Source of the DNA: a virus
Reading direction: 5' to 3' (one strand)
DNA length: 47,233 nucleotides
Virus record (IMG/VR): IMGVR_UViG_3300043411_002903
Coordinates: 1 to 47,233 of that record
Within the stretch, counting starts at the first letter, position 1. The number at the start of each line of letters is the position of its first letter. Shown one piece after another: positions 1 to 47,233 of this stretch. Made by a program: the position numbers and the translations under genes. The notes below the pieces were generated by a model. That model was given only the letters and a program-made list of their open reading frames with translations. It did not search any database and was not told the DNA's origin.

Positions 1-11
1 AGGATTTTTTC

Positions 12-416
12 ATGAAACACAATAAAGTTGAAGTTATTTTAAAAAAAGCAAAAAGCTTGAATGATAAATCTTTATCAAGAGATTTGCGTAAAGCTGCTCT
101 TAATTCAATAACTAAGACGGCGGAAGGGATTTTGGAACAAATTAGACCAGAAAAATCTATCTTTGAAAAGAAAGTACTAAATGATGAAACCCCAGTTAAA
201 AAAAATAAGTCTGATTTAACAACAGATTCTCCAAGTAGGTCGTTGTCAACAAGATATTCTCCAGATCGGGTTGGTGTTCAAGCAAGAAGAATTTCTGATG
301 GAGTTATACAAGATCCAATTAGTAACAAAATTTATGATTGGAACGATGGTTTTACAACAGAGGATGGTGATGAAATTCAAGGTGGAAGTGTTTCTCTGCA
401 AACAGATTTAGGTTAA
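12..416 (+). CDS. hypothetical protein, 134 aa
   Basis: I do not recognise this family. The protein is small and hydrophilic, with a lysine-rich N-terminal half that is probably helical and an acidic, glycine-containing C-terminus. There is no membrane segment or signal peptide. An AGGA Shine-Dalgarno at bases 1-4 lies seven bases before the ATG, so the gene looks complete although the window starts just upstream. A strong hairpin terminator follows it, so it is probably the last gene of a transcript that begins outside the window. Confidence 0.7.
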   Translation: MKHNKVEVILKKAKSLNDKSLSRDLRKAALNSITKTAEGILEQIRPEKSIFEKKVLNDETPVKKNKSDLTTDSPSRSLSTRYSPDRVGVQARRISDGVIQDPISNKIYDWNDGFTTEDGDEIQGGSVSLQTDLG

Positions 417-450
417 AATAATAATTTTAAACTTAGTATAAAGTATAAGC

Positions 451-486
451 AAAAACCTGCTATGAGAATTTAGCAGGTTTTTTTTT
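451..486 (+). terminator. Rho-independent terminator
   Basis: A perfect 12-base stem (451-462 AAAAACCTGCTA with 471-482 TAGCAGGTTTTT) closes an eight-base loop and runs into a T tract. It separates the first gene from the next, whose AAGGA ribosome-binding site begins right at the end of the T tract. Confidence 0.9.
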
Positions 487-497
487 AAGGAAAAAAA

Positions 498-1223
498 ATG
501 AATAATAAACCAAATAAGGTTTTTTTACATCCTGAAAAAGAAGAAATAATGAGTCGTCTTTTATCGGGAGAGTCAGTTAAAGAGATTGAGGGATGGTTAA
601 AGAAAAAGCATCCTAAAAAAAGAAGACTATGGATTTCTTATGCTACATTACAAAAATTTAGAAAGGAGCATTTACACCTTGAAAAGGATATGATTGAGGA
701 CATTAAAGCTGCAAGAAAAGAGCAAGATAGTGAATCAAGTGTTCTTGAGAAGAAAGCATTAATATTATCATCTAATGCATATCAGCAAAAAATAAATGAA
801 ATTGTAACAACTAAATTAGATTCTGACCGTAAACTTGTTGAATTAATGAATTTGCTTGGTACAAGAATAGAATATTATTTCAATATGTTTCAAGATCCAG
901 GAACAAAGACAACATTAAAAGAAGATAAAATGTTTATGGAACTTCTAAATGTGCAACGAACTATGATTCAAGATTATAAAAAATATGTTGAGCGTGTAGC
1001 AGACCAAAGAATTGAACACAATGTAAATGTTACTGTTGTAAATGAACAAATAACTGTTCTAAAAAATATTGTCTTTGAAGTTTTGCAATCACTAGATCCA
1101 TCGTTAGTACCTTTATTTGTTGAAAAAATAAATGCTAGACTACTTGATGTAAATCACGGAACTTCTACTTATGATACTTATTTAAATGAGCCAAAAAATT
1201 TCGAGGTTTACGATGCCTACTAA
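498..1223 (+). CDS. putative terminase small subunit-like HTH protein
   Basis: The protein has 241 residues. Residues about 12-60 look like a helix-turn-helix: a helix ending in LLSGESVKEIEGWL, a basic turn, then a second helix containing ISYATLQKFRKEHL. A long, mostly helical region follows (about 65-210) that could oligomerise. This order, DNA-binding HTH followed by a helical oligomerisation domain, is typical of phage small terminases, which recognise the packaging site and load the large subunit. The terminase large subunit lies about 5 kb downstream on the same strand. The assignment rests on architecture and context only; another DNA-binding or virion protein is possible. AAGGA lies eight bases before the ATG. 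Confidence 0.45.
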   Translation: MNNKPNKVFLHPEKEEIMSRLLSGESVKEIEGWLKKKHPKKRRLWISYATLQKFRKEHLHLEKDMIEDIKAARKEQDSESSVLEKKALILSSNAYQQKINEIVTTKLDSDRKLVELMNLLGTRIEYYFNMFQDPGTKTTLKEDKMFMELLNVQRTMIQDYKKYVERVADQRIEHNVNVTVVNEQITVLKNIVFEVLQSLDPSLVPLFVEKINARLLDVNHGTSTYDTYLNEPKNFEVYDAY

Positions 1224-1464
1224 TGTAAAACTAAACCCTAGTGATTTAGTTACTGTTGAAGCCTTTAGAACTTGGATTAAAGAATCCTTGCCAAACTTAT
1301 ATTTTCAAAAAGAAATTCCTTATCAACATTTATTAATATATTTAGAGTATATAAGAGAATTAATTTCAGTAAACAAAGAGCTTGATTCAGCTTTTTGGAA
1401 TCAAATAACTAGAGACTTAGAATCTAATATCGAATCTTTAGAAAGGAATGATGATGAGTTTTAA
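1213..1464 (+). CDS. hypothetical protein, 83 aa
   Basis: I do not recognise this small, soluble, probably helical protein. I chose the ATG at 1213 over the in-frame ATG at 1186 because GAGG at 1203-1206 is well spaced for it, while the upstream ATG has no ribosome-binding site and lies deep inside the preceding gene. The start overlaps the end of the HTH gene by 11 bases and the end overlaps the next gene, so the three are probably translationally coupled. Confidence 0.65.
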   Translation: MPTNVKLNPSDLVTVEAFRTWIKESLPNLYFQKEIPYQHLLIYLEYIRELISVNKELDSAFWNQITRDLESNIESLERNDDEF

Positions 1465-2914
1465 TCAAGATTTAAAAAAAATAATGATTTTGTATCCTGA
1501 ATTTGAAGTAACGTCCCAAGAAGATTTTCGGGATTTAGTTAATATTCACAATGTTGCTGAATTTGTATTTGGACAAGAGCCTGACGCAAAATTAGTTGAA
1601 TCGGCATTTAACAATAGGGGTTTGATTAAACTAAATAATTTAAATGATTATTACTTTTTAATATTTAAATCAGCACGAAGTTATGAAAAAATTAAAAAGT
1701 TAGCTTATCCAAATGTAAGTAATATAGAAATTGACGAAGAATTTAATCTAGATAAATGGGCGGGATTAGTTCATAAAATTTATGATGCTGTATCATCTGG
1801 AGATATGAGTTTACATACGGCCATTAATTACTATGCAGATACCTTAGATAAGGGTAAAAATGAGGGCGAATCATTTAAAAGATGGGTTCACTATTATAAT
1901 AGTGGTGATCATAAAAAATATAGTGATTTAAAAAAATCTTTTAAAAAAGATGCATTTCAATTTCCATTAAGTGGACCTGGCTTTTACGGACCAGAAAACG
2001 CCATAGTTCCAGAACAAAATTTATCAAAATCTGATTCATCTAAAAATAAAGGTGATGATTATGCCGAATGGAAAAATAAATTGTATTCAGCAATAAGGCG
2101 AATTGATAAATTACTAAGACAAGGTGATGATATGGTAGATTCTGATGTTGCAAAAGATTTATCTGATTTATTACATCAATTTGATCAAGAAGTAAGGGCA
2201 TTAAGAATAAAAACAACGGCTGCAGATTTAGCATATCATTATGCCCAAAAGTTCAAAAAGAAAGGTTTTGATAATGGATACAATGAATTTATAAAATATG
2301 CCCAAGAAATTGATAAACAATTAATTCCAACTATTGAGGATACAAACCTACCATCTCCAGCTAAAGAAGGTCTGTCCGCTCAACCAAATGTTGAGAAAAA
2401 TGTAGAACCGTTGGCTGATGAATCATTAGAAGAAAAAAATACAGGGGCGAAAGAGGGCGAATATGAAAAACTAGAAGGTGATGTTAACCTTGGAGATGCT
2501 GTTGATAAATTAGAAGAAATCGCAGGTCGTTTATCTGACAGAAGAACTATAAGATTACTTGCTGAATTCGATATTATTCTTGATAAAATAGGTATTGCAC
2601 CAATGTTCCCTGAATTAGCAGAAGCGCAAAGTAAGTTAATTGACGGATATTCTTACGCATTAACTCGTGTCACAAAGATGTTAGGAATGTTATCTAGCGG
2701 AAAAAGCTTAATTGAAATTTCGAACGCAAAGAAAAAAGATTTAACCGAAAAGACGATGAAGGAAGTAAATAAATCATTTTTTGAAGAAGAAAACGAGAAT
2801 GAGGATGATGGTTCAAAGTCCATTCAAGAAGGTTTGGATTCCACTATTGAGCAACAACCTCAAGCTCCTCTCAGTCCAGTCGCTCAGGAAGTTTCTCCCG
2901 CGCCAGCAATTTAA
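1454..2914 (+). CDS. hypothetical protein, ~486 aa, glutamate-rich
   Basis: I do not recognise a family. Three consecutive in-frame ATGs (1448, 1451, 1454) follow AAAGG at 1442-1446; the third has the best spacing. The N-terminal 150 residues look globular, with aromatic motifs such as KRWVHYYNSGDHKKY. A central helical region follows, then an acidic Glu/Gln/Pro-rich C-terminus ending in APLSPVAQEVSPAPAI. There are no membrane segments. Its place in a packaging/head cluster and its disordered acidic tail would suit a virion or assembly protein, but that is inference only. Confidence 0.65.
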   Translation: MSFNQDLKKIMILYPEFEVTSQEDFRDLVNIHNVAEFVFGQEPDAKLVESAFNNRGLIKLNNLNDYYFLIFKSARSYEKIKKLAYPNVSNIEIDEEFNLDKWAGLVHKIYDAVSSGDMSLHTAINYYADTLDKGKNEGESFKRWVHYYNSGDHKKYSDLKKSFKKDAFQFPLSGPGFYGPENAIVPEQNLSKSDSSKNKGDDYAEWKNKLYSAIRRIDKLLRQGDDMVDSDVAKDLSDLLHQFDQEVRALRIKTTAADLAYHYAQKFKKKGFDNGYNEFIKYAQEIDKQLIPTIEDTNLPSPAKEGLSAQPNVEKNVEPLADESLEEKNTGAKEGEYEKLEGDVNLGDAVDKLEEIAGRLSDRRTIRLLAEFDIILDKIGIAPMFPELAEAQSKLIDGYSYALTRVTKMLGMLSSGKSLIEISNAKKKDLTEKTMKEVNKSFFEEENENEDDGSKSIQEGLDSTIEQQPQAPLSPVAQEVSPAPAI

Positions 2915-2930
2915 AGGGAATGGTATATAA

Positions 2931-4556
2931 ATGGGACTAAAAGAAACGCTAAAGATCATACAGGAAACATCAAATCTTTATTTGATAAACAAACCTTATA
3001 TCGTTGGTGGATTACCTAGAGATCTATATTTAGGTATCCCAAATGTAAAAACAACAGATATTGATATAACAACAAATTCACCTGAAGTTTTAAGATTAGG
3101 AATTCTTGTTGCTGATAAATTAAATGTCACATTTGAATTAGCAGATGATGGTCATTTAACTGTTTTTTCAGATAAATTCGATCTAGATTTTTCAAGTCAT
3201 TTTATATCAGATGATGTTAAAGAATATCTCAATGGAGAATTTGAAGGACTTGAAGAAGCGTTTAGTCGTGATTTTACAATCAATACCTTACATCAAGATT
3301 TAGTGACGGGAGAAATTTTGGACCCAACAAAACTCGGGTTTAAAGATATTGATAAAAAGTTAATAAAAACACCAGTCCCTGCAGAAATTACACTTACTGA
3401 TGATCCAAGAAGAATTTATAGAGCTATAAATTTAGCGGTAAGGTATCAATTCAATATTGACGATGAAATAAAAAGCTTTGTTATTGAAAACCCACATTTA
3501 TTTAAAGCTGACAAAATTAAAGATAAATATGTTGCCGTAAAAATTAATAAATCTTTAGATATAAACCCAAATTTAACAATTCAATTGTTAAAAGAATTTA
3601 ATTTATTTAACAATGTCCCATTATCTGGAAAGTTTAAAGATATCTTAATTAAAGAAAAATTATTGGTTGATTATTTAGATAATAAAAACCTAAAAACTGC
3701 CCAAATTAGATTGGCGAAAAATTGGAATGAATATATAGAACAAGGACCAGAATATTTAGAACTTAAAACATGGTGGCAAAATAATGCCAAAAATTTACCA
3801 GGAAATTATAATCCATCTTATTTAAGTTGGGAAAAATGGTATATGAAACATTATAGGGAGCAGTGGAATTTAAAACATAAAAGCCCAAATGAAACTTTAC
3901 TTTTTTTACAGGATGAATTAAACGGTTCAGGTATAATCAATCAGCAGGATCCTTTTGGTCTTTTAAACATGGAACATGTTAAAAAAGATTTTGAGCTGGG
4001 AATTGAAAATGTTATTATAAAACCTGGTGTTAATGTTGAAAACGTTTCAAGCGATGTTAAATATTTTATAAAAATATTAGGTGAGGAGGCTTTAAAACTC
4101 AAGTTGGAAACTCCTGTGATTACTAGTGGATGGAGATCAGTTGAAGAGCAAGCAAAAATTATGGCCACAAATTGGTTTAATAATGGCGGACAGAGAAATG
4201 GAAAACGTTATTTAATTGGCTTGTATGGAAAAGATTATGGTGGCAAAATTGCTGCTATATTTGAAAAATATGGCAATGGAGAAGAAGGTCAACGATTAGC
4301 TATTCAAGTTATAAAAAATCAACCAGTAGGAAGCAGCCATATTATGAATCCAGGAACAGCAATAGATTTAAGAATGACATCTGGAATTGATAAGATATTG
4401 AAATCGATTGTAAGTCAAAAAATATTTGACTTAAAGATAAAAGATGAAACAAATTATGCAGGACCTCATTACCATGTTAATGTCAAAGGTATTAAAAACA
4501 GGAAAAATTCGATAATGCAAAGAAAAGAAGCTGTGCTAAAGATAATTAACTACTAA
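2931..4556 (+). CDS. fusion: CCA/poly(A) polymerase-type nucleotidyltransferase + M15 zinc peptidase
   Basis: The protein has 541 residues and two recognisable enzymes. Residues about 20-180 carry the class II tRNA nucleotidyltransferase/poly(A) polymerase head: VGGLPRDLYLG (25-35), the metal-binding pair in TTDIDITT (D43, D45), a third acidic strand at FDLDF, SRDFTINTL (112-120) and DPRRIYRAINLAVRY (158-172). Residues about 345-520 match the M15 (VanY/D-Ala-D-Ala carboxypeptidase or L-Ala-D-Glu endopeptidase) fold: TSGWRSVEEQ (398-407), SSHIMNPGTAIDLR (468-481; zinc ligands H470 and D479) and PHYHV (512-516; H513 the likely third ligand). The first domain would add nucleotides to RNA 3' ends; the second would cut peptidoglycan stem peptides. 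The 180-340 segment is helical and may include a reduced RNA-binding neck. The frame is continuous with no sign of a join. A peptidoglycan-cutting domain in a virion-gene cluster suggests a particle-associated or lysis role; the RNA enzyme half is unexplained there. Confidence 0.8.
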   Translation: MGLKETLKIIQETSNLYLINKPYIVGGLPRDLYLGIPNVKTTDIDITTNSPEVLRLGILVADKLNVTFELADDGHLTVFSDKFDLDFSSHFISDDVKEYLNGEFEGLEEAFSRDFTINTLHQDLVTGEILDPTKLGFKDIDKKLIKTPVPAEITLTDDPRRIYRAINLAVRYQFNIDDEIKSFVIENPHLFKADKIKDKYVAVKINKSLDINPNLTIQLLKEFNLFNNVPLSGKFKDILIKEKLLVDYLDNKNLKTAQIRLAKNWNEYIEQGPEYLELKTWWQNNAKNLPGNYNPSYLSWEKWYMKHYREQWNLKHKSPNETLLFLQDELNGSGIINQQDPFGLLNMEHVKKDFELGIENVIIKPGVNVENVSSDVKYFIKILGEEALKLKLETPVITSGWRSVEEQAKIMATNWFNNGGQRNGKRYLIGLYGKDYGGKIAAIFEKYGNGEEGQRLAIQVIKNQPVGSSHIMNPGTAIDLRMTSGIDKILKSIVSQKIFDLKIKDETNYAGPHYHVNVKGIKNRKNSIMQRKEAVLKIINY

Positions 4557-4572
4557 TTATTATGGAAAAATT

Positions 4573-4836
4573 ATGAATTATTTAAAAATATCCAACAAAT
4601 CTACAGAAGATGACGATGACACAATAAGTTATCGGGAAGAAGATGAAAATAATGAAGTGGAATTACTGGAGGAAGGTGATTCTACTAACATTCCTCTAGA
4701 AGGTAGTGCTTTATATCCAAGAATATATGTTGGGGATTCAGCCACACCTTTGTCAGGTCAGTTTAACCAGTCAGAGTATGTAGATGACAATATTACTAGA
4801 ACGTGGACAGGTATCTTAACAAGTTATTATGGATAA
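4573..4836 (+). CDS. hypothetical acidic protein, 87 aa
   Basis: I do not recognise it. The N-terminal half is strongly acidic (runs of Asp and Glu between residues 10 and 37); the C-terminal half is richer in Gly, Thr and Tyr and ends TGILTSYYG. It lies 16 bases after the nucleotidyltransferase-peptidase fusion and overlaps the AAGGAG that serves the next gene, so it belongs to the same operon. Confidence 0.55.
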   Translation: MNYLKISNKSTEDDDDTISYREEDENNEVELLEEGDSTNIPLEGSALYPRIYVGDSATPLSGQFNQSEYVDDNITRTWTGILTSYYG

Positions 4837-4849
4837 GGAGAATATTAGA

Positions 4850-5890
4850 ATGACCGGCATTCTTATTACAGAATATAGTGAGCAAACTAAAAATGCACAG
4901 GTTCAAGCAGATTTCATTAAAGATCATGAACATGATTATGAGTTGTTTGATAATCCTGAGTCCTTAATAATTACATTTTCAGAAGAATCTGAATCTAATT
5001 TGTCCGAAGAAGCACATACGGATGACTCTTCCAATATGGAGTTAGATGAATTTTCAGAAGTTTCTTTTCATGAATATGAGGATGAATTAGAACCAATCGA
5101 TTCCGAAAACAAAGCAGAATTTGACGATGATGAATTGTTAGATTCTGGAGATCAAAGTGCCATGTCATTTAAATTACCTGGTGTTGTTGATTACGTAGAA
5201 GACGATTTGGAAGACGAAGAGGTAGATAAGGTTGATGATGGTAGCACAACAGATTGGGTAAATGATCGTGATGTTCGTCATTTCATGCCATATATCCTTG
5301 AAAAGGTTAATTCGATACCATCTCATGATGGTAAATCCACATTAGGATGCGAAAGAGCAATTCTTTATTTGGCAAATTTGAACAAAGAAATTTCAGAAGC
5401 GTTACGTTCTGATCCTAAAGCGTACTCAGGAATCAGTGACTCTGGAAGTCCACTTGATATTGAATCTTTAGAGAGAATTAGAATTAAAATATTGAAAGAT
5501 ATAACAACTCTAAAGGAGCATATTAAGACTCTTAACAAAAAGCATAAAAAGCCAACTAAAAAGAAATCAAATGATGATAGTATGACTTTAATAAAAGATG
5601 GTGATGTGCCCGCAGATTCAAGCAAAGTGGCTTCATTACCAAAAATTCAATTAGTAATGACTCCTTTTGAAAGAGCCATAACTGGTATGATTATTAATGC
5701 AACAGTTTCCGCAGGAAAATCTCTTGAAGATGTGTATGAGCAACTTAAAAAACAATATGATATAAGTGATAGAGAAGAGCTATCTATTTTTCAGTTACTA
5801 ATGGATATGGGTCAACCAATATATAAAGATAGAGGAACTCTAGGAACTGATGGTGAATCGGTTGATTTTATGAAAAATTATTTCGCATAA
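4850..5890 (+). CDS. hypothetical protein, 346 aa, acidic N-terminus
   Basis: I do not recognise this family. The ATG at 4850 is preferred over the in-frame ATG at 4829 because AAGGAG (4835-4840) sits nine bases before it. The first ~150 residues are extremely acidic. A helical stretch with a basic patch follows (about 210-235, TLNKKHKKPTKKKSND), then a compact C-terminal domain of about 90 residues containing DVYEQLKKQYDIS and MDMGQPIYKDRG. The charge layout resembles scaffold-like or histone-like phage proteins, but no function can be assigned. Confidence 0.65.
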   Translation: MTGILITEYSEQTKNAQVQADFIKDHEHDYELFDNPESLIITFSEESESNLSEEAHTDDSSNMELDEFSEVSFHEYEDELEPIDSENKAEFDDDELLDSGDQSAMSFKLPGVVDYVEDDLEDEEVDKVDDGSTTDWVNDRDVRHFMPYILEKVNSIPSHDGKSTLGCERAILYLANLNKEISEALRSDPKAYSGISDSGSPLDIESLERIRIKILKDITTLKEHIKTLNKKHKKPTKKKSNDDSMTLIKDGDVPADSSKVASLPKIQLVMTPFERAITGMIINATVSAGKSLEDVYEQLKKQYDISDREELSIFQLLMDMGQPIYKDRGTLGTDGESVDFMKNYFA

Positions 5891-5903
5891 AGGATATTTT
5901 TAA

Positions 5904-6533
5904 ATGAAGATAAATAGACTCGGAGATAACGAAGATTATAAAACAACTGCTTTTTGGCTTTATGAATTTGGATACGATTTAGCTAAAAATGCTAAAGAAA
6001 TCGATTATCTTCGAGATTACCTTAATACACTTCAGGTCAATAAGAGTTTTAATACAATTGATGAAAAGATAGCAGATTTACGTAATCGTGTAGGTTTAGA
6101 TTTAGCTATAAAAATATCAAATGAAATTAACAAAGATAATATATCTTCAGCATCAAAAGAATGTGAATGTAAAAATAATACTAATGAAAAGTGTTTGTGT
6201 AAAGTAAAACAAGCATCAATGCATTCTGAGAAGGATGTTTCAACTATGAAAAATATTTTGGAATATATTCAAGATATGATCAAAAGTGAACCGCACTTAA
6301 ATGCTGCTGTAGTTATTTCTAGATGTGAAAATGAAAATGGTTTAGGTTTTGATTATTTATCAAAAAAAATAGACCAAGGAAAATTAATAAAATATATAGA
6401 TAGCTTATTAGATAAAAATAAACTATCTGAACATCAAAACGTTAGATATACTCCAGCGGTTGTTGATAATGATTATAGCGTAGAAGATATTTCAGCAGAA
6501 TATTATAATCATGCGGAGCCTTCACATTATTAA
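5904..6533 (+). CDS. hypothetical protein with CxC-x7-CxC cluster, 209 aa
   Basis: I do not recognise it. The protein is mostly helical. A central Cys cluster (C87, C89, C97, C99) could bind one metal ion, which is an inference from spacing alone. AAAGGA precedes the ATG. It sits directly before the terminase large subunit gene with a gap of eight bases, so it is co-expressed with packaging genes. Confidence 0.65.
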   Translation: MKINRLGDNEDYKTTAFWLYEFGYDLAKNAKEIDYLRDYLNTLQVNKSFNTIDEKIADLRNRVGLDLAIKISNEINKDNISSASKECECKNNTNEKCLCKVKQASMHSEKDVSTMKNILEYIQDMIKSEPHLNAAVVISRCENENGLGFDYLSKKIDQGKLIKYIDSLLDKNKLSEHQNVRYTPAVVDNDYSVEDISAEYYNHAEPSHY

Positions 6534-6541
6534 GGTTTTTT

Positions 6542-9403
6542 ATGACCAAATCAGCAAACCCAAAAGATGAAGTAAAAAATTTATTTAATCAAGTTCGTAA
6601 TAGTTTTTTGGATTATGATCCGGCGCACTTTATTCAAAATAACCTAACACTAGATGGGGATAGTTTCAGCATTCTAGGAAATGGCTGGAAGTTTATGGCT
6701 GATGTGTATAGATACATTGCACTTCAGGCATCTAGAAAAAATGGCAAACCTGTTGTTATCAAGAAGGGAAGACAGGTTGGTGCAACAATGATGGCTGGTG
6801 CATTAGATTTATATTTCACAAACAGTGGATTATTTGCGAAACCTCCAATTAAAGTGGCGCACTTCTTTCCATCTTTAGGTCTTAGAAATAGATTTTCACA
6901 AGAAAAATTAGAAAATTTAATTAGAGGTGCTAAAAATGATTTTATTAATGTTAATAAATTAACAGATGGCAACGTAGCTGATAATTTATCAACTAAGCAA
7001 TTCAAAACAGGAACTTTATGGATAGAAAGTATTGGGACTGATGCTGATCGTGTAAGAGGTATGACTATTGATGTTGCCTTTTTCGACGAATGCTTTGTTG
7101 GCAAACAAAATGTAGAAGTTGAATCAGGTAAAATGAGTCTGTCAAAAATTTATAAAATGAAATCTAAAAATAAAGATTTACCAAAAGTAATGTCTTTTAA
7201 TGAAAAAAATGAAAATTTTGAATATAAAAAGATATTAAATGTTTGGAAAAAAGAAAAAAAGGAGCTGCTTGAGATAAAGCTTGGTCAAAATAAAATAAAA
7301 TGTACGCAAAATCATAGGTTTTTGACAAGCGAAGGATGGAAGGCTGCTAAAGATTTGCACATTGGTGACTTAATTAAAAGCAAACATGATTATGGAAAGA
7401 GCATTAAAGCTTTAAATGAAGATCAACTTCAAATTATATTGGGATCTTTTCTTGGTGATGGAAATATAAGAAGAGAAGGGCAGCATAGATACAGATTAAG
7501 AATGACTCATGGCTTGGACCAAAGAGAATATTGTGAATGGAAGGCATCCATGTTAGATGCAAAAGTTTATGATAAAAAACCAAGTGGTTATTCGAATAAA
7601 GAATCTGTTTTTATGTCATCAACATATTTTGGTTTAAAAAAGGAATTCCCTAAAGTTAAAACTGTCTGCCCGCAATGGGTTTTGGATGAATTAGATCTTA
7701 GGGGTGTAGCAATATGGATTATGGATGATGGCTCATCCAAATTTAAAAATAATAAATTTCAAGGATTAAATATATCTACAGATTCTTTTGACGAAGATAG
7801 TCAGAAAAGGTTTGTTGATTATTTTAAAAAATATGATATTAAGTGTGAATATAGATTCTCAAATAGAAGTGGTGATAAATTTAAAAAATCAAGTTATCCG
7901 TCATTACACTTTAACCAAGAAAATGGCTCTAAACTTTTGGATTTGATTAAGCCATATGTACACAATAATATTGGTTATAAAATTCCTAATTTTTCAAAAA
8001 ATGAATGTAATTACAACTGGAATAAATTATTTAAAAAATATACATATAATGTTGTGGATAAGATTTCCAGCGTAAAAAAGAAAGAATATGTTTATGATAT
8101 AGAGGTAGAAGATAATCATAATTTTATAGTATGTTCTTCAGGACCAAGGTTGGGTGGTCCAATAGCTCACAACTGCCAGGATATGGTTGGGTTAGCAATA
8201 AACAATGCAACAAAAACATTAACCGCGTCTAAATATGGCCAATTAGGTTCTGGTGTACAGGTATATTTTGGAACCCCTAAAGAAAAAGGAACTTGGTTTG
8301 AGACAACATGGGAAATGTCTGATCAAAGATATTATCATTTGGGATGTAAAAATTGCAAAAACACATTTCCATTTTACCAACCTAATCATCCTGGTTGGAA
8401 GGATATTTGGATATCAGGATATGATATTAAATGTCCGTTGTGTGGTACTATTCAACATAAGGTTGATGCCATAGAACATGGTAAATGGGTCCCATCCAAA
8501 AACACAGACGACTGTAAGTATATAGGATTCCACATTAATCAGTTTTATATACCAAATTTGACACGAGAAGTTATCAATGATTTAATGCCAGAAAATAATC
8601 CAAATCAATCAGAAAGGGCTTGGAACAACGAAGTCGTTGGTGAATTTTATGCTGGCGTAGGAATGCCTTTGACAAGATCTCATATTGAGATATATTGTAA
8701 AGACGAAAATAGAGCATTTTCTAGAAAAATAGAATCAAGGGATAGAAAGACTTATCTTGGGGCTGACTGGGGAGATAAAGCTGAGCAAGATAGTAGAGGC
8801 CAATCATTTTCCTGTGCTGTAATTTTATCTGATGCAGGAAATGGAACTTTATTAATTGAATTTGCACATATTTTAAAAGAAAGAAGTTTTAGTTATAAAA
8901 AAGCAACTATACATGAATTGTACAAAAGATTTGGCGTACGACAGGGGGTTGCTGACTTTTTCTTTGGACAAGATGTTGTTAGAGACTTACAATCTATTTA
9001 TGGAGAAAGATTTTTAGGCTCTCAAGGTAGTGGAGCATTATTAAATGCTATAAAATATCGAGAAGATGAATTAATGATTACTTACAATAAGGATTTGTTG
9101 ATCGAAGAGCTTTTTGATAAAATGAAAAAAGGGAAGATACGATTTCCTTGGAAAAGTTATGAAAATATAGAATGGTTAATTAATCATTGCACTTCTATGG
9201 GAACTGCTCTCAGAGAAAAAAGTGGGCAACAGGTAAAGACTTATGTTAAAGGGACAACACCTAATGATGGTTTAATGGCACTAATGTATGCTTATATGGC
9301 TTGGAAATTTGATACAACAAATAAATTCACAATAAAGCCAGGAAAACCAAACGAATCTGGTATACTAAAATCTACATTAGCTTTTGCACCAAGGTTAAAA
9401 TAA
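6542..9403 (+). CDS. terminase large subunit (TerL), intein-containing
   Basis: The precursor has 953 residues; the spliced product would have 592. This is the DNA-packaging motor ATPase-nuclease that docks on the portal. The ATPase domain shows a Walker A-like KKGRQVGAT (74-82) and Walker B TIDVAFFDE (175-183). An intein occupies residues 184-544. The extein resumes as CQDMVGLAIN and contains two CxxC pairs (C602/C605 and C631/C634) suggesting a zinc-binding insert, as in GpA-like terminases. The nuclease (RNase H-like) domain shows GADWG (D742), VADFFFG (D805) and NDGLMALMYA (D909). AAGG lies just upstream of the ATG, and the portal gene follows at 12 bases. Reading frames of intein and extein are continuous and both halves are intact. 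Confidence 0.95.
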   Translation: MTKSANPKDEVKNLFNQVRNSFLDYDPAHFIQNNLTLDGDSFSILGNGWKFMADVYRYIALQASRKNGKPVVIKKGRQVGATMMAGALDLYFTNSGLFAKPPIKVAHFFPSLGLRNRFSQEKLENLIRGAKNDFINVNKLTDGNVADNLSTKQFKTGTLWIESIGTDADRVRGMTIDVAFFDECFVGKQNVEVESGKMSLSKIYKMKSKNKDLPKVMSFNEKNENFEYKKILNVWKKEKKELLEIKLGQNKIKCTQNHRFLTSEGWKAAKDLHIGDLIKSKHDYGKSIKALNEDQLQIILGSFLGDGNIRREGQHRYRLRMTHGLDQREYCEWKASMLDAKVYDKKPSGYSNKESVFMSSTYFGLKKEFPKVKTVCPQWVLDELDLRGVAIWIMDDGSSKFKNNKFQGLNISTDSFDEDSQKRFVDYFKKYDIKCEYRFSNRSGDKFKKSSYPSLHFNQENGSKLLDLIKPYVHNNIGYKIPNFSKNECNYNWNKLFKKYTYNVVDKISSVKKKEYVYDIEVEDNHNFIVCSSGPRLGGPIAHNCQDMVGLAINNATKTLTASKYGQLGSGVQVYFGTPKEKGTWFETTWEMSDQRYYHLGCKNCKNTFPFYQPNHPGWKDIWISGYDIKCPLCGTIQHKVDAIEHGKWVPSKNTDDCKYIGFHINQFYIPNLTREVINDLMPENNPNQSERAWNNEVVGEFYAGVGMPLTRSHIEIYCKDENRAFSRKIESRDRKTYLGADWGDKAEQDSRGQSFSCAVILSDAGNGTLLIEFAHILKERSFSYKKATIHELYKRFGVRQGVADFFFGQDVVRDLQSIYGERFLGSQGSGALLNAIKYREDELMITYNKDLLIEELFDKMKKGKIRFPWKSYENIEWLINHCTSMGTALREKSGQQVKTYVKGTTPNDGLMALMYAYMAWKFDTTNKFTIKPGKPNESGILKSTLAFAPRLK
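7091..8173 (+). mobile_element. TerL intein with LAGLIDADG homing endonuclease
   Basis: A 361-residue in-frame insertion (precursor residues 184-544) that separates Walker B DE from QDM. It begins with Cys184, has the splicing block B motif TQNHRF (T255, H258), a block F-like YVYDIEVEDNHNF and ends AHN followed by Cys, the canonical His-Asn/Cys junction. The endonuclease part carries two LAGLIDADG-type helices, IILGSFLGDGNI (298-309) and VAIWIMDDGS (389-398). All catalytic splicing residues are present, so it looks active. Removal restores a continuous terminase with Cys at the +1 position. Confidence 0.93.
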
Positions 9404-9415
9404 TGAGGTATTTAA

Positions 9416-12319
9416 ATGAGTAGAAGAATTTCCAGGGGTAATTCACCTCAACCGCCAATTTCAAGAAACGGATTTCAAAAGTTATCAGAATTTCGTCGTG
9501 CCGAAATTCATAATATTGAAAATCAGAAACAGGATAAAATTGAAAACGGAAATGCGACAGCTTCAGTGGTCCACAGCTCACATTATAGAGATGTAATGGT
9601 TAAGAAAGCTTCAAGTTCCCAAACTGTTTTGCCAACAACCAAAGGCATTTCTGATATGTTAGGGCCGGAAGTTTATTCTCCATTATTTATTTTAGCTAAT
9701 TTAAACCTACCAAGAGATAGAGTCGCAATGAATGCTTGGAACCGAGTATTTTATGACACACATCCAGTGGTAAGAAATGCAATCAATCTTCATGCTAGTT
9801 ATCCAATTAGTAAAATAAACATTTCTCATCCAGATAAGAAGGTTCAGGAATTTTTTCTTGAAATGGCTGAAAAAATAGATTTATATTCAGTTGTTTATGG
9901 TGCTGCACTTGAATTTTGGAAACTAGGAGAATGTTTTCCTTATGCAGAATTAGATCGGGAAACAAATTCTTGGAAAAAAATAACAATATTAAATCCAGAT
10001 TATATACATGTTAAAAAATCAGCAATTGGAGATCATACAATTATTTCTTTACGTCCTGACGCAGGATTACAAAGATTGGTTAATTCTAATTCACAATCAG
10101 ACATTGCTTTGAAAAAAAGATTGCCCAAACATATAGTTGATGCTGTTAAAAAAGGTGAATCCATTCCATTAGATGGAATAAATATTTCTCATTTAAAATT
10201 ATTAAGTTCACCATATGATGTTAGAGGAACTTCTGTCATCGTTTCAGTCTATAAAGATCTAATGCACTATGACAAATTGCGTGAATGTTTTGATAAGGAT
10301 ACTGAGGTTTTAACCAGCAATGGTTTTAAAAAATATACAGATATTTTTAATTTAGATAATCAAAGCATTAAAAATGATGTGATGATAGCATCATATAATG
10401 ATATCAGTGATAAAATTGAATATTTAAAACCAACCAATTCAGTTTTGAAAGATTTCACAGGGGAAATGATTCATTTTAATGGTAAGAAAATTGATTGTAT
10501 GGTTACACCTAATCATAGAGTTTATTCTTCAAAAAAGACCAGTGAAGGTTGGCAGCCATATGAAATAAGTTTAGCAAAAGATATCGGAAATGGTTCCTTT
10601 TACAAATTCAAAACATCAGCAACATTTGATAATCTTAACGATATTGACGAAGTAATTGTTGGTGATAAAAAAGTTCCAGTTAAAACATATTTAAAATTTG
10701 CAGGCTATTTAGTTAGCGAAGGCTGTATATATCAAAAAATAAGAAATGATAAACGCAAAAATGGATACCAATACTTTGATAATAAAATTATCACTTCGCA
10801 ATTACCAACATCGTTGTGTTTTGAAGATATGAAAAATGTTTACACGGAAATTTCGGACATAATGGGTTATAAATTATCTGAAAGTTTTAGAGTTCAAGAT
10901 TCTGGATTTTCAAAATCATCACCAAAAGAAATTTGGTCTGCATCAATATTTGGGAAAGAATTGGTAGATCATTGTATAGAAAATTTTGGAATTGATGGCA
11001 AAACAGATTCTTTTAACAAGAGAATTCCTAGATGGGTTCTAAATTTAAAACCAGAGTTGCAAAGAATTATGTTATCTGCATTAGTATCCGGTGATGGATC
11101 TATTTTTAGAAAGAAAACAACAACATCGTTTAGGTACAATACTGTATCTAAACAATTGGCAGATGATGTTTTTGAAATGGTATATAAATGTGGATTCACT
11201 CCAACCTTAGGGACTTATAAGAGAGCTGGGAGAGATATTAACGAGTATGTTATTTCATGGTCATATAGTGGCATAGGAGTCGAGCCATTAATTTATAATA
11301 ATTTTAAATATAATGCAGCAAAAATAAATAAAGTAAATTACAATGATAAAGTTTGGTGTGTAGAAGTGCCTACTGGATTAATTGTAACAAGAAGAAATGG
11401 TAAAATAGTAATTCAAGGTCAGTGTAAGTTTGCTCAAGCTGATAATATGGTTAATCCATTAACCCTAGTTAAACTAGGTGGCTCTAACGATTATCGTCCA
11501 ACACAAAGTGATTTGGATGCGATGAAATCAGTCCTTGAAGAGGCTCAATATGATAAGGATTTTAAAATTGTAACACACGATGGTGTTACAATTGAGCGGG
11601 TAGGTCATAGTGGACAAATTCTTGATATTTCGCAAGACTTAGAATTTATAATGAACAATTTATATATCGGATTAATGGTTCCTAAATCAATCATAGAACA
11701 AGACTCAGTTACATATGCAAGCTCATCCATAGGATTAGAAGTTTTAAGACAGAGATACGATATATTTAGAAACATGATGAAAAAATGGCTTGAGCAAAAA
11801 ATATTTGCACCAATATCACAATTACAAGGGTTCTTTAATTATAAAGATGGCCAAAAAATATTACAAGTTCCTACCGTAGATTTTAATCATATGAATTTAT
11901 ATGATATGAGTGACTATATTCAAGGTGTGAGCAATTTCGTTGCTAACGAACAAGTTTCATTGCAGACATTATATAGAAGCCTTGGATTGTCATATGAAGA
12001 AGAAAAGAGAAGATTAAGAGAGGAGGCCATAGACAAAGTTAAAAAGACGAAAGAACTTGAGGCTCTAAATGTGATGAGATTAAGAGAACTTGAGAATCTA
12101 GACCCTAATGGTGTAATACCAGAGCCACCAGCAAGTGCGGATGGCATGGGCGGACTTGGACCTGATATGGATTCAAGCGGCTTGCCTGGATTAGAATTAC
12201 CAGGCATGCCATCCGGCGGACCAGGAGAGGGTTTGGAGGGAATGGGAGGCCCTGACATTAGTATGCCACCACCTTCACCTTCCCCTTCTGGCGGAGGAGA
12301 GCCTAAATCCCCTGTCTAA
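9416..12319 (+). CDS. portal protein, intein-containing
   Basis: The precursor has 967 residues; the spliced protein would have 588. The portal forms the ring at one capsid vertex through which DNA passes. Extein motifs typical of portals include MNAWNRVFYDTHPVVRNAI, LNPDYIHVKK, and after the intein CKFAQADNMVNPLTLVKLGG, followed by a long helical region. The C-terminal ~85 residues are Gly/Pro/Ser/Met-rich low-complexity sequence (from about DPNGVIPEPPAS to the end), probably a flexible tail. It follows TerL with a GAGG ribosome-binding site, the usual terminase-portal order. An intein occupies residues 291-669. Confidence 0.92.
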   Translation: MSRRISRGNSPQPPISRNGFQKLSEFRRAEIHNIENQKQDKIENGNATASVVHSSHYRDVMVKKASSSQTVLPTTKGISDMLGPEVYSPLFILANLNLPRDRVAMNAWNRVFYDTHPVVRNAINLHASYPISKINISHPDKKVQEFFLEMAEKIDLYSVVYGAALEFWKLGECFPYAELDRETNSWKKITILNPDYIHVKKSAIGDHTIISLRPDAGLQRLVNSNSQSDIALKKRLPKHIVDAVKKGESIPLDGINISHLKLLSSPYDVRGTSVIVSVYKDLMHYDKLRECFDKDTEVLTSNGFKKYTDIFNLDNQSIKNDVMIASYNDISDKIEYLKPTNSVLKDFTGEMIHFNGKKIDCMVTPNHRVYSSKKTSEGWQPYEISLAKDIGNGSFYKFKTSATFDNLNDIDEVIVGDKKVPVKTYLKFAGYLVSEGCIYQKIRNDKRKNGYQYFDNKIITSQLPTSLCFEDMKNVYTEISDIMGYKLSESFRVQDSGFSKSSPKEIWSASIFGKELVDHCIENFGIDGKTDSFNKRIPRWVLNLKPELQRIMLSALVSGDGSIFRKKTTTSFRYNTVSKQLADDVFEMVYKCGFTPTLGTYKRAGRDINEYVISWSYSGIGVEPLIYNNFKYNAAKINKVNYNDKVWCVEVPTGLIVTRRNGKIVIQGQCKFAQADNMVNPLTLVKLGGSNDYRPTQSDLDAMKSVLEEAQYDKDFKIVTHDGVTIERVGHSGQILDISQDLEFIMNNLYIGLMVPKSIIEQDSVTYASSSIGLEVLRQRYDIFRNMMKKWLEQKIFAPISQLQGFFNYKDGQKILQVPTVDFNHMNLYDMSDYIQGVSNFVANEQVSLQTLYRSLGLSYEEEKRRLREEAIDKVKKTKELEALNVMRLRELENLDPNGVIPEPPASADGMGGLGPDMDSSGLPGLELPGMPSGGPGEGLEGMGGPDISMPPPSPSPSGGGEPKSPV
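10286..11422 (+). mobile_element. portal intein with LAGLIDADG homing endonuclease
   Basis: A 379-residue in-frame insertion (precursor residues 291-669) within KLRE/CKFAQAD. It starts CFDKDTEVLTSNGFKKYTDI, a standard intein N-terminus, has block B VTPNHRVY (T364, H367), block F-like VWCVEVPTGLIV and the end RRNGKIVIQGQ followed by Cys. The last residue is Gln rather than Asn and the preceding one is Gly rather than His. Two LAGLIDADG-type motifs are seen: LKFAGYLVSEGCI (426-438) and MLSALVSGDGSI (552-563). It is clearly different in sequence from the TerL intein, so the two were acquired separately. Confidence 0.92.
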
Positions 12320-12365
12320 AATAACTGCTAATAATTTATTTTTTAGGTAGTAACGGAGGGTTCTC

Positions 12366-12566
12366 ATGAATAAAAAGCATGATGATGTAATTAACAAAAA
12401 AGCTGAATCATCAGGAACTCAATCTAGATATATAGACGCATCAGGAACTGAGTTTTCTGCACAAGAAATTATTAATGGGTATAAACCAAAAAAGCCATAC
12501 AAATTATGTTCACTAAGTGAACGTGTTAACAATCCTAACTTTGGAAAAGTTAAAGAAAATAAATGA
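12366..12566 (+). CDS. hypothetical protein, 66 aa
   Basis: A short, basic, soluble protein I do not recognise. CGGAGG at 12354-12359 is a strong ribosome-binding site six bases before the ATG. Its stop codon overlaps the next start (ATGA), indicating coupling. Confidence 0.6.
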   Translation: MNKKHDDVINKKAESSGTQSRYIDASGTEFSAQEIINGYKPKKPYKLCSLSERVNNPNFGKVKENK

Positions 12567-13075
12567 AAAAACATAGTTACAAATCATCAGACAATAATGT
12601 TGAGGTTCAAGGACCCAGAAATGATTTATCTGAAAAAGATACGGCAACAGAAAATGGTGGCAGAGGATTTAATTTAATTGAAATGACATCAGAATTTGAC
12701 AAACTTGACAAAGATAATAAGTCTCACGAGGAATCATCCAATATATCCAATCAGGTTTTTGATTTACTGATATCATTAGGAGACGAGTTAGATTCTGACA
12801 ATAAAGAAAGTTTGTCAAACTTTACAGATTTTTTGTTAAGAAAGTTTGCAGAAGCGGAAAATAATGTTGATTACTCTATATTATTTAATAATTTAATGAT
12901 AAAAGTAAATAATTCTGATTTGATCAATACTAATGAAATGATTAAAAAGTTGGCAAAGATTTATAGTAGAACTTTTGTTCTGGAATTTGGCATGAACCAA
13001 GATAAAGAGAAATCTAAAAAATCAGCATACAAAAAAACACTACATAGAGCTAACCAATATTTGTCTGAGGTTTAA
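12563..13075 (+). CDS. hypothetical protein, 170 aa
   Basis: I do not recognise it. The N-terminal 50 residues are polar and probably disordered; residues about 55-165 are helical with regular Leu/Ile spacing. It starts inside the stop of the previous gene (ATGA overlap), so it is translated by coupling. Small helical proteins between portal and protease are common in head modules, but no function can be named. Confidence 0.6.
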   Translation: MKKHSYKSSDNNVEVQGPRNDLSEKDTATENGGRGFNLIEMTSEFDKLDKDNKSHEESSNISNQVFDLLISLGDELDSDNKESLSNFTDFLLRKFAEAENNVDYSILFNNLMIKVNNSDLINTNEMIKKLAKIYSRTFVLEFGMNQDKEKSKKSAYKKTLHRANQYLSEV

Positions 13076-13078
13076 GTT

Positions 13079-13369
13079 ATGGATAAAAAAGCAGTAAGAG
13101 GTTTTCCTCATGATCCACATTATGTAGCTAATGAAATTAGGAATATAATACATGTTATTATAGGAAGAATGTCTTTGGAATCACAACAAAAAGCTTATCC
13201 TAATTTGAAATCAAAGTTTAAAAATTTAAATGTTGCAGAAATATCTAGTAAAAAACAACCTGGTGGTTCAGCATTGGGCGTTAGTATTAGTTTGGTGAAA
13301 AATATTTTAAATGGTAGAGATCCTTATTTTATAAAAATGGTATTGGATGAATTATCAAGGGGATTGTAA
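13079..13369 (+). CDS. hypothetical protein, 96 aa
   Basis: I do not recognise it. It is basic and compact, starting MDKKAVRGFPHDPHYVANEI. GAGG precedes the ATG at good spacing, and its TAA shares a base with the next ATG (TAATG). There is no membrane segment. Confidence 0.6.
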   Translation: MDKKAVRGFPHDPHYVANEIRNIIHVIIGRMSLESQQKAYPNLKSKFKNLNVAEISSKKQPGGSALGVSISLVKNILNGRDPYFIKMVLDELSRGL

Positions 13370-15195
13370 TGTTCAAAGATATTTTAAAAAAACAAGCTTG
13401 GCCATGGGTGGGAGAATTTGAAAAAGAAATGGGCTCTATGGAATTACAAAACGACAACTTAAATAAGGATGTTAATTCTCAAAGTAACTATGATTCCCTG
13501 GTAACTGAAAAATCTGTGGTAGATGGTCAACAATCATCCGTAACTTATGAAGATGGAATGTTGAGCCCAATAGAAGATGTCTCTTATGCCAAAGATATTA
13601 AAAATCGTCCAGAGAAAAAAGCTTTTTTGGAAATATTATCCGATGGCAATTTTTTGGCCTCCTTTAGTTGTGGGTTGGCAAAAACATTTCAGGAAAAAAC
13701 ATCAGGACTGCAGGTTTATGATACTCTAGATGAAAATGCTGGTTTGCTGTTTGAATATACAAAGCCTGAAGATGTCATTTATCATATGGGAACTGTAAAA
13801 TTCCCAATAGATATTATCTTTGTTGATGATAATAATAAAATCAAAAAAATATACAAAAACATTCAGCCTGGAACTTTAGGTACATTTGGATGTTCCAAAA
13901 CAAAATATGTATTAGAGATCTGTGGTGGTTTATCAGATCGCTTGGAAGTTGTTACAGGAAATGATGTAAGTGTTAAGTTTAAAGAAAGCATCATTCAAGA
14001 TGAAATAAATAAGATATCCAAAAATTATGGCATACAAAAAGATATTATTGTTAAAAAATCTATGTTTGGAAAAAATCAAATCCAAAATTGGAATGGTTTT
14101 CCAATTTTAAACATGGGTGATGATATAAATAAATTTGCATCAGATAGGAGCTTGATATCTGACATGGTAGTGAAATTCAAGCCCAAGCCATTAAAGTTAG
14201 CGATATTTAATTTCGATAATCTTATAGAAAAAGATCCTTATGTTAGTGTTTATTCTTGTAAAAAAATTGGAGCAGAAGATGAATTGATTCACCTTACAAC
14301 GACGGGAGCTTTGGTCAGAGCTAATTTGAATGCTTTTAAAGTGGTTCATATTTCGGATATCAATGAAGTAGAAAATGATTGTGAAGCCATTTTGCCAATC
14401 AAGAGTTTGTCAAGTTTAATGATGTCATCTTTTGATGAGTTTTCAAACATGTATTATAAAATGAAATCTAAGTCAAAAGATTATAAATTAATTATAGCAA
14501 CAAGTTTTCCTAACATTAGAGTGATTGAAAATTTATTATATAATAAAATAAAAACACATTTAGGTGAGGATATAAGTTTTGATGTAATGAAAATATCTGA
14601 TAATGCTGATTTTTACAATATAATTGATGACGCTAAAAATAAATTTAAGGTTGGAACAATAGAATTGTATGGTGATTCAACTATCTTAAAAAAAGCAGGA
14701 ATTCCAGTTTCTGATGACGTTAAACAAAAAGCAAGAAGAGTTTATAAATTATTAGATTCAGCGTCTGAAATTATAGAAACATCTTTAGAAAACATGAAAA
14801 AAAATGTATCGGAATATGAAAAAATTAAAGATGATGTTGATGCTATAAAAAGAACCAAGGGGTTGTATAATCAATCAATAAAGAGAAACACAATAATCAT
14901 TAGAGATTTTCTAATAAAAATTAGGGATGCAATTAAAATTTTAAATGAAATTAAAGATGTATCTACAACTATTGAAATAATAAATGGTATAACCAGTACA
15001 ACAAAGATAATATCTGACTCAATTGAAGGTATATTTAATTTAATTGATGAATTAGAGAATTCTGATTTTTTTATTAATTTGTCAGAGAAGGTCAAGGAAT
15101 TTGAAAAAAATGTAGAAGATGTACATTATTCAATAAAGCGCGGAATTAATTATGTTAATACAGATATTTTAGGATTAATTATTTTATCTGATTAA
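13369..15195 (+). CDS. hypothetical protein, 608 aa, C-terminal coiled coil
   Basis: I do not recognise a family. Residues about 70-450 appear globular and mixed alpha/beta (for example PIDIIFVDDNNKIKKIYKNI and LTTTGALVRANLNAFKVVHI). The last ~150 residues are long helices with heptad-like Ile/Leu spacing and many Lys/Asp/Glu. No catalytic motif was found. It lies immediately before the protease-scaffold gene and overlaps the previous stop, so a structural or internal head role is plausible but unproven. Confidence 0.65.
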   Translation: MFKDILKKQAWPWVGEFEKEMGSMELQNDNLNKDVNSQSNYDSLVTEKSVVDGQQSSVTYEDGMLSPIEDVSYAKDIKNRPEKKAFLEILSDGNFLASFSCGLAKTFQEKTSGLQVYDTLDENAGLLFEYTKPEDVIYHMGTVKFPIDIIFVDDNNKIKKIYKNIQPGTLGTFGCSKTKYVLEICGGLSDRLEVVTGNDVSVKFKESIIQDEINKISKNYGIQKDIIVKKSMFGKNQIQNWNGFPILNMGDDINKFASDRSLISDMVVKFKPKPLKLAIFNFDNLIEKDPYVSVYSCKKIGAEDELIHLTTTGALVRANLNAFKVVHISDINEVENDCEAILPIKSLSSLMMSSFDEFSNMYYKMKSKSKDYKLIIATSFPNIRVIENLLYNKIKTHLGEDISFDVMKISDNADFYNIIDDAKNKFKVGTIELYGDSTILKKAGIPVSDDVKQKARRVYKLLDSASEIIETSLENMKKNVSEYEKIKDDVDAIKRTKGLYNQSIKRNTIIIRDFLIKIRDAIKILNEIKDVSTTIEIINGITSTTKIISDSIEGIFNLIDELENSDFFINLSEKVKEFEKNVEDVHYSIKRGINYVNTDILGLIILSD

Positions 15196-15218
15196 TTTTT
15201 TACACAAAAATTACAAAC

Positions 15219-15241
15219 AACTAATAAGCGAGATATTAGTT
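15219..15241 (+). repeat. 8-bp inverted repeat before the protease gene
   Basis: AACTAATA (15219-15226) and TATTAGTT (15234-15241) form a perfect stem with a seven-base loop in the 51-base gap before the protease gene. There is no T tract after it, so it is not a typical terminator. It could be an mRNA structure near the ribosome-binding site or a chance AT-rich repeat. Confidence 0.5.
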
Positions 15242-15261
15242 GAAAAATGAGGTTGGAATTA

Positions 15262-18200
15262 ATGTCTAAAAATGAGTTTATAAAAATTGGATATACAAAC
15301 ATTAGTGTTGTGAATCCAGTTAGTTCTAACGATTTTCAGAAAAATCATGCCAGTCAAGAAATTGTTGAAAGATTAGAAAAGTTTGCGAACACAGTTCGAG
15401 CTGTAGCCCCAAGATCTGATGATTTTTTGTATTTTACGATTATATTTTTAAAAGCCGCTGAGGCTGCTTTAATTGATGAATTTGGTAACACAAAAAAAAT
15501 TGGAAACGAAAAAGCTTGGGGTTATTTCGATCAAGATTGGAGGTGGCATGGGAATGTCAAACCACATAGAAATAATAATTCAGATATTTTCCCAGAAATT
15601 GAGCTTAAAAAAGCTGCTAGAAATTGGATTGGTCGACCATTATGTGTTGATCATAAATCAGATTCTGTTGATGGAATAAGAGGGATTATATTAGATACAT
15701 ATTATGACGAAAAATTAAAGCAAGTTGTCGGTCTATGCGCTTTAGATAAAATAAATTATCCAGATCTATCTAGAAAAGTAACAACAGGTGTTGTTAGATA
15801 TGGATCAATGGGTACTGCAGTAACAACATCAATTTGTAGTGATTGTGGAAAACCAGCAGCGTCTCCAAAAGATTATTGCGAACACATTATGAAAAGACAA
15901 GCTTGGGGCGAAATTAATATTGGATTAAACCCCATAGAGTATAGCTTGGTTGTTCAGCCAGCAGAACCTGGAGCAATATTATTGAGATGCATTGCTTCTA
16001 TCAAAAATCATACAACGGAGCTTAATTCCTACGGCATAGATGTTGATAATGTTATCGATACTTTAGATGAAAAAAATGCTGGCGATTTAGACTTGTTATT
16101 AAATAAGGTTTGTGACAATGATAGTTGTTCTATCGAACAACGACAAAGAATCATAAAGGGTTATTTTAAAACAAACGGATTTACAAAAAGTGCTAAAATA
16201 GAAGAGCCTGTTTACAACAAAGAACTTTTAACGGACTTAGCAAGGTTTGAAGATGTATTTGGAAAATATTCCGAAAACCCAGAGTTGTATCAAAAATTCT
16301 TTGGAAAGGCACTTGAGGATCTAGATGTTACAGATGTTAACAAAGATAATCAAGTGGGGCAAGAAGAACAATTAACAAGTCATCAAAATGCATATAATTC
16401 TGAAACATTGGTGAATAAAGATGATAGTGATGTCAGTGATTTTTCTGGGGTAGGATCATCTGGTTTGGTTTCTGGTGTAAGTGACCCAAATCCAGACTCA
16501 TTTAAGGGAACTGGTGTTGGACCAGAAACCTATGCGTTTTCTTCTAAAGAAGAAGAACATAAAAATATAAAAATTAGTTCCATTATGGAGGAAATTATGA
16601 ATGAATCAAGATTACGAAAAAGAGCAGCTCTAAGACGAAAGCTTGCGTATCCGCAAGGTGGTGCTGATCCAGAAGTTGAACCAAGCACTTTCAAGAGTGA
16701 TGGTGAGCATCAAAATAAAGTCAGAGAGCAAGATGATAAGCAAATGAATTTAAAGCCAACCAATTTAGGTGGCACCGAAGGTATGGTCCCAGGAGATAAA
16801 GAAATTAAGGAGAAAGTTTTGAGAGCAAAAGATCAAAGACAAAGCAAAAAGGCTTACTTTCAAGGCGCGACTGATAGCGTAGAGCCTTCAACATTCTCTT
16901 CTGAAGAATATAAGAAATATTGGGACTTAGATAAACAAATGCACCAGACTGGCAACATGGGCGGTGAAAGTGGTATGTTCCCAGGCGATGAAAAAACTAA
17001 AGAACAGCTTAAACGAGCTGCGTATAAAGGACCAACCTTATCAACCAAATTCAAACAACGAAGGACAATGGACGGTAAGATCAACAAATCAGCCTCATGC
17101 TTTGAAGTTTATTCGGGTGGTAAGTTAGTTATTGCAACAACAGCAAAAGATATCTTTGGCTCCAAAGTCGAAGAGAATTGGGATTGGATCACCAGTAAAG
17201 AATATGGTAAGGCTGTGGTTGCTGAAATCAGAACAAAAGGACTCAATTATGTGGGTAATCTTTTAACAAAGAAAGCTCAGCAAGCTCAAGAACCAGTTGC
17301 TGGTGTTGTTCCGGAATTAGATACTCAGCCTGTAGAACTTGGTGATGTGTCAGAATTACCAGATTTTTCATCTGCAGAAGAAGCTCCAGTTGATGAGCCC
17401 GAATCAACTTCTCCAAAGTCAGAAATTGAAGATTCTTTGGTAAGCATGGAAGACACCATAGAACAAATCAGAAAGGCTTTAAGTGATTTAAGTGGCTCCG
17501 ATGATGTTGATGTCAATATTAACGTTGGTGAGAAAAGTGTTGAAATGCCTGAGGACAAATTGGCTTTATCAAGAGACCTTTATCATCAATTAAAGGTTGT
17601 TCTTGGTGAAGCACAAGAATCAGCTGATGAACTAGCTTTAATTTCAGAAGCTTATGATAAATTTGGAAAATTCCATTCATCTCAAAAAAGAGATATCCGA
17701 GTCCTAGCTAATGACGCTCTGCAAGACTTTGCCTCAATAACAGGGCAATCAAAAGCTCTAATTAGTATGGCAAAAGCTGTTTCTAAATCATTAGTGAAAA
17801 CATCAGAATATGTCGAAGTTGTTGAGCCTGTAGTTTCTAAAAATAAATCCAAAGAAAGTGTATCGAGTAAAGATACGGATAACGAACTAGTTGTTAGAGC
17901 TATGGAATATAGAAAACAAAAGAGACAAGATATTCTCAAGAAAGCTCAAGAAATGGAAAAGGAAGTTTCTGAAAAGGAAGTTTCTTTGGCCGACGACAAG
18001 GAAGATATGGAAGCGTGTGCTGATGATAAATTGACATCGGATGATGAAAAAGCTAAAAAAGAAAACGATGCTCATGATGGTATTGGTTTACCAGAAAATG
18101 CTCCAGTATCAGGAGTAACAAAGGACTTAGCAGCCGATGTTGCCGTGAAGAAGCCTGTTGGTGGAGAACATAAGCCATCACCTTCTGTTGGAAATCAAGA

Positions 18201-18693
18201 TGCTAAGCAATTTGATAAGTATCCAAATACTAATTCAAGACAGGTTGCTGAAAAGTCAGTTACATCTGTGAAATCAAACTCTGCTGATGATGGTTCAGAA
18301 AAGAAAGATGATGTGAAAAAAGAAACAGAGGAACAATCAACTCCTGTAAAAGAGAAAATGTCAACAGCGTTTATGAAGAAAAAAGAAGAAGAAGAAAGAG
18401 AGTCATACAGACTTAAATTACGAAGAGCTTACGATATTGCGATGGAAATGCAAAGAAAGGGCATGCTCCCACCAACAAGACCTGCTCTAGATCGACAAGT
18501 TGACAACATGATGGATTTTGATGACAGGGCATTTGAATCCTTTAAACGTAGTGTTGCTGAAGCACAAGGCAACAAAACAATGAAAATTGCTTCCGATTTG
18601 GATGGTATTACAGTAGGTATAACAGAAGAATCAGAGACAAGCACAAAATCAGGCAAGCTTGATGCAGAATCACTAGCCTCACTCTGGGAGTAA
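15262..18693 (+). CDS. fused prohead protease and scaffold protein
   Basis: The protein has 1143 residues counted from the ATG at 15262, which has GAGG nine bases upstream; the in-frame ATG at 15247 lacks one. The N-terminal ~230 residues resemble phage head-maturation serine proteases: NWIGRPLCVDHKSDSVDGI (candidate catalytic His131) and VRYGSMGTAVTT (candidate Ser182). Just after the serine is a Cys/His cluster, CSDCGKPAASPKDYCEHI (C192, C195, C206, H208), a likely zinc knuckle. From about residue 445 the chain changes to charged, helical, low-complexity scaffold-like sequence, including two tandem ~60-residue repeats and a basic C-terminal helix region rich in KKKEEEE and RAYDIAMEM. Such proteins drive prohead assembly, then cut the scaffold and themselves. 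The major capsid gene lies 5.4 kb downstream. An internal start at 16597 could give scaffold alone. Confidence 0.8.
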   Translation: MSKNEFIKIGYTNISVVNPVSSNDFQKNHASQEIVERLEKFANTVRAVAPRSDDFLYFTIIFLKAAEAALIDEFGNTKKIGNEKAWGYFDQDWRWHGNVKPHRNNNSDIFPEIELKKAARNWIGRPLCVDHKSDSVDGIRGIILDTYYDEKLKQVVGLCALDKINYPDLSRKVTTGVVRYGSMGTAVTTSICSDCGKPAASPKDYCEHIMKRQAWGEINIGLNPIEYSLVVQPAEPGAILLRCIASIKNHTTELNSYGIDVDNVIDTLDEKNAGDLDLLLNKVCDNDSCSIEQRQRIIKGYFKTNGFTKSAKIEEPVYNKELLTDLARFEDVFGKYSENPELYQKFFGKALEDLDVTDVNKDNQVGQEEQLTSHQNAYNSETLVNKDDSDVSDFSGVGSSGLVSGVSDPNPDSFKGTGVGPETYAFSSKEEEHKNIKISSIMEEIMNESRLRKRAALRRKLAYPQGGADPEVEPSTFKSDGEHQNKVREQDDKQMNLKPTNLGGTEGMVPGDKEIKEKVLRAKDQRQSKKAYFQGATDSVEPSTFSSEEYKKYWDLDKQMHQTGNMGGESGMFPGDEKTKEQLKRAAYKGPTLSTKFKQRRTMDGKINKSASCFEVYSGGKLVIATTAKDIFGSKVEENWDWITSKEYGKAVVAEIRTKGLNYVGNLLTKKAQQAQEPVAGVVPELDTQPVELGDVSELPDFSSAEEAPVDEPESTSPKSEIEDSLVSMEDTIEQIRKALSDLSGSDDVDVNINVGEKSVEMPEDKLALSRDLYHQLKVVLGEAQESADELALISEAYDKFGKFHSSQKRDIRVLANDALQDFASITGQSKALISMAKAVSKSLVKTSEYVEVVEPVVSKNKSKESVSSKDTDNELVVRAMEYRKQKRQDILKKAQEMEKEVSEKEVSLADDKEDMEACADDKLTSDDEKAKKENDAHDGIGLPENAPVSGVTKDLAADVAVKKPVGGEHKPSPSVGNQDAKQFDKYPNTNSRQVAEKSVTSVKSNSADDGSEKKDDVKKETEEQSTPVKEKMSTAFMKKKEEEERESYRLKLRRAYDIAMEMQRKGMLPPTRPALDRQVDNMMDFDDRAFESFKRSVAEAQGNKTMKIASDLDGITVGITEESETSTKSGKLDAESLASLWE
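16587..16599 (+). promoter_or_regulatory. internal ribosome-binding site and ATG for nested scaffold
   Basis: GGAGG at 16587-16591 lies five bases before an in-frame ATG at 16597, inside the protease-scaffold gene and exactly where protease-like sequence gives way to scaffold-like sequence. It is as good as the sites used by the flanking genes. Confidence 0.6.
16597..18693 (+). CDS. candidate nested scaffold protein (in-frame internal start)
   Basis: Translation from the internal ATG would give a 698-residue protein starting MNESRLRKRAALRRKLAYPQ and ending with the same C-terminus as the full fusion. It would lack the His/Ser protease part and keep the repeats and the helical acidic/basic scaffold region. 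The arrangement is that of lambda C/Nu3 and related phages, where scaffold is made in excess from a start inside the protease gene. This is inferred from the ribosome-binding site and the domain boundary; the protein itself is not shown. Confidence 0.5.
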   Translation: MNESRLRKRAALRRKLAYPQGGADPEVEPSTFKSDGEHQNKVREQDDKQMNLKPTNLGGTEGMVPGDKEIKEKVLRAKDQRQSKKAYFQGATDSVEPSTFSSEEYKKYWDLDKQMHQTGNMGGESGMFPGDEKTKEQLKRAAYKGPTLSTKFKQRRTMDGKINKSASCFEVYSGGKLVIATTAKDIFGSKVEENWDWITSKEYGKAVVAEIRTKGLNYVGNLLTKKAQQAQEPVAGVVPELDTQPVELGDVSELPDFSSAEEAPVDEPESTSPKSEIEDSLVSMEDTIEQIRKALSDLSGSDDVDVNINVGEKSVEMPEDKLALSRDLYHQLKVVLGEAQESADELALISEAYDKFGKFHSSQKRDIRVLANDALQDFASITGQSKALISMAKAVSKSLVKTSEYVEVVEPVVSKNKSKESVSSKDTDNELVVRAMEYRKQKRQDILKKAQEMEKEVSEKEVSLADDKEDMEACADDKLTSDDEKAKKENDAHDGIGLPENAPVSGVTKDLAADVAVKKPVGGEHKPSPSVGNQDAKQFDKYPNTNSRQVAEKSVTSVKSNSADDGSEKKDDVKKETEEQSTPVKEKMSTAFMKKKEEEERESYRLKLRRAYDIAMEMQRKGMLPPTRPALDRQVDNMMDFDDRAFESFKRSVAEAQGNKTMKIASDLDGITVGITEESETSTKSGKLDAESLASLWE
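16639..17025 (+). repeat. two tandem ~60-residue coding repeats in the scaffold region
   Basis: Two diverged copies, roughly 16639-16827 and 16846-17025, share the order AYxQGxxD, VEPSTF, a charged helix with DKQM, then GGxxGMxPGD and a short helix with KEK/KEQ. They are spaced about 205 bases apart. They lie just after the proposed internal scaffold start. Confidence 0.7.
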
Positions 18694-18698
18694 TTAGT

Positions 18699-19295
18699 AT
18701 GTTTGGCAATAGATTTTCAGTAGATAATTTAGCGGGCGATTTTTTGAAAGAATTGGATAAAATTCGTTCTTTCAAAAAAGAAAGTAATCTTAAATCTAAA
18801 TCAGCATCTGATGTCAAGCCTGAAGATTTTTTAATCTCCCAGGAAGAAGACACAAATGTTTATGACAAAGATTTAAATGATAAAATCGATAGTATCTCAA
18901 ATTATGCTGATGAAGAGCCATGTGATATATGTCATGAAGAGCATGAAGAACATCAAGTCCTTGAAAAGGAAATCCCTATGGATATGGATACTAAATCTTT
19001 TGAAGATAAAGATTTAGAAGATATATCATATCTTGTTGATAAAAAAGCTAAATATGTTCTTCATAGACTTGGAAAAATTGCTTCAAGTTTACGTAAAAAA
19101 AATGAAGCTTTCGCAGCAGATATGGTTGAGCTTACAGCAATTGATATTAAAAATGAGACAATAGCAAAAGCGGCTCAAAAAATACAAGTAATTGATAATT
19201 TAAAAAAAATGGCTAATAAATCTTATAGTAAAGGTGATCAATTAACTGGTGACGTAATATCATCAACAATAGAAAGTATAAAAAAAGCAAGATAA
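18699..19295 (+). CDS. hypothetical protein, 198 aa
   Basis: I do not recognise it. A helical protein with an acidic centre that contains CDICHEEHEEH (residues about 74-84), a His/Cys cluster that might bind metal. The C-terminal ~90 residues are basic helices. GGGAG lies eight bases before the ATG, overlapping the end of the scaffold gene. It is the last gene before a terminator, so it shares the protease-scaffold transcript. Confidence 0.65.
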   Translation: MFGNRFSVDNLAGDFLKELDKIRSFKKESNLKSKSASDVKPEDFLISQEEDTNVYDKDLNDKIDSISNYADEEPCDICHEEHEEHQVLEKEIPMDMDTKSFEDKDLEDISYLVDKKAKYVLHRLGKIASSLRKKNEAFAADMVELTAIDIKNETIAKAAQKIQVIDNLKKMANKSYSKGDQLTGDVISSTIESIKKAR

Positions 19296-19317
19296 AGTTG
19301 ATTTAACAGGTATTATT

Positions 19318-19347
19318 AAGGAAACCATTTTCATGGTTTCCTTTTTT
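19318..19347 (+). terminator. Rho-independent terminator
   Basis: A perfect 11-base stem (AAGGAAACCAT 19318-19328 with ATGGTTTCCTT 19333-19343), a TTTC loop and a following T tract. It ends the protease-scaffold transcript before the decoration/capsid group. Confidence 0.92.
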
Positions 19348-19382
19348 ATTTTTAAAAATTAGTTAGAAGGAGTGGTTAAAAT

Positions 19383-20075
19383 ATGTTAAGAATTGTTCAA
19401 ACTGGAGTTTCGTTGCCGGCTAGTTGGCCTGTAGATCCAACAGCAGAATTTGAAAGTGGCATGATTGCACAATTAAAAACTATTGGCAACGATATAGTTG
19501 TTGGGGTCAGTGATGGAACAGCTCCTTTAGGAATTATAGATGATGTAAGAACATCTGCATTTACAAAAACTCAAATTGATGAAGTAGTTGAAATTTCTGT
19601 TACAAATATAGAGACTGATTTAAACGGTCAAGTTGTAAATACTAATGATGAATTTGGTTTTTTAGAATATCCTAGCTTACTTGAAAATAGCTTCACTTCA
19701 ACAATTACTGTTTATTTAAATCCAGTTAATGGTGTTATAACTGTGCCAGCAGGAACTCCATTAAATTTCGATTTTGATGGTGACGGTGTTTTTGATGGAT
19801 TTAAAATCGTTACAAGTTATGTATATAGGATTCCAAATCGGCCTGGAGACGATACCACCTTTGCAAGTGGTAGAGTAACAGTACATTATGCAAGAGGATT
19901 TTATGCAACAGATCAATTTGATACATTGCAGCAGTATCCTTTAAATGTAACTTTATACGTTGGTTTAGATGGAAAGCTAACATCCAAACAGCCCACCTCG
20001 AATCATCCGGGAATTGCTATTGTAACTGGTCCGCCAACAAGTACCAATGGTACTCTTGAATTTTTGTTTCTTTAA
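19383..20075 (+). CDS. probable capsid decoration protein, 230 aa
   Basis: The protein is beta-rich and Gly/Thr/Val-rich with no helices of note, no signal peptide and no membrane segment. Residues 128-140 read NFDFDGDGVFDGF, a dockerin-like DxDxDG calcium-binding loop. The C-terminal part (TDQFDTLQQYPLNVTLYVGLDGKLTS) has the look of small capsid-surface proteins of large phages. It opens a new transcript after a terminator with a strong AGAAGGAG ribosome-binding site, in the group that contains the major capsid gene. Its N-terminus (ML..V.TGV) and C-terminal GP-containing strand loosely resemble the protein at 23385, so the two may be related. Role inferred from fold appearance and position. 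Confidence 0.5.
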   Translation: MLRIVQTGVSLPASWPVDPTAEFESGMIAQLKTIGNDIVVGVSDGTAPLGIIDDVRTSAFTKTQIDEVVEISVTNIETDLNGQVVNTNDEFGFLEYPSLLENSFTSTITVYLNPVNGVITVPAGTPLNFDFDGDGVFDGFKIVTSYVYRIPNRPGDDTTFASGRVTVHYARGFYATDQFDTLQQYPLNVTLYVGLDGKLTSKQPTSNHPGIAIVTGPPTSTNGTLEFLFL

Positions 20076-20118
20076 AATTACTAATTAAACTTTATTTAAC
20101 ATTAGGAGTTGATGTAAC

Positions 20119-20553
20119 ATGTCCAAATGGAATAAAACAGATAATGATATTTGGAAAAATAGCGAAGTTATGACCGAATTTGAAAAAATATTATTAAAAG
20201 CAATGTTTAAGATTGAAAATGAAATAAAAGAATCAAATCAATTAAAGACTTCGCAGCAAGACATAACTAAAAAACTTGATAACATTAATAAAAGTGTCAA
20301 ATCAACTTCAGATAGTATGAACAAGTTCATTGATTCTGCAAAAAATCTGGCTAAAGACAAAAAGAAGGATGATGCTGAAGTAGATGAGCCTGACGAGGTT
20401 TCCTATGAGCCGACGCCGGAGGAACAAAAAATTGCTAAGGAAAATTTATTGGCTGAGTTAAACCAATTAGCATCAAAAGCTGCTGATGAAAGAAATTATA
20501 AATTGGCATATAAAATAGAAAGAACAATCGATGTAATCAAATATGAGGATTAA
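20119..20553 (+). CDS. coiled-coil protein, 144 aa
   Basis: I do not recognise a family. Residues about 15-80 form a likely coiled coil (repeating Ile/Leu/Met with Lys and Asn, for example KLDNINKSVKSTSDSMNKFI); an acidic Pro-containing linker and a short C-terminal helical domain follow. AGGAG lies ten bases before the ATG. The next gene begins two bases after its stop, and both are helical, so they may form a complex. Confidence 0.6.
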   Translation: MSKWNKTDNDIWKNSEVMTEFEKILLKAMFKIENEIKESNQLKTSQQDITKKLDNINKSVKSTSDSMNKFIDSAKNLAKDKKKDDAEVDEPDEVSYEPTPEEQKIAKENLLAELNQLASKAADERNYKLAYKIERTIDVIKYED

Positions 20554-20555
20554 TA

Positions 20556-23318
20556 ATGTCAAGAATTCAAAAAATATCATCTTCTGAGATTTTTGATAAT
20601 TTTTCAAACAATATGAACAAATATCTCTCAAAGAAGAATGCTTCTTGGTCAACAGAATTATTGGAAAAAATATCAGACCCAGGAATTATTTTTAATGGGA
20701 ATAATTTTAAAAATAAAGCCAAGTTATTAGAAGCCCTAAAAGGTATGGGAAAGTCTATTGATGATCTTATACAAGAGCTTAATTCTCAAGGAAAAAGTAT
20801 TGATGAAATAGCACAATTAACAGGACGAAATGTCGATGATTTAAAGAAAAAATTAAATCCTGGCTCGCCCATACCTGAAGTTGTAGAGCAAGCTATACCG
20901 GATGTTTCAAAAATAAAAACTGACGTAACACAGATATCTAAAAACATTACAGATATAAATAACGCGTTAGTAGAGTCATCTAATGCAGTTAAAGTTGAAG
21001 CAAAAGAATTAATTGGTCTTACACAAAAATCAAGTGATTTAACAGGAAAGTCTTTAGATGAAGTTACTAAATTATATGAAGATTTAAAAAGAAGTCGCGC
21101 ATCTATAAAAGGTCAGGTCACCAAATTGAAATCAGAGCTCGAACGAACAAAAGAGCTTAGTAAAAGTATGACCGGCGAACTTGCTAAAAAAGATGAGTTG
21201 ATTTTAGCAGCAGAGCAATTATATAAAAATACAGAAAAGGATCTGATAACTTTAGGAAAAAAAGTTCAGGAATTAGGTGGTCAACTTGATGATGCTGGCA
21301 ATATTATTAAAGGTTTGCGTAATGAATTAGATGTTGCCAAAGTAGAAATAGATGCGAATAAACAATCTATAGATTTAGCTAACAAAACGATAAAAGAGCT
21401 AACGGAACAAGGTATTCAACTATCCGTGGAAAAGCAAAAATTATTATCAGAGGCTATTAAAGCATCAGAAATTGCTGGTTATTATAAATCAATTTATGAA
21501 GAGGCTTTTAAAAATAGTGGTGCAGAAAATATTTCAAGTAAAGTAGCCCTCGATTTAACGACAAAGGCTGAAAAAGAATCAGCGAAATTAATAGATGATG
21601 TAATTAAAGATACTCCTGCAGCAGCAAAAGCTATTGATGAGGCTAAAAGTGCATCTAAAAAATTAGGAAGTGGTAAAGCCAAAAAAGAAATTTTGGAGCA
21701 AGAGAAGAAACTTTCTCCTATAAATGGGCCTTTGTCCCAAAGTCAAAAGAAAAGTCTTTTACAAAAAATTATTTTGAAATCAACTCCATATATGTTAGGA
21801 GGGGTAGGCAAAATGATTTCTGGCGGTGCTACTATTGCAGGTACAGGAATAATTTATGCTTTGAAGTTTTTGGCTATAACTTCTTTATTTGGTGGCGGGG
21901 CTTATTTGGCTTGGTCTTATTTTTTCAAAAATAACGAATCATTGGTTAACGAAAATATTAAAGAAGCAATACAAGAGCAAGAAAATTTATTATTAAGTCT
22001 TAAAAACCTAAGGTTTAAGCCTGGAGCTGAATCTCAAAATAAGGTTGTGGAACTAACTACAGTTTTAAGTAAATCATTAGAAAGAATATCTCTTTTACAA
22101 AATCCATCTAGCTTAACAGAAAGAACTTATTCTGAAATTATGTCAGACCTTGATAACTTGGAGTTGTCATTGGACAATGTTATTGGTTCAAAAAAGAATA
22201 TAATCCTTGATCTTGAGGATGGGTCTAGTTTTGATAATATTGTTTTAAACCTAACATCATTAAAAAATAAAATATTATCATTAAAAAAGATTACATTAAC
22301 AGCTATGCAGTCAGGCAAAGCTGGAGAATCTGAAATGGAAAGAGGCATTAATAAGCCAATATCAAAAGACGCTCCAAATGATGGAGACGTAGAACAAAAT
22401 GTTGAACAATCAAAGCAACATATACCTCAAATAATTAAGGTACTTGATCAAGATATTGATATAGGGAAAGATTCCAGTCCAGGATTTAGAAGTGTTGCCC
22501 CTAGAATTAATGAAAAGATATTAAGCACACCTGAGGGAAAAGCTTTTTTGGATCCAGATAATGTTTGGGGTGGATGGTTACCTAAATCTACAGAAAAAGA
22601 TGCCAATGGCAATATTTCTCAAAACAAAAGTGTCGATTATTTAAGAGTATTAAAATTTCTTTACTTAAATAAAATTTTTAATCTCCATGATTTAAGAAAA
22701 TTTATTAAAGATAATTTGCCAAAATCTGGGAGAAAAAGACTTAGTGGATGGAATGAAGCCATCAAACATTATTCTAATGCAGGAAAAATAAAGAATAATA
22801 TTAAAAAAAGTGATTTTTTTACACAAAAATTAATAAAACATACTAATAATAGTGACTCAAGTGTCATTTCTAATGGAATTAAATTAATGAATAAAAAGTC
22901 AGATAAAATTTCAAAAGAATATTACCAAGGGGCTATGTTAGACCTTGAAGATCAGTATGCTAAATCATATTATACAGGGCTTAAGGGCATGTATGATCAG
23001 AAGCCTGAACACACAAGTGTTGATTATAAATCAAAGTATCAGGCTCATAAAGAAACTGGATCAGATGTGATTGGAGAATCACACCCAGAAACCATAACTG
23101 TAGCTGATGCCACAGGCAATGGTGGAGTTGTAGAAAACCAAATAGAGCAACATAGACAGAGTGTAGATGTAGCAAAAAGTGTTCCTTCTGGGAATTTTAG
23201 AAGTAAACATGCTTGGGTTTTAAAGAACTTAATAAAGTTAGCAAATAATGCTGATGAGCAAGGATTAAATGAGGCATCAGATTTAATTGATATAGCTCTT
23301 AAAGAGTTAGTTAAGTAA
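20556..23318 (+). CDS. large coiled-coil membrane-segment protein, 920 aa
   Basis: I do not recognise a family. Residues about 90-350 form a long coiled coil (IKTDVTQISKNITDINNAL and similar). Residues about 414-455 are hydrophobic and glycine-rich (GGATIAGTGIIYALKFLAIT, then FGGGAYLAWSYFF), enough for one or two membrane passes. The C-terminal ~450 residues include helical stretches and two soluble segments around KAFLDPDNVWGGWLPKSTEK and RKRLSGWNEAIKHYS. Long helices plus a central membrane hairpin are features of phage ejection or tape-measure proteins. The position, between decoration genes and upstream of capsid, fits an internal head/ejected protein better than a tape measure. GAGG precedes the ATG. 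Confidence 0.6.
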   Translation: MSRIQKISSSEIFDNFSNNMNKYLSKKNASWSTELLEKISDPGIIFNGNNFKNKAKLLEALKGMGKSIDDLIQELNSQGKSIDEIAQLTGRNVDDLKKKLNPGSPIPEVVEQAIPDVSKIKTDVTQISKNITDINNALVESSNAVKVEAKELIGLTQKSSDLTGKSLDEVTKLYEDLKRSRASIKGQVTKLKSELERTKELSKSMTGELAKKDELILAAEQLYKNTEKDLITLGKKVQELGGQLDDAGNIIKGLRNELDVAKVEIDANKQSIDLANKTIKELTEQGIQLSVEKQKLLSEAIKASEIAGYYKSIYEEAFKNSGAENISSKVALDLTTKAEKESAKLIDDVIKDTPAAAKAIDEAKSASKKLGSGKAKKEILEQEKKLSPINGPLSQSQKKSLLQKIILKSTPYMLGGVGKMISGGATIAGTGIIYALKFLAITSLFGGGAYLAWSYFFKNNESLVNENIKEAIQEQENLLLSLKNLRFKPGAESQNKVVELTTVLSKSLERISLLQNPSSLTERTYSEIMSDLDNLELSLDNVIGSKKNIILDLEDGSSFDNIVLNLTSLKNKILSLKKITLTAMQSGKAGESEMERGINKPISKDAPNDGDVEQNVEQSKQHIPQIIKVLDQDIDIGKDSSPGFRSVAPRINEKILSTPEGKAFLDPDNVWGGWLPKSTEKDANGNISQNKSVDYLRVLKFLYLNKIFNLHDLRKFIKDNLPKSGRKRLSGWNEAIKHYSNAGKIKNNIKKSDFFTQKLIKHTNNSDSSVISNGIKLMNKKSDKISKEYYQGAMLDLEDQYAKSYYTGLKGMYDQKPEHTSVDYKSKYQAHKETGSDVIGESHPETITVADATGNGGVVENQIEQHRQSVDVAKSVPSGNFRSKHAWVLKNLIKLANNADEQGLNEASDLIDIALKELVK

Positions 23319-23321
23319 TAA

Positions 23322-23349
23322 ATATTATTTTAGATTATTAAAATAATAT
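23322..23349 (+). repeat. perfect 11-bp AT-only inverted repeat
   Basis: ATATTATTTTA (23322-23332) and TAAAATAATAT (23339-23349) pair without mismatch around a six-base loop in the 66-base gap before the decoration/capsid gene pair. It contains only A and T in the stem and has no T tract. It could act as a weak terminator, mRNA-processing site or operator. Confidence 0.55.
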
Positions 23350-23384
23350 AGATTAATTGCGATATGAAATAGGGAGACTGGAAT

Positions 23385-24035
23385 ATGTTAGTATTATTAC
23401 AACCAGGTATTGAGCCCTTGGGACAATTTGATATTGAAGATACAGACACTGATTTAGTTGTCGGTGGAGAAGTTGCGGTATTTCGAGCCGTAGATTTTTC
23501 AACTGACGGATATGCCAGTGATGTTCTTCAACAAGGTCCAAGCGTTCATTTAAAGTTAGATAAAGTTAGCGCTGATGGCGTTATCTATGGATTAGTAGAT
23601 GAAGGTTCATCTGCAGGTGTTGGCGGACGAAGCTATGGCACTCTTTTTGGTCAAATGATTGGAACAACTGTTGGTCAAGGAACTGGCGTAGGTGGTCAAC
23701 CTTCAGTTGGAACCGTTGTTATTGGTCCAAGCACAATTAGAGGGTCAGGCAAAGCTACTTTATGGACTAAGCCAGGTCTTTATGGAGTTACCTCAAATGC
23801 ATGGGAACTTCAAGCGGAATATGATGCGGCTACCCTAAATACTAAAATTTACGGTACCACCTCAAACGGAACTGACGATGGTAAACTAAGCACCGTATTA
23901 GATGGCGCTGATGTTGCCTTAGTACTCGGCCCTGTGACAGATACGTCACTTGTGTCAACAACTAACCGTTACGCCGGACTAGCCGAAGCTCAAGATGATC
24001 ATATGGCTATTTACTTAATGGGCGTTCAGAGCTAA
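23385..24035 (+). CDS. probable head decoration protein, 216 aa
   Basis: The protein is beta-rich and Gly/Val/Thr-rich, with segments such as GGEVAVFRAVDFSTDGYASD, KATLWTKPGLYGVTSN and a C-terminal DDHMAIYLMGVQS. It lies 24 bases upstream of the major capsid gene, the usual place of capsid decoration proteins, and shares with it richer GC codons, including CGA and CGT for Arg, a sign of high expression. GGGAG is the ribosome-binding site. Function is inferred from position, composition and expression-like codon use. Confidence 0.6.
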   Translation: MLVLLQPGIEPLGQFDIEDTDTDLVVGGEVAVFRAVDFSTDGYASDVLQQGPSVHLKLDKVSADGVIYGLVDEGSSAGVGGRSYGTLFGQMIGTTVGQGTGVGGQPSVGTVVIGPSTIRGSGKATLWTKPGLYGVTSNAWELQAEYDAATLNTKIYGTTSNGTDDGKLSTVLDGADVALVLGPVTDTSLVSTTNRYAGLAEAQDDHMAIYLMGVQS

Positions 24036-24046
24036 TCTTAAGATTA
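24033..24046 (+). promoter_or_regulatory. 14-bp perfect palindrome in the capsid leader
   Basis: TAATCTTAAGATTA spans the stop codon of the decoration gene and ends where the AAAGGAG ribosome-binding site of the major capsid gene begins. It has no T tract. A stem of this kind next to the ribosome-binding site could influence capsid translation or be a processing or binding site. Confidence 0.4.
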
Positions 24047-24059
24047 AAGGAGAACTAAA

Positions 24060-25082
24060 ATGTCTAATATGTTTAATGCTCAAGGTGAGCTCAGTGCAAA
24101 AAGCGTCAAGGAAGCTTTATCAACTATTGTTAAATATGCTTCTATTATGGATGAATTAAATCCATCTAGCGCTTCATTAACAGATACACCATCTTTTAGC
24201 GAAAGCCAACGAGATGAAATGATCAAGCAAGCACTATCAACCCAAGAAGGTAAAATTGCGTTAGGTCAAGCGATGGCTAACCCAATTCGAAGAAACCTTG
24301 ACTACCAAGGTGTTGGTCGAAAAGCTCTTGTTGTCGATCCTCTACCACAAGGTGCATTACCAGTTTACGACCGAGATATTGATGTCGGTGCAGTTGTTAT
24401 TTCTAGCCTTGGTGCTGTACCAGAATCACGAGTTTTTGGTGATCGAGTAACTGTTCCTGAATTTGAAATTGTTTCAAATCCTACAGTTAGAATTGCCGAA
24501 GTTAAAAGACGACGATTCAATGTAATTGATCGAGCCCAACAGAAAGCGAGACAAGAAATTCAAGCGCAAGAAGACGCTAACGTTTTCACAGCCCTTGACT
24601 TCGCTTCTGATTCTGCTAAAGGTGGAGAGAATACTCTTCAAACTCTAGATAATGGTGTTACAACCACCGAATTAGGTAAGGTTGGTCTTCTTAACCTTAA
24701 ACGTCAAATTGATCGATGGGATAACGTGACTTCGAAATATTTCATGAATATTAATGAATTCAGTGATATTCTCAACTGGGAATCAGCCGGTGCTGCTGGT
24801 GCATCACAAGTTGATCCAGTTACTCAACGAGAGTTACTACAAACTGGTCTTTATGGTAAAATTTTCACTGCCGATATTATCGTCACTAAAATGGTACCAC
24901 CAAAGCAAGTATTTGCTACAGCCGAACCAGAATTCGTTGGCGTAATGCCAGTTCGACAAGATATCGAAGTACTTCCTGCTGATGAGCCAAAACAATTGAA
25001 GTTGGGTTGGGTAGTTAGCGAGATCATCGGCATAGGGATCGTAAACCCAAGAGGTGTTGCCTCCGGTTTCGTATCTGCATAA
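24060..25082 (+). CDS. major capsid protein (HK97-like)
   Basis: The protein has 340 residues, the usual size for HK97-fold capsid subunits. An N-terminal helical region (SVKEALSTIVKYASIMDELN, then EMIKQALSTQEGKIALGQAM) is followed by a beta strand/loop segment (YQGVGRKALVVDPLPQGALPVYDRD), a long central helix with FNVIDRAQQKARQEIQAQED resembling a capsid spine helix, and a C-terminal P- and A-domain-like part ending GWVVSEIIGIGIVNPRGVAS. It follows the protease-scaffold and decoration genes, has a strong AAAGGAG and is ended by a strong terminator. Of 18 Arg codons 12 are CGA, unlike most neighbouring genes, which favour AGA. Confidence 0.9.
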   Translation: MSNMFNAQGELSAKSVKEALSTIVKYASIMDELNPSSASLTDTPSFSESQRDEMIKQALSTQEGKIALGQAMANPIRRNLDYQGVGRKALVVDPLPQGALPVYDRDIDVGAVVISSLGAVPESRVFGDRVTVPEFEIVSNPTVRIAEVKRRRFNVIDRAQQKARQEIQAQEDANVFTALDFASDSAKGGENTLQTLDNGVTTTELGKVGLLNLKRQIDRWDNVTSKYFMNINEFSDILNWESAGAAGASQVDPVTQRELLQTGLYGKIFTADIIVTKMVPPKQVFATAEPEFVGVMPVRQDIEVLPADEPKQLKLGWVVSEIIGIGIVNPRGVASGFVSA

Positions 25083-25105
25083 TTTTTAAGTTTATATAAA
25101 CTTTT

Positions 25106-25138
25106 AAGCCTTGGTATTTTTACCAAGGCTTTTTTTTT
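25106..25138 (+). terminator. strong Rho-independent terminator after capsid gene
   Basis: A perfect 11-base stem (AAGCCTTGGTA 25106-25116 with TACCAAGGCTT 25121-25131), TTTT loop and a nine-base T tract. It is the strongest terminator of the window and follows the major capsid gene at 24 bases. Confidence 0.95.
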
Positions 25139-25202
25139 ACCATCTCCAATATTTTTGGTTTTTATATAACCCAAAGTATCATATATATAATTGGTGGGGG
25201 TA

Positions 25203-26426
25203 ATGAAGATATGTAATAAATGTTTGATTGGGTTGGATGAAAGTTGTTTTAGTGTTAATAAATCAACATTAGATAAATTATCAAACAAATGTCGAAAATG
25301 TTTGAGCGAACAAAGAAGATCCGCAAGAAAAGAAAAGAAAAAATTAGAACCTCCAAAAAAAGAAACTGATTATTTTAATAAATCATCAAAGTTATGTAAG
25401 GAATGTGATCAGAATTTAGAAATTGATAAATTCAATATTTGTACTCTAACTTTAGATGGGAGAGAAGGTGTTTGTAAGAAATGTCGTGCATTAAAAAGAA
25501 AGAAGAACGCTTTAAATAGTCAAAATTATCCAGAGAAAACAGAAAAAAAATGTTCTAAATGTAAGAAAATACTGCCAACGTTTTACTTTTCAAAAGATGT
25601 GTCCCGAGATGATGGATATAGTACAATTTGTAAATTTTGTAAAAATTTTAGTTATAAAATTTATATGAATAGTTCAAAAGCAAAAGAAATCTCAACTCTT
25701 AAATCTAAGAGATGGAAGTTTAAAAACCCGGATAGTTCCAAAATTTATTATCAAAATAATAAGGAAAAATTTAAACAAAAATATTTAAATTATCGCAACT
25801 CTCCAATGGGACGTTATATTTCAATTAAAATTCAGGCAAATCAACGTAATATTGATTTTAATTTAACAAAAGATTTTGTAAATCAATTTTGGGATGCCAA
25901 TTGTCATTATTGTGAAAGTAAATTAGATATACCAAGATTTGATCGAATTAATTCTAATCTTGGTTATATGGAGAATAATGTAGTTCCTTGTTGTCAAACC
26001 TGCAATTATATGAAAAATCACTTAACAAAAGTGGATTTTTATAATCATTTGTTAAAAATAATTAAATTTCAAAAAGATGGAGCTATAGTGGATGGTTTTC
26101 CACAAATTATTTATTCAGGAAACCCAAAAAATGATCATTACTTATCTCCGCTTGGTCGTTTTAATTGGTATCAGAGTCAAGCAAAAATTCGAAAAATTCC
26201 TTTTAAAATAGAATATGGTAGTTTTATAAAATATTGGCAAAAATCTTGTTCATATTGTGGATCAGTAATAAATACAATTGGCTTGGATAGAATTAATAAT
26301 AACTTAGGTTATATTGAAGGAAATATAAATTCTTGCTGTAAAATTTGTAATTCAATGAAGGCTGAGATGTCTTTTGATCATTTTATTAGTAAGTGTGAAA
26401 ACATTTTAAAAAACAATAAGGATTGA
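25203..26426 (+). CDS. free-standing HNH homing endonuclease, tandem HNH domains
   Basis: The protein has 407 residues from the ATG at 25203; GGTGGGGG lies just upstream. The N-terminal third has three successive CxxC...CxxC zinc-ribbon-like units (C4/C7-C30/C33, C65/C68-C91/C94, C117/C120-C143/C146). The C-terminal half has two copies of an HNH-type module: CHYC, then FDRINSNLGYMENN, then CCQTCNYMK (about 234-270), and CSYC, then LDRINNNLGYIEGN, then CCKICNSMK (about 349-385). Each is preceded by a similar lead-in (SPMGRYISIKIQANQRNIDF and SPLGRFNWYQSQAKIRKIPF). HNH enzymes nick or cut DNA with a single metal ion; in this subfamily Asp-Arg stands where the first His usually is. It sits directly after the capsid terminator and has its own AT-rich codon style, so it is probably a mobile insertion. 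Confidence 0.88.
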   Translation: MKICNKCLIGLDESCFSVNKSTLDKLSNKCRKCLSEQRRSARKEKKKLEPPKKETDYFNKSSKLCKECDQNLEIDKFNICTLTLDGREGVCKKCRALKRKKNALNSQNYPEKTEKKCSKCKKILPTFYFSKDVSRDDGYSTICKFCKNFSYKIYMNSSKAKEISTLKSKRWKFKNPDSSKIYYQNNKEKFKQKYLNYRNSPMGRYISIKIQANQRNIDFNLTKDFVNQFWDANCHYCESKLDIPRFDRINSNLGYMENNVVPCCQTCNYMKNHLTKVDFYNHLLKIIKFQKDGAIVDGFPQIIYSGNPKNDHYLSPLGRFNWYQSQAKIRKIPFKIEYGSFIKYWQKSCSYCGSVINTIGLDRINNNLGYIEGNINSCCKICNSMKAEMSFDHFISKCENILKNNKD

Positions 26427-26428
26427 TA

Positions 26429-26854
26429 ATGAATAGAGAAAATTTAAAAAAAAGACTAGTTAAGATTGATGGGGCTCCGTTAGTATCTTTAACTCCATAC
26501 CGAAAAGAACAAAGACGTGAAGTTAATAAAGTTTCATCCACAGAAGAAAGTGAAAATGTTTATGATGATTTTTTTGATTTTGAAAAGGATTTGGATGATA
26601 GTGAGTCAGCAAGAAAACAGTTTGAGAGAATGGAAGAGGAACGCTTACAAAGAGAAAAGGCAAATGATTTTTTAACCATGCCTTTAGTTAAAGAATCATT
26701 TGTGGTTTTTGATGAAATTGAAGAGCCTGAAACAAATGAAGATTTTGATTTATATAAAAGAGTATGCAAATCAACTAAAAAAAATGGGGAACCATGCAAA
26801 AGTTTAGCTATGGTAGGAAGTGATTTTTGCAAATCACATAGTGCAAAGTTATAA
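26429..26854 (+). CDS. small protein with C-terminal zinc-knuckle (DUF5763-like)
   Basis: The protein has 141 residues from the ATG at 26429, with AAGGA at 26418-26422 inside the end of the HNH gene; a TTG at 26423 is also possible. The first ~110 residues are charged and helical. The last 30 form a CxxxTKKxGxPC...FCxxH pattern (VCKSTKKNGEPCKSLAMVGS then DFCKSH), a small zinc-binding unit seen in phage and bacterial proteins of unknown function. Its close coupling to the HNH gene could mean they moved together, or that the endonuclease was inserted between capsid and this gene. Confidence 0.6.
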   Translation: MNRENLKKRLVKIDGAPLVSLTPYRKEQRREVNKVSSTEESENVYDDFFDFEKDLDDSESARKQFERMEEERLQREKANDFLTMPLVKESFVVFDEIEEPETNEDFDLYKRVCKSTKKNGEPCKSLAMVGSDFCKSHSAKL

Positions 26855-26897
26855 CTATTAATAATTTCGTCTCTTTATAATTGAGTGAGGAAATTTA

Positions 26898-27824
26898 ATG
26901 CCATGTAATCCTAGAGATCTTGCTATACAGGGACAAGAGGTAGCTCTTCAGATTCAATATTATGATAACTGTGGTAATAAGGTTATTGCAGATAAAACCC
27001 CACAGGTACAAATTGTAGATTTGGATGGAAACATTCTAATTCCATACACATCAAAAAATGTAGAGCATTTAGGTGATGGCTTATACCAATATTTGTATCG
27101 TGTGCCATCAGATGGTGATGCAGGCCCATGGATCGACGAATGGTCTTCCGAAATAGATGAGGCACCATTTACAACATCATTTGTTTTTACCGTTGTTGCT
27201 CCAAGTACAGGATTATCAGCAAACACAGGTCCAGGAAAAATTCAGTTAGATGATGAGGTTATCTTTGATTTTTCACCAGAAGAATTGAAAGGTATTAATA
27301 TTTTGTTGAAATTTTTAAAATCTAGACTTAGATCAACTGGAAAAAAACCCATTCGTGATGAATTTGGTGCGTTTGTTCTTGATGGTTATGGTGAAGTTAT
27401 AACAGAACAATGTGATGTGTTCGATACAGATATATTAACCGCCTTTTTATGTCAATCTTTGTCCGAATTTAACTCAACACCTTTTTTTACAGCATATTCA
27501 TTTGCGGAACCAATTATTCAAACATTATTTTCCCAAACAATAGTAGAGGGAGCTTATGTGTTTGCTATTGCATCACAAGCAATTCTTGAAAAAGGTAGAG
27601 ATTTCACTATAACTGATGGAGGTATAAATTATCAACCTCCACAATTAGGTGAATTTTTGCAGTCTCATTATGGAACATGGTTAACCAGTTACAGAGAAAG
27701 AATTAAATTTATAAAAAACAGTATCAGACCAGGTCCGCAAGGAATAGGAACTTTCACAAACGTGACAGGTGGTTCTCCAGCGGTAAATAGATTAAGGCAT
27801 CTTAGATCTAGACGAATACTATAA
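26898..27824 (+). CDS. probable neck/head-completion structural protein, 308 aa
   Basis: Residues about 5-105 look like an Ig-like/macroglobulin-type beta domain (VALQIQYYDNCGNKVIADKT, then LGDGLYQYLYRVPSDGD, then FVFTVV). A mixed C-terminal domain follows, with LAFLCQSL-like helices, FFTAYSFAEP and a basic end (SYRERIKFIKNSIRPGPQGI, then RLRHLRSRRIL). This order is seen in virion proteins of large myoviruses near the head-tail junction. GAGG precedes the ATG. It opens the neck/tail group downstream of the capsid genes. Function is inferred from context and domain appearance, not from a recognised signature. Confidence 0.5.
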   Translation: MPCNPRDLAIQGQEVALQIQYYDNCGNKVIADKTPQVQIVDLDGNILIPYTSKNVEHLGDGLYQYLYRVPSDGDAGPWIDEWSSEIDEAPFTTSFVFTVVAPSTGLSANTGPGKIQLDDEVIFDFSPEELKGINILLKFLKSRLRSTGKKPIRDEFGAFVLDGYGEVITEQCDVFDTDILTAFLCQSLSEFNSTPFFTAYSFAEPIIQTLFSQTIVEGAYVFAIASQAILEKGRDFTITDGGINYQPPQLGEFLQSHYGTWLTSYRERIKFIKNSIRPGPQGIGTFTNVTGGSPAVNRLRHLRSRRIL

Positions 27825-27892
27825 CCTATATAGATTCGCATAAACACTCTATTAATAAACATTCTCTTACTATAAATACTGGGATTGTTATT

Positions 27893-28555
27893 ATGGATAT
27901 TTTTTTTACATTTTTAATAGAAAAGGGCGGTATTTTTGGATTGTTATTACTCACAGCAATCTTATGGATTTTATATAGAGAAAAATTCTATTACCAAAAT
28001 CAAAAACATTCGCAAGCACCAGAAGGAACTAAGTCTGATTTAAGTAAAGTACTATTTATAGTTGAAGACTTAAAAAATATCAAAGATATTATCTTTACAA
28101 AATCCGATTATGATAAATTAAACACTTTGCTAATTGAGCAGCACAAAAATCAAAAGCAACATTTTATTGAAATCGATAATTTATTAGACAAAATGGCATC
28201 TATTTTAAGTGAATTAAATTCTCTAAATCAAGATTCAGATGAAAAGCTACAAGATTTATGGAAATGGCATTCAGTCTTTGATGACGAGGGCGTGCCTGTG
28301 TGGTATGTAAGAAAATCATTGGAAGAATCAATAGAAAGCTTAGATTTAACTATTAATAATTTCCAGGAAAAGTGTGTACTCTCTAACGAATTAGTTCGTG
28401 GTGATTTAATTCAAAAATTACATAAAACAAACGATGAACGAATTGTTGAACTTAAAGTTATATTGGAAAATTATAACAAAACAATGACAGGTTTGATTGT
28501 AACTTTAGAAAAAATAAAACATCTAGTTAAACCAGAATATAAAAATGGAGTTTAA
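27893..28555 (+). CDS. membrane-anchored coiled-coil protein, 220 aa
   Basis: A single N-terminal membrane segment (residues about 13-29, GIFGLLLLTAILWILYR) is followed by a ~180-residue helical, coiled-coil-rich domain. There is no catalytic motif. The layout, short N-terminus, one membrane pass, then long helices, fits an inner-membrane anchored protein such as an i-spanin or a superinfection/lysis accessory, but nothing proves it. The ribosome-binding site is weak (GGGATTG). Confidence 0.6.
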   Translation: MDIFFTFLIEKGGIFGLLLLTAILWILYREKFYYQNQKHSQAPEGTKSDLSKVLFIVEDLKNIKDIIFTKSDYDKLNTLLIEQHKNQKQHFIEIDNLLDKMASILSELNSLNQDSDEKLQDLWKWHSVFDDEGVPVWYVRKSLEESIESLDLTINNFQEKCVLSNELVRGDLIQKLHKTNDERIVELKVILENYNKTMTGLIVTLEKIKHLVKPEYKNGV

Positions 28556-28559
28556 AACA

Positions 28560-28751
28560 ATGCCAAATGATTATAATCGAGATTCTATAGACGAATTAAT
28601 TCCTGAAAGTGAAATGGATTTAGATAATCTAAAAAAAGAAAATTTAATTCTTACGAAAAAGGTACTACTTACTTTTAAGGATTTATGTAAAGAATTGGAT
28701 AGAAAAAAGGTTGTTAGTAATCATCAACAAGGCTTAAAAATGGGAGATTAA
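28560..28751 (+). CDS. hypothetical helical protein, 63 aa
   Basis: I prefer the ATG at 28560 to the in-frame ATG at 28545 because GGAG at 28547-28550 serves it with nine-base spacing. Helical, acidic-basic, unrecognised. It follows the membrane-anchored gene by five bases. Confidence 0.5.
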   Translation: MPNDYNRDSIDELIPESEMDLDNLKKENLILTKKVLLTFKDLCKELDRKKVVSNHQQGLKMGD

Positions 28752-28753
28752 AA

Positions 28754-28936
28754 TTGAGAGAACCTGATAAATGTGCAATTGAATATTGTGGTTATACTGA
28801 TCCAAAATCAACTGAAGAATTAGAATTTGAAATCCTTGGATTGAAAACAGCAATGTGTGAAATTGAAAAAAGAATAGCTACCTTGAAACAAAGTAATTAT
28901 TTGGTAACATGTTATTTACAAAAGACAAAAAAATGA
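28754..28936 (+). CDS. hypothetical protein, 60 aa, TTG start
   Basis: A short protein with a helical middle (TEELEFEILGLKTAMCEIEK) and four Cys. It uses TTG as start, with GGGAGA six bases upstream inside the end of the previous gene. Its TGA overlaps the next ATG. Unrecognised. Confidence 0.5.
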   Translation: MREPDKCAIEYCGYTDPKSTEELEFEILGLKTAMCEIEKRIATLKQSNYLVTCYLQKTKK

Positions 28937-29439
28937 TAACAATAATTGCAAATATAAATATAACAGGTGATTGTTTAGAGGAATTGGTTGAGACATTAGT
29001 TAAAATAAAACAACATTTGAAAAAAGATGATGTTGCCAAAGAAATTTGTAAAGAACATGGCTTTGATATTGACATAATTGATGGAATTCCAATGGAGTTT
29101 GTTGATGATTTGGAAGCTTCTGCAAAAACTATTGATGCTAGAATTCAATTAAGTACTAGCTTGTTAAAGGAAGATTTTGAAATCATAATGCGTTATGCAA
29201 TTCATGAATTAGTTCATTCTTTACAACACATGAGATCAGAAGGAATTAACTTGAACGAAGATGTTGATTATTTAGATCGAGAAGATGAATTGGATGCATT
29301 TAAGTTTCAAATTAAATATGATGCTAAAGAAAGAGGTATTGATGAGGCTGAATCATACGTAGAAGATTTAGTGGAATACCATGAAGTCCCAAATGAAATT
29401 GTTGAGGATAAAAAGAAAGAACTTCTAGAGAAAATCTAA
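28933..29439 (+). CDS. small HExxH metallopeptidase, 168 aa
   Basis: HELVH at residues 91-95 gives two zinc-binding His and the catalytic Glu. YLDREDELDAF follows, with E119 a likely third ligand, so it looks like a zincin with an extended C-terminal helical part. Such small phage metallopeptidases are known as predicted proteins; their substrate is unknown. The ATG at 28933 overlaps the previous TGA and is preferred to the in-frame ATG at 28909, which would lie further inside that gene without a ribosome-binding site. No signal peptide. It sits just before a neck protein gene. Possible roles are virion maturation or cleavage of a host protein; neither is shown. Confidence 0.7.
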   Translation: MITIIANINITGDCLEELVETLVKIKQHLKKDDVAKEICKEHGFDIDIIDGIPMEFVDDLEASAKTIDARIQLSTSLLKEDFEIIMRYAIHELVHSLQHMRSEGINLNEDVDYLDREDELDAFKFQIKYDAKERGIDEAESYVEDLVEYHEVPNEIVEDKKKELLEKI

Positions 29440-29484
29440 TATTTTTAGAATATTATTAATATAATTAAATCTAAGGAGAATATT

Positions 29485-31491
29485 ATGATAACTCTTTCTG
29501 GAATATCACCATCACCTGGAGGAAGTTTGGTAGGTTTAAATACACCTATCGAATTCACAATAATTGATGATGGCTCAGGAATAGATATTAATTCTCTTAT
29601 TGTTGATATTTCAGGAGATAGGGCCATCAATAATGGAATTATTACTGAAAAATTCAATGGTGCGTTATCAGAGATAACAATTAGTGATGACAATTATATT
29701 GTTGTTATTGACAATACCGAATCATTTCATTTAGGCCAGGTTTATGAAGTAAAGGTTCAAGTAAAGACATTATTAAACAAATATTTTAATACAAGCTATT
29801 CCTTTAAAACAATACCTAATGAGCCATATTTATCAAATTCATCTCCACGTAATAATGAAACTTTAATAAGCCCACAAGTTTTATTCTTGGAGTTTTCAGA
29901 TATTATTGATGGTATTGATTTAGGAAGCATAACTATATCAATAAACGGATTAAATTATATTGAAAACGGAACAATTAACTCTAATTATAATGGTGGATTA
30001 ACAACAATAACTGATAATGGAAGTTTTGTTTACATTAGAATAGACCCGATTGAGGCACTTAAATCAGGAAATTATATTTTAAAATATGAAGTAGCTGACA
30101 CTTTAGACAACCTTCTTAAGTCTGAAATTAAATTTAATGTTGCGTTAAAAGAATCCATTCTTCCAAGTATATTTCCACAAACTGGATTTTTGGGATATTT
30201 TCAGGGAATTAATAGAGTTTCTGATATAGGAAAAGGTGACTCCTTATTATTGGAATGGAATACTCCCGTAAAAAGAATTTATCAAAATGATATATTTGTT
30301 ATTCTATATCAAAACAATTTAAGATTAAAAGTTTTTGATACACCGAAATATTTTTCCACTAAGGATTCTGAGCAATTAGCTGAAATAAATGGTTTAATAG
30401 CAGGGAAAACTTATTCTTTTGGAGCAAGAGCTCTTGAAATACCAATAGGTGTAATAGACACCCAAGGAATGAATCAAGTAAAGGAAGGGTTATTTTTATT
30501 CCCAGAAAGAACTTTTGTTTCTGAGCAATTTAATTTAACAGACACAATTTTGAGAGTTGACTCAGTTGAAGGATATCCATCAGCAGGATTATTGGTTATT
30601 GGTAGAGAAATCATTAGATATAATGCCATTAATAGGGATGATAATACTTTTTCAATAATGCCAAATGGTAGAGGTTTAATTAATAGCATTCCTAGCATTT
30701 ATATTCCTGGTGATGAAATCACATTTTTTTCAAAATGTATGGATAGTAACACTGTTATTGTAATGGCAACACCAACCCATCAAGATGGGTACGGTTTTAA
30801 TAGAGAAATTAATAATGAAGGTTTGGTTGTATCAGATTTTTCAGATAATGATCGTTTAGTTTTTGAAGGATTTGATTTTTGTGGATGGCATGATCCCAGA
30901 CCAGATCAAACATTAAACGGGAAGTCTGATTGTGGTAGTTATTTGGGTGGTGAATTTGGTGGAATGCGAGGATTTGATCTTTATAACAGAATGCTAGATC
31001 AAGAGGAAGTCTTATTAACAACTACAGGAGAACCCGTGATTTTGTTAAAAAGAATTTGGAATGGGAAAATATGTGATTGTGTTGATAGTAGAAAAATGGG
31101 TCCCAAAATGCGCTCATGTCCCAAGTGCTTTGGAACAACTTATGATGGTGGATTTACTCAATTTAATTATATGAGAAGAAAAGATCGTAGAATATTAGTT
31201 TCTTTTGATGAATCTGCTGAAGATTTATATCATGGAGAAAAAGAACATCTTCAACAAGACCATGAGCCTAACGCTTGGACACTGCCGATTCCAGCAATAA
31301 AAGATAGGGACTTGTTGGTTAGGTTTGATTTAACCGAAGACACTGCTTTCTTTTATGAAGTTTTAAATACATCAAGAGAAATTATATTTAACAGAAAATA
31401 TGGTCGTCAAAGATTAAGTTTAAAAAGATTAGATAAAACAGATGTGGTTTATACGTTTAAGTTGGATTTAAGCAATATAAATAGGTTCTAA
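29485..31491 (+). CDS. large neck/connector-type virion protein, 668 aa
   Basis: The N-terminal ~220 residues are two or more Ig-like beta repeats (for example ISPSPGGSLVGLNTPIEFTI and LSNSSPRNNETLISPQVLFL, each opening a domain). Middle beta domains follow, including ERTFVSEQFNLTDTILRVDS and YPSAGLLVIGREIIRYNAI. The C-terminal ~150 residues have two CxC/CxxC pairs (ICDCVDS, then SCPKCFGTTYDGG), a likely zinc site, followed by DRDLLVRFDLTED and YEVLNTSREI, a pattern I associate with head-tail junction proteins of myoviruses. AAGGAG precedes the ATG. Function is inferred; it could also be a baseplate or whisker protein. Confidence 0.6.
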   Translation: MITLSGISPSPGGSLVGLNTPIEFTIIDDGSGIDINSLIVDISGDRAINNGIITEKFNGALSEITISDDNYIVVIDNTESFHLGQVYEVKVQVKTLLNKYFNTSYSFKTIPNEPYLSNSSPRNNETLISPQVLFLEFSDIIDGIDLGSITISINGLNYIENGTINSNYNGGLTTITDNGSFVYIRIDPIEALKSGNYILKYEVADTLDNLLKSEIKFNVALKESILPSIFPQTGFLGYFQGINRVSDIGKGDSLLLEWNTPVKRIYQNDIFVILYQNNLRLKVFDTPKYFSTKDSEQLAEINGLIAGKTYSFGARALEIPIGVIDTQGMNQVKEGLFLFPERTFVSEQFNLTDTILRVDSVEGYPSAGLLVIGREIIRYNAINRDDNTFSIMPNGRGLINSIPSIYIPGDEITFFSKCMDSNTVIVMATPTHQDGYGFNREINNEGLVVSDFSDNDRLVFEGFDFCGWHDPRPDQTLNGKSDCGSYLGGEFGGMRGFDLYNRMLDQEEVLLTTTGEPVILLKRIWNGKICDCVDSRKMGPKMRSCPKCFGTTYDGGFTQFNYMRRKDRRILVSFDESAEDLYHGEKEHLQQDHEPNAWTLPIPAIKDRDLLVRFDLTEDTAFFYEVLNTSREIIFNRKYGRQRLSLKRLDKTDVVYTFKLDLSNINRF

Positions 31492-31508
31492 AAAGGAGAG
31501 AGTGATTC

Positions 31509-31772
31509 ATGTTCATAAAAAATAGTGATGGAAAACCGGACGCGATGTTAACATTTGCATTTATTAGTTTCTCAGTTGTTACGTTTAATTTATTTTTGTC
31601 TACGTTTGGAACAATAAATGTTCACGGACAGCAAATATCATTTCAATTATTGGATAGTTCTGTCATGGGAGCTTATCTAGGTGCCACTTTCACTGCATAT
31701 GTTTCTAGACGTTGGACTGATAAACATTATAATTCAAGTACACCAACCAACCCACCTGATTCTGGTGTTTAA
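31509..31772 (+). CDS. small two-membrane-segment protein, 87 aa (possible holin)
   Basis: Two hydrophobic segments are visible: about 14-33 (LTFAFISFSVVTFNLFLSTF) and about 49-66 (DSSVMGAYLGATFTAYVS), followed by a short polar tail. AAGGAG is the ribosome-binding site. Size and two membrane passes fit class II holins, which make holes in the inner membrane at lysis, but many phage structural operons hold unrelated small membrane proteins. It overlaps no other gene and is followed by two more membrane proteins. Confidence 0.55.
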   Translation: MFIKNSDGKPDAMLTFAFISFSVVTFNLFLSTFGTINVHGQQISFQLLDSSVMGAYLGATFTAYVSRRWTDKHYNSSTPTNPPDSGV

Positions 31773-31776
31773 TAAA

Positions 31777-32109
31777 ATGAAAAAAATATTGAGCAAGATA
31801 AGTAATAAAGTTAAGGCTTTAATTGGTATAATTATTGGTGTTTTGGGTGTTTTTACATTTGTATTTATAAAAAATAAGATTCAAATCAAAGAAAAAATGA
31901 ATTACGATTTATCAAAAGTAAAAACAGAATTAGAAATGCTTAATTTAGAAAAAGATTCATCAGAAAAGAAAAGAAAACTTGAATCATTGAAATCAGAAGA
32001 AGAAACCATTAAAAAGAAAATTGCTTATATAGAAAAAATAAAAATTGAAGAAAAAAGAGATGTAACAATGGAAGAGCTTGATGAGTTTTTTGATAGCAGA
32101 GGTTTTTAG
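31777..32109 (+). CDS. single-pass membrane coiled-coil protein, 110 aa
   Basis: Starts at the ATG 31777, four bases after the previous stop; an upstream in-frame ATG at 31681 would lie inside the preceding gene and add an implausible leader. A membrane segment (about 12-31, ALIGIIIGVLGVFTFVFIK) is followed by a Lys/Glu-rich coiled coil to the end. This is the layout of an i-spanin-like protein, but without a recognised partner the role is open. Confidence 0.6.
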   Translation: MKKILSKISNKVKALIGIIIGVLGVFTFVFIKNKIQIKEKMNYDLSKVKTELEMLNLEKDSSEKKRKLESLKSEEETIKKKIAYIEKIKIEEKRDVTMEELDEFFDSRGF

Positions 32110-32110
32110 T

Positions 32111-32353
32111 ATGTCGAAAGAACTTAGAGATTTATTTAACAAATTGGTGGATGAAAATATTAATATTTTCAATCTTAAAAAAATTGCCTGTTTGATATCT
32201 AAAAGTTCCAAATCAGAAGAAACAGTTGCTTTAGCAGATAGTTATTTCTCAGAATGTTTATTAGTTGATGTAAACCAATTAGAGGCTTTAGTTAATCCAA
32301 ATAAATATGATTTTCCAGATCCCGATATTGGTTTAATTGGAGTTGAAAAATGA
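32111..32353 (+). CDS. hypothetical protein, 80 aa
   Basis: Starts at ATG 32111 with AGAGG about eight bases upstream, rather than the in-frame ATG at 32078 inside the previous gene. Small soluble protein, helical N-terminal half, unrecognised. Its TGA overlaps the next ATG. Confidence 0.5.
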   Translation: MSKELRDLFNKLVDENINIFNLKKIACLISKSSKSEETVALADSYFSECLLVDVNQLEALVNPNKYDFPDPDIGLIGVEK

Positions 32354-32805
32354 AAAATATTGTTAAAAATATTTTTGTTATTATTTTTATTATAATGCCA
32401 AAAAAAGCTCATTGTGGCGATTACCAACCAAAAGGAACCGTGCTATTAGAAGATTCTTATGTTTTCAAAATATCTGAGGCAAAAGATTTAATGAATCAAA
32501 TGCATGAGTTAGAGCAGGAAGTTCAAATACAAAAAGATTTAATTGAGCAGTATAAATTGCTACAGGAAAATAAAGAAAAACAATTCACTAATTTTGAACA
32601 ATTTTTAGAAATTAAAGATTTGCAAATTCAGGATTATCAAAAATTACATACTTTAGATCAGGATCACATAACACATCTAGAAAGGCAATCTAATTTTTCA
32701 AAAGTAGAAAAATGGGCTTTTTTTACGGCAGGTATTGGAATAACGATAGGATCCATTTTAATAGCAGACAAAGTTAACGACCAAATTCAAGTTTCACAGT
32801 TTTAA
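32350..32805 (+). CDS. signal-bearing coiled-coil protein with C-terminal membrane segment, 151 aa
   Basis: The first ~20 residues look like a signal peptide or membrane anchor (MKNIVKNIFVIIFIIMPKKA, then HCGDY). A long coiled coil follows (about 42-115), and a second hydrophobic segment lies near the C-terminus (about 122-140, WAFFTAGIGITIGSILIAD). The Cys after the leader is not in a good lipobox. It is translationally coupled to the previous gene (ATGA). It could belong to a lysis or envelope-spanning complex with the two membrane genes before it; no family is recognised. Confidence 0.6.
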   Translation: MKNIVKNIFVIIFIIMPKKAHCGDYQPKGTVLLEDSYVFKISEAKDLMNQMHELEQEVQIQKDLIEQYKLLQENKEKQFTNFEQFLEIKDLQIQDYQKLHTLDQDHITHLERQSNFSKVEKWAFFTAGIGITIGSILIADKVNDQIQVSQF

Positions 32806-32818
32806 GGTTTAAAAAAAA

Positions 32819-33217
32819 ATGCCAAAGTCAAAATATCCTCAAGAATTAGATACATCATTAGAAATACCTCCTGCAAGAGATAATATTCTTGAGGTTGGTT
32901 CTGATATTATCAATAGCTTGAGATCAGCAATCTTTAACATAGAAAGAACTTTGGGCATAAATCCACAGGGAGCTATTGGAAATACACTAGCAGAAAGGCT
33001 TAATCATATAATTGATGGTAACGGCAATTTACGAAGTGATGCTTTGAATTTATCAAACGTTTTAAGTGGCCCAATCATAGATAATGATGTCTCTAATGTT
33101 GCCGCCATACAAGAATCTAAGTTAAAGCTAAATTTCCCCACAATATTATTGCAAGACGAAATAACAGTACTTAATTCACAGCTTGAAGATATTCAAAATA
33201 CGTTAAATGAAGTATCT
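32819..33217 (+). repeat. duplicated 5' coding segment, copy 1
   Basis: By hand alignment these 399 bases differ from 37120-37518 at about 41 positions and contain no indel. The last 90 bases (33128-33217) are identical in both. Similarity drops sharply right after 33217. Confidence 0.9.
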
Positions 33218-36200
33218 AATGAAATAGCTATTCATTTAAATATACATGCTTTAAATAGACATAGCTCAAGAGCAATTAGTGTCACTTCATCTATAGTAGA
33301 CCCTGGTGATGTTGCGGTCAAAAGTTTGGAGGAAGGAACTGTGCAATCAGTTCTTGAGGATTTATTTGATAACCATATAAATTATACCGGAATTGATATA
33401 TCTGCATCAAATAACTCCCACGATGCCAGTCAAATATATTTTAACGATGAAAATATATCAGATGTTGCTTCAGCTGCTAATGTACAAGATGCAATAGATA
33501 GTTTGGTTACCATTGCTATAAATTCACAGACTCAGCATCAAAAAAATCAACATAGTAACGGTATGCTTAAAATTGGAAATATAGATACATCTATAAATTC
33601 AGGTGTTGGCAATATACTAAGTGATGATTTTGAAATATCATTTAATAAAAATGATGGCTTATCTACATGTTACTCTACAATAATCATTACGACACCATTT
33701 CCCTTGGGAGATTTTACATTAGAAAAATCTGATATAATTACTATATCAGATCCCAGTGATAATAGTGAAAGTTATGTTGGAGATTATGAAATAGAAAGTT
33801 TCACAGTTACAGGAAGTAATTTAGCAGAAGTTATTGTTTTTGGATATTTTAGTTCTGATTCCACCTCTACAACAACTGGTAGAATAAGCAAAAGTATTAA
33901 AGCAGAAACTAATAAGGCCGGATTACTAATTGCCGTTAGAGAGGAGGCCCAACAAACATCTGCAAAAACAATTCAAATATGTAATCCTAATTCTGTTAAA
34001 ATTATTTCTAATAAAATTAAACCTTATGAAATAACATCAATTAAAAGATTTATAGGTGTCACTATTGATGATGGAGAAGTAGATGTTATCGATTTATATA
34101 ACAGTAGTTATACTAGACAGACGATTGACTCTGTTGTAAGTAGAATAAATGAACAAGTGGCAGAAGAAGCTCTTAATTTCTTTGCTTATAGGGTTGATGT
34201 TGATAATAGATCTGAAGTTGCAATAGCCTATAACTTGCCTGACGATTCTGATTCTCAACATACTATTAAAATCACAAGACAGGTTGATAATGGAATTGAT
34301 GTTTCAGGATATGTAGACTTTGAAGATATTGAGATTTATTCAGATTTTGGCTCAAATTATTATCTTAATGGTGTTGGATATGAAGGTTTGAGTCAAAAGC
34401 TTGATTCAACAGGATTAAGTTTTAACGCATCAGGTGTAGTTATAGGAACAGGATCCTCTAATATCGATTTCTTAAGCAGCGGAATTAAAAAAGGTGATGT
34501 GATTATAATTACAGGAGCCAGTTCTATAGCTGATAACAAAACATATGTAATAGATGCTGTAAGTTCAACACAGTTAAGTATCAGCTCTGATCAATTGCCA
34601 TCAGGTTTTTCTGGAACAAGTCAGACTACTACTCGATTTAGAATCTTTCACAATATTATATCTTTTGAAGATATAACCTTTAATGAGGTGGGTGATAGTT
34701 ATGGATCTATGTTGGCAGAAATATTTTTGAATAAAGATAGAATTCCTTTCTACAATAAAAGACTGGAATATACGTCGTCAATTTTAGCATCAAGTCCTTT
34801 GTTTTCAATAGTTGATTTTGAAGGTGATATATCAGATCAAGAGTTTGAGCTTACAGTTAGTGGTGGAACTGATCTTGTATACTTCAGCATTGATTCTGGA
34901 TCAATTGTTCAAGTTAGAGGAAATGACAGTTATTTTTGGGTAACATCAGGAACAAAGAACGTTAAATTAAAATTTATGGTTAAAAGTGTTAGTGATCTAA
35001 ATACTCAACTTACGAGTCTCGGCAGCGATTTAACAACAATTATATATGGTTTTTCAAAAATAAACAACGACACCAACTTAGTGCTATCAATAGTTACTTT
35101 TGATAATTTTAATGGTAGAGTATCTGGTGGAGAAAACTCATCAAGAGTAAGAAGCAAATTACCTTTAGGCAATATCTCTTTAAAAGATTTGAGCACCAAA
35201 GTTAAAGCTGAATTGGTAGAGGAACCAATAAATGATTTAAGAACAAGTGGAGTAATTTCAGGTCTTGAAATTACAGGTGCTAGTTCAACCTCTAGTTTGT
35301 ATAGTTTTGATATTACATCAGGCGCATGCTATGTTAGAGGAAAGAAATTTTTTGTTGAAGCTCATGAAAACTTCATTTCAAACATTAATATTAGTTCAAC
35401 TGATAAAATATTTATAGCTGTTGACGCCGATGGAATGGTGCAAGTATCAGCCTCAACACCTAGTTGTCAGTGTCCATTCGAATCATCTGAATATTGTTTG
35501 CTGGCAACAATAGAGTATGATAACGTTAATTATTATAATCATGATTTGAGATTATTCATAAATGATATAGATTTAAAAATTTTAAATTCAATTACTGTTA
35601 GTCTTGAACCAAGCATGGGACATTTTTCTGATTTAGGTAAAGCAATTGGTTATGCCAAAAGATTTTCTCAAATATTTACTAAGGCAGGAATTCCAACGAT
35701 TCATTTAAAATCAGGAGTTTTTGAGGTTACAACTACATTTGATAATTCATCCATTTCTTATGCAGATTGGGCGGCTCAATCAACGTCAACAAAAAATGTT
35801 GAATTATATGATGGGTTAGCTCAGGCTAACCTGGTTGTTGATTTTCCAGTAAATATAATTGGAGAGGGAGATTCTTCAATTCTTAAATTAAGAAATCAAT
35901 ATATATTTTCCAATATTACTTATACTATGAGGGGGGCAATTATTGTTCCAGGTAATGGATTATCAGATTTTACAGTTCCTATTGATAAAATAACTGCAGG
36001 TTTTTTTGAATTCAAAAATTTTAGAATGAATAATTGTAGATTACAATTGCCAGATTTTGAAATTAATGATGGAACAGATCCTTATTTTAATGGTGTTACA
36101 ATAAAGTCTGTTGTTTTTGATATGACAGGATTCACAGCAAATCCCGTTGATACAGCATTAGGGCCAAGATGTGTTGATCTTAGTGAGGTAAACAATACAT

Positions 36201-37120
36201 CAATCAAGAAGGGAAATATAACAATTGATTGTTGTAAATTTTTAGTTGAACCAGATGGTAATTCTAGAGCAGTAATTAATCTACCAGCAGAAACCAGAAC
36301 AAAGAATATGGTTATATCTAATAATTATTTGATTGGTTCTGATGACACATCAACGATTAGATTAATGGACAAAGATATTTGGTTTTTTTCAACGGCAGAT
36401 AGTGGGGCGAATATAACAATAACAGGAAATATTTCAGCATCTAATTTTAACACAGTTAGTGATGCATCAAAACCACACATGGTGATTGGTGCCACTGGAT
36501 GGGGTGATAGAATCAGTCGAACCCTTCGTGTTGGTGGTAATTTAACCGGAGAAGGTAGCGCCACATTTACCGATGCTATTGAGGGAAGTCTATTTAATTA
36601 TAATCAAACATTAACAAGAACGAAGTACATTTTTTTTGAAAACCTATCAGATACAGCATTAGGAGATAGTACTGCAAATACAACTTTTGATACATTATCT
36701 GTTAATGGTAGGGAGTGGCGAAGTATTAAATTTAATGATAACCTCACCGATGTGATGAGGGTTAGACTTGAAATATTGCCTGGAGAAACACTTGATGATA
36801 TCACTATTTTGTTTGGAACAGAAGACCCGGCTGATTCTATCTTTGGTGGCTTTAGTTTAAGAATAACTTCTGAAAATGCTTATGGTGATGAGACCGTAGA
36901 ACAGGTGTATACATCCATGGGCAGTGTTGTCGGTGGATTAGGTGCCTCTTTAGAGGCCGGAGCACAAGGTGTTACAAACCTTAGTTTTTCTGGTGCTGAA
37001 AACAAACATTATATTGCTAATATTAAAAGAAGTGCAACAACTGGTTACTCACAGCACATGCTATATGTTCAGTATACGACAACAATGACTACAGTTCAGG
37101 CGCTTGGAGGATTAACCTAA
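32819..37120 (+). CDS. giant fibre/adhesin-like virion protein 1, 1433 aa
   Basis: The N-terminal ~133 residues (starting MPKSKYPQELDTSLEIPP) are almost the same as in the next gene and include a helical segment with LQDEITVLNSQLEDIQNTLN, probably an oligomerising or virion-attaching domain. The rest is beta-rich, with repeated Ser/Thr/Asp-rich domains. From about residue 934 (HFSDLGKAIGYAKRFSQIF, then TIHLKSGVFEVTTTF) it resembles the start of a right-handed beta-helix, the fold of many tailspikes. The C-terminal ~240 residues are a further beta domain absent from the paralogue. No catalytic residues were identified. Likely a baseplate-attached fibre or spike contacting the host; its neighbours are neck and sheath genes. 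Confidence 0.65.
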   Translation: MPKSKYPQELDTSLEIPPARDNILEVGSDIINSLRSAIFNIERTLGINPQGAIGNTLAERLNHIIDGNGNLRSDALNLSNVLSGPIIDNDVSNVAAIQESKLKLNFPTILLQDEITVLNSQLEDIQNTLNEVSNEIAIHLNIHALNRHSSRAISVTSSIVDPGDVAVKSLEEGTVQSVLEDLFDNHINYTGIDISASNNSHDASQIYFNDENISDVASAANVQDAIDSLVTIAINSQTQHQKNQHSNGMLKIGNIDTSINSGVGNILSDDFEISFNKNDGLSTCYSTIIITTPFPLGDFTLEKSDIITISDPSDNSESYVGDYEIESFTVTGSNLAEVIVFGYFSSDSTSTTTGRISKSIKAETNKAGLLIAVREEAQQTSAKTIQICNPNSVKIISNKIKPYEITSIKRFIGVTIDDGEVDVIDLYNSSYTRQTIDSVVSRINEQVAEEALNFFAYRVDVDNRSEVAIAYNLPDDSDSQHTIKITRQVDNGIDVSGYVDFEDIEIYSDFGSNYYLNGVGYEGLSQKLDSTGLSFNASGVVIGTGSSNIDFLSSGIKKGDVIIITGASSIADNKTYVIDAVSSTQLSISSDQLPSGFSGTSQTTTRFRIFHNIISFEDITFNEVGDSYGSMLAEIFLNKDRIPFYNKRLEYTSSILASSPLFSIVDFEGDISDQEFELTVSGGTDLVYFSIDSGSIVQVRGNDSYFWVTSGTKNVKLKFMVKSVSDLNTQLTSLGSDLTTIIYGFSKINNDTNLVLSIVTFDNFNGRVSGGENSSRVRSKLPLGNISLKDLSTKVKAELVEEPINDLRTSGVISGLEITGASSTSSLYSFDITSGACYVRGKKFFVEAHENFISNINISSTDKIFIAVDADGMVQVSASTPSCQCPFESSEYCLLATIEYDNVNYYNHDLRLFINDIDLKILNSITVSLEPSMGHFSDLGKAIGYAKRFSQIFTKAGIPTIHLKSGVFEVTTTFDNSSISYADWAAQSTSTKNVELYDGLAQANLVVDFPVNIIGEGDSSILKLRNQYIFSNITYTMRGAIIVPGNGLSDFTVPIDKITAGFFEFKNFRMNNCRLQLPDFEINDGTDPYFNGVTIKSVVFDMTGFTANPVDTALGPRCVDLSEVNNTSIKKGNITIDCCKFLVEPDGNSRAVINLPAETRTKNMVISNNYLIGSDDTSTIRLMDKDIWFFSTADSGANITITGNISASNFNTVSDASKPHMVIGATGWGDRISRTLRVGGNLTGEGSATFTDAIEGSLFNYNQTLTRTKYIFFENLSDTALGDSTANTTFDTLSVNGREWRSIKFNDNLTDVMRVRLEILPGETLDDITILFGTEDPADSIFGGFSLRITSENAYGDETVEQVYTSMGSVVGGLGASLEAGAQGVTNLSFSGAENKHYIANIKRSATTGYSQHMLYVQYTTTMTTVQALGGLT

Positions 37121-37518
37121 TGCCAAAGTCAAAATACCCTCAAGAATTAGATACATCATTAGAAATACCTCCGGTTAGAGATAATATAACCGAGGTTGGT
37201 TCTGATATTATCAATAGTTTGAGATCAGCAATCTTTAACATTGAAAGAACTTTGGGTATAAATCCACAAGGAAGTTCAGGGAATACATTAGCAGAAAGGC
37301 TTAATCATGTAATTGATGGCAATGGTAATATTTTAGATGAAGCTTTAAATAGAGTTAATGTTTTAAGCGGCCCAATCATAGATAATGATGTCTCTAATGT
37401 TGCTGCTATACAAGAATCTAAGTTAAAACTAAATTTCCCCACAATATTATTGCAAGACGAAATAACAGTACTTAATTCACAGCTTGAAGATATTCAAAAT
37501 ACGTTAAATGAAGTATCT
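37120..37518 (+). repeat. duplicated 5' coding segment, copy 2
   Basis: Partner of 32819-33217, in direct orientation 4301 bases downstream with constant offset. The 90-base stretch 37429-37518 is identical to copy 1. Confidence 0.9.
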
Positions 37519-40500
37519 GTTAATTTGTCAATTCATTTAAACCAGAATGTTTTAAATAGTCATTCTGCAACATCAATATCTGTCTCATTAAGTGAGACAT
37601 TAGAATCTGATGTAGCCACAATCTCCTTAGAAAGTAATGATTTACAATCAGTGATTGAAGAATTATATAATTCTCATATAAATTATACAGGTCTTAATGT
37701 ATCAGATTTAAATAATTCACATAAAAGCTCGCAAATTTATTTTGATAATAGCAACATATCTGATGTGGTTGAATCTGATAGTGTTCAAGGTGCCATTGAA
37801 GATTTGGCCCAAGTAGAATCTGTTGGATTCAGAAATGCTTTAAGAAACATAACATCTAATGGAAGGATTAGGAAGGGTTATGTTTATAACGCATATGATG
37901 GACAAAGAAAAAATCATATTTTAGTTGCTGATTCTGGCGTCGTATTTGTTAGAAATCAAGGTTCTAGTGTAACAACATTTACATTCAATACTCCAGCAAC
38001 AATTCTTGGAGAAATATCTAGTTTTGATATTTTATCATTATCAGGTTCAAGCACTGAACTAGATAATACTGATTACCAAATATCTAGCGTTAATATTAAT
38101 GGAAGTGGAAACTTAGAAAGTGTTGAAGTGTTTGGTGGACCGAATGGTATTTCAGGTTCGAGTTTATTAGCTAATATAACAAAGAACCCATATGCAGTAT
38201 ATAATACGGGTGGGTTTTGTTGTGTGGCCAGACCACGTTCAAATAAAACTAATACCCCAGATATTCAGTTTCTAAATCCAGATTGCGCAACCATAATTTC
38301 ACAAGGAATAATTCCTTCTAAAATAACAACGGATAATCATAAAATAAACATAATAATTGATGATCATTCGGCGGTAACGTTAGATACATTTAATTCTTTA
38401 ACTTCCGATCAAACAATAGATGGTATTGTTCAAAAAATAAATGATCAATGTATAGATCAACACTTAAATATTATGGCTTACAAGATAAGGTCAAACAATT
38501 GTTATGAATTAGGTTTATCACATAATATACCAGGAATTGATGGAGATAATGTCAGAAGAACAATTATGGTTACAAACGGTTCTTCTAATGATGGACTTTC
38601 AATATTAGGTTTTGATAGTCAAAAAGATATTTACTTTGAAGGGATTACTGGAAATAGTCTAAGTCTAAACGGACTTATATTAAGTGAGTTTGGTTTAATA
38701 AAATCATTTACAGAAAATACTATAAGTATAGAGAATGGAACTCGAAATATTTCTTTATTATCCAGTACGTTTTCAGAGCAAGGTGTTAAGGTTGGTGATT
38801 TAGTTGTAATAAGAGGTATGTCTGATTCAACCGAAGATGGCTCTTATAGAATTGGCAGTATAAGTTTTGGAGTGGCAACACTTGATCTATCAGGTTCATT
38901 TACTAGTACATTAGGTTTAGATTCTAGAGTTTATATAGTTAGAAATTCGGCAAATATTGACGAATTAACATTTGAGGAAATTGTATCCATAAACGGAACC
39001 GTAATTTTTGATATATTTATGGATGAATCAAAGGATGTTTTTTATTCTAAAAGGCTTGAGGTCGATGGAGCTATATCTAGCTCCAACTTTTATGGTGTTA
39101 TATCTGATATCTCCAATAATTTTATTTTAAAGGATGAATCCGCAACATTATCAATTGACACATCAGGATACGCAACATTAACTGACCCAACATTATCATC
39201 AGGCTCTCCGGTTTTTATTGGAACCACCGGGTCTTTTAAAATATTTGGTTCCGATGGTTTATCTTTTTTAACATTAGATGTAAGTGCCTCAAGTCTTCCT
39301 GCTACAACACAAAGTGTGACGATATATGGTTATAATGAAGTAAGTGCAAATAATTATTTGTTGTCAAGAGGTAGTTTTGCTACATCATTAGGTAGGGTTT
39401 TAGGAACTTCAAGTGACCCCGGGGTACCATCTTTGATAGATAAACGAAATTCTGGTACTGCGGATAATAATATTATTGGAAATGCATTTGTTGAAAAATA
39501 TATTGAGGGACCCAGAAATGATTTGAGAGGTTGCGGAGTTATAAGAGGATGTGAAGTAACTAATGCGACATATACGGATGCTGGTGGAGGAAATATTTAT
39601 CAAACATTTAGTATTTCTGCAGGTATAATACTTGTTAATGGAATTAGAAGAGAGTTTTTGGGATTGGAAAACGTAAGAATTGATACAGATCAAACTTATG
39701 TTGTTGTTATGAATGATAAGGGGTGCATACAAGCATCCCCATACATTGATAATCCACTTGATCCAGGAAATTACGTATCACCTTATTTCGAAAACAATGT
39801 TGCTTACCTAGCGGAGATAACAAATAATGGCACTACGGCATCAGTTTATGATTTAAGATTATATATAAATAATATAGATTATAAAATAGCTAGTGAAATT
39901 AAAGTTTCTAACGATTTAAGATTTGGTCATTTTACAGATTTAGAAAAAGCAGTTAAGTATGCAAAAAGATTTAGCAAAATGTTTCCGGAAATGGGAAGTC
40001 CTACAATATTTATTTGTAGTGGTACTTACGAAATTGATAGTACAATTCTTATAGATTTTGATTTAAAAATAACTGGTTCTGGTCCAAATACTAATTTAAC
40101 AAAAACTGGTTCAATTGCAACTGGAACATCTTTGACTGGAGATGCTGTTGATATGAGTACAGCATTATTTATGATTGGAGGAGGAATTGACTCAAATGCG
40201 GCCGATATCGTGTCGGGGGTTGAATTGTCAAATTTCACTTATACAACCTCTAGTTTGTTAACAAATGTTGGTGTTGTAATAGCATTAACACAACCTTTGG
40301 TGAAAAGTTCAGTTGTAATTGCAAGAAGAGCCACTTATAAATTTAATAATATAAATTTTTTGGGACCATCTTCAATCGATGGTTCTGTTGCCGATCCAAA
40401 TAAAATAGGTGAATACGCATTAATGATTGGACAACAAGATTTGTCTTTAAATCCAATAAGCTCTATCACAATGGGTAATGTTGAATTTACAGGTTGTAGA

Positions 40501-40707
40501 TTAAACAGAATGGGTCTTGAAAACGGTGCAATTAAATTTACAGAATCATCATCATCATCTATAAAAGATATTGTTTGTACAAACAACATTGTAACATTTG
40601 GTTCACCTAATTTAGGATTAACAACATCAGTTGTTATTGAGTACCCTACAACACCAGCAACTAGCAACTTTATTGAGACTGGAAATAGTTTCAGAACAAC
40701 AAGTTAA
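37120..40707 (+). CDS. giant fibre/adhesin-like virion protein 2, 1195 aa, paralogue
   Basis: A tandem paralogue of the preceding gene: near-identical first ~133 residues, then weak similarity with the same domain order. The segment DLRGCGVIRGCEVTNA parallels DLRTSGVISGLEITGA in protein 1, and the beta-helix lead-in (HFTDLEKAVKYAKRFSKMF, then TIFICSGTYEIDSTI) starts at about residue 935, almost the same place as in protein 1. It lacks the C-terminal extension. The ATG overlaps the previous TAA (TAATG), so the two are co-translated. Probably two fibre or spike subunits that share an attachment site or assemble together. Confidence 0.65.
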   Translation: MPKSKYPQELDTSLEIPPVRDNITEVGSDIINSLRSAIFNIERTLGINPQGSSGNTLAERLNHVIDGNGNILDEALNRVNVLSGPIIDNDVSNVAAIQESKLKLNFPTILLQDEITVLNSQLEDIQNTLNEVSVNLSIHLNQNVLNSHSATSISVSLSETLESDVATISLESNDLQSVIEELYNSHINYTGLNVSDLNNSHKSSQIYFDNSNISDVVESDSVQGAIEDLAQVESVGFRNALRNITSNGRIRKGYVYNAYDGQRKNHILVADSGVVFVRNQGSSVTTFTFNTPATILGEISSFDILSLSGSSTELDNTDYQISSVNINGSGNLESVEVFGGPNGISGSSLLANITKNPYAVYNTGGFCCVARPRSNKTNTPDIQFLNPDCATIISQGIIPSKITTDNHKINIIIDDHSAVTLDTFNSLTSDQTIDGIVQKINDQCIDQHLNIMAYKIRSNNCYELGLSHNIPGIDGDNVRRTIMVTNGSSNDGLSILGFDSQKDIYFEGITGNSLSLNGLILSEFGLIKSFTENTISIENGTRNISLLSSTFSEQGVKVGDLVVIRGMSDSTEDGSYRIGSISFGVATLDLSGSFTSTLGLDSRVYIVRNSANIDELTFEEIVSINGTVIFDIFMDESKDVFYSKRLEVDGAISSSNFYGVISDISNNFILKDESATLSIDTSGYATLTDPTLSSGSPVFIGTTGSFKIFGSDGLSFLTLDVSASSLPATTQSVTIYGYNEVSANNYLLSRGSFATSLGRVLGTSSDPGVPSLIDKRNSGTADNNIIGNAFVEKYIEGPRNDLRGCGVIRGCEVTNATYTDAGGGNIYQTFSISAGIILVNGIRREFLGLENVRIDTDQTYVVVMNDKGCIQASPYIDNPLDPGNYVSPYFENNVAYLAEITNNGTTASVYDLRLYINNIDYKIASEIKVSNDLRFGHFTDLEKAVKYAKRFSKMFPEMGSPTIFICSGTYEIDSTILIDFDLKITGSGPNTNLTKTGSIATGTSLTGDAVDMSTALFMIGGGIDSNAADIVSGVELSNFTYTTSSLLTNVGVVIALTQPLVKSSVVIARRATYKFNNINFLGPSSIDGSVADPNKIGEYALMIGQQDLSLNPISSITMGNVEFTGCRLNRMGLENGAIKFTESSSSSIKDIVCTNNIVTFGSPNLGLTTSVVIEYPTTPATSNFIETGNSFRTTS

Positions 40708-40719
40708 TTGAGGTAAAAA

Positions 40720-41163
40720 TTGGAAGAGAAAGAAAAATCAGCTATTGATGCCATTTATGAAATTTTAAAAGAAATAAAAATCATTAAGCAAGAAATCAAT
40801 GTAATTAACAAAGATATTAAATTATTAAACAACAAAATAACTAAAATATATTCTCCCACAGCTGTTGCCATAACTTCCCAAAGTAGTGGGATACAAAAAG
40901 AACCAAATCAATCAATCAAAGTTTTTGGAAGAATTAAAAATCAAAATCAAAGGCCAATCAAGGATGTGCATATAACAATATTTAATCCTGAGGGTGAGAT
41001 TTTAAAAAGTCGCTCTTCAGATGCTGAGGGATATTGGGAAGCTAGAATACCTCCAGGACAATACGTTGTTGAACTAAATGCTTCGCATATAAATAATAAA
41101 TTTAGACCAAAGAATATTAATATAGAACTTAGTGACATAATTCAGGAATTTGAAGTGAAATAA
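40720..41163 (+). CDS. coiled-coil plus carboxypeptidase-regulatory-like beta domain, 147 aa
   Basis: It starts with TTG; GAGG at 40710-40713 is well placed and no nearby ATG fits. Residues 1-45 are a coiled coil (IKIIKQEINVINKDIKLLNN). Residues about 65-145 match the carboxypeptidase regulatory/transthyretin-like beta sandwich pattern: IKVFGRIKNQNQRPIKDVHI, SSDAEGYWEARIPPGQYVVEL. Such domains bind or decorate and are found in virion proteins. It follows the fibre genes by 12 bases and overlaps the next ATG, so it may be a fibre-associated or chaperone-like protein. Confidence 0.65.
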   Translation: MEEKEKSAIDAIYEILKEIKIIKQEINVINKDIKLLNNKITKIYSPTAVAITSQSSGIQKEPNQSIKVFGRIKNQNQRPIKDVHITIFNPEGEILKSRSSDAEGYWEARIPPGQYVVELNASHINNKFRPKNINIELSDIIQEFEVK

Positions 41164-41501
41164 TGTTTTCAATTAAATTTTATCATAAAAAAGAAAAAAG
41201 AGGTGTTGATTTTTCAAATACAATCAACACCATGGTTAACTTCATATTTAAAAAATTAAATATACCTAATTCTAGGGTTGTTTCAGATAATTCTTGTATA
41301 GAGATAATATCAGGAAAAGAAATTGTTCCAAATAACAATGAAGTTGTTGTTGAATTGTTAATAAGGAAGCATATTTTGATTAAGAATGAAGACTTTAATA
41401 ATCGAGAAAAGCTGGATGAACATATTTTCAGAATAAAACACTTTTGTAAGCAAGCAAAAGACATAGATGATTTGAAATATTTACCTATTAATATGAGGTA
41501 A
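41163..41501 (+). CDS. hypothetical protein, 112 aa
   Basis: Unrecognised, basic, mixed alpha/beta small protein. Its ATG overlaps the previous TAA (TAATG), so it is probably produced by coupled translation. It lies just before the probable sheath/tail terminator, so a tail assembly role is possible. Confidence 0.55.
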   Translation: MFSIKFYHKKEKRGVDFSNTINTMVNFIFKKLNIPNSRVVSDNSCIEIISGKEIVPNNNEVVVELLIRKHILIKNEDFNNREKLDEHIFRIKHFCKQAKDIDDLKYLPINMR

Positions 41502-41519
41502 TCATATTGGGAGATGAAT

Positions 41520-42335
41520 ATGCCCATAGATATTCAGGGATTGCCAGGAACAGGCAATAATGCTATTCACCGAACTTATTCTAATTTTTTTGCTGATAAT
41601 CACGTTATTCAAAATGTAGCTATTGTTCAGCCTAAAAATTTATTAATAGATATATTAAGGCAACATTTTAGTCTTGACAATATATTTACATATAGAGCTG
41701 ACGAATATGGATTTCCACTTACACCAAATTTGACAGGGTTAAATGTTGATGATATCTTGACAACAAAAATTTTAATAAGTGATGTTTTTAGGTATGAAGT
41801 CAAATTCTATCCAGCCATAACTGTAAAAACTTCTGGTGGAAGTTCATTACCAGTATCTTTTAACCAAGAAGGAACTATAAAATATAGAAAAGATTTGGTT
41901 GAAAATAATTATGGTGGTGTATCCACTATATTAACGCCAACACATAAAGTGTATGCCGGCGCCTGGGATATGAGTTTTGATATTTCAATTCATTCTGAAA
42001 GTCATGCGGAATTAGAAGAAATTACTGAGATAGTAATGATCTTGTTACAGTATGTTTCCTGGAATGAGCTCAGAGCTAATGGATTGTTTATAAAAACCAT
42101 GCGACTTGGTGGTGAAAATTCTGAGCCTTATGCTAATGACTATATCTTTAGTCATACACTTTCCATAGAAACAAGATCAGAGTGGAGGGTGGAGATACCT
42201 GTAGAAAACGTTGTTGAAAAAATCGTTTTTTACTTTGACGTTGATCGTCATTTTATTCCAGGACAAACAACACAGGCTGATGTACAGGCGTTAAAATATG
42301 ATGATGTTGTTGATATGGCAGAAATCGTTCTTTAA
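41520..42335 (+). CDS. probable tail/sheath terminator or tail-completion protein, 271 aa
   Basis: GGGAG at 41509-41513 serves the ATG at 41520 with six-base spacing; the ATG at 41514 is too close. The protein is alpha/beta: an N-terminal helix after RTYSNFFADNHVIQNV, FRYEVKFYPAITVKTS, then YAGAWDMSFDISIHSESHAE, LEEITEIVMILLQYVSW and a final FYFDVD strand. The paired strand/helix layout resembles small tail-completion and sheath-terminator proteins of myoviruses, and the tail sheath gene follows after one inserted endonuclease gene. This is inferred from position and secondary-structure appearance. Confidence 0.5.
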   Translation: MPIDIQGLPGTGNNAIHRTYSNFFADNHVIQNVAIVQPKNLLIDILRQHFSLDNIFTYRADEYGFPLTPNLTGLNVDDILTTKILISDVFRYEVKFYPAITVKTSGGSSLPVSFNQEGTIKYRKDLVENNYGGVSTILTPTHKVYAGAWDMSFDISIHSESHAELEEITEIVMILLQYVSWNELRANGLFIKTMRLGGENSEPYANDYIFSHTLSIETRSEWRVEIPVENVVEKIVFYFDVDRHFIPGQTTQADVQALKYDDVVDMAEIVL

Positions 42336-42352
42336 TTAATTTGGAACTTAAA

Positions 42353-43177
42353 ATGTGTATAGAGTTTTTTGGTAATCCAGATAATTTAAAAAAATCTGGT
42401 GTTTACGCAATAATAAATTTAAAAAACAACAAAAAATATATTGGTTCAACCAAGTGTTTTAAAAATAGATTGAATGAACACAATAGGATGTTAAAAGCAA
42501 AAAAACATCAAAATAAATATTTGCAAAATGCATTCACAAAAAACCAAAGCAAAGATTTTTTATTTGAAATAATAGAAATATCTGATGATTATTTAAATCT
42601 AGAACAACGTTATTTAGATAACATTTTCTCATGTACCAATATTAAAAAAAAATATTACAATATATCATGTAAAGCAATATGTCCACCAAATAATTTAGGT
42701 AAAAAATTAACAAAAGAACATAAATTAAAAATAGGAGCAGCCCAGAAAGGTGTTTTAAGTAGTAACTTTGGAAAAAAACATTCAAATGAAATTAGGCTTA
42801 AAATGAGTATTTCAAAATTAAATAAAAAACATACTATGGAGACCAAAAATAAAATTAGTACATCCAATCTTGGTAAGATTAAATCTTTAGAATCAAAAAA
42901 GAAAATAAGTGAAAGTAAAAAAGGGAAAAAATTATCAGATTGCTCAAAAAGAAATATTGGATTAGGAAAATTGGGAGTAAAACATCCTAGTTATACCCAA
43001 GATATTTGTGCTGAGAATATATTGACTGGTGAAGTTATTAAGGCACATAATAGTGTTGAATTATCAAAATTAATATCAGCATCACAGTCAGCAATTCAAA
43101 TTAGAATAAATAAAAAATCAAAAAGATATACAGAAAAAAATATTTTTGGAATATGGAGAATATTTAAATCAAAATAA
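42353..43177 (+). CDS. GIY-YIG homing endonuclease with NUMOD3/NUMOD1 repeats
   Basis: The protein has 274 residues from the ATG at 42353 (GGA at 42343-42345); TTG at 42341 is an alternative. The catalytic domain shows GVYAI (16-20), KYIGS (28-32), R39 and the metal-binding Glu in LNLEQRYLD (E84). Several NUMOD3-type DNA-binding repeats follow (GKKLTKEHKLKIG, GKKHSNEIRLKMS, GKIKSLESKKKIS, GKKLSDCSKRNIG), then a NUMOD1-like C-terminus (ENILTGEVIKAHNSVELSKL). This is the family of T4 I-TevI-type and SegA-G enzymes. It sits between the tail-completion gene and the sheath gene and is notably Lys/Asn-rich and AT-rich, typical of a mobile free-standing nuclease gene. Confidence 0.93.
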   Translation: MCIEFFGNPDNLKKSGVYAIINLKNNKKYIGSTKCFKNRLNEHNRMLKAKKHQNKYLQNAFTKNQSKDFLFEIIEISDDYLNLEQRYLDNIFSCTNIKKKYYNISCKAICPPNNLGKKLTKEHKLKIGAAQKGVLSSNFGKKHSNEIRLKMSISKLNKKHTMETKNKISTSNLGKIKSLESKKKISESKKGKKLSDCSKRNIGLGKLGVKHPSYTQDICAENILTGEVIKAHNSVELSKLISASQSAIQIRINKKSKRYTEKNIFGIWRIFKSK

Positions 43178-43357
43178 CAATGATTTTTAAAAAAATAGTA
43201 ATTAAACATTATAATTGTGAAATGTTTTAATCAAAAAAATATTGTGAATGTAATGATATGCAAAAGAAACACCTAAATATTGTAGTAGAAATCAAAATTT
43301 TGGACTTGGTTACTTCTATTAATAAACAAAATAGATTATGATAAGGAGTATTTAAAT
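43178..43357 (+). other. 180-base gene-free leader before tail sheath
   Basis: This is the longest gene-free stretch in the window. It is very AT-rich. AAACATT (43204-43210) and AATGTTT (43221-43227) form a weak 7-bp stem with a ten-base loop. AAGGAG near 43342-43347 is the ribosome-binding site of the sheath gene. I see no convincing promoter consensus. A sheath-gene promoter or the flank left by the endonuclease insertion may lie here. Confidence 0.5.
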
Positions 43358-46300
43358 ATGGCTTCAATTCCAGGTTTAAGTGGATACCAACAACCAGGCA
43401 CATTCGCAAGAGATCGAATCATATCTCGTGGCGTTTCAATCCCTGGCGGACAAAGAATTCCTTGTATTATGGGCGAAGGCTTAAGGGAAGAAACTGTTGT
43501 TGAATCAGCATTAGGTGATGGTCAAGATGGTGATTCCGGATGTAGTCCTACGGGTTCAGGATCTGGAAAATATTTTAGTCTTCAAAACTCCCCAGTTATA
43601 TCAGGCAGAACAGAAATTTACTTGAATGGTTCACAATTAAGAGGGTTCGAAGGGACTATTGACGAAAATTCATTTGATGGATTATATGATTTTAGACTCG
43701 ATCCTGAAACAGGATGCTTTGAATTACAGGGCGCCAGTATAGGGGACCAAGATGGAAAACATTATTCAGCTAGTAGTCTTAACGTTGGTAACGGATTTGT
43801 TGTTGATGGAACCTGTGGTACTGTTGACTTAATATCAGTTTATGACACAAATGCTCCAGCAGAAAGATGGACCGTGAGAGTTGTTGGGGTAATTAGAGAT
43901 TCAAATGGTGATCCAATCCCGGGCTTAACAACATTTACTGTTACAGGTTCTGTTTCTGGACAATTAAGAAATTCTAACGGACAACCTATACTATTTCATG
44001 ATTCGTATTACACAAGCAATCTTGGTTCTGTTTCAGGAAACTCGGACGCTTGTAATGATGGATTCGTAGTTGCCAGTAGTATTGATTTTGGAGATGGTAG
44101 TGCTGAAACCGTAAGTGGTGATGCCACACCATTAACAACTAGATATTTTAGTTTTTCTGGAAATTTAATTACACAAGGTCAAGCTTTAGTCGGAGATCAT
44201 CTTTGCTTAGATGGTTATGTTGGAATTGAAATTGATGATATTAATTATGATTCTGGAACAGATATCACAACATTAACATTAGTTACAGATAGTATTGCAA
44301 CAGACGTTTTAAGTGTCCCATGGGAAATTAAAGCTGTTAACTTATTTATAGATGATGAATCAGTTGCTCATGATGGAACAACAGGAGTTCCTGATACGGC
44401 AGGAAGATTTAGTAGTTCATCTTTAGGCAAAGTTTTAACTATATGTAGTGGAGATTCTCAAGGATTTTATAAAATCGATCAGGTTACCTCATCAAGAAGA
44501 GTTAGAGTAAGCTCTTTGTCTGATTCTAGTGTTGGATTTCCTATCCTAGCAGATGGAGATGGTGATGGTTTATCCGAAACAGGACTTGAGTTTCATTTAT
44601 TAGAAACAAACGGTGTTTTGATATTCGGAATCAAGGTGGGGACAATACCATTTGCTGTTGGAGATAAATTCTTTATTGACGTTAAGTCAAAAGTTTTAAA
44701 AGTAAACGATCAGCTTACAGCAAAGTATATAGCTGAATCAGATATTAATGACCCGGAACTGTTTGTTAGTGCTGCAGAATTAAATCAAAAACATGGTACA
44801 GAAAGTTTAACCAACACTTTGGCCTTAGGTGCTAGAATGTGTTTCGAAAATCAAACACCATTTGTTTTGGCAATTCAATGTAAGCCACCAATTCCAAGAA
44901 GAACTACTGTTACTTTGGTTGAAGAAGTTGATTCAAATGGTAATGGTGGATTCCAAGCTTGTGGCGGCGTAGCAGCAGATTGTGAGCCTGATGATTTAAC
45001 ATTTATTATTCCAAAGCCTTTAACCGGATTACAAAGAGCAAAACCTGACATAGATACACAGGTTAATGTTTTTGTTGTTAGAGATGGCGTAGAAACACAA
45101 ATATTTCCAAACAAGGTCGGGTTTTATAATTCTCAATTAGAAAGCCCAACAGGGCAGGGTTCTTTTATTTCCGGTTCTGACACATCATTCTCTTATACTG
45201 TAATTAATACAGATACAAAAATAACAGGAGAAGGTTTTAACGCAGAACTAACTGCAGCAGATAGCACATTTTCAACAACAGAAATAGATTTCGATAGTAC
45301 TGACGTTGGTAGAATAATAGTAATTCAAAGTTTGGAAACATCATTATCTGCAGTTTTAACTACATCCGATGATATCAGCACACATTTATTTGGAGATACA
45401 ACAACCGGCGTTGAATTAGTTATTAGCTCAATTGTTGATGACAATACTGTTGTTGTTTCTGGAAATATTACCGGATTGCCAGATATATTATCTGATGCTG
45501 TTGATGTTCAATTCTTTATAAAAGATTCAGGTGATACAACAAATGTAAGATCAGCCCTCTTATTACATAGAGATTTAGTTAATAGTGGAACTCTAAAAGT
45601 GGGCGATGGAATTAAGATATCATACATTGATGAACTAGATGCAGATTTCTTTGACACAAATTGGTTCGAGGCTTTTGAGGCATTAGAATCTGAAGATTGT
45701 CAAATGGTTGTTCCTTTACCCTTGCAAAATCGAAGCGGTATATTTAGAGCAGCCGTTCAACATGCAGAAACAATGAGCACTATAGCAATACAAAAAGAAA
45801 GAATTGCTATGTTTGGAGCTCAACAAGGAGTTACTCCAGAAGCCCTTTTAGGTTTAGAAGAAGTTGCCGTTGAAGATATAGGGGTTTTAGAAGGTATCCA
45901 GGGAGATAGTGCAGAAGAAGTCCTAGACGGAAACACTGAAGATCTGCAAAACTTCAAGTTAAGCGATAACTTCACAAGTAATCGATCAGTATACTTTTTC
46001 CCTGATCGGATTGTAAGGTCAGTTAATGGAACAAATTCATTTATAGATGGTTTTTATATGGCAGCAGCTGCGGCGGGATTTTTAGCGCAAACACAAAATG
46101 TTGCGATACCATTAACTTTCAAAACTTTATCTGGTTTCTCGATCTTAAGGGACCGAAAATTTAGACCAACAATACTAAACCAACTTGGTTCAGTCGGAGC
46201 TACTGTTGTTCAACCAGTAATTGGTGGAGGAAAGGTACTTGCTGGTAGAACTACAAGCCAGTCTGGGTTTGTTGAAGATGAAGAAATTTCAATTATATTT

Positions 46301-46567
46301 ATTAGAGACAGAGTTAAACAAACATTAAGAGCTGGGCTTCTACCGTTCGTAGGAACAGTTGAAGATGCAAATACGCAAGGTATTATAACTGCGAGAGCTG
46401 TAGGAATATTATCATCATTGGTTTCTCAAGGATTAATAACCGGATTTGAAAATGTTAGAGTTGAACGAGATAAAATTGATCCAAGACAATGGAATGTTTG
46501 GGCTAGATATCAACCAAGTTATCCAATAAATTACATATTTATCGATCTTGAGGTTGGAGTTAGATAA
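43358..46567 (+). CDS. tail sheath protein, 1069 aa
   Basis: The C-terminal ~190 residues (from about NRSVYFFPDRIVRSV) carry the conserved sheath domain pattern: FIDGFYMAAAAAGFLAQTQN, LTFKTLSGFSILRDRKFRPT, then VEDEEISIIFIRDRVKQTLR and the final YPINYIFIDLEVGVR. The N-terminus begins MASIPGLSGYQQPGTFARDR, as in many sheath proteins that start with a short beta element. Sheath subunits polymerise round the tail tube and contract at infection. The length is well above the ~650 residues of the T4 sheath; residues about 90-480 hold beta-rich insertions probably exposed on the tail surface. An AAGGAG site precedes it and a terminator follows. Confidence 0.92.
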   Translation: MASIPGLSGYQQPGTFARDRIISRGVSIPGGQRIPCIMGEGLREETVVESALGDGQDGDSGCSPTGSGSGKYFSLQNSPVISGRTEIYLNGSQLRGFEGTIDENSFDGLYDFRLDPETGCFELQGASIGDQDGKHYSASSLNVGNGFVVDGTCGTVDLISVYDTNAPAERWTVRVVGVIRDSNGDPIPGLTTFTVTGSVSGQLRNSNGQPILFHDSYYTSNLGSVSGNSDACNDGFVVASSIDFGDGSAETVSGDATPLTTRYFSFSGNLITQGQALVGDHLCLDGYVGIEIDDINYDSGTDITTLTLVTDSIATDVLSVPWEIKAVNLFIDDESVAHDGTTGVPDTAGRFSSSSLGKVLTICSGDSQGFYKIDQVTSSRRVRVSSLSDSSVGFPILADGDGDGLSETGLEFHLLETNGVLIFGIKVGTIPFAVGDKFFIDVKSKVLKVNDQLTAKYIAESDINDPELFVSAAELNQKHGTESLTNTLALGARMCFENQTPFVLAIQCKPPIPRRTTVTLVEEVDSNGNGGFQACGGVAADCEPDDLTFIIPKPLTGLQRAKPDIDTQVNVFVVRDGVETQIFPNKVGFYNSQLESPTGQGSFISGSDTSFSYTVINTDTKITGEGFNAELTAADSTFSTTEIDFDSTDVGRIIVIQSLETSLSAVLTTSDDISTHLFGDTTTGVELVISSIVDDNTVVVSGNITGLPDILSDAVDVQFFIKDSGDTTNVRSALLLHRDLVNSGTLKVGDGIKISYIDELDADFFDTNWFEAFEALESEDCQMVVPLPLQNRSGIFRAAVQHAETMSTIAIQKERIAMFGAQQGVTPEALLGLEEVAVEDIGVLEGIQGDSAEEVLDGNTEDLQNFKLSDNFTSNRSVYFFPDRIVRSVNGTNSFIDGFYMAAAAAGFLAQTQNVAIPLTFKTLSGFSILRDRKFRPTILNQLGSVGATVVQPVIGGGKVLAGRTTSQSGFVEDEEISIIFIRDRVKQTLRAGLLPFVGTVEDANTQGIITARAVGILSSLVSQGLITGFENVRVERDKIDPRQWNVWARYQPSYPINYIFIDLEVGVR

Positions 46568-46588
46568 GTAAATAAAAATGAAAATAAT

Positions 46589-46620
46589 AATGGCTCACTT
46601 AAGTGGGCCATTTTTATTTT
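46589..46620. terminator. bidirectional Rho-independent terminator
   Basis: TGGCTCACTT (46591-46600) pairs with AAGTGGGCCA (46601-46610), with one G-T pair, extended by AA/TT. T-rich sequence follows on the plus strand, and A-rich sequence before it gives a T-rich tail for the minus strand. It ends the sheath transcript and probably also the convergent minus-strand gene, whose stop lies at 46614. Confidence 0.85.
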
Positions 46621-47233
46621 ATAAATAATCTTTGTCCAGCATCATATATTTTGAATAACTTATATTCACGGGCATAGTCTCGCTCCTTAAGCTTTCTTTC
46701 ATCCATATTTGCCCTACATTTTAGTCGGTTATAAGTTTGTTTAAAATCGGTCCACTCCCAACCCAATGTTTCTTTTTCTAATTTGAAACCTTGTTTAATT
46801 AGAAATTCACCAGTTCCATATCTAAGATCTACCCAATAATGAATTGGTAACTTTGGCATATTTAACGTTACATATTTTAAAAGTTTAGAGAAGGCACCAA
46901 TTATATTGTAATTAATCTTAGAACAAAATCTTTCTATTTTTATAAACGTTTTTCCTTTTCCTAATTTATAAGACATCAATGAAACTAATTCGTTTTCACA
47001 ATAAAGCCCTATATGTTTAGCGTTTTTATATCCCTTTATGTGGTTGTTTTTCAAAAATAATTTTGCATCATTAGAATTAACATTTTTTACATTTGTTTTT
47101 CTAGCCCCTAGTTTAAATGATGTTTTGTTTAACACATTAAAGATCATAGATTTGACAATATTAAATTTATTAAATATTTCGTCGGATCTGAATTGTAAGA
47201 TTCTATTATTTTCATTAAAATAATGCTTTCTCA
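46614..47233 (-). CDS. C-terminal part of a Vsr/Hef-like homing endonuclease, cut by window end
   Basis: The reading frame has no stop between 46614 and the right edge, and the sequence upstream of the ATG at 47147 is still protein-like (RILQFRSDEIFNKFNIVKSM), so the gene continues outside the window. The visible ~205 residues match the C-terminal region of phage Vsr/Hef-like endonucleases: ARKTNVKNV, KLFLKNNHIKGYKN, IGLYCENELVSLMSY, ERFCSKINYNIIGAFSKLLKY, WVDLRYGTGEFLIKQGF and the ending KIYDAGQRLFIK. The nuclease active site would be in the missing N-terminal part. It is the only minus-strand gene, converging on the sheath gene, which suggests a mobile insertion. Confidence 0.7.
   Translation of the reverse strand, partial: RKHYFNENNRILQFRSDEIFNKFNIVKSMIFNVLNKTSFKLGARKTNVKNVNSNDAKLFLKNNHIKGYKNAKHIGLYCENELVSLMSYKLGKGKTFIKIERFCSKINYNIIGAFSKLLKYVTLNMPKLPIHYWVDLRYGTGEFLIKQGFKLEKETLGWEWTDFKQTYNRLKCRANMDERKLKERDYAREYKLFKIYDAGQRLFIK

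Follow-up and report, generated by a model that had tools for sequence, protein, structure and literature searches.

What can a phage do with a protein which joins a nucleotidyltransferase of the CCA-adding type to a peptidase of the kind that cuts the cell wall, and do the two halves have anything to do with each other? The question is raised by an open reading frame on the IMG/VR virus contig IMGVR_UViG_3300043411_002903, which was analysed over its whole length of 47,233 bases (positions 1 to 47,233, hereafter the window; coordinates are those of the window unless a relative is named, and the fused gene with its gene block is on the plus strand). The frame, 2931–4556, runs from ATG to TAA without interruption and codes for 541 amino acids, with all the motifs quoted in a preliminary description of this DNA present in the translation. 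Literature searches gave no report of a nucleotidyltransferase-M15 fusion, nor of a head/packaging gene block in which a CCA-type nucleotidyltransferase (NTase) is a fixed member.

The window encodes a tail sheath and a major head protein which shares 51% identity with its counterpart in Bacillus phage G. Judged from its genes the window is a fragment of a myophage, and a jumbo phage is the probable source because close relatives are found on contigs of up to 395 kb.

Two domains in one frame

The N-terminal half, residues 1–254 (2931–3692), is a separate gene in most relatives. It matches the Pfam family PolyA_pol (PF01743) with 48.4 bits (E 1.5e-12; the curated cut-off is 23) and the PHROG family of tRNA nucleotidyltransferases at 5e-19. 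A profile made from ten sequences of the NTase family matched the head and neck of solved CCA enzymes in PDB, at best with 5e-21, and the neck helices are present, residues 107–233 aligning in this profile to PDB entry 9ns2. The AF2 model of the fused protein, made with four sequences, was poor (pLDDT 61); its N-terminal half nonetheless matched CCA enzymes in PDB.

We compared 23 distinct NTases, down to about 37% identity to that of the window. Invariant in all of them are G26, G27 and R30 at the start of motif A (GGLPRD, residues 26–31, 3006–3023), D43 and D45 of the metal-binding DxD (3057–3065), D86 (3186–3188), motif B, S-R-D, with R113 and D114 (residues 112–114, 3264–3272), N118, and D158, P159 and R161 of motif D (DDPRR, residues 157–161, 3399–3413); the first position of motif D, 157, holds D in 21 sequences and N in the other 2. 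D86 is proposed as the third catalytic carboxylate from its role in the family. The functions of D43, D45, D86 and the other single residues are assumed here from what is generally known of class II nucleotidyltransferases, and motif D (D-D-P-x-R) is the element of nucleotide selection in CCA enzymes. On these alignments residues 1–254 are the head and neck of a nucleotidyltransferase of class II (CCA-adding/poly(A) polymerase), with an intact active site, and the invariance of the residues points to a working enzyme. A toxin-like NTase of the MenT type, which the preliminary description had put forward, was rejected since PolyA_pol was the sole Pfam NTase family matched; what is matched is the head of the CCA-adding/poly(A) polymerases, including their D-D-P-x-R.

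Class II CCA enzymes hold the tRNA with their body and tail domains. These are absent here: stand-alone homologues stop at about 250–265 amino acids, and the residues of the window beyond 254 align to the M15 gene of relatives.

The C-terminal half begins with a helical region rich in W and Y (residues 259–330, 3705–3920; alignments A4 and A6 and helices of the model), the start of the former M15 gene. The M15/LAS-type metallopeptidase domain follows at residues ~361–521 (4011–4493), recognized by a sub-threshold VanY match, by alignment, by the AF2 model and by Foldseek. Seven residues, R402, Q407, H470, D479, E506, H513 and H515, are invariant in 11 aligned relatives with 28–46% identity to the window. 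Among them are the substrate-side Arg402 in TSGWRS (4122–4139), the predicted zinc ligands H470 and D479 (4338–4367) and the predicted catalytic E506 with H513-x-H515 (4446–4475), roles which we take to be those of M15 peptidases in general. The AF2 model of this half has a mean pLDDT of 82; Foldseek matched it among viral models to a Peptidase M15B (E 3e-3) and a hedgehog-named protein (E 0.025), both with probability 1.00, and among PDB chains to none at E ≤ 0.001. An hhalign comparison of the M15 alignment with one canonical VanY was not significant, and tblastn of the C-terminal half against named phages gave no match.

The signature of M15/LAS enzymes is S-x-H-x-x-G-x-A-x-D, with a distance of 7 from H to D. 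This distance is found in two outgroup copies (L025 and L027) and in two genome paralogues (G002), and it is 9 in the window, in the fused clade and in several others. The half resembles VanY, the M15B phage peptidases and the hedgehog fold in its TSGxR, H...D and E...HxH elements and in the match of viral M15B models to its fold; it differs from them by a Pfam VanY score of 13–17 bits, below the cut-off of 25, by longer H...D and E...HxH loops in the fused clade, the former extended by two residues, and by being attached to an NTase. We consider it very probable that it is a divergent M15/LAS metallopeptidase with all catalytic residues kept. A catalytically dead LAS fold, used for binding only, would agree with the sub-threshold score and with the spacings changed to H-x8-D and E-x6-H in the fused clade; against it, the predicted zinc and catalytic residues are all invariant in the 11 sequences and the two genome paralogues retain the canonical H-x6-D; we regard a dead fold as quite improbable.

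Both domain calls of the preliminary description and their fusion are thus confirmed, by the PolyA_pol score, the M15 catalytic residues and homologous fusions. The identical continuous fusion is found in three further phage contigs (L005, L006/L007 and L011) with 52–56% identity over the whole protein. The fusion is therefore not a sequencing error, and the missed frameshift between two genes, against which the preliminary description had warned, is ruled out. The NTase and M15 are separate, overlapping genes in close relatives, as would suit an artefact of sequencing or assembly uniting two genes, but the fused frame is common to four lineages from separate metagenome records, and we rejected an artefact as hardly credible. 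Near the junction in the window there is no internal ATG or GTG start with a Shine-Dalgarno sequence. A scan with the M15 alignment of the fused clade gave no fused copies beyond those known, and a search of viral_contigs with the whole protein or with the C-terminal half alone found no relatives.

A nucleotidyltransferase gene in the packaging block

Relatives were found with the terminase as bait and then with NTase alignments, and more than twenty contigs proved to carry the gene block; the sequences of the clade are all metagenomic, and contigs repeating each other were counted once. The order g0-g1-g2-g3-NTase-(M15)-g6-g7-g8-TerL-portal is strict as far as each contig extends, and in all recovered loci the NTase, of which there are 23 distinct ones, occupies one and the same slot, 5' of terminase and portal. 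In the window g3 (1448–2914) precedes the fused gene, as it lies directly 5' of the NTase in all loci where the contig is long enough. Behind the fused gene follow the small g6 (4573–4836), g7 (4829–5890) and g8 (5904–6533), all conserved in synteny, and then the large terminase subunit (6542–9403) and the portal protein (9416–12319), identified by domain and PHROG matches and by their relatives. The NTase-M15 gene therefore lies among packaging genes, and the location in a morphogenesis operon claimed in the preliminary description holds good. A small NTase gene of the CCA-adding type is a fixed part of the packaging block in this uncultured group of giant phages.

Some other features of the window may be recorded here. 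The terminase and the portal are both interrupted by inteins with LAGLIDADG similarity (about residues 184–544 and 292–668, with bounds judged from intein-free relatives); one or both are missing in several relatives, and the terminase intein is retained in others. A conserved late protein of 608 amino acids with a DUF192 domain (Pfam E 3.6e-20) is encoded within the structural block at 13369–15195. Two adjacent very large frames, 32819–37120 and 37120–40707, have near-identical N-termini (MPKSKYPQELDTSLEIPP...) and no PHROG match; they are tandem copies of what is probably a tail or fibre protein. Homing-type endonuclease genes, of the Endonuclease VII-like, GIY-YIG/NUMOD3 and HNH types, are dispersed in the structural region (25191–26426, 42341–43177 and, on the minus strand, 46614–47147).

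The NTases of the operon form one clade (100/99), apart from the full-length CCA enzymes which phage G, Tunturi 5 and bacteria possess, in a tree which has several long branches, among them the stem of the operon clade, and in which deeper placement is unsure. A scan of bacterial genomes gave distant NTases only, which fell outside the operon clade where they were placed on the tree. Phage G and Tunturi 5, the named relatives by capsid protein, carry no operon NTase.

Gain, fusion and loss of the peptidase

The architectures differ between the relatives. Four lineages have the fused NTase-M15 (the window, L005, L006=L007 and L011). Five loci (L020, L024, L025, L027 and L030) have NTase and M15 as two genes in different frames, the start of the M15 gene coinciding with the end of the NTase or lying slightly ahead of it; the stop and the overlapping or abutting start fall at the position of the fusion junction, residues 252–262 (3684–3716), as read in the sequence of four of the five and from the frame coordinates in all. 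One locus (L002) has the NTase and no M15, and in another (L008, 5405–6475) the fusion partner of the NTase is g6 and not the peptidase. The linker of this NTase-g6 protein (KTLANISSRKERMFKLS) matches the tail at the C-terminus of the fused peptidases (in L005, NKLANINNRKERLIKLS), by which we recognize it as a deletion scar, a remnant of the M15 tail. The remaining, more distant loci have the NTase alone.

In the terminase tree the loci with M15 and the two that lost it group together (100/98) amid lineages that have the NTase only; within this group the fused and the lost loci form a clade (100/99), in which the two losses, L002 and L008, pair (100/99). From this nesting it follows that the NTase was the core gene first and that M15 was then gained, fused and lost. 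The trees do not decide between one origin of the fusion and several, or whether the four fused forms make up a clade exclusively of their own (AU p 0.284 for the terminase, 0.106 for the NTase), as is expected if the losses came from a fused ancestor. The peptidase gene entered directly behind the NTase, came to overlap it, became fused to it in one subclade and disappeared again in a sister pair within that subclade. M15 homologues are also found at other genome sites, one at 99369–99935 of G013 (the contig of L009, in the lineage of L008) and two in G002, and the module therefore moves; their neighbours form no clear lysis or tail cassette. G013 also encodes a separate canonical VanY protein of 261 amino acids at 130253.

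The preliminary description saw the fusion as possibly one combined function, opening the wall and then modifying RNA. This does not agree with the relatives, most of which have separate genes or no peptidase, or with the two sister lineages of fused forms that dropped the peptidase and retained the NTase. The other proposal, a lysis enzyme which has captured an RNA-binding head, reverses the order: the core gene of long standing is the NTase, to which the peptidase was added later, and an endolysin with a captured head was rejected on this event order. The fusion is probably a recent and unstable by-product of gene adjacency, and the two activities are probably independent; since evolution repeatedly separates the NTase and M15, there is no need for one half to act through the other.

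Possible roles of the nucleotidyltransferase

The explanation that we prefer, with moderate confidence, is that of a two-domain late protein in a clade of uncultured jumbo myophages, made of a minimal CCA-type NTase and an independent, divergent M15 peptidase. The NTase, reduced to head and neck and fixed as a core gene of the packaging/head block, would bind two metal ions by D43, D45 and D86, select CTP and ATP by its D-D-P-x-R motif and add nucleotides to the 3' end of RNA, most plausibly restoring the CCA ends of tRNAs in late infection. The M15/LAS half would as a zinc peptidase cut the peptides of peptidoglycan at entry or exit, each domain working on its own. The reading frame, the homology of both halves, the invariance of the catalytic residues, the synteny and the succession of events on the tree are directly observed; the activities, the RNA substrate, the late timing and any place in the virion are what we infer.

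Several observations count against this explanation. The NTase lacks the body and tail which bind tRNA. The large relatives with tRNA genes have 3 to 43 each, and in sampled stretches of related contigs CCA is already encoded in 51 of the 56 phage tRNA genes, so these tRNAs can be made without any CCA addition; a role in mending tRNA ends that were trimmed or damaged, of host or phage, is still plausible. At least three related contigs (G001, G002 and G003) carry a second NTase elsewhere, and the operon NTase may therefore do something else. The peptidase half, for its part, is weakened by the Pfam score, the hhalign result and the lack of a PDB fold match. CCA-adding enzymes have already been reported in jumbo phages, one review placing them in RNA repair against host nucleases (PMC7824862) and another in translation support (PMC7162821).

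In the jumbo relatives we also noted tRNAs with a CTA anticodon, called as tRNA-Pyl and possibly amber suppressors (L087 15577–15652, minus strand, and L089 5460–5537), and a predicted tmRNA at 13455–13817 of L082 in a 335-kb relative (G003), whose second NTase lies 5.5 kb away.

One alternative makes the whole protein, or just the NTase half, a component of the virion which is injected with the DNA and modifies host tRNA or other RNA immediately after entry, while M15 aids the passage through the wall. It is in keeping with an NTase fixed in a co-directional packaging/head block and not among tRNA genes, and the second NTase of related contigs could take care of tRNA upkeep. The peptidase is dispensable, however, no virion proteomics of this clade came to light, and the capsid-protein relatives phage G and Tunturi 5 do without the operon NTase, and we regard such an injected protein as rather unlikely. 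Another alternative gives up the CCA role and has the NTase repurposed in the packaging module; its target might for instance be a phage RNA, or a protein, in head assembly or DNA packaging. The missing body and tail, the linkage to TerL and portal in all loci that reach them, the long stem branch of the operon clade and phage tRNAs that mostly encode CCA would all fit, but the CCA-typical D-D-P-x-R is kept, with D158, P159 and R161 in 23 of 23; repurposing is for us a doubtful reading.

Set beside known systems, the operon NTase is like the class II tRNA nucleotidyltransferases (PF01743; solved structures of cca1/cca2 and of the T. maritima and B. stearothermophilus enzymes) in head and neck, DxD, motifs B and D and catalytic carboxylates. 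It differs from them in its length and missing domains, in its place in a packaging operon, in forming its own clade and in being fused to a peptidase in four lineages. With the phage tRNA nucleotidyltransferases (PHROG 2244 and 24229; Bacillus phage G and Tunturi 5) it shares the superfamily and the head domain, whereas the two checked here, in phage G and Tunturi 5, are full-length enzymes encoded at a distance from the head and packaging genes.

The more interesting object is the NTase, which lacks the parts that bind tRNA and yet never leaves the packaging block. It is conceivable, if somewhat unlikely, that it is a minimal template-independent RNA nucleotidyltransferase which represents a new class, integrated into the morphogenesis of a jumbo-phage clade, either a packaged and injected modifier of 3' ends or an assembly factor acting on phage RNA, with a wall peptidase bolted on in some lineages. 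Should the NTase prove to be part of the virion or of its assembly, RNA 3'-end chemistry would be linked to phage morphogenesis or entry. The series of gain, fusion and loss is in any case a clear warning not to take one domain fusion in a phage as evidence that the domains share a function.

Follow-up and report, generated by a model that had tools for sequence, protein, structure and literature searches.

The 47,233-base virus record IMGVR_UViG_3300043411_002903 (here called the window) raises the question of whether the homing-type elements in and beside its virion genes are independent selfish elements and, if so, whether they are aimed at those genes in particular. The MCP (capsid protein) encoded by the window was 51% identical to the capsid protein of Bacillus phage G and 75 to 90% identical to those of many IMG/VR contigs, some of them up to 335 kb in length; a megablast search of the window against deposited phages gave no match. 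On account of these capsid identities and the lengths of the relatives' contigs, the window is read as the cluster of virion genes from a jumbo myophage resembling phage G. A first-pass annotation had listed five homing-type elements, namely, LAGLIDADG inteins in TerL (beside Walker B) and in the portal protein, a tandem HNH enzyme after the capsid gene, a GIY-YIG enzyme before the sheath gene, and a Vsr/Hef-like enzyme after it. All five were found to be present, and because the family E-values are joined by exact empty sites in relatives, the five-element observation was confirmed as well beyond chance. An Rfam search of the window detected no group I introns and no other RNAs.

The terL gene, encoding the large terminase subunit (positions 6542 to 9403, plus strand; phrog_675, E=5e-56), was interrupted by a 361-amino-acid intein with a LAGLIDADG_2 endonuclease (positions 7091 to 8173, plus strand; Intein_splicing, E=9e-20; LAGLIDADG_2, E=1e-18). 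This intein comprised residues 184 to 544 and was inserted directly after the Walker B sequence FFDE (FFDE/C, with the slash marking the junction). It began with Cys and ended with HN/C (then CQDM), and the splice motifs expected of an intein (C1, block B CTQNH, and HN/C) were found along with both LAGLIDADG catalytic acids, which were kept in the alignment (LGDG and MDDG). The insertion was precise and in-frame, the same codon being uninterrupted in five relatives (L003, L004, L007, L008, and L009), and seven further contigs were scored as empty by open-frame length (G003, G004, G006, G007, G011, G012, and G013). Distribution was patchy; with the window counted, about 6 of 16 lineages had an intein at the site and about 10 lacked one. 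Inteins 46 to 50% identical to that of the window were present in L005, L006, L010, and L011, and G008 had an intact intein. A 152-amino-acid mini-intein without the endonuclease was found in L002, and the G002 intein had both LAGLIDADG acids replaced (LGNG and MDKG) with the splice motifs kept. Decay was thus seen in relatives, and the window copy was not decayed. Together, the empty, mini-, dead-endonuclease, and intact TerL alleles fit the cycle of gain, decay, and loss that would be expected of homing elements, and this one site provides a natural series of alleles, from empty and occupied to dead-endonuclease and mini-intein forms, in an uncultivated group of jumbo phages.

Two further observations bear on transfer at this site. 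The residue after the insertion point in L003 and L004 was Ile, not Cys, and with Ile in place of Cys, standard splicing would not be possible there. Pairwise identity among the TerL inteins was only 42 to 55%, from which transfer would appear, at this depth of sampling, to be either ancient or infrequent, a point that we count against our preferred explanation. TerL inteins of mycobacteriophages likewise carry endonucleases and are patchy across relatives; one of these, TerL1-e, lies at Walker B, and two mycobacteriophage terminase inteins have been demonstrated to splice and cut (PMC5050341). The window differs in that its TerL is of the GpA/phrog_675 type, with the site directly after FFDE.

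The portal protein gene (positions 9416 to 12319, plus strand; phrog_16240, E=1e-45) was interrupted by a 379-amino-acid intein with a LAGLIDADG_3 endonuclease (positions 10286 to 11422, plus strand; LAGLIDADG_3, E=1e-5). Its junctions were taken from relatives; the portal gene was uninterrupted in 12 of 12 relative loci, against which the insertion was precise and in-frame. The intein spanned residues 291 to 669, started with Cys, and ended with GQ/C (then CKFAQ), so that the junction residues C1, TPNH, and C+1 were present and the terminal Gly-Gln was atypical. The LAGLIDADG motifs, read from the translation, were VSEG and SGDG, with both acids kept. End-to-end alignment was obtained with inteins of mycobacteriophage nucleotidyltransferases (25% identity), and a search of IMG/VR for close homologues returned none. 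Portal (PORT) inteins with endonucleases are also known from mycobacteriophages (PMC5050341), from which the window intein differs by its Gly-Gln end.

The MCP gene (positions 24060 to 25082, plus strand; phrog_2522, E=3e-72) was followed by a terminator-like hairpin and T run, as read from the sequence (positions 25107 to 25138, plus strand), that also occurred in relatives without the HNH gene. Beyond it lay a free-standing gene (positions 25203 to 26426, plus strand; phrog_1035, E=3.5e-40) for which MCP is the neighbor and presumed target, and whose product showed, by family match and alignment, zinc-ribbon units and two HNH-like cores. The same open reading frame opens also at a TTG at position 25191. 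Endonuclease VII-type homing endonucleases (DHHRN; e.g., F-CphI) have a central DHDH pattern with an invariant His (PMC6083498). The window cores read DRI or DRV; D-R stood where D-H was expected in all aligned members, and the canonical His was absent. The endonuclease VII-type assignment that the name of phrog_1035 implies was therefore rejected, and the cores instead resembled PacI. Profile searching and Foldseek returned PacI and Hpy99I as relatives, with PacI placed first by profile and third by fold. PacI is described as relying on a Tyr as general base and on Asp and Asn as metal ligands (PMC4081073); the window cores retain D, N, and a CxYC Tyr, and the activity is predicted to be PacI-like. 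PacI (3ldy) and the window enzyme have in common a zinc ribbon plus an HNH core with DR...GY...N...CxxCN. Unlike PacI, the window enzyme combines two cores and several zinc ribbons in a single polypeptide; a methylase partner was not seen, and in its genomic behavior the gene resembles a mobile one. The same family was found at the MCP 3' junction in L022, L071 to L073, and L085, and a phrog_1035 match lay directly downstream of MCP in G003; the junction held other nuclease-like genes in L017 and L018 and none in several closer relatives. A co-conversion tract was looked for at the MCP 3' end, and no signal was obtained.

The GIY-YIG/NUMOD3 gene (positions 42341 to 43177, plus strand, with an ATG at 42353) was placed between a tail gene (positions 41514 to 42335) and the tail sheath gene (positions 43358 to 46567, plus strand; phrog_2839, E=1e-12), so that the latter has homing-type genes on both sides. 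It matched GIY-YIG (E=5e-10), NUMOD3 (E=2e-14; three stretches), and I-TevI (E=7e-6), and the pattern GVYAI...KKYIGS...R...E, including the catalytic Arg and Glu, could be read from the sequence. In 33 of 34 lineages, the tail and sheath genes were separated by about 60 bp; in L109, an unrelated 467-amino-acid gene lay at this junction. Homologues of the GIY-YIG gene were absent from 166 loci, and no close ones appeared in the IMG/VR scan.

The 3' part of a Vsr/Hef-type gene lay on the minus strand at the end of the window (positions 46614 to 47233; phrog_3339, E=1e-24; phrog_559, E=6e-23). The matches covered only the C-terminal third of both families, and because the frame was open to the contig edge, the gene is truncated there and its catalytic domain lies outside the window; for the same reason, its interpretation as a nuclease-less fragment was rejected. 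The visible C-terminal domain was GNAT-like by profile and weakly so by fold (model pLDDT, 68), and it shared 42 to 59% identity with Vsr-type proteins encoded on other viral contigs. A homologue in L130 was complete (586 amino acids, 60% identity) and included a Vsr-like domain. The gene for that homologue occupies the corresponding junction but shares its strand with the sheath gene, whereas the window gene lies on the strand opposite to the sheath. In 44 of 49 lineages, the gap between the sheath and tube genes was about 16 bp. Because no tube gene was found in the last 666 bases of the window and the tube gene of relatives begins about 16 bp after the sheath gene, the window Vsr gene is read as occupying the sheath-tube junction in inverted orientation.

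Gaps between neighboring window genes were measured in 166 loci, which formed 115 clusters at 95% identity. Insertions of more than 600 bp were found in 9 of 429 lineage-junction observations (three at MCP-3', one at tail-sheath, and five at sheath-tube). Gene-sized insertions thus occurred in 9/94 observations at these three junctions versus 0/335 at the others (p=9e-7, a value that is too small because the observations share ancestry). Control junctions had no insertions of more than 600 bp, whether directly upstream of MCP (0/59), next before that (0/49), or at two tail junctions (0/30 and 0/29). The first-pass annotation had proposed a comparison with related phages lacking each element, and uninterrupted TerL, portal, MCP-3', tail-sheath, and sheath-tube sites were all found. 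Some of the same junctions were held in other lineages by different, unrelated nucleases.

The first-pass annotation had further read the elements as aimed at the most conserved virion genes, under selection for targets that cannot be lost. In favor of this view, each of the five elements interrupts or adjoins a virion gene, insertions of gene size were confined, within the cluster, to junctions beside MCP and sheath (the 9/94 versus 0/335 above), and homing-type genes have been reported near terminase and capsid genes in other phages (PMC10448857). Six family models were run on 15 relative contigs in which TerL and MCP were located, and density was compared in seven contigs of 178 to 335 kb, each with the whole TerL-to-tube cluster; overlapping matches were merged by hand, and the positions of TerL, sheath, and tube defined the cluster bounds with a precision of about 1 kb. 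In these seven relatives, the cluster contained 9 of 52 homing-type elements, where its length would predict 8.3 (two-sided p=0.71); density was 0.28 elements per 10 kb within the cluster and 0.29 in the rest of the contigs. Most inteins of the relatives were in replication and nucleotide genes and others (RNR, DNA polymerase III, topoisomerase, primase, SbcC-like, IMPDH, and SpoVR genes). G002 alone had about eight, in its IMPDH, primase, SbcC-like ATPase, DNA polymerase III, TerL, SpoVR, RNR, and topoisomerase genes. Nor were the insertion points unusually conserved stretches, a notion that was rejected, since they ranked at the 52nd percentile (TerL) and the 74th percentile (portal) of conservation within their genes. 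A special aim at virion genes was not supported and is now considered unlikely; since the window consists of the structural cluster, any element in it will be close to a virion gene. The placement of a contig can thus give the appearance that virion genes are targeted. The accompanying claim of a heavy load stood in part. The clusters of these relatives contained 1.3 elements on average, which makes five in about 41 kb a high number (naive Poisson P of about 0.01), but the window was chosen for its rich look, and T4 carries 15 free-standing homing-type genes (PMC2993671). The presence of elements in conserved genes is consistent with selection for targets found in every co-infecting relative.

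The explanation that we favor, with high confidence, is that each of the five is an independent, selfish homing element residing among the clustered virion genes of a phage-G-like jumbo myophage. Each intein would splice out of its host protein, and during co-infection, its LAGLIDADG endonuclease would cut the intein-less allele at the insertion point, with repair copying the intein across. The three free-standing genes would most likely home likewise, by cutting in or near the neighboring conserved gene (intronless homing). The elements occupy genes that any co-infecting relative must carry, but in these phages they are distributed genome-wide, with no particular aim at the virion. Weighing against this explanation, besides the low identity among the TerL inteins, are the missing canonical His of the HNH cores, the location of the Vsr nuclease domain beyond the contig end, and the lack of a co-conversion signal at the MCP 3' end. 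Alternatively, the free-standing genes might be resident phage nucleases, such as a resolvase or a packaging HNH enzyme, that by chance sit in the late operon. The name endonuclease VII borne by phrog_1035 would fit this, as would the fixed HNH gene between TerL and portal in Skunavirus, which is tied to packaging (PMC12724721); however, each of the genes was missing from the same junction in most relatives, and the GIY gene had no homologue in the 166 loci or in the close-relative scan, making resident nucleases a highly improbable source. Somewhat less improbable, though still doubtful, is that the sheath gene, with the GIY-YIG gene on one side and the Vsr gene on the other, is mobilized by them as cargo between phages. 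Homing-type genes do lie on both sides of the sheath gene, an arrangement that has been described as HEG-islands (PMC10448857). Nonetheless, sheath reached at best 71% nucleotide identity to relatives, not above the 74 to 77% for TerL, portal, and MCP; no recent cargo transfer is visible, and sheath as recently shared cargo was rejected. The bracketed gene thus differs from those of HEG-islands in its lack of raised identity.

Independent homing elements of this kind have close counterparts. The free-standing HEGs of T4-like phages (seg, mob, and hef) are, like those of the window, intergenic GIY-YIG, HNH, and Hef-type genes with an uneven distribution among close relatives (PMC2993671). The window differs in its phage group, in the positions beside MCP and sheath, and in its PacI-like HNH enzyme. 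In described HEG clusters, as here, the genes lie near essential genes (those for terminase, capsid, and tail among them), and at a given position an HEG of one class may be replaced by one of an unrelated class (PMC10448857). Every component, and the clustering near essential genes, has therefore been described already; the system is real and ordinary in kind.

One point may be new, albeit from few loci: at the sheath-tube junction, one zinc arm is combined with different catalytic domains. This junction held a zinc-ribbon/HNH gene in L104, L108, and L111, a Vsr gene in L130, and a methyltransferase-like gene in L114, and the N-terminal zinc-ribbon arm was common to the L130 and L104 proteins (E=3e-20). 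An IMG/VR scan for the arm gave no loci beyond the three already known. We tentatively suggest that the MCP and sheath 3' junctions could be standing homing docks, for which the zinc arm would serve as the target address while catalytic domains (HNH; Vsr-GNAT) are swapped. In Skunavirus phages, HNH lineages correspond to where the genes are inserted, by way of the DNA-binding domain (PMC12724721). With junctions at which unrelated nucleases interchange, it becomes testable which part of a free-standing homing enzyme determines its address. Among the 15 large contigs, the zinc-ribbon arm was found at the sheath-tube junction only.

In the terminase large subunit (TerL) gene of G002, a 335-kb relative contig (locus L171, positions 1364-4237), an intein was found in which both LAGLIDADG acids had been substituted while the splice motifs were retained. 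TerL without an intein was observed in two other relative loci (L003, at approximately 3363, and L004, at approximately 8001), where Ile, rather than Cys, was encoded directly 3' of the insertion point; at this Ile-bearing site, standard splicing should fail. The G002 contig carried about eight inteins in one phage, with matches at approximately 35, 49, 52, 68, 88, 225, 228, and 243 kb, mostly within nucleotide and replication genes.

In relative locus L184, the terminase gene was present in two halves (403-1962 and 3531-4562, both on the minus strand), with a Vsr/Hef gene between them (1990-3501) that was encoded on the opposite, plus strand. The N-terminal part of an intein closed one half and the C-terminal part opened the other; this layout is a split-intein "fractured gene" arrangement.

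At the sheath-tube junction, an N-terminal zinc-ribbon arm was common to HNH-type and Vsr-type proteins, being carried by those encoded at 4246-5190 in L104, 3224-4132 in L108, 9120-10064 in L111, and 9105-10862 in L130. In L114, a DNA methyltransferase-like gene (5291-6082) occupied this junction, where relatives have nuclease genes.

In the window itself, two adjacent large genes (32819-37120 and 37120-40707) had near-identical starts (MPKSKYPQELDTSLEIPP...) and looked like a tandem duplication. The open reading frame at 2931-4556 encoded a poly(A) polymerase/tRNA nucleotidyltransferase head domain followed by what appeared, by eye, to be an M15-type peptidase-like stretch, and a 608-amino-acid virion-cluster protein (13369-15195) contained an embedded DUF192 domain (E = 3.6e-20).
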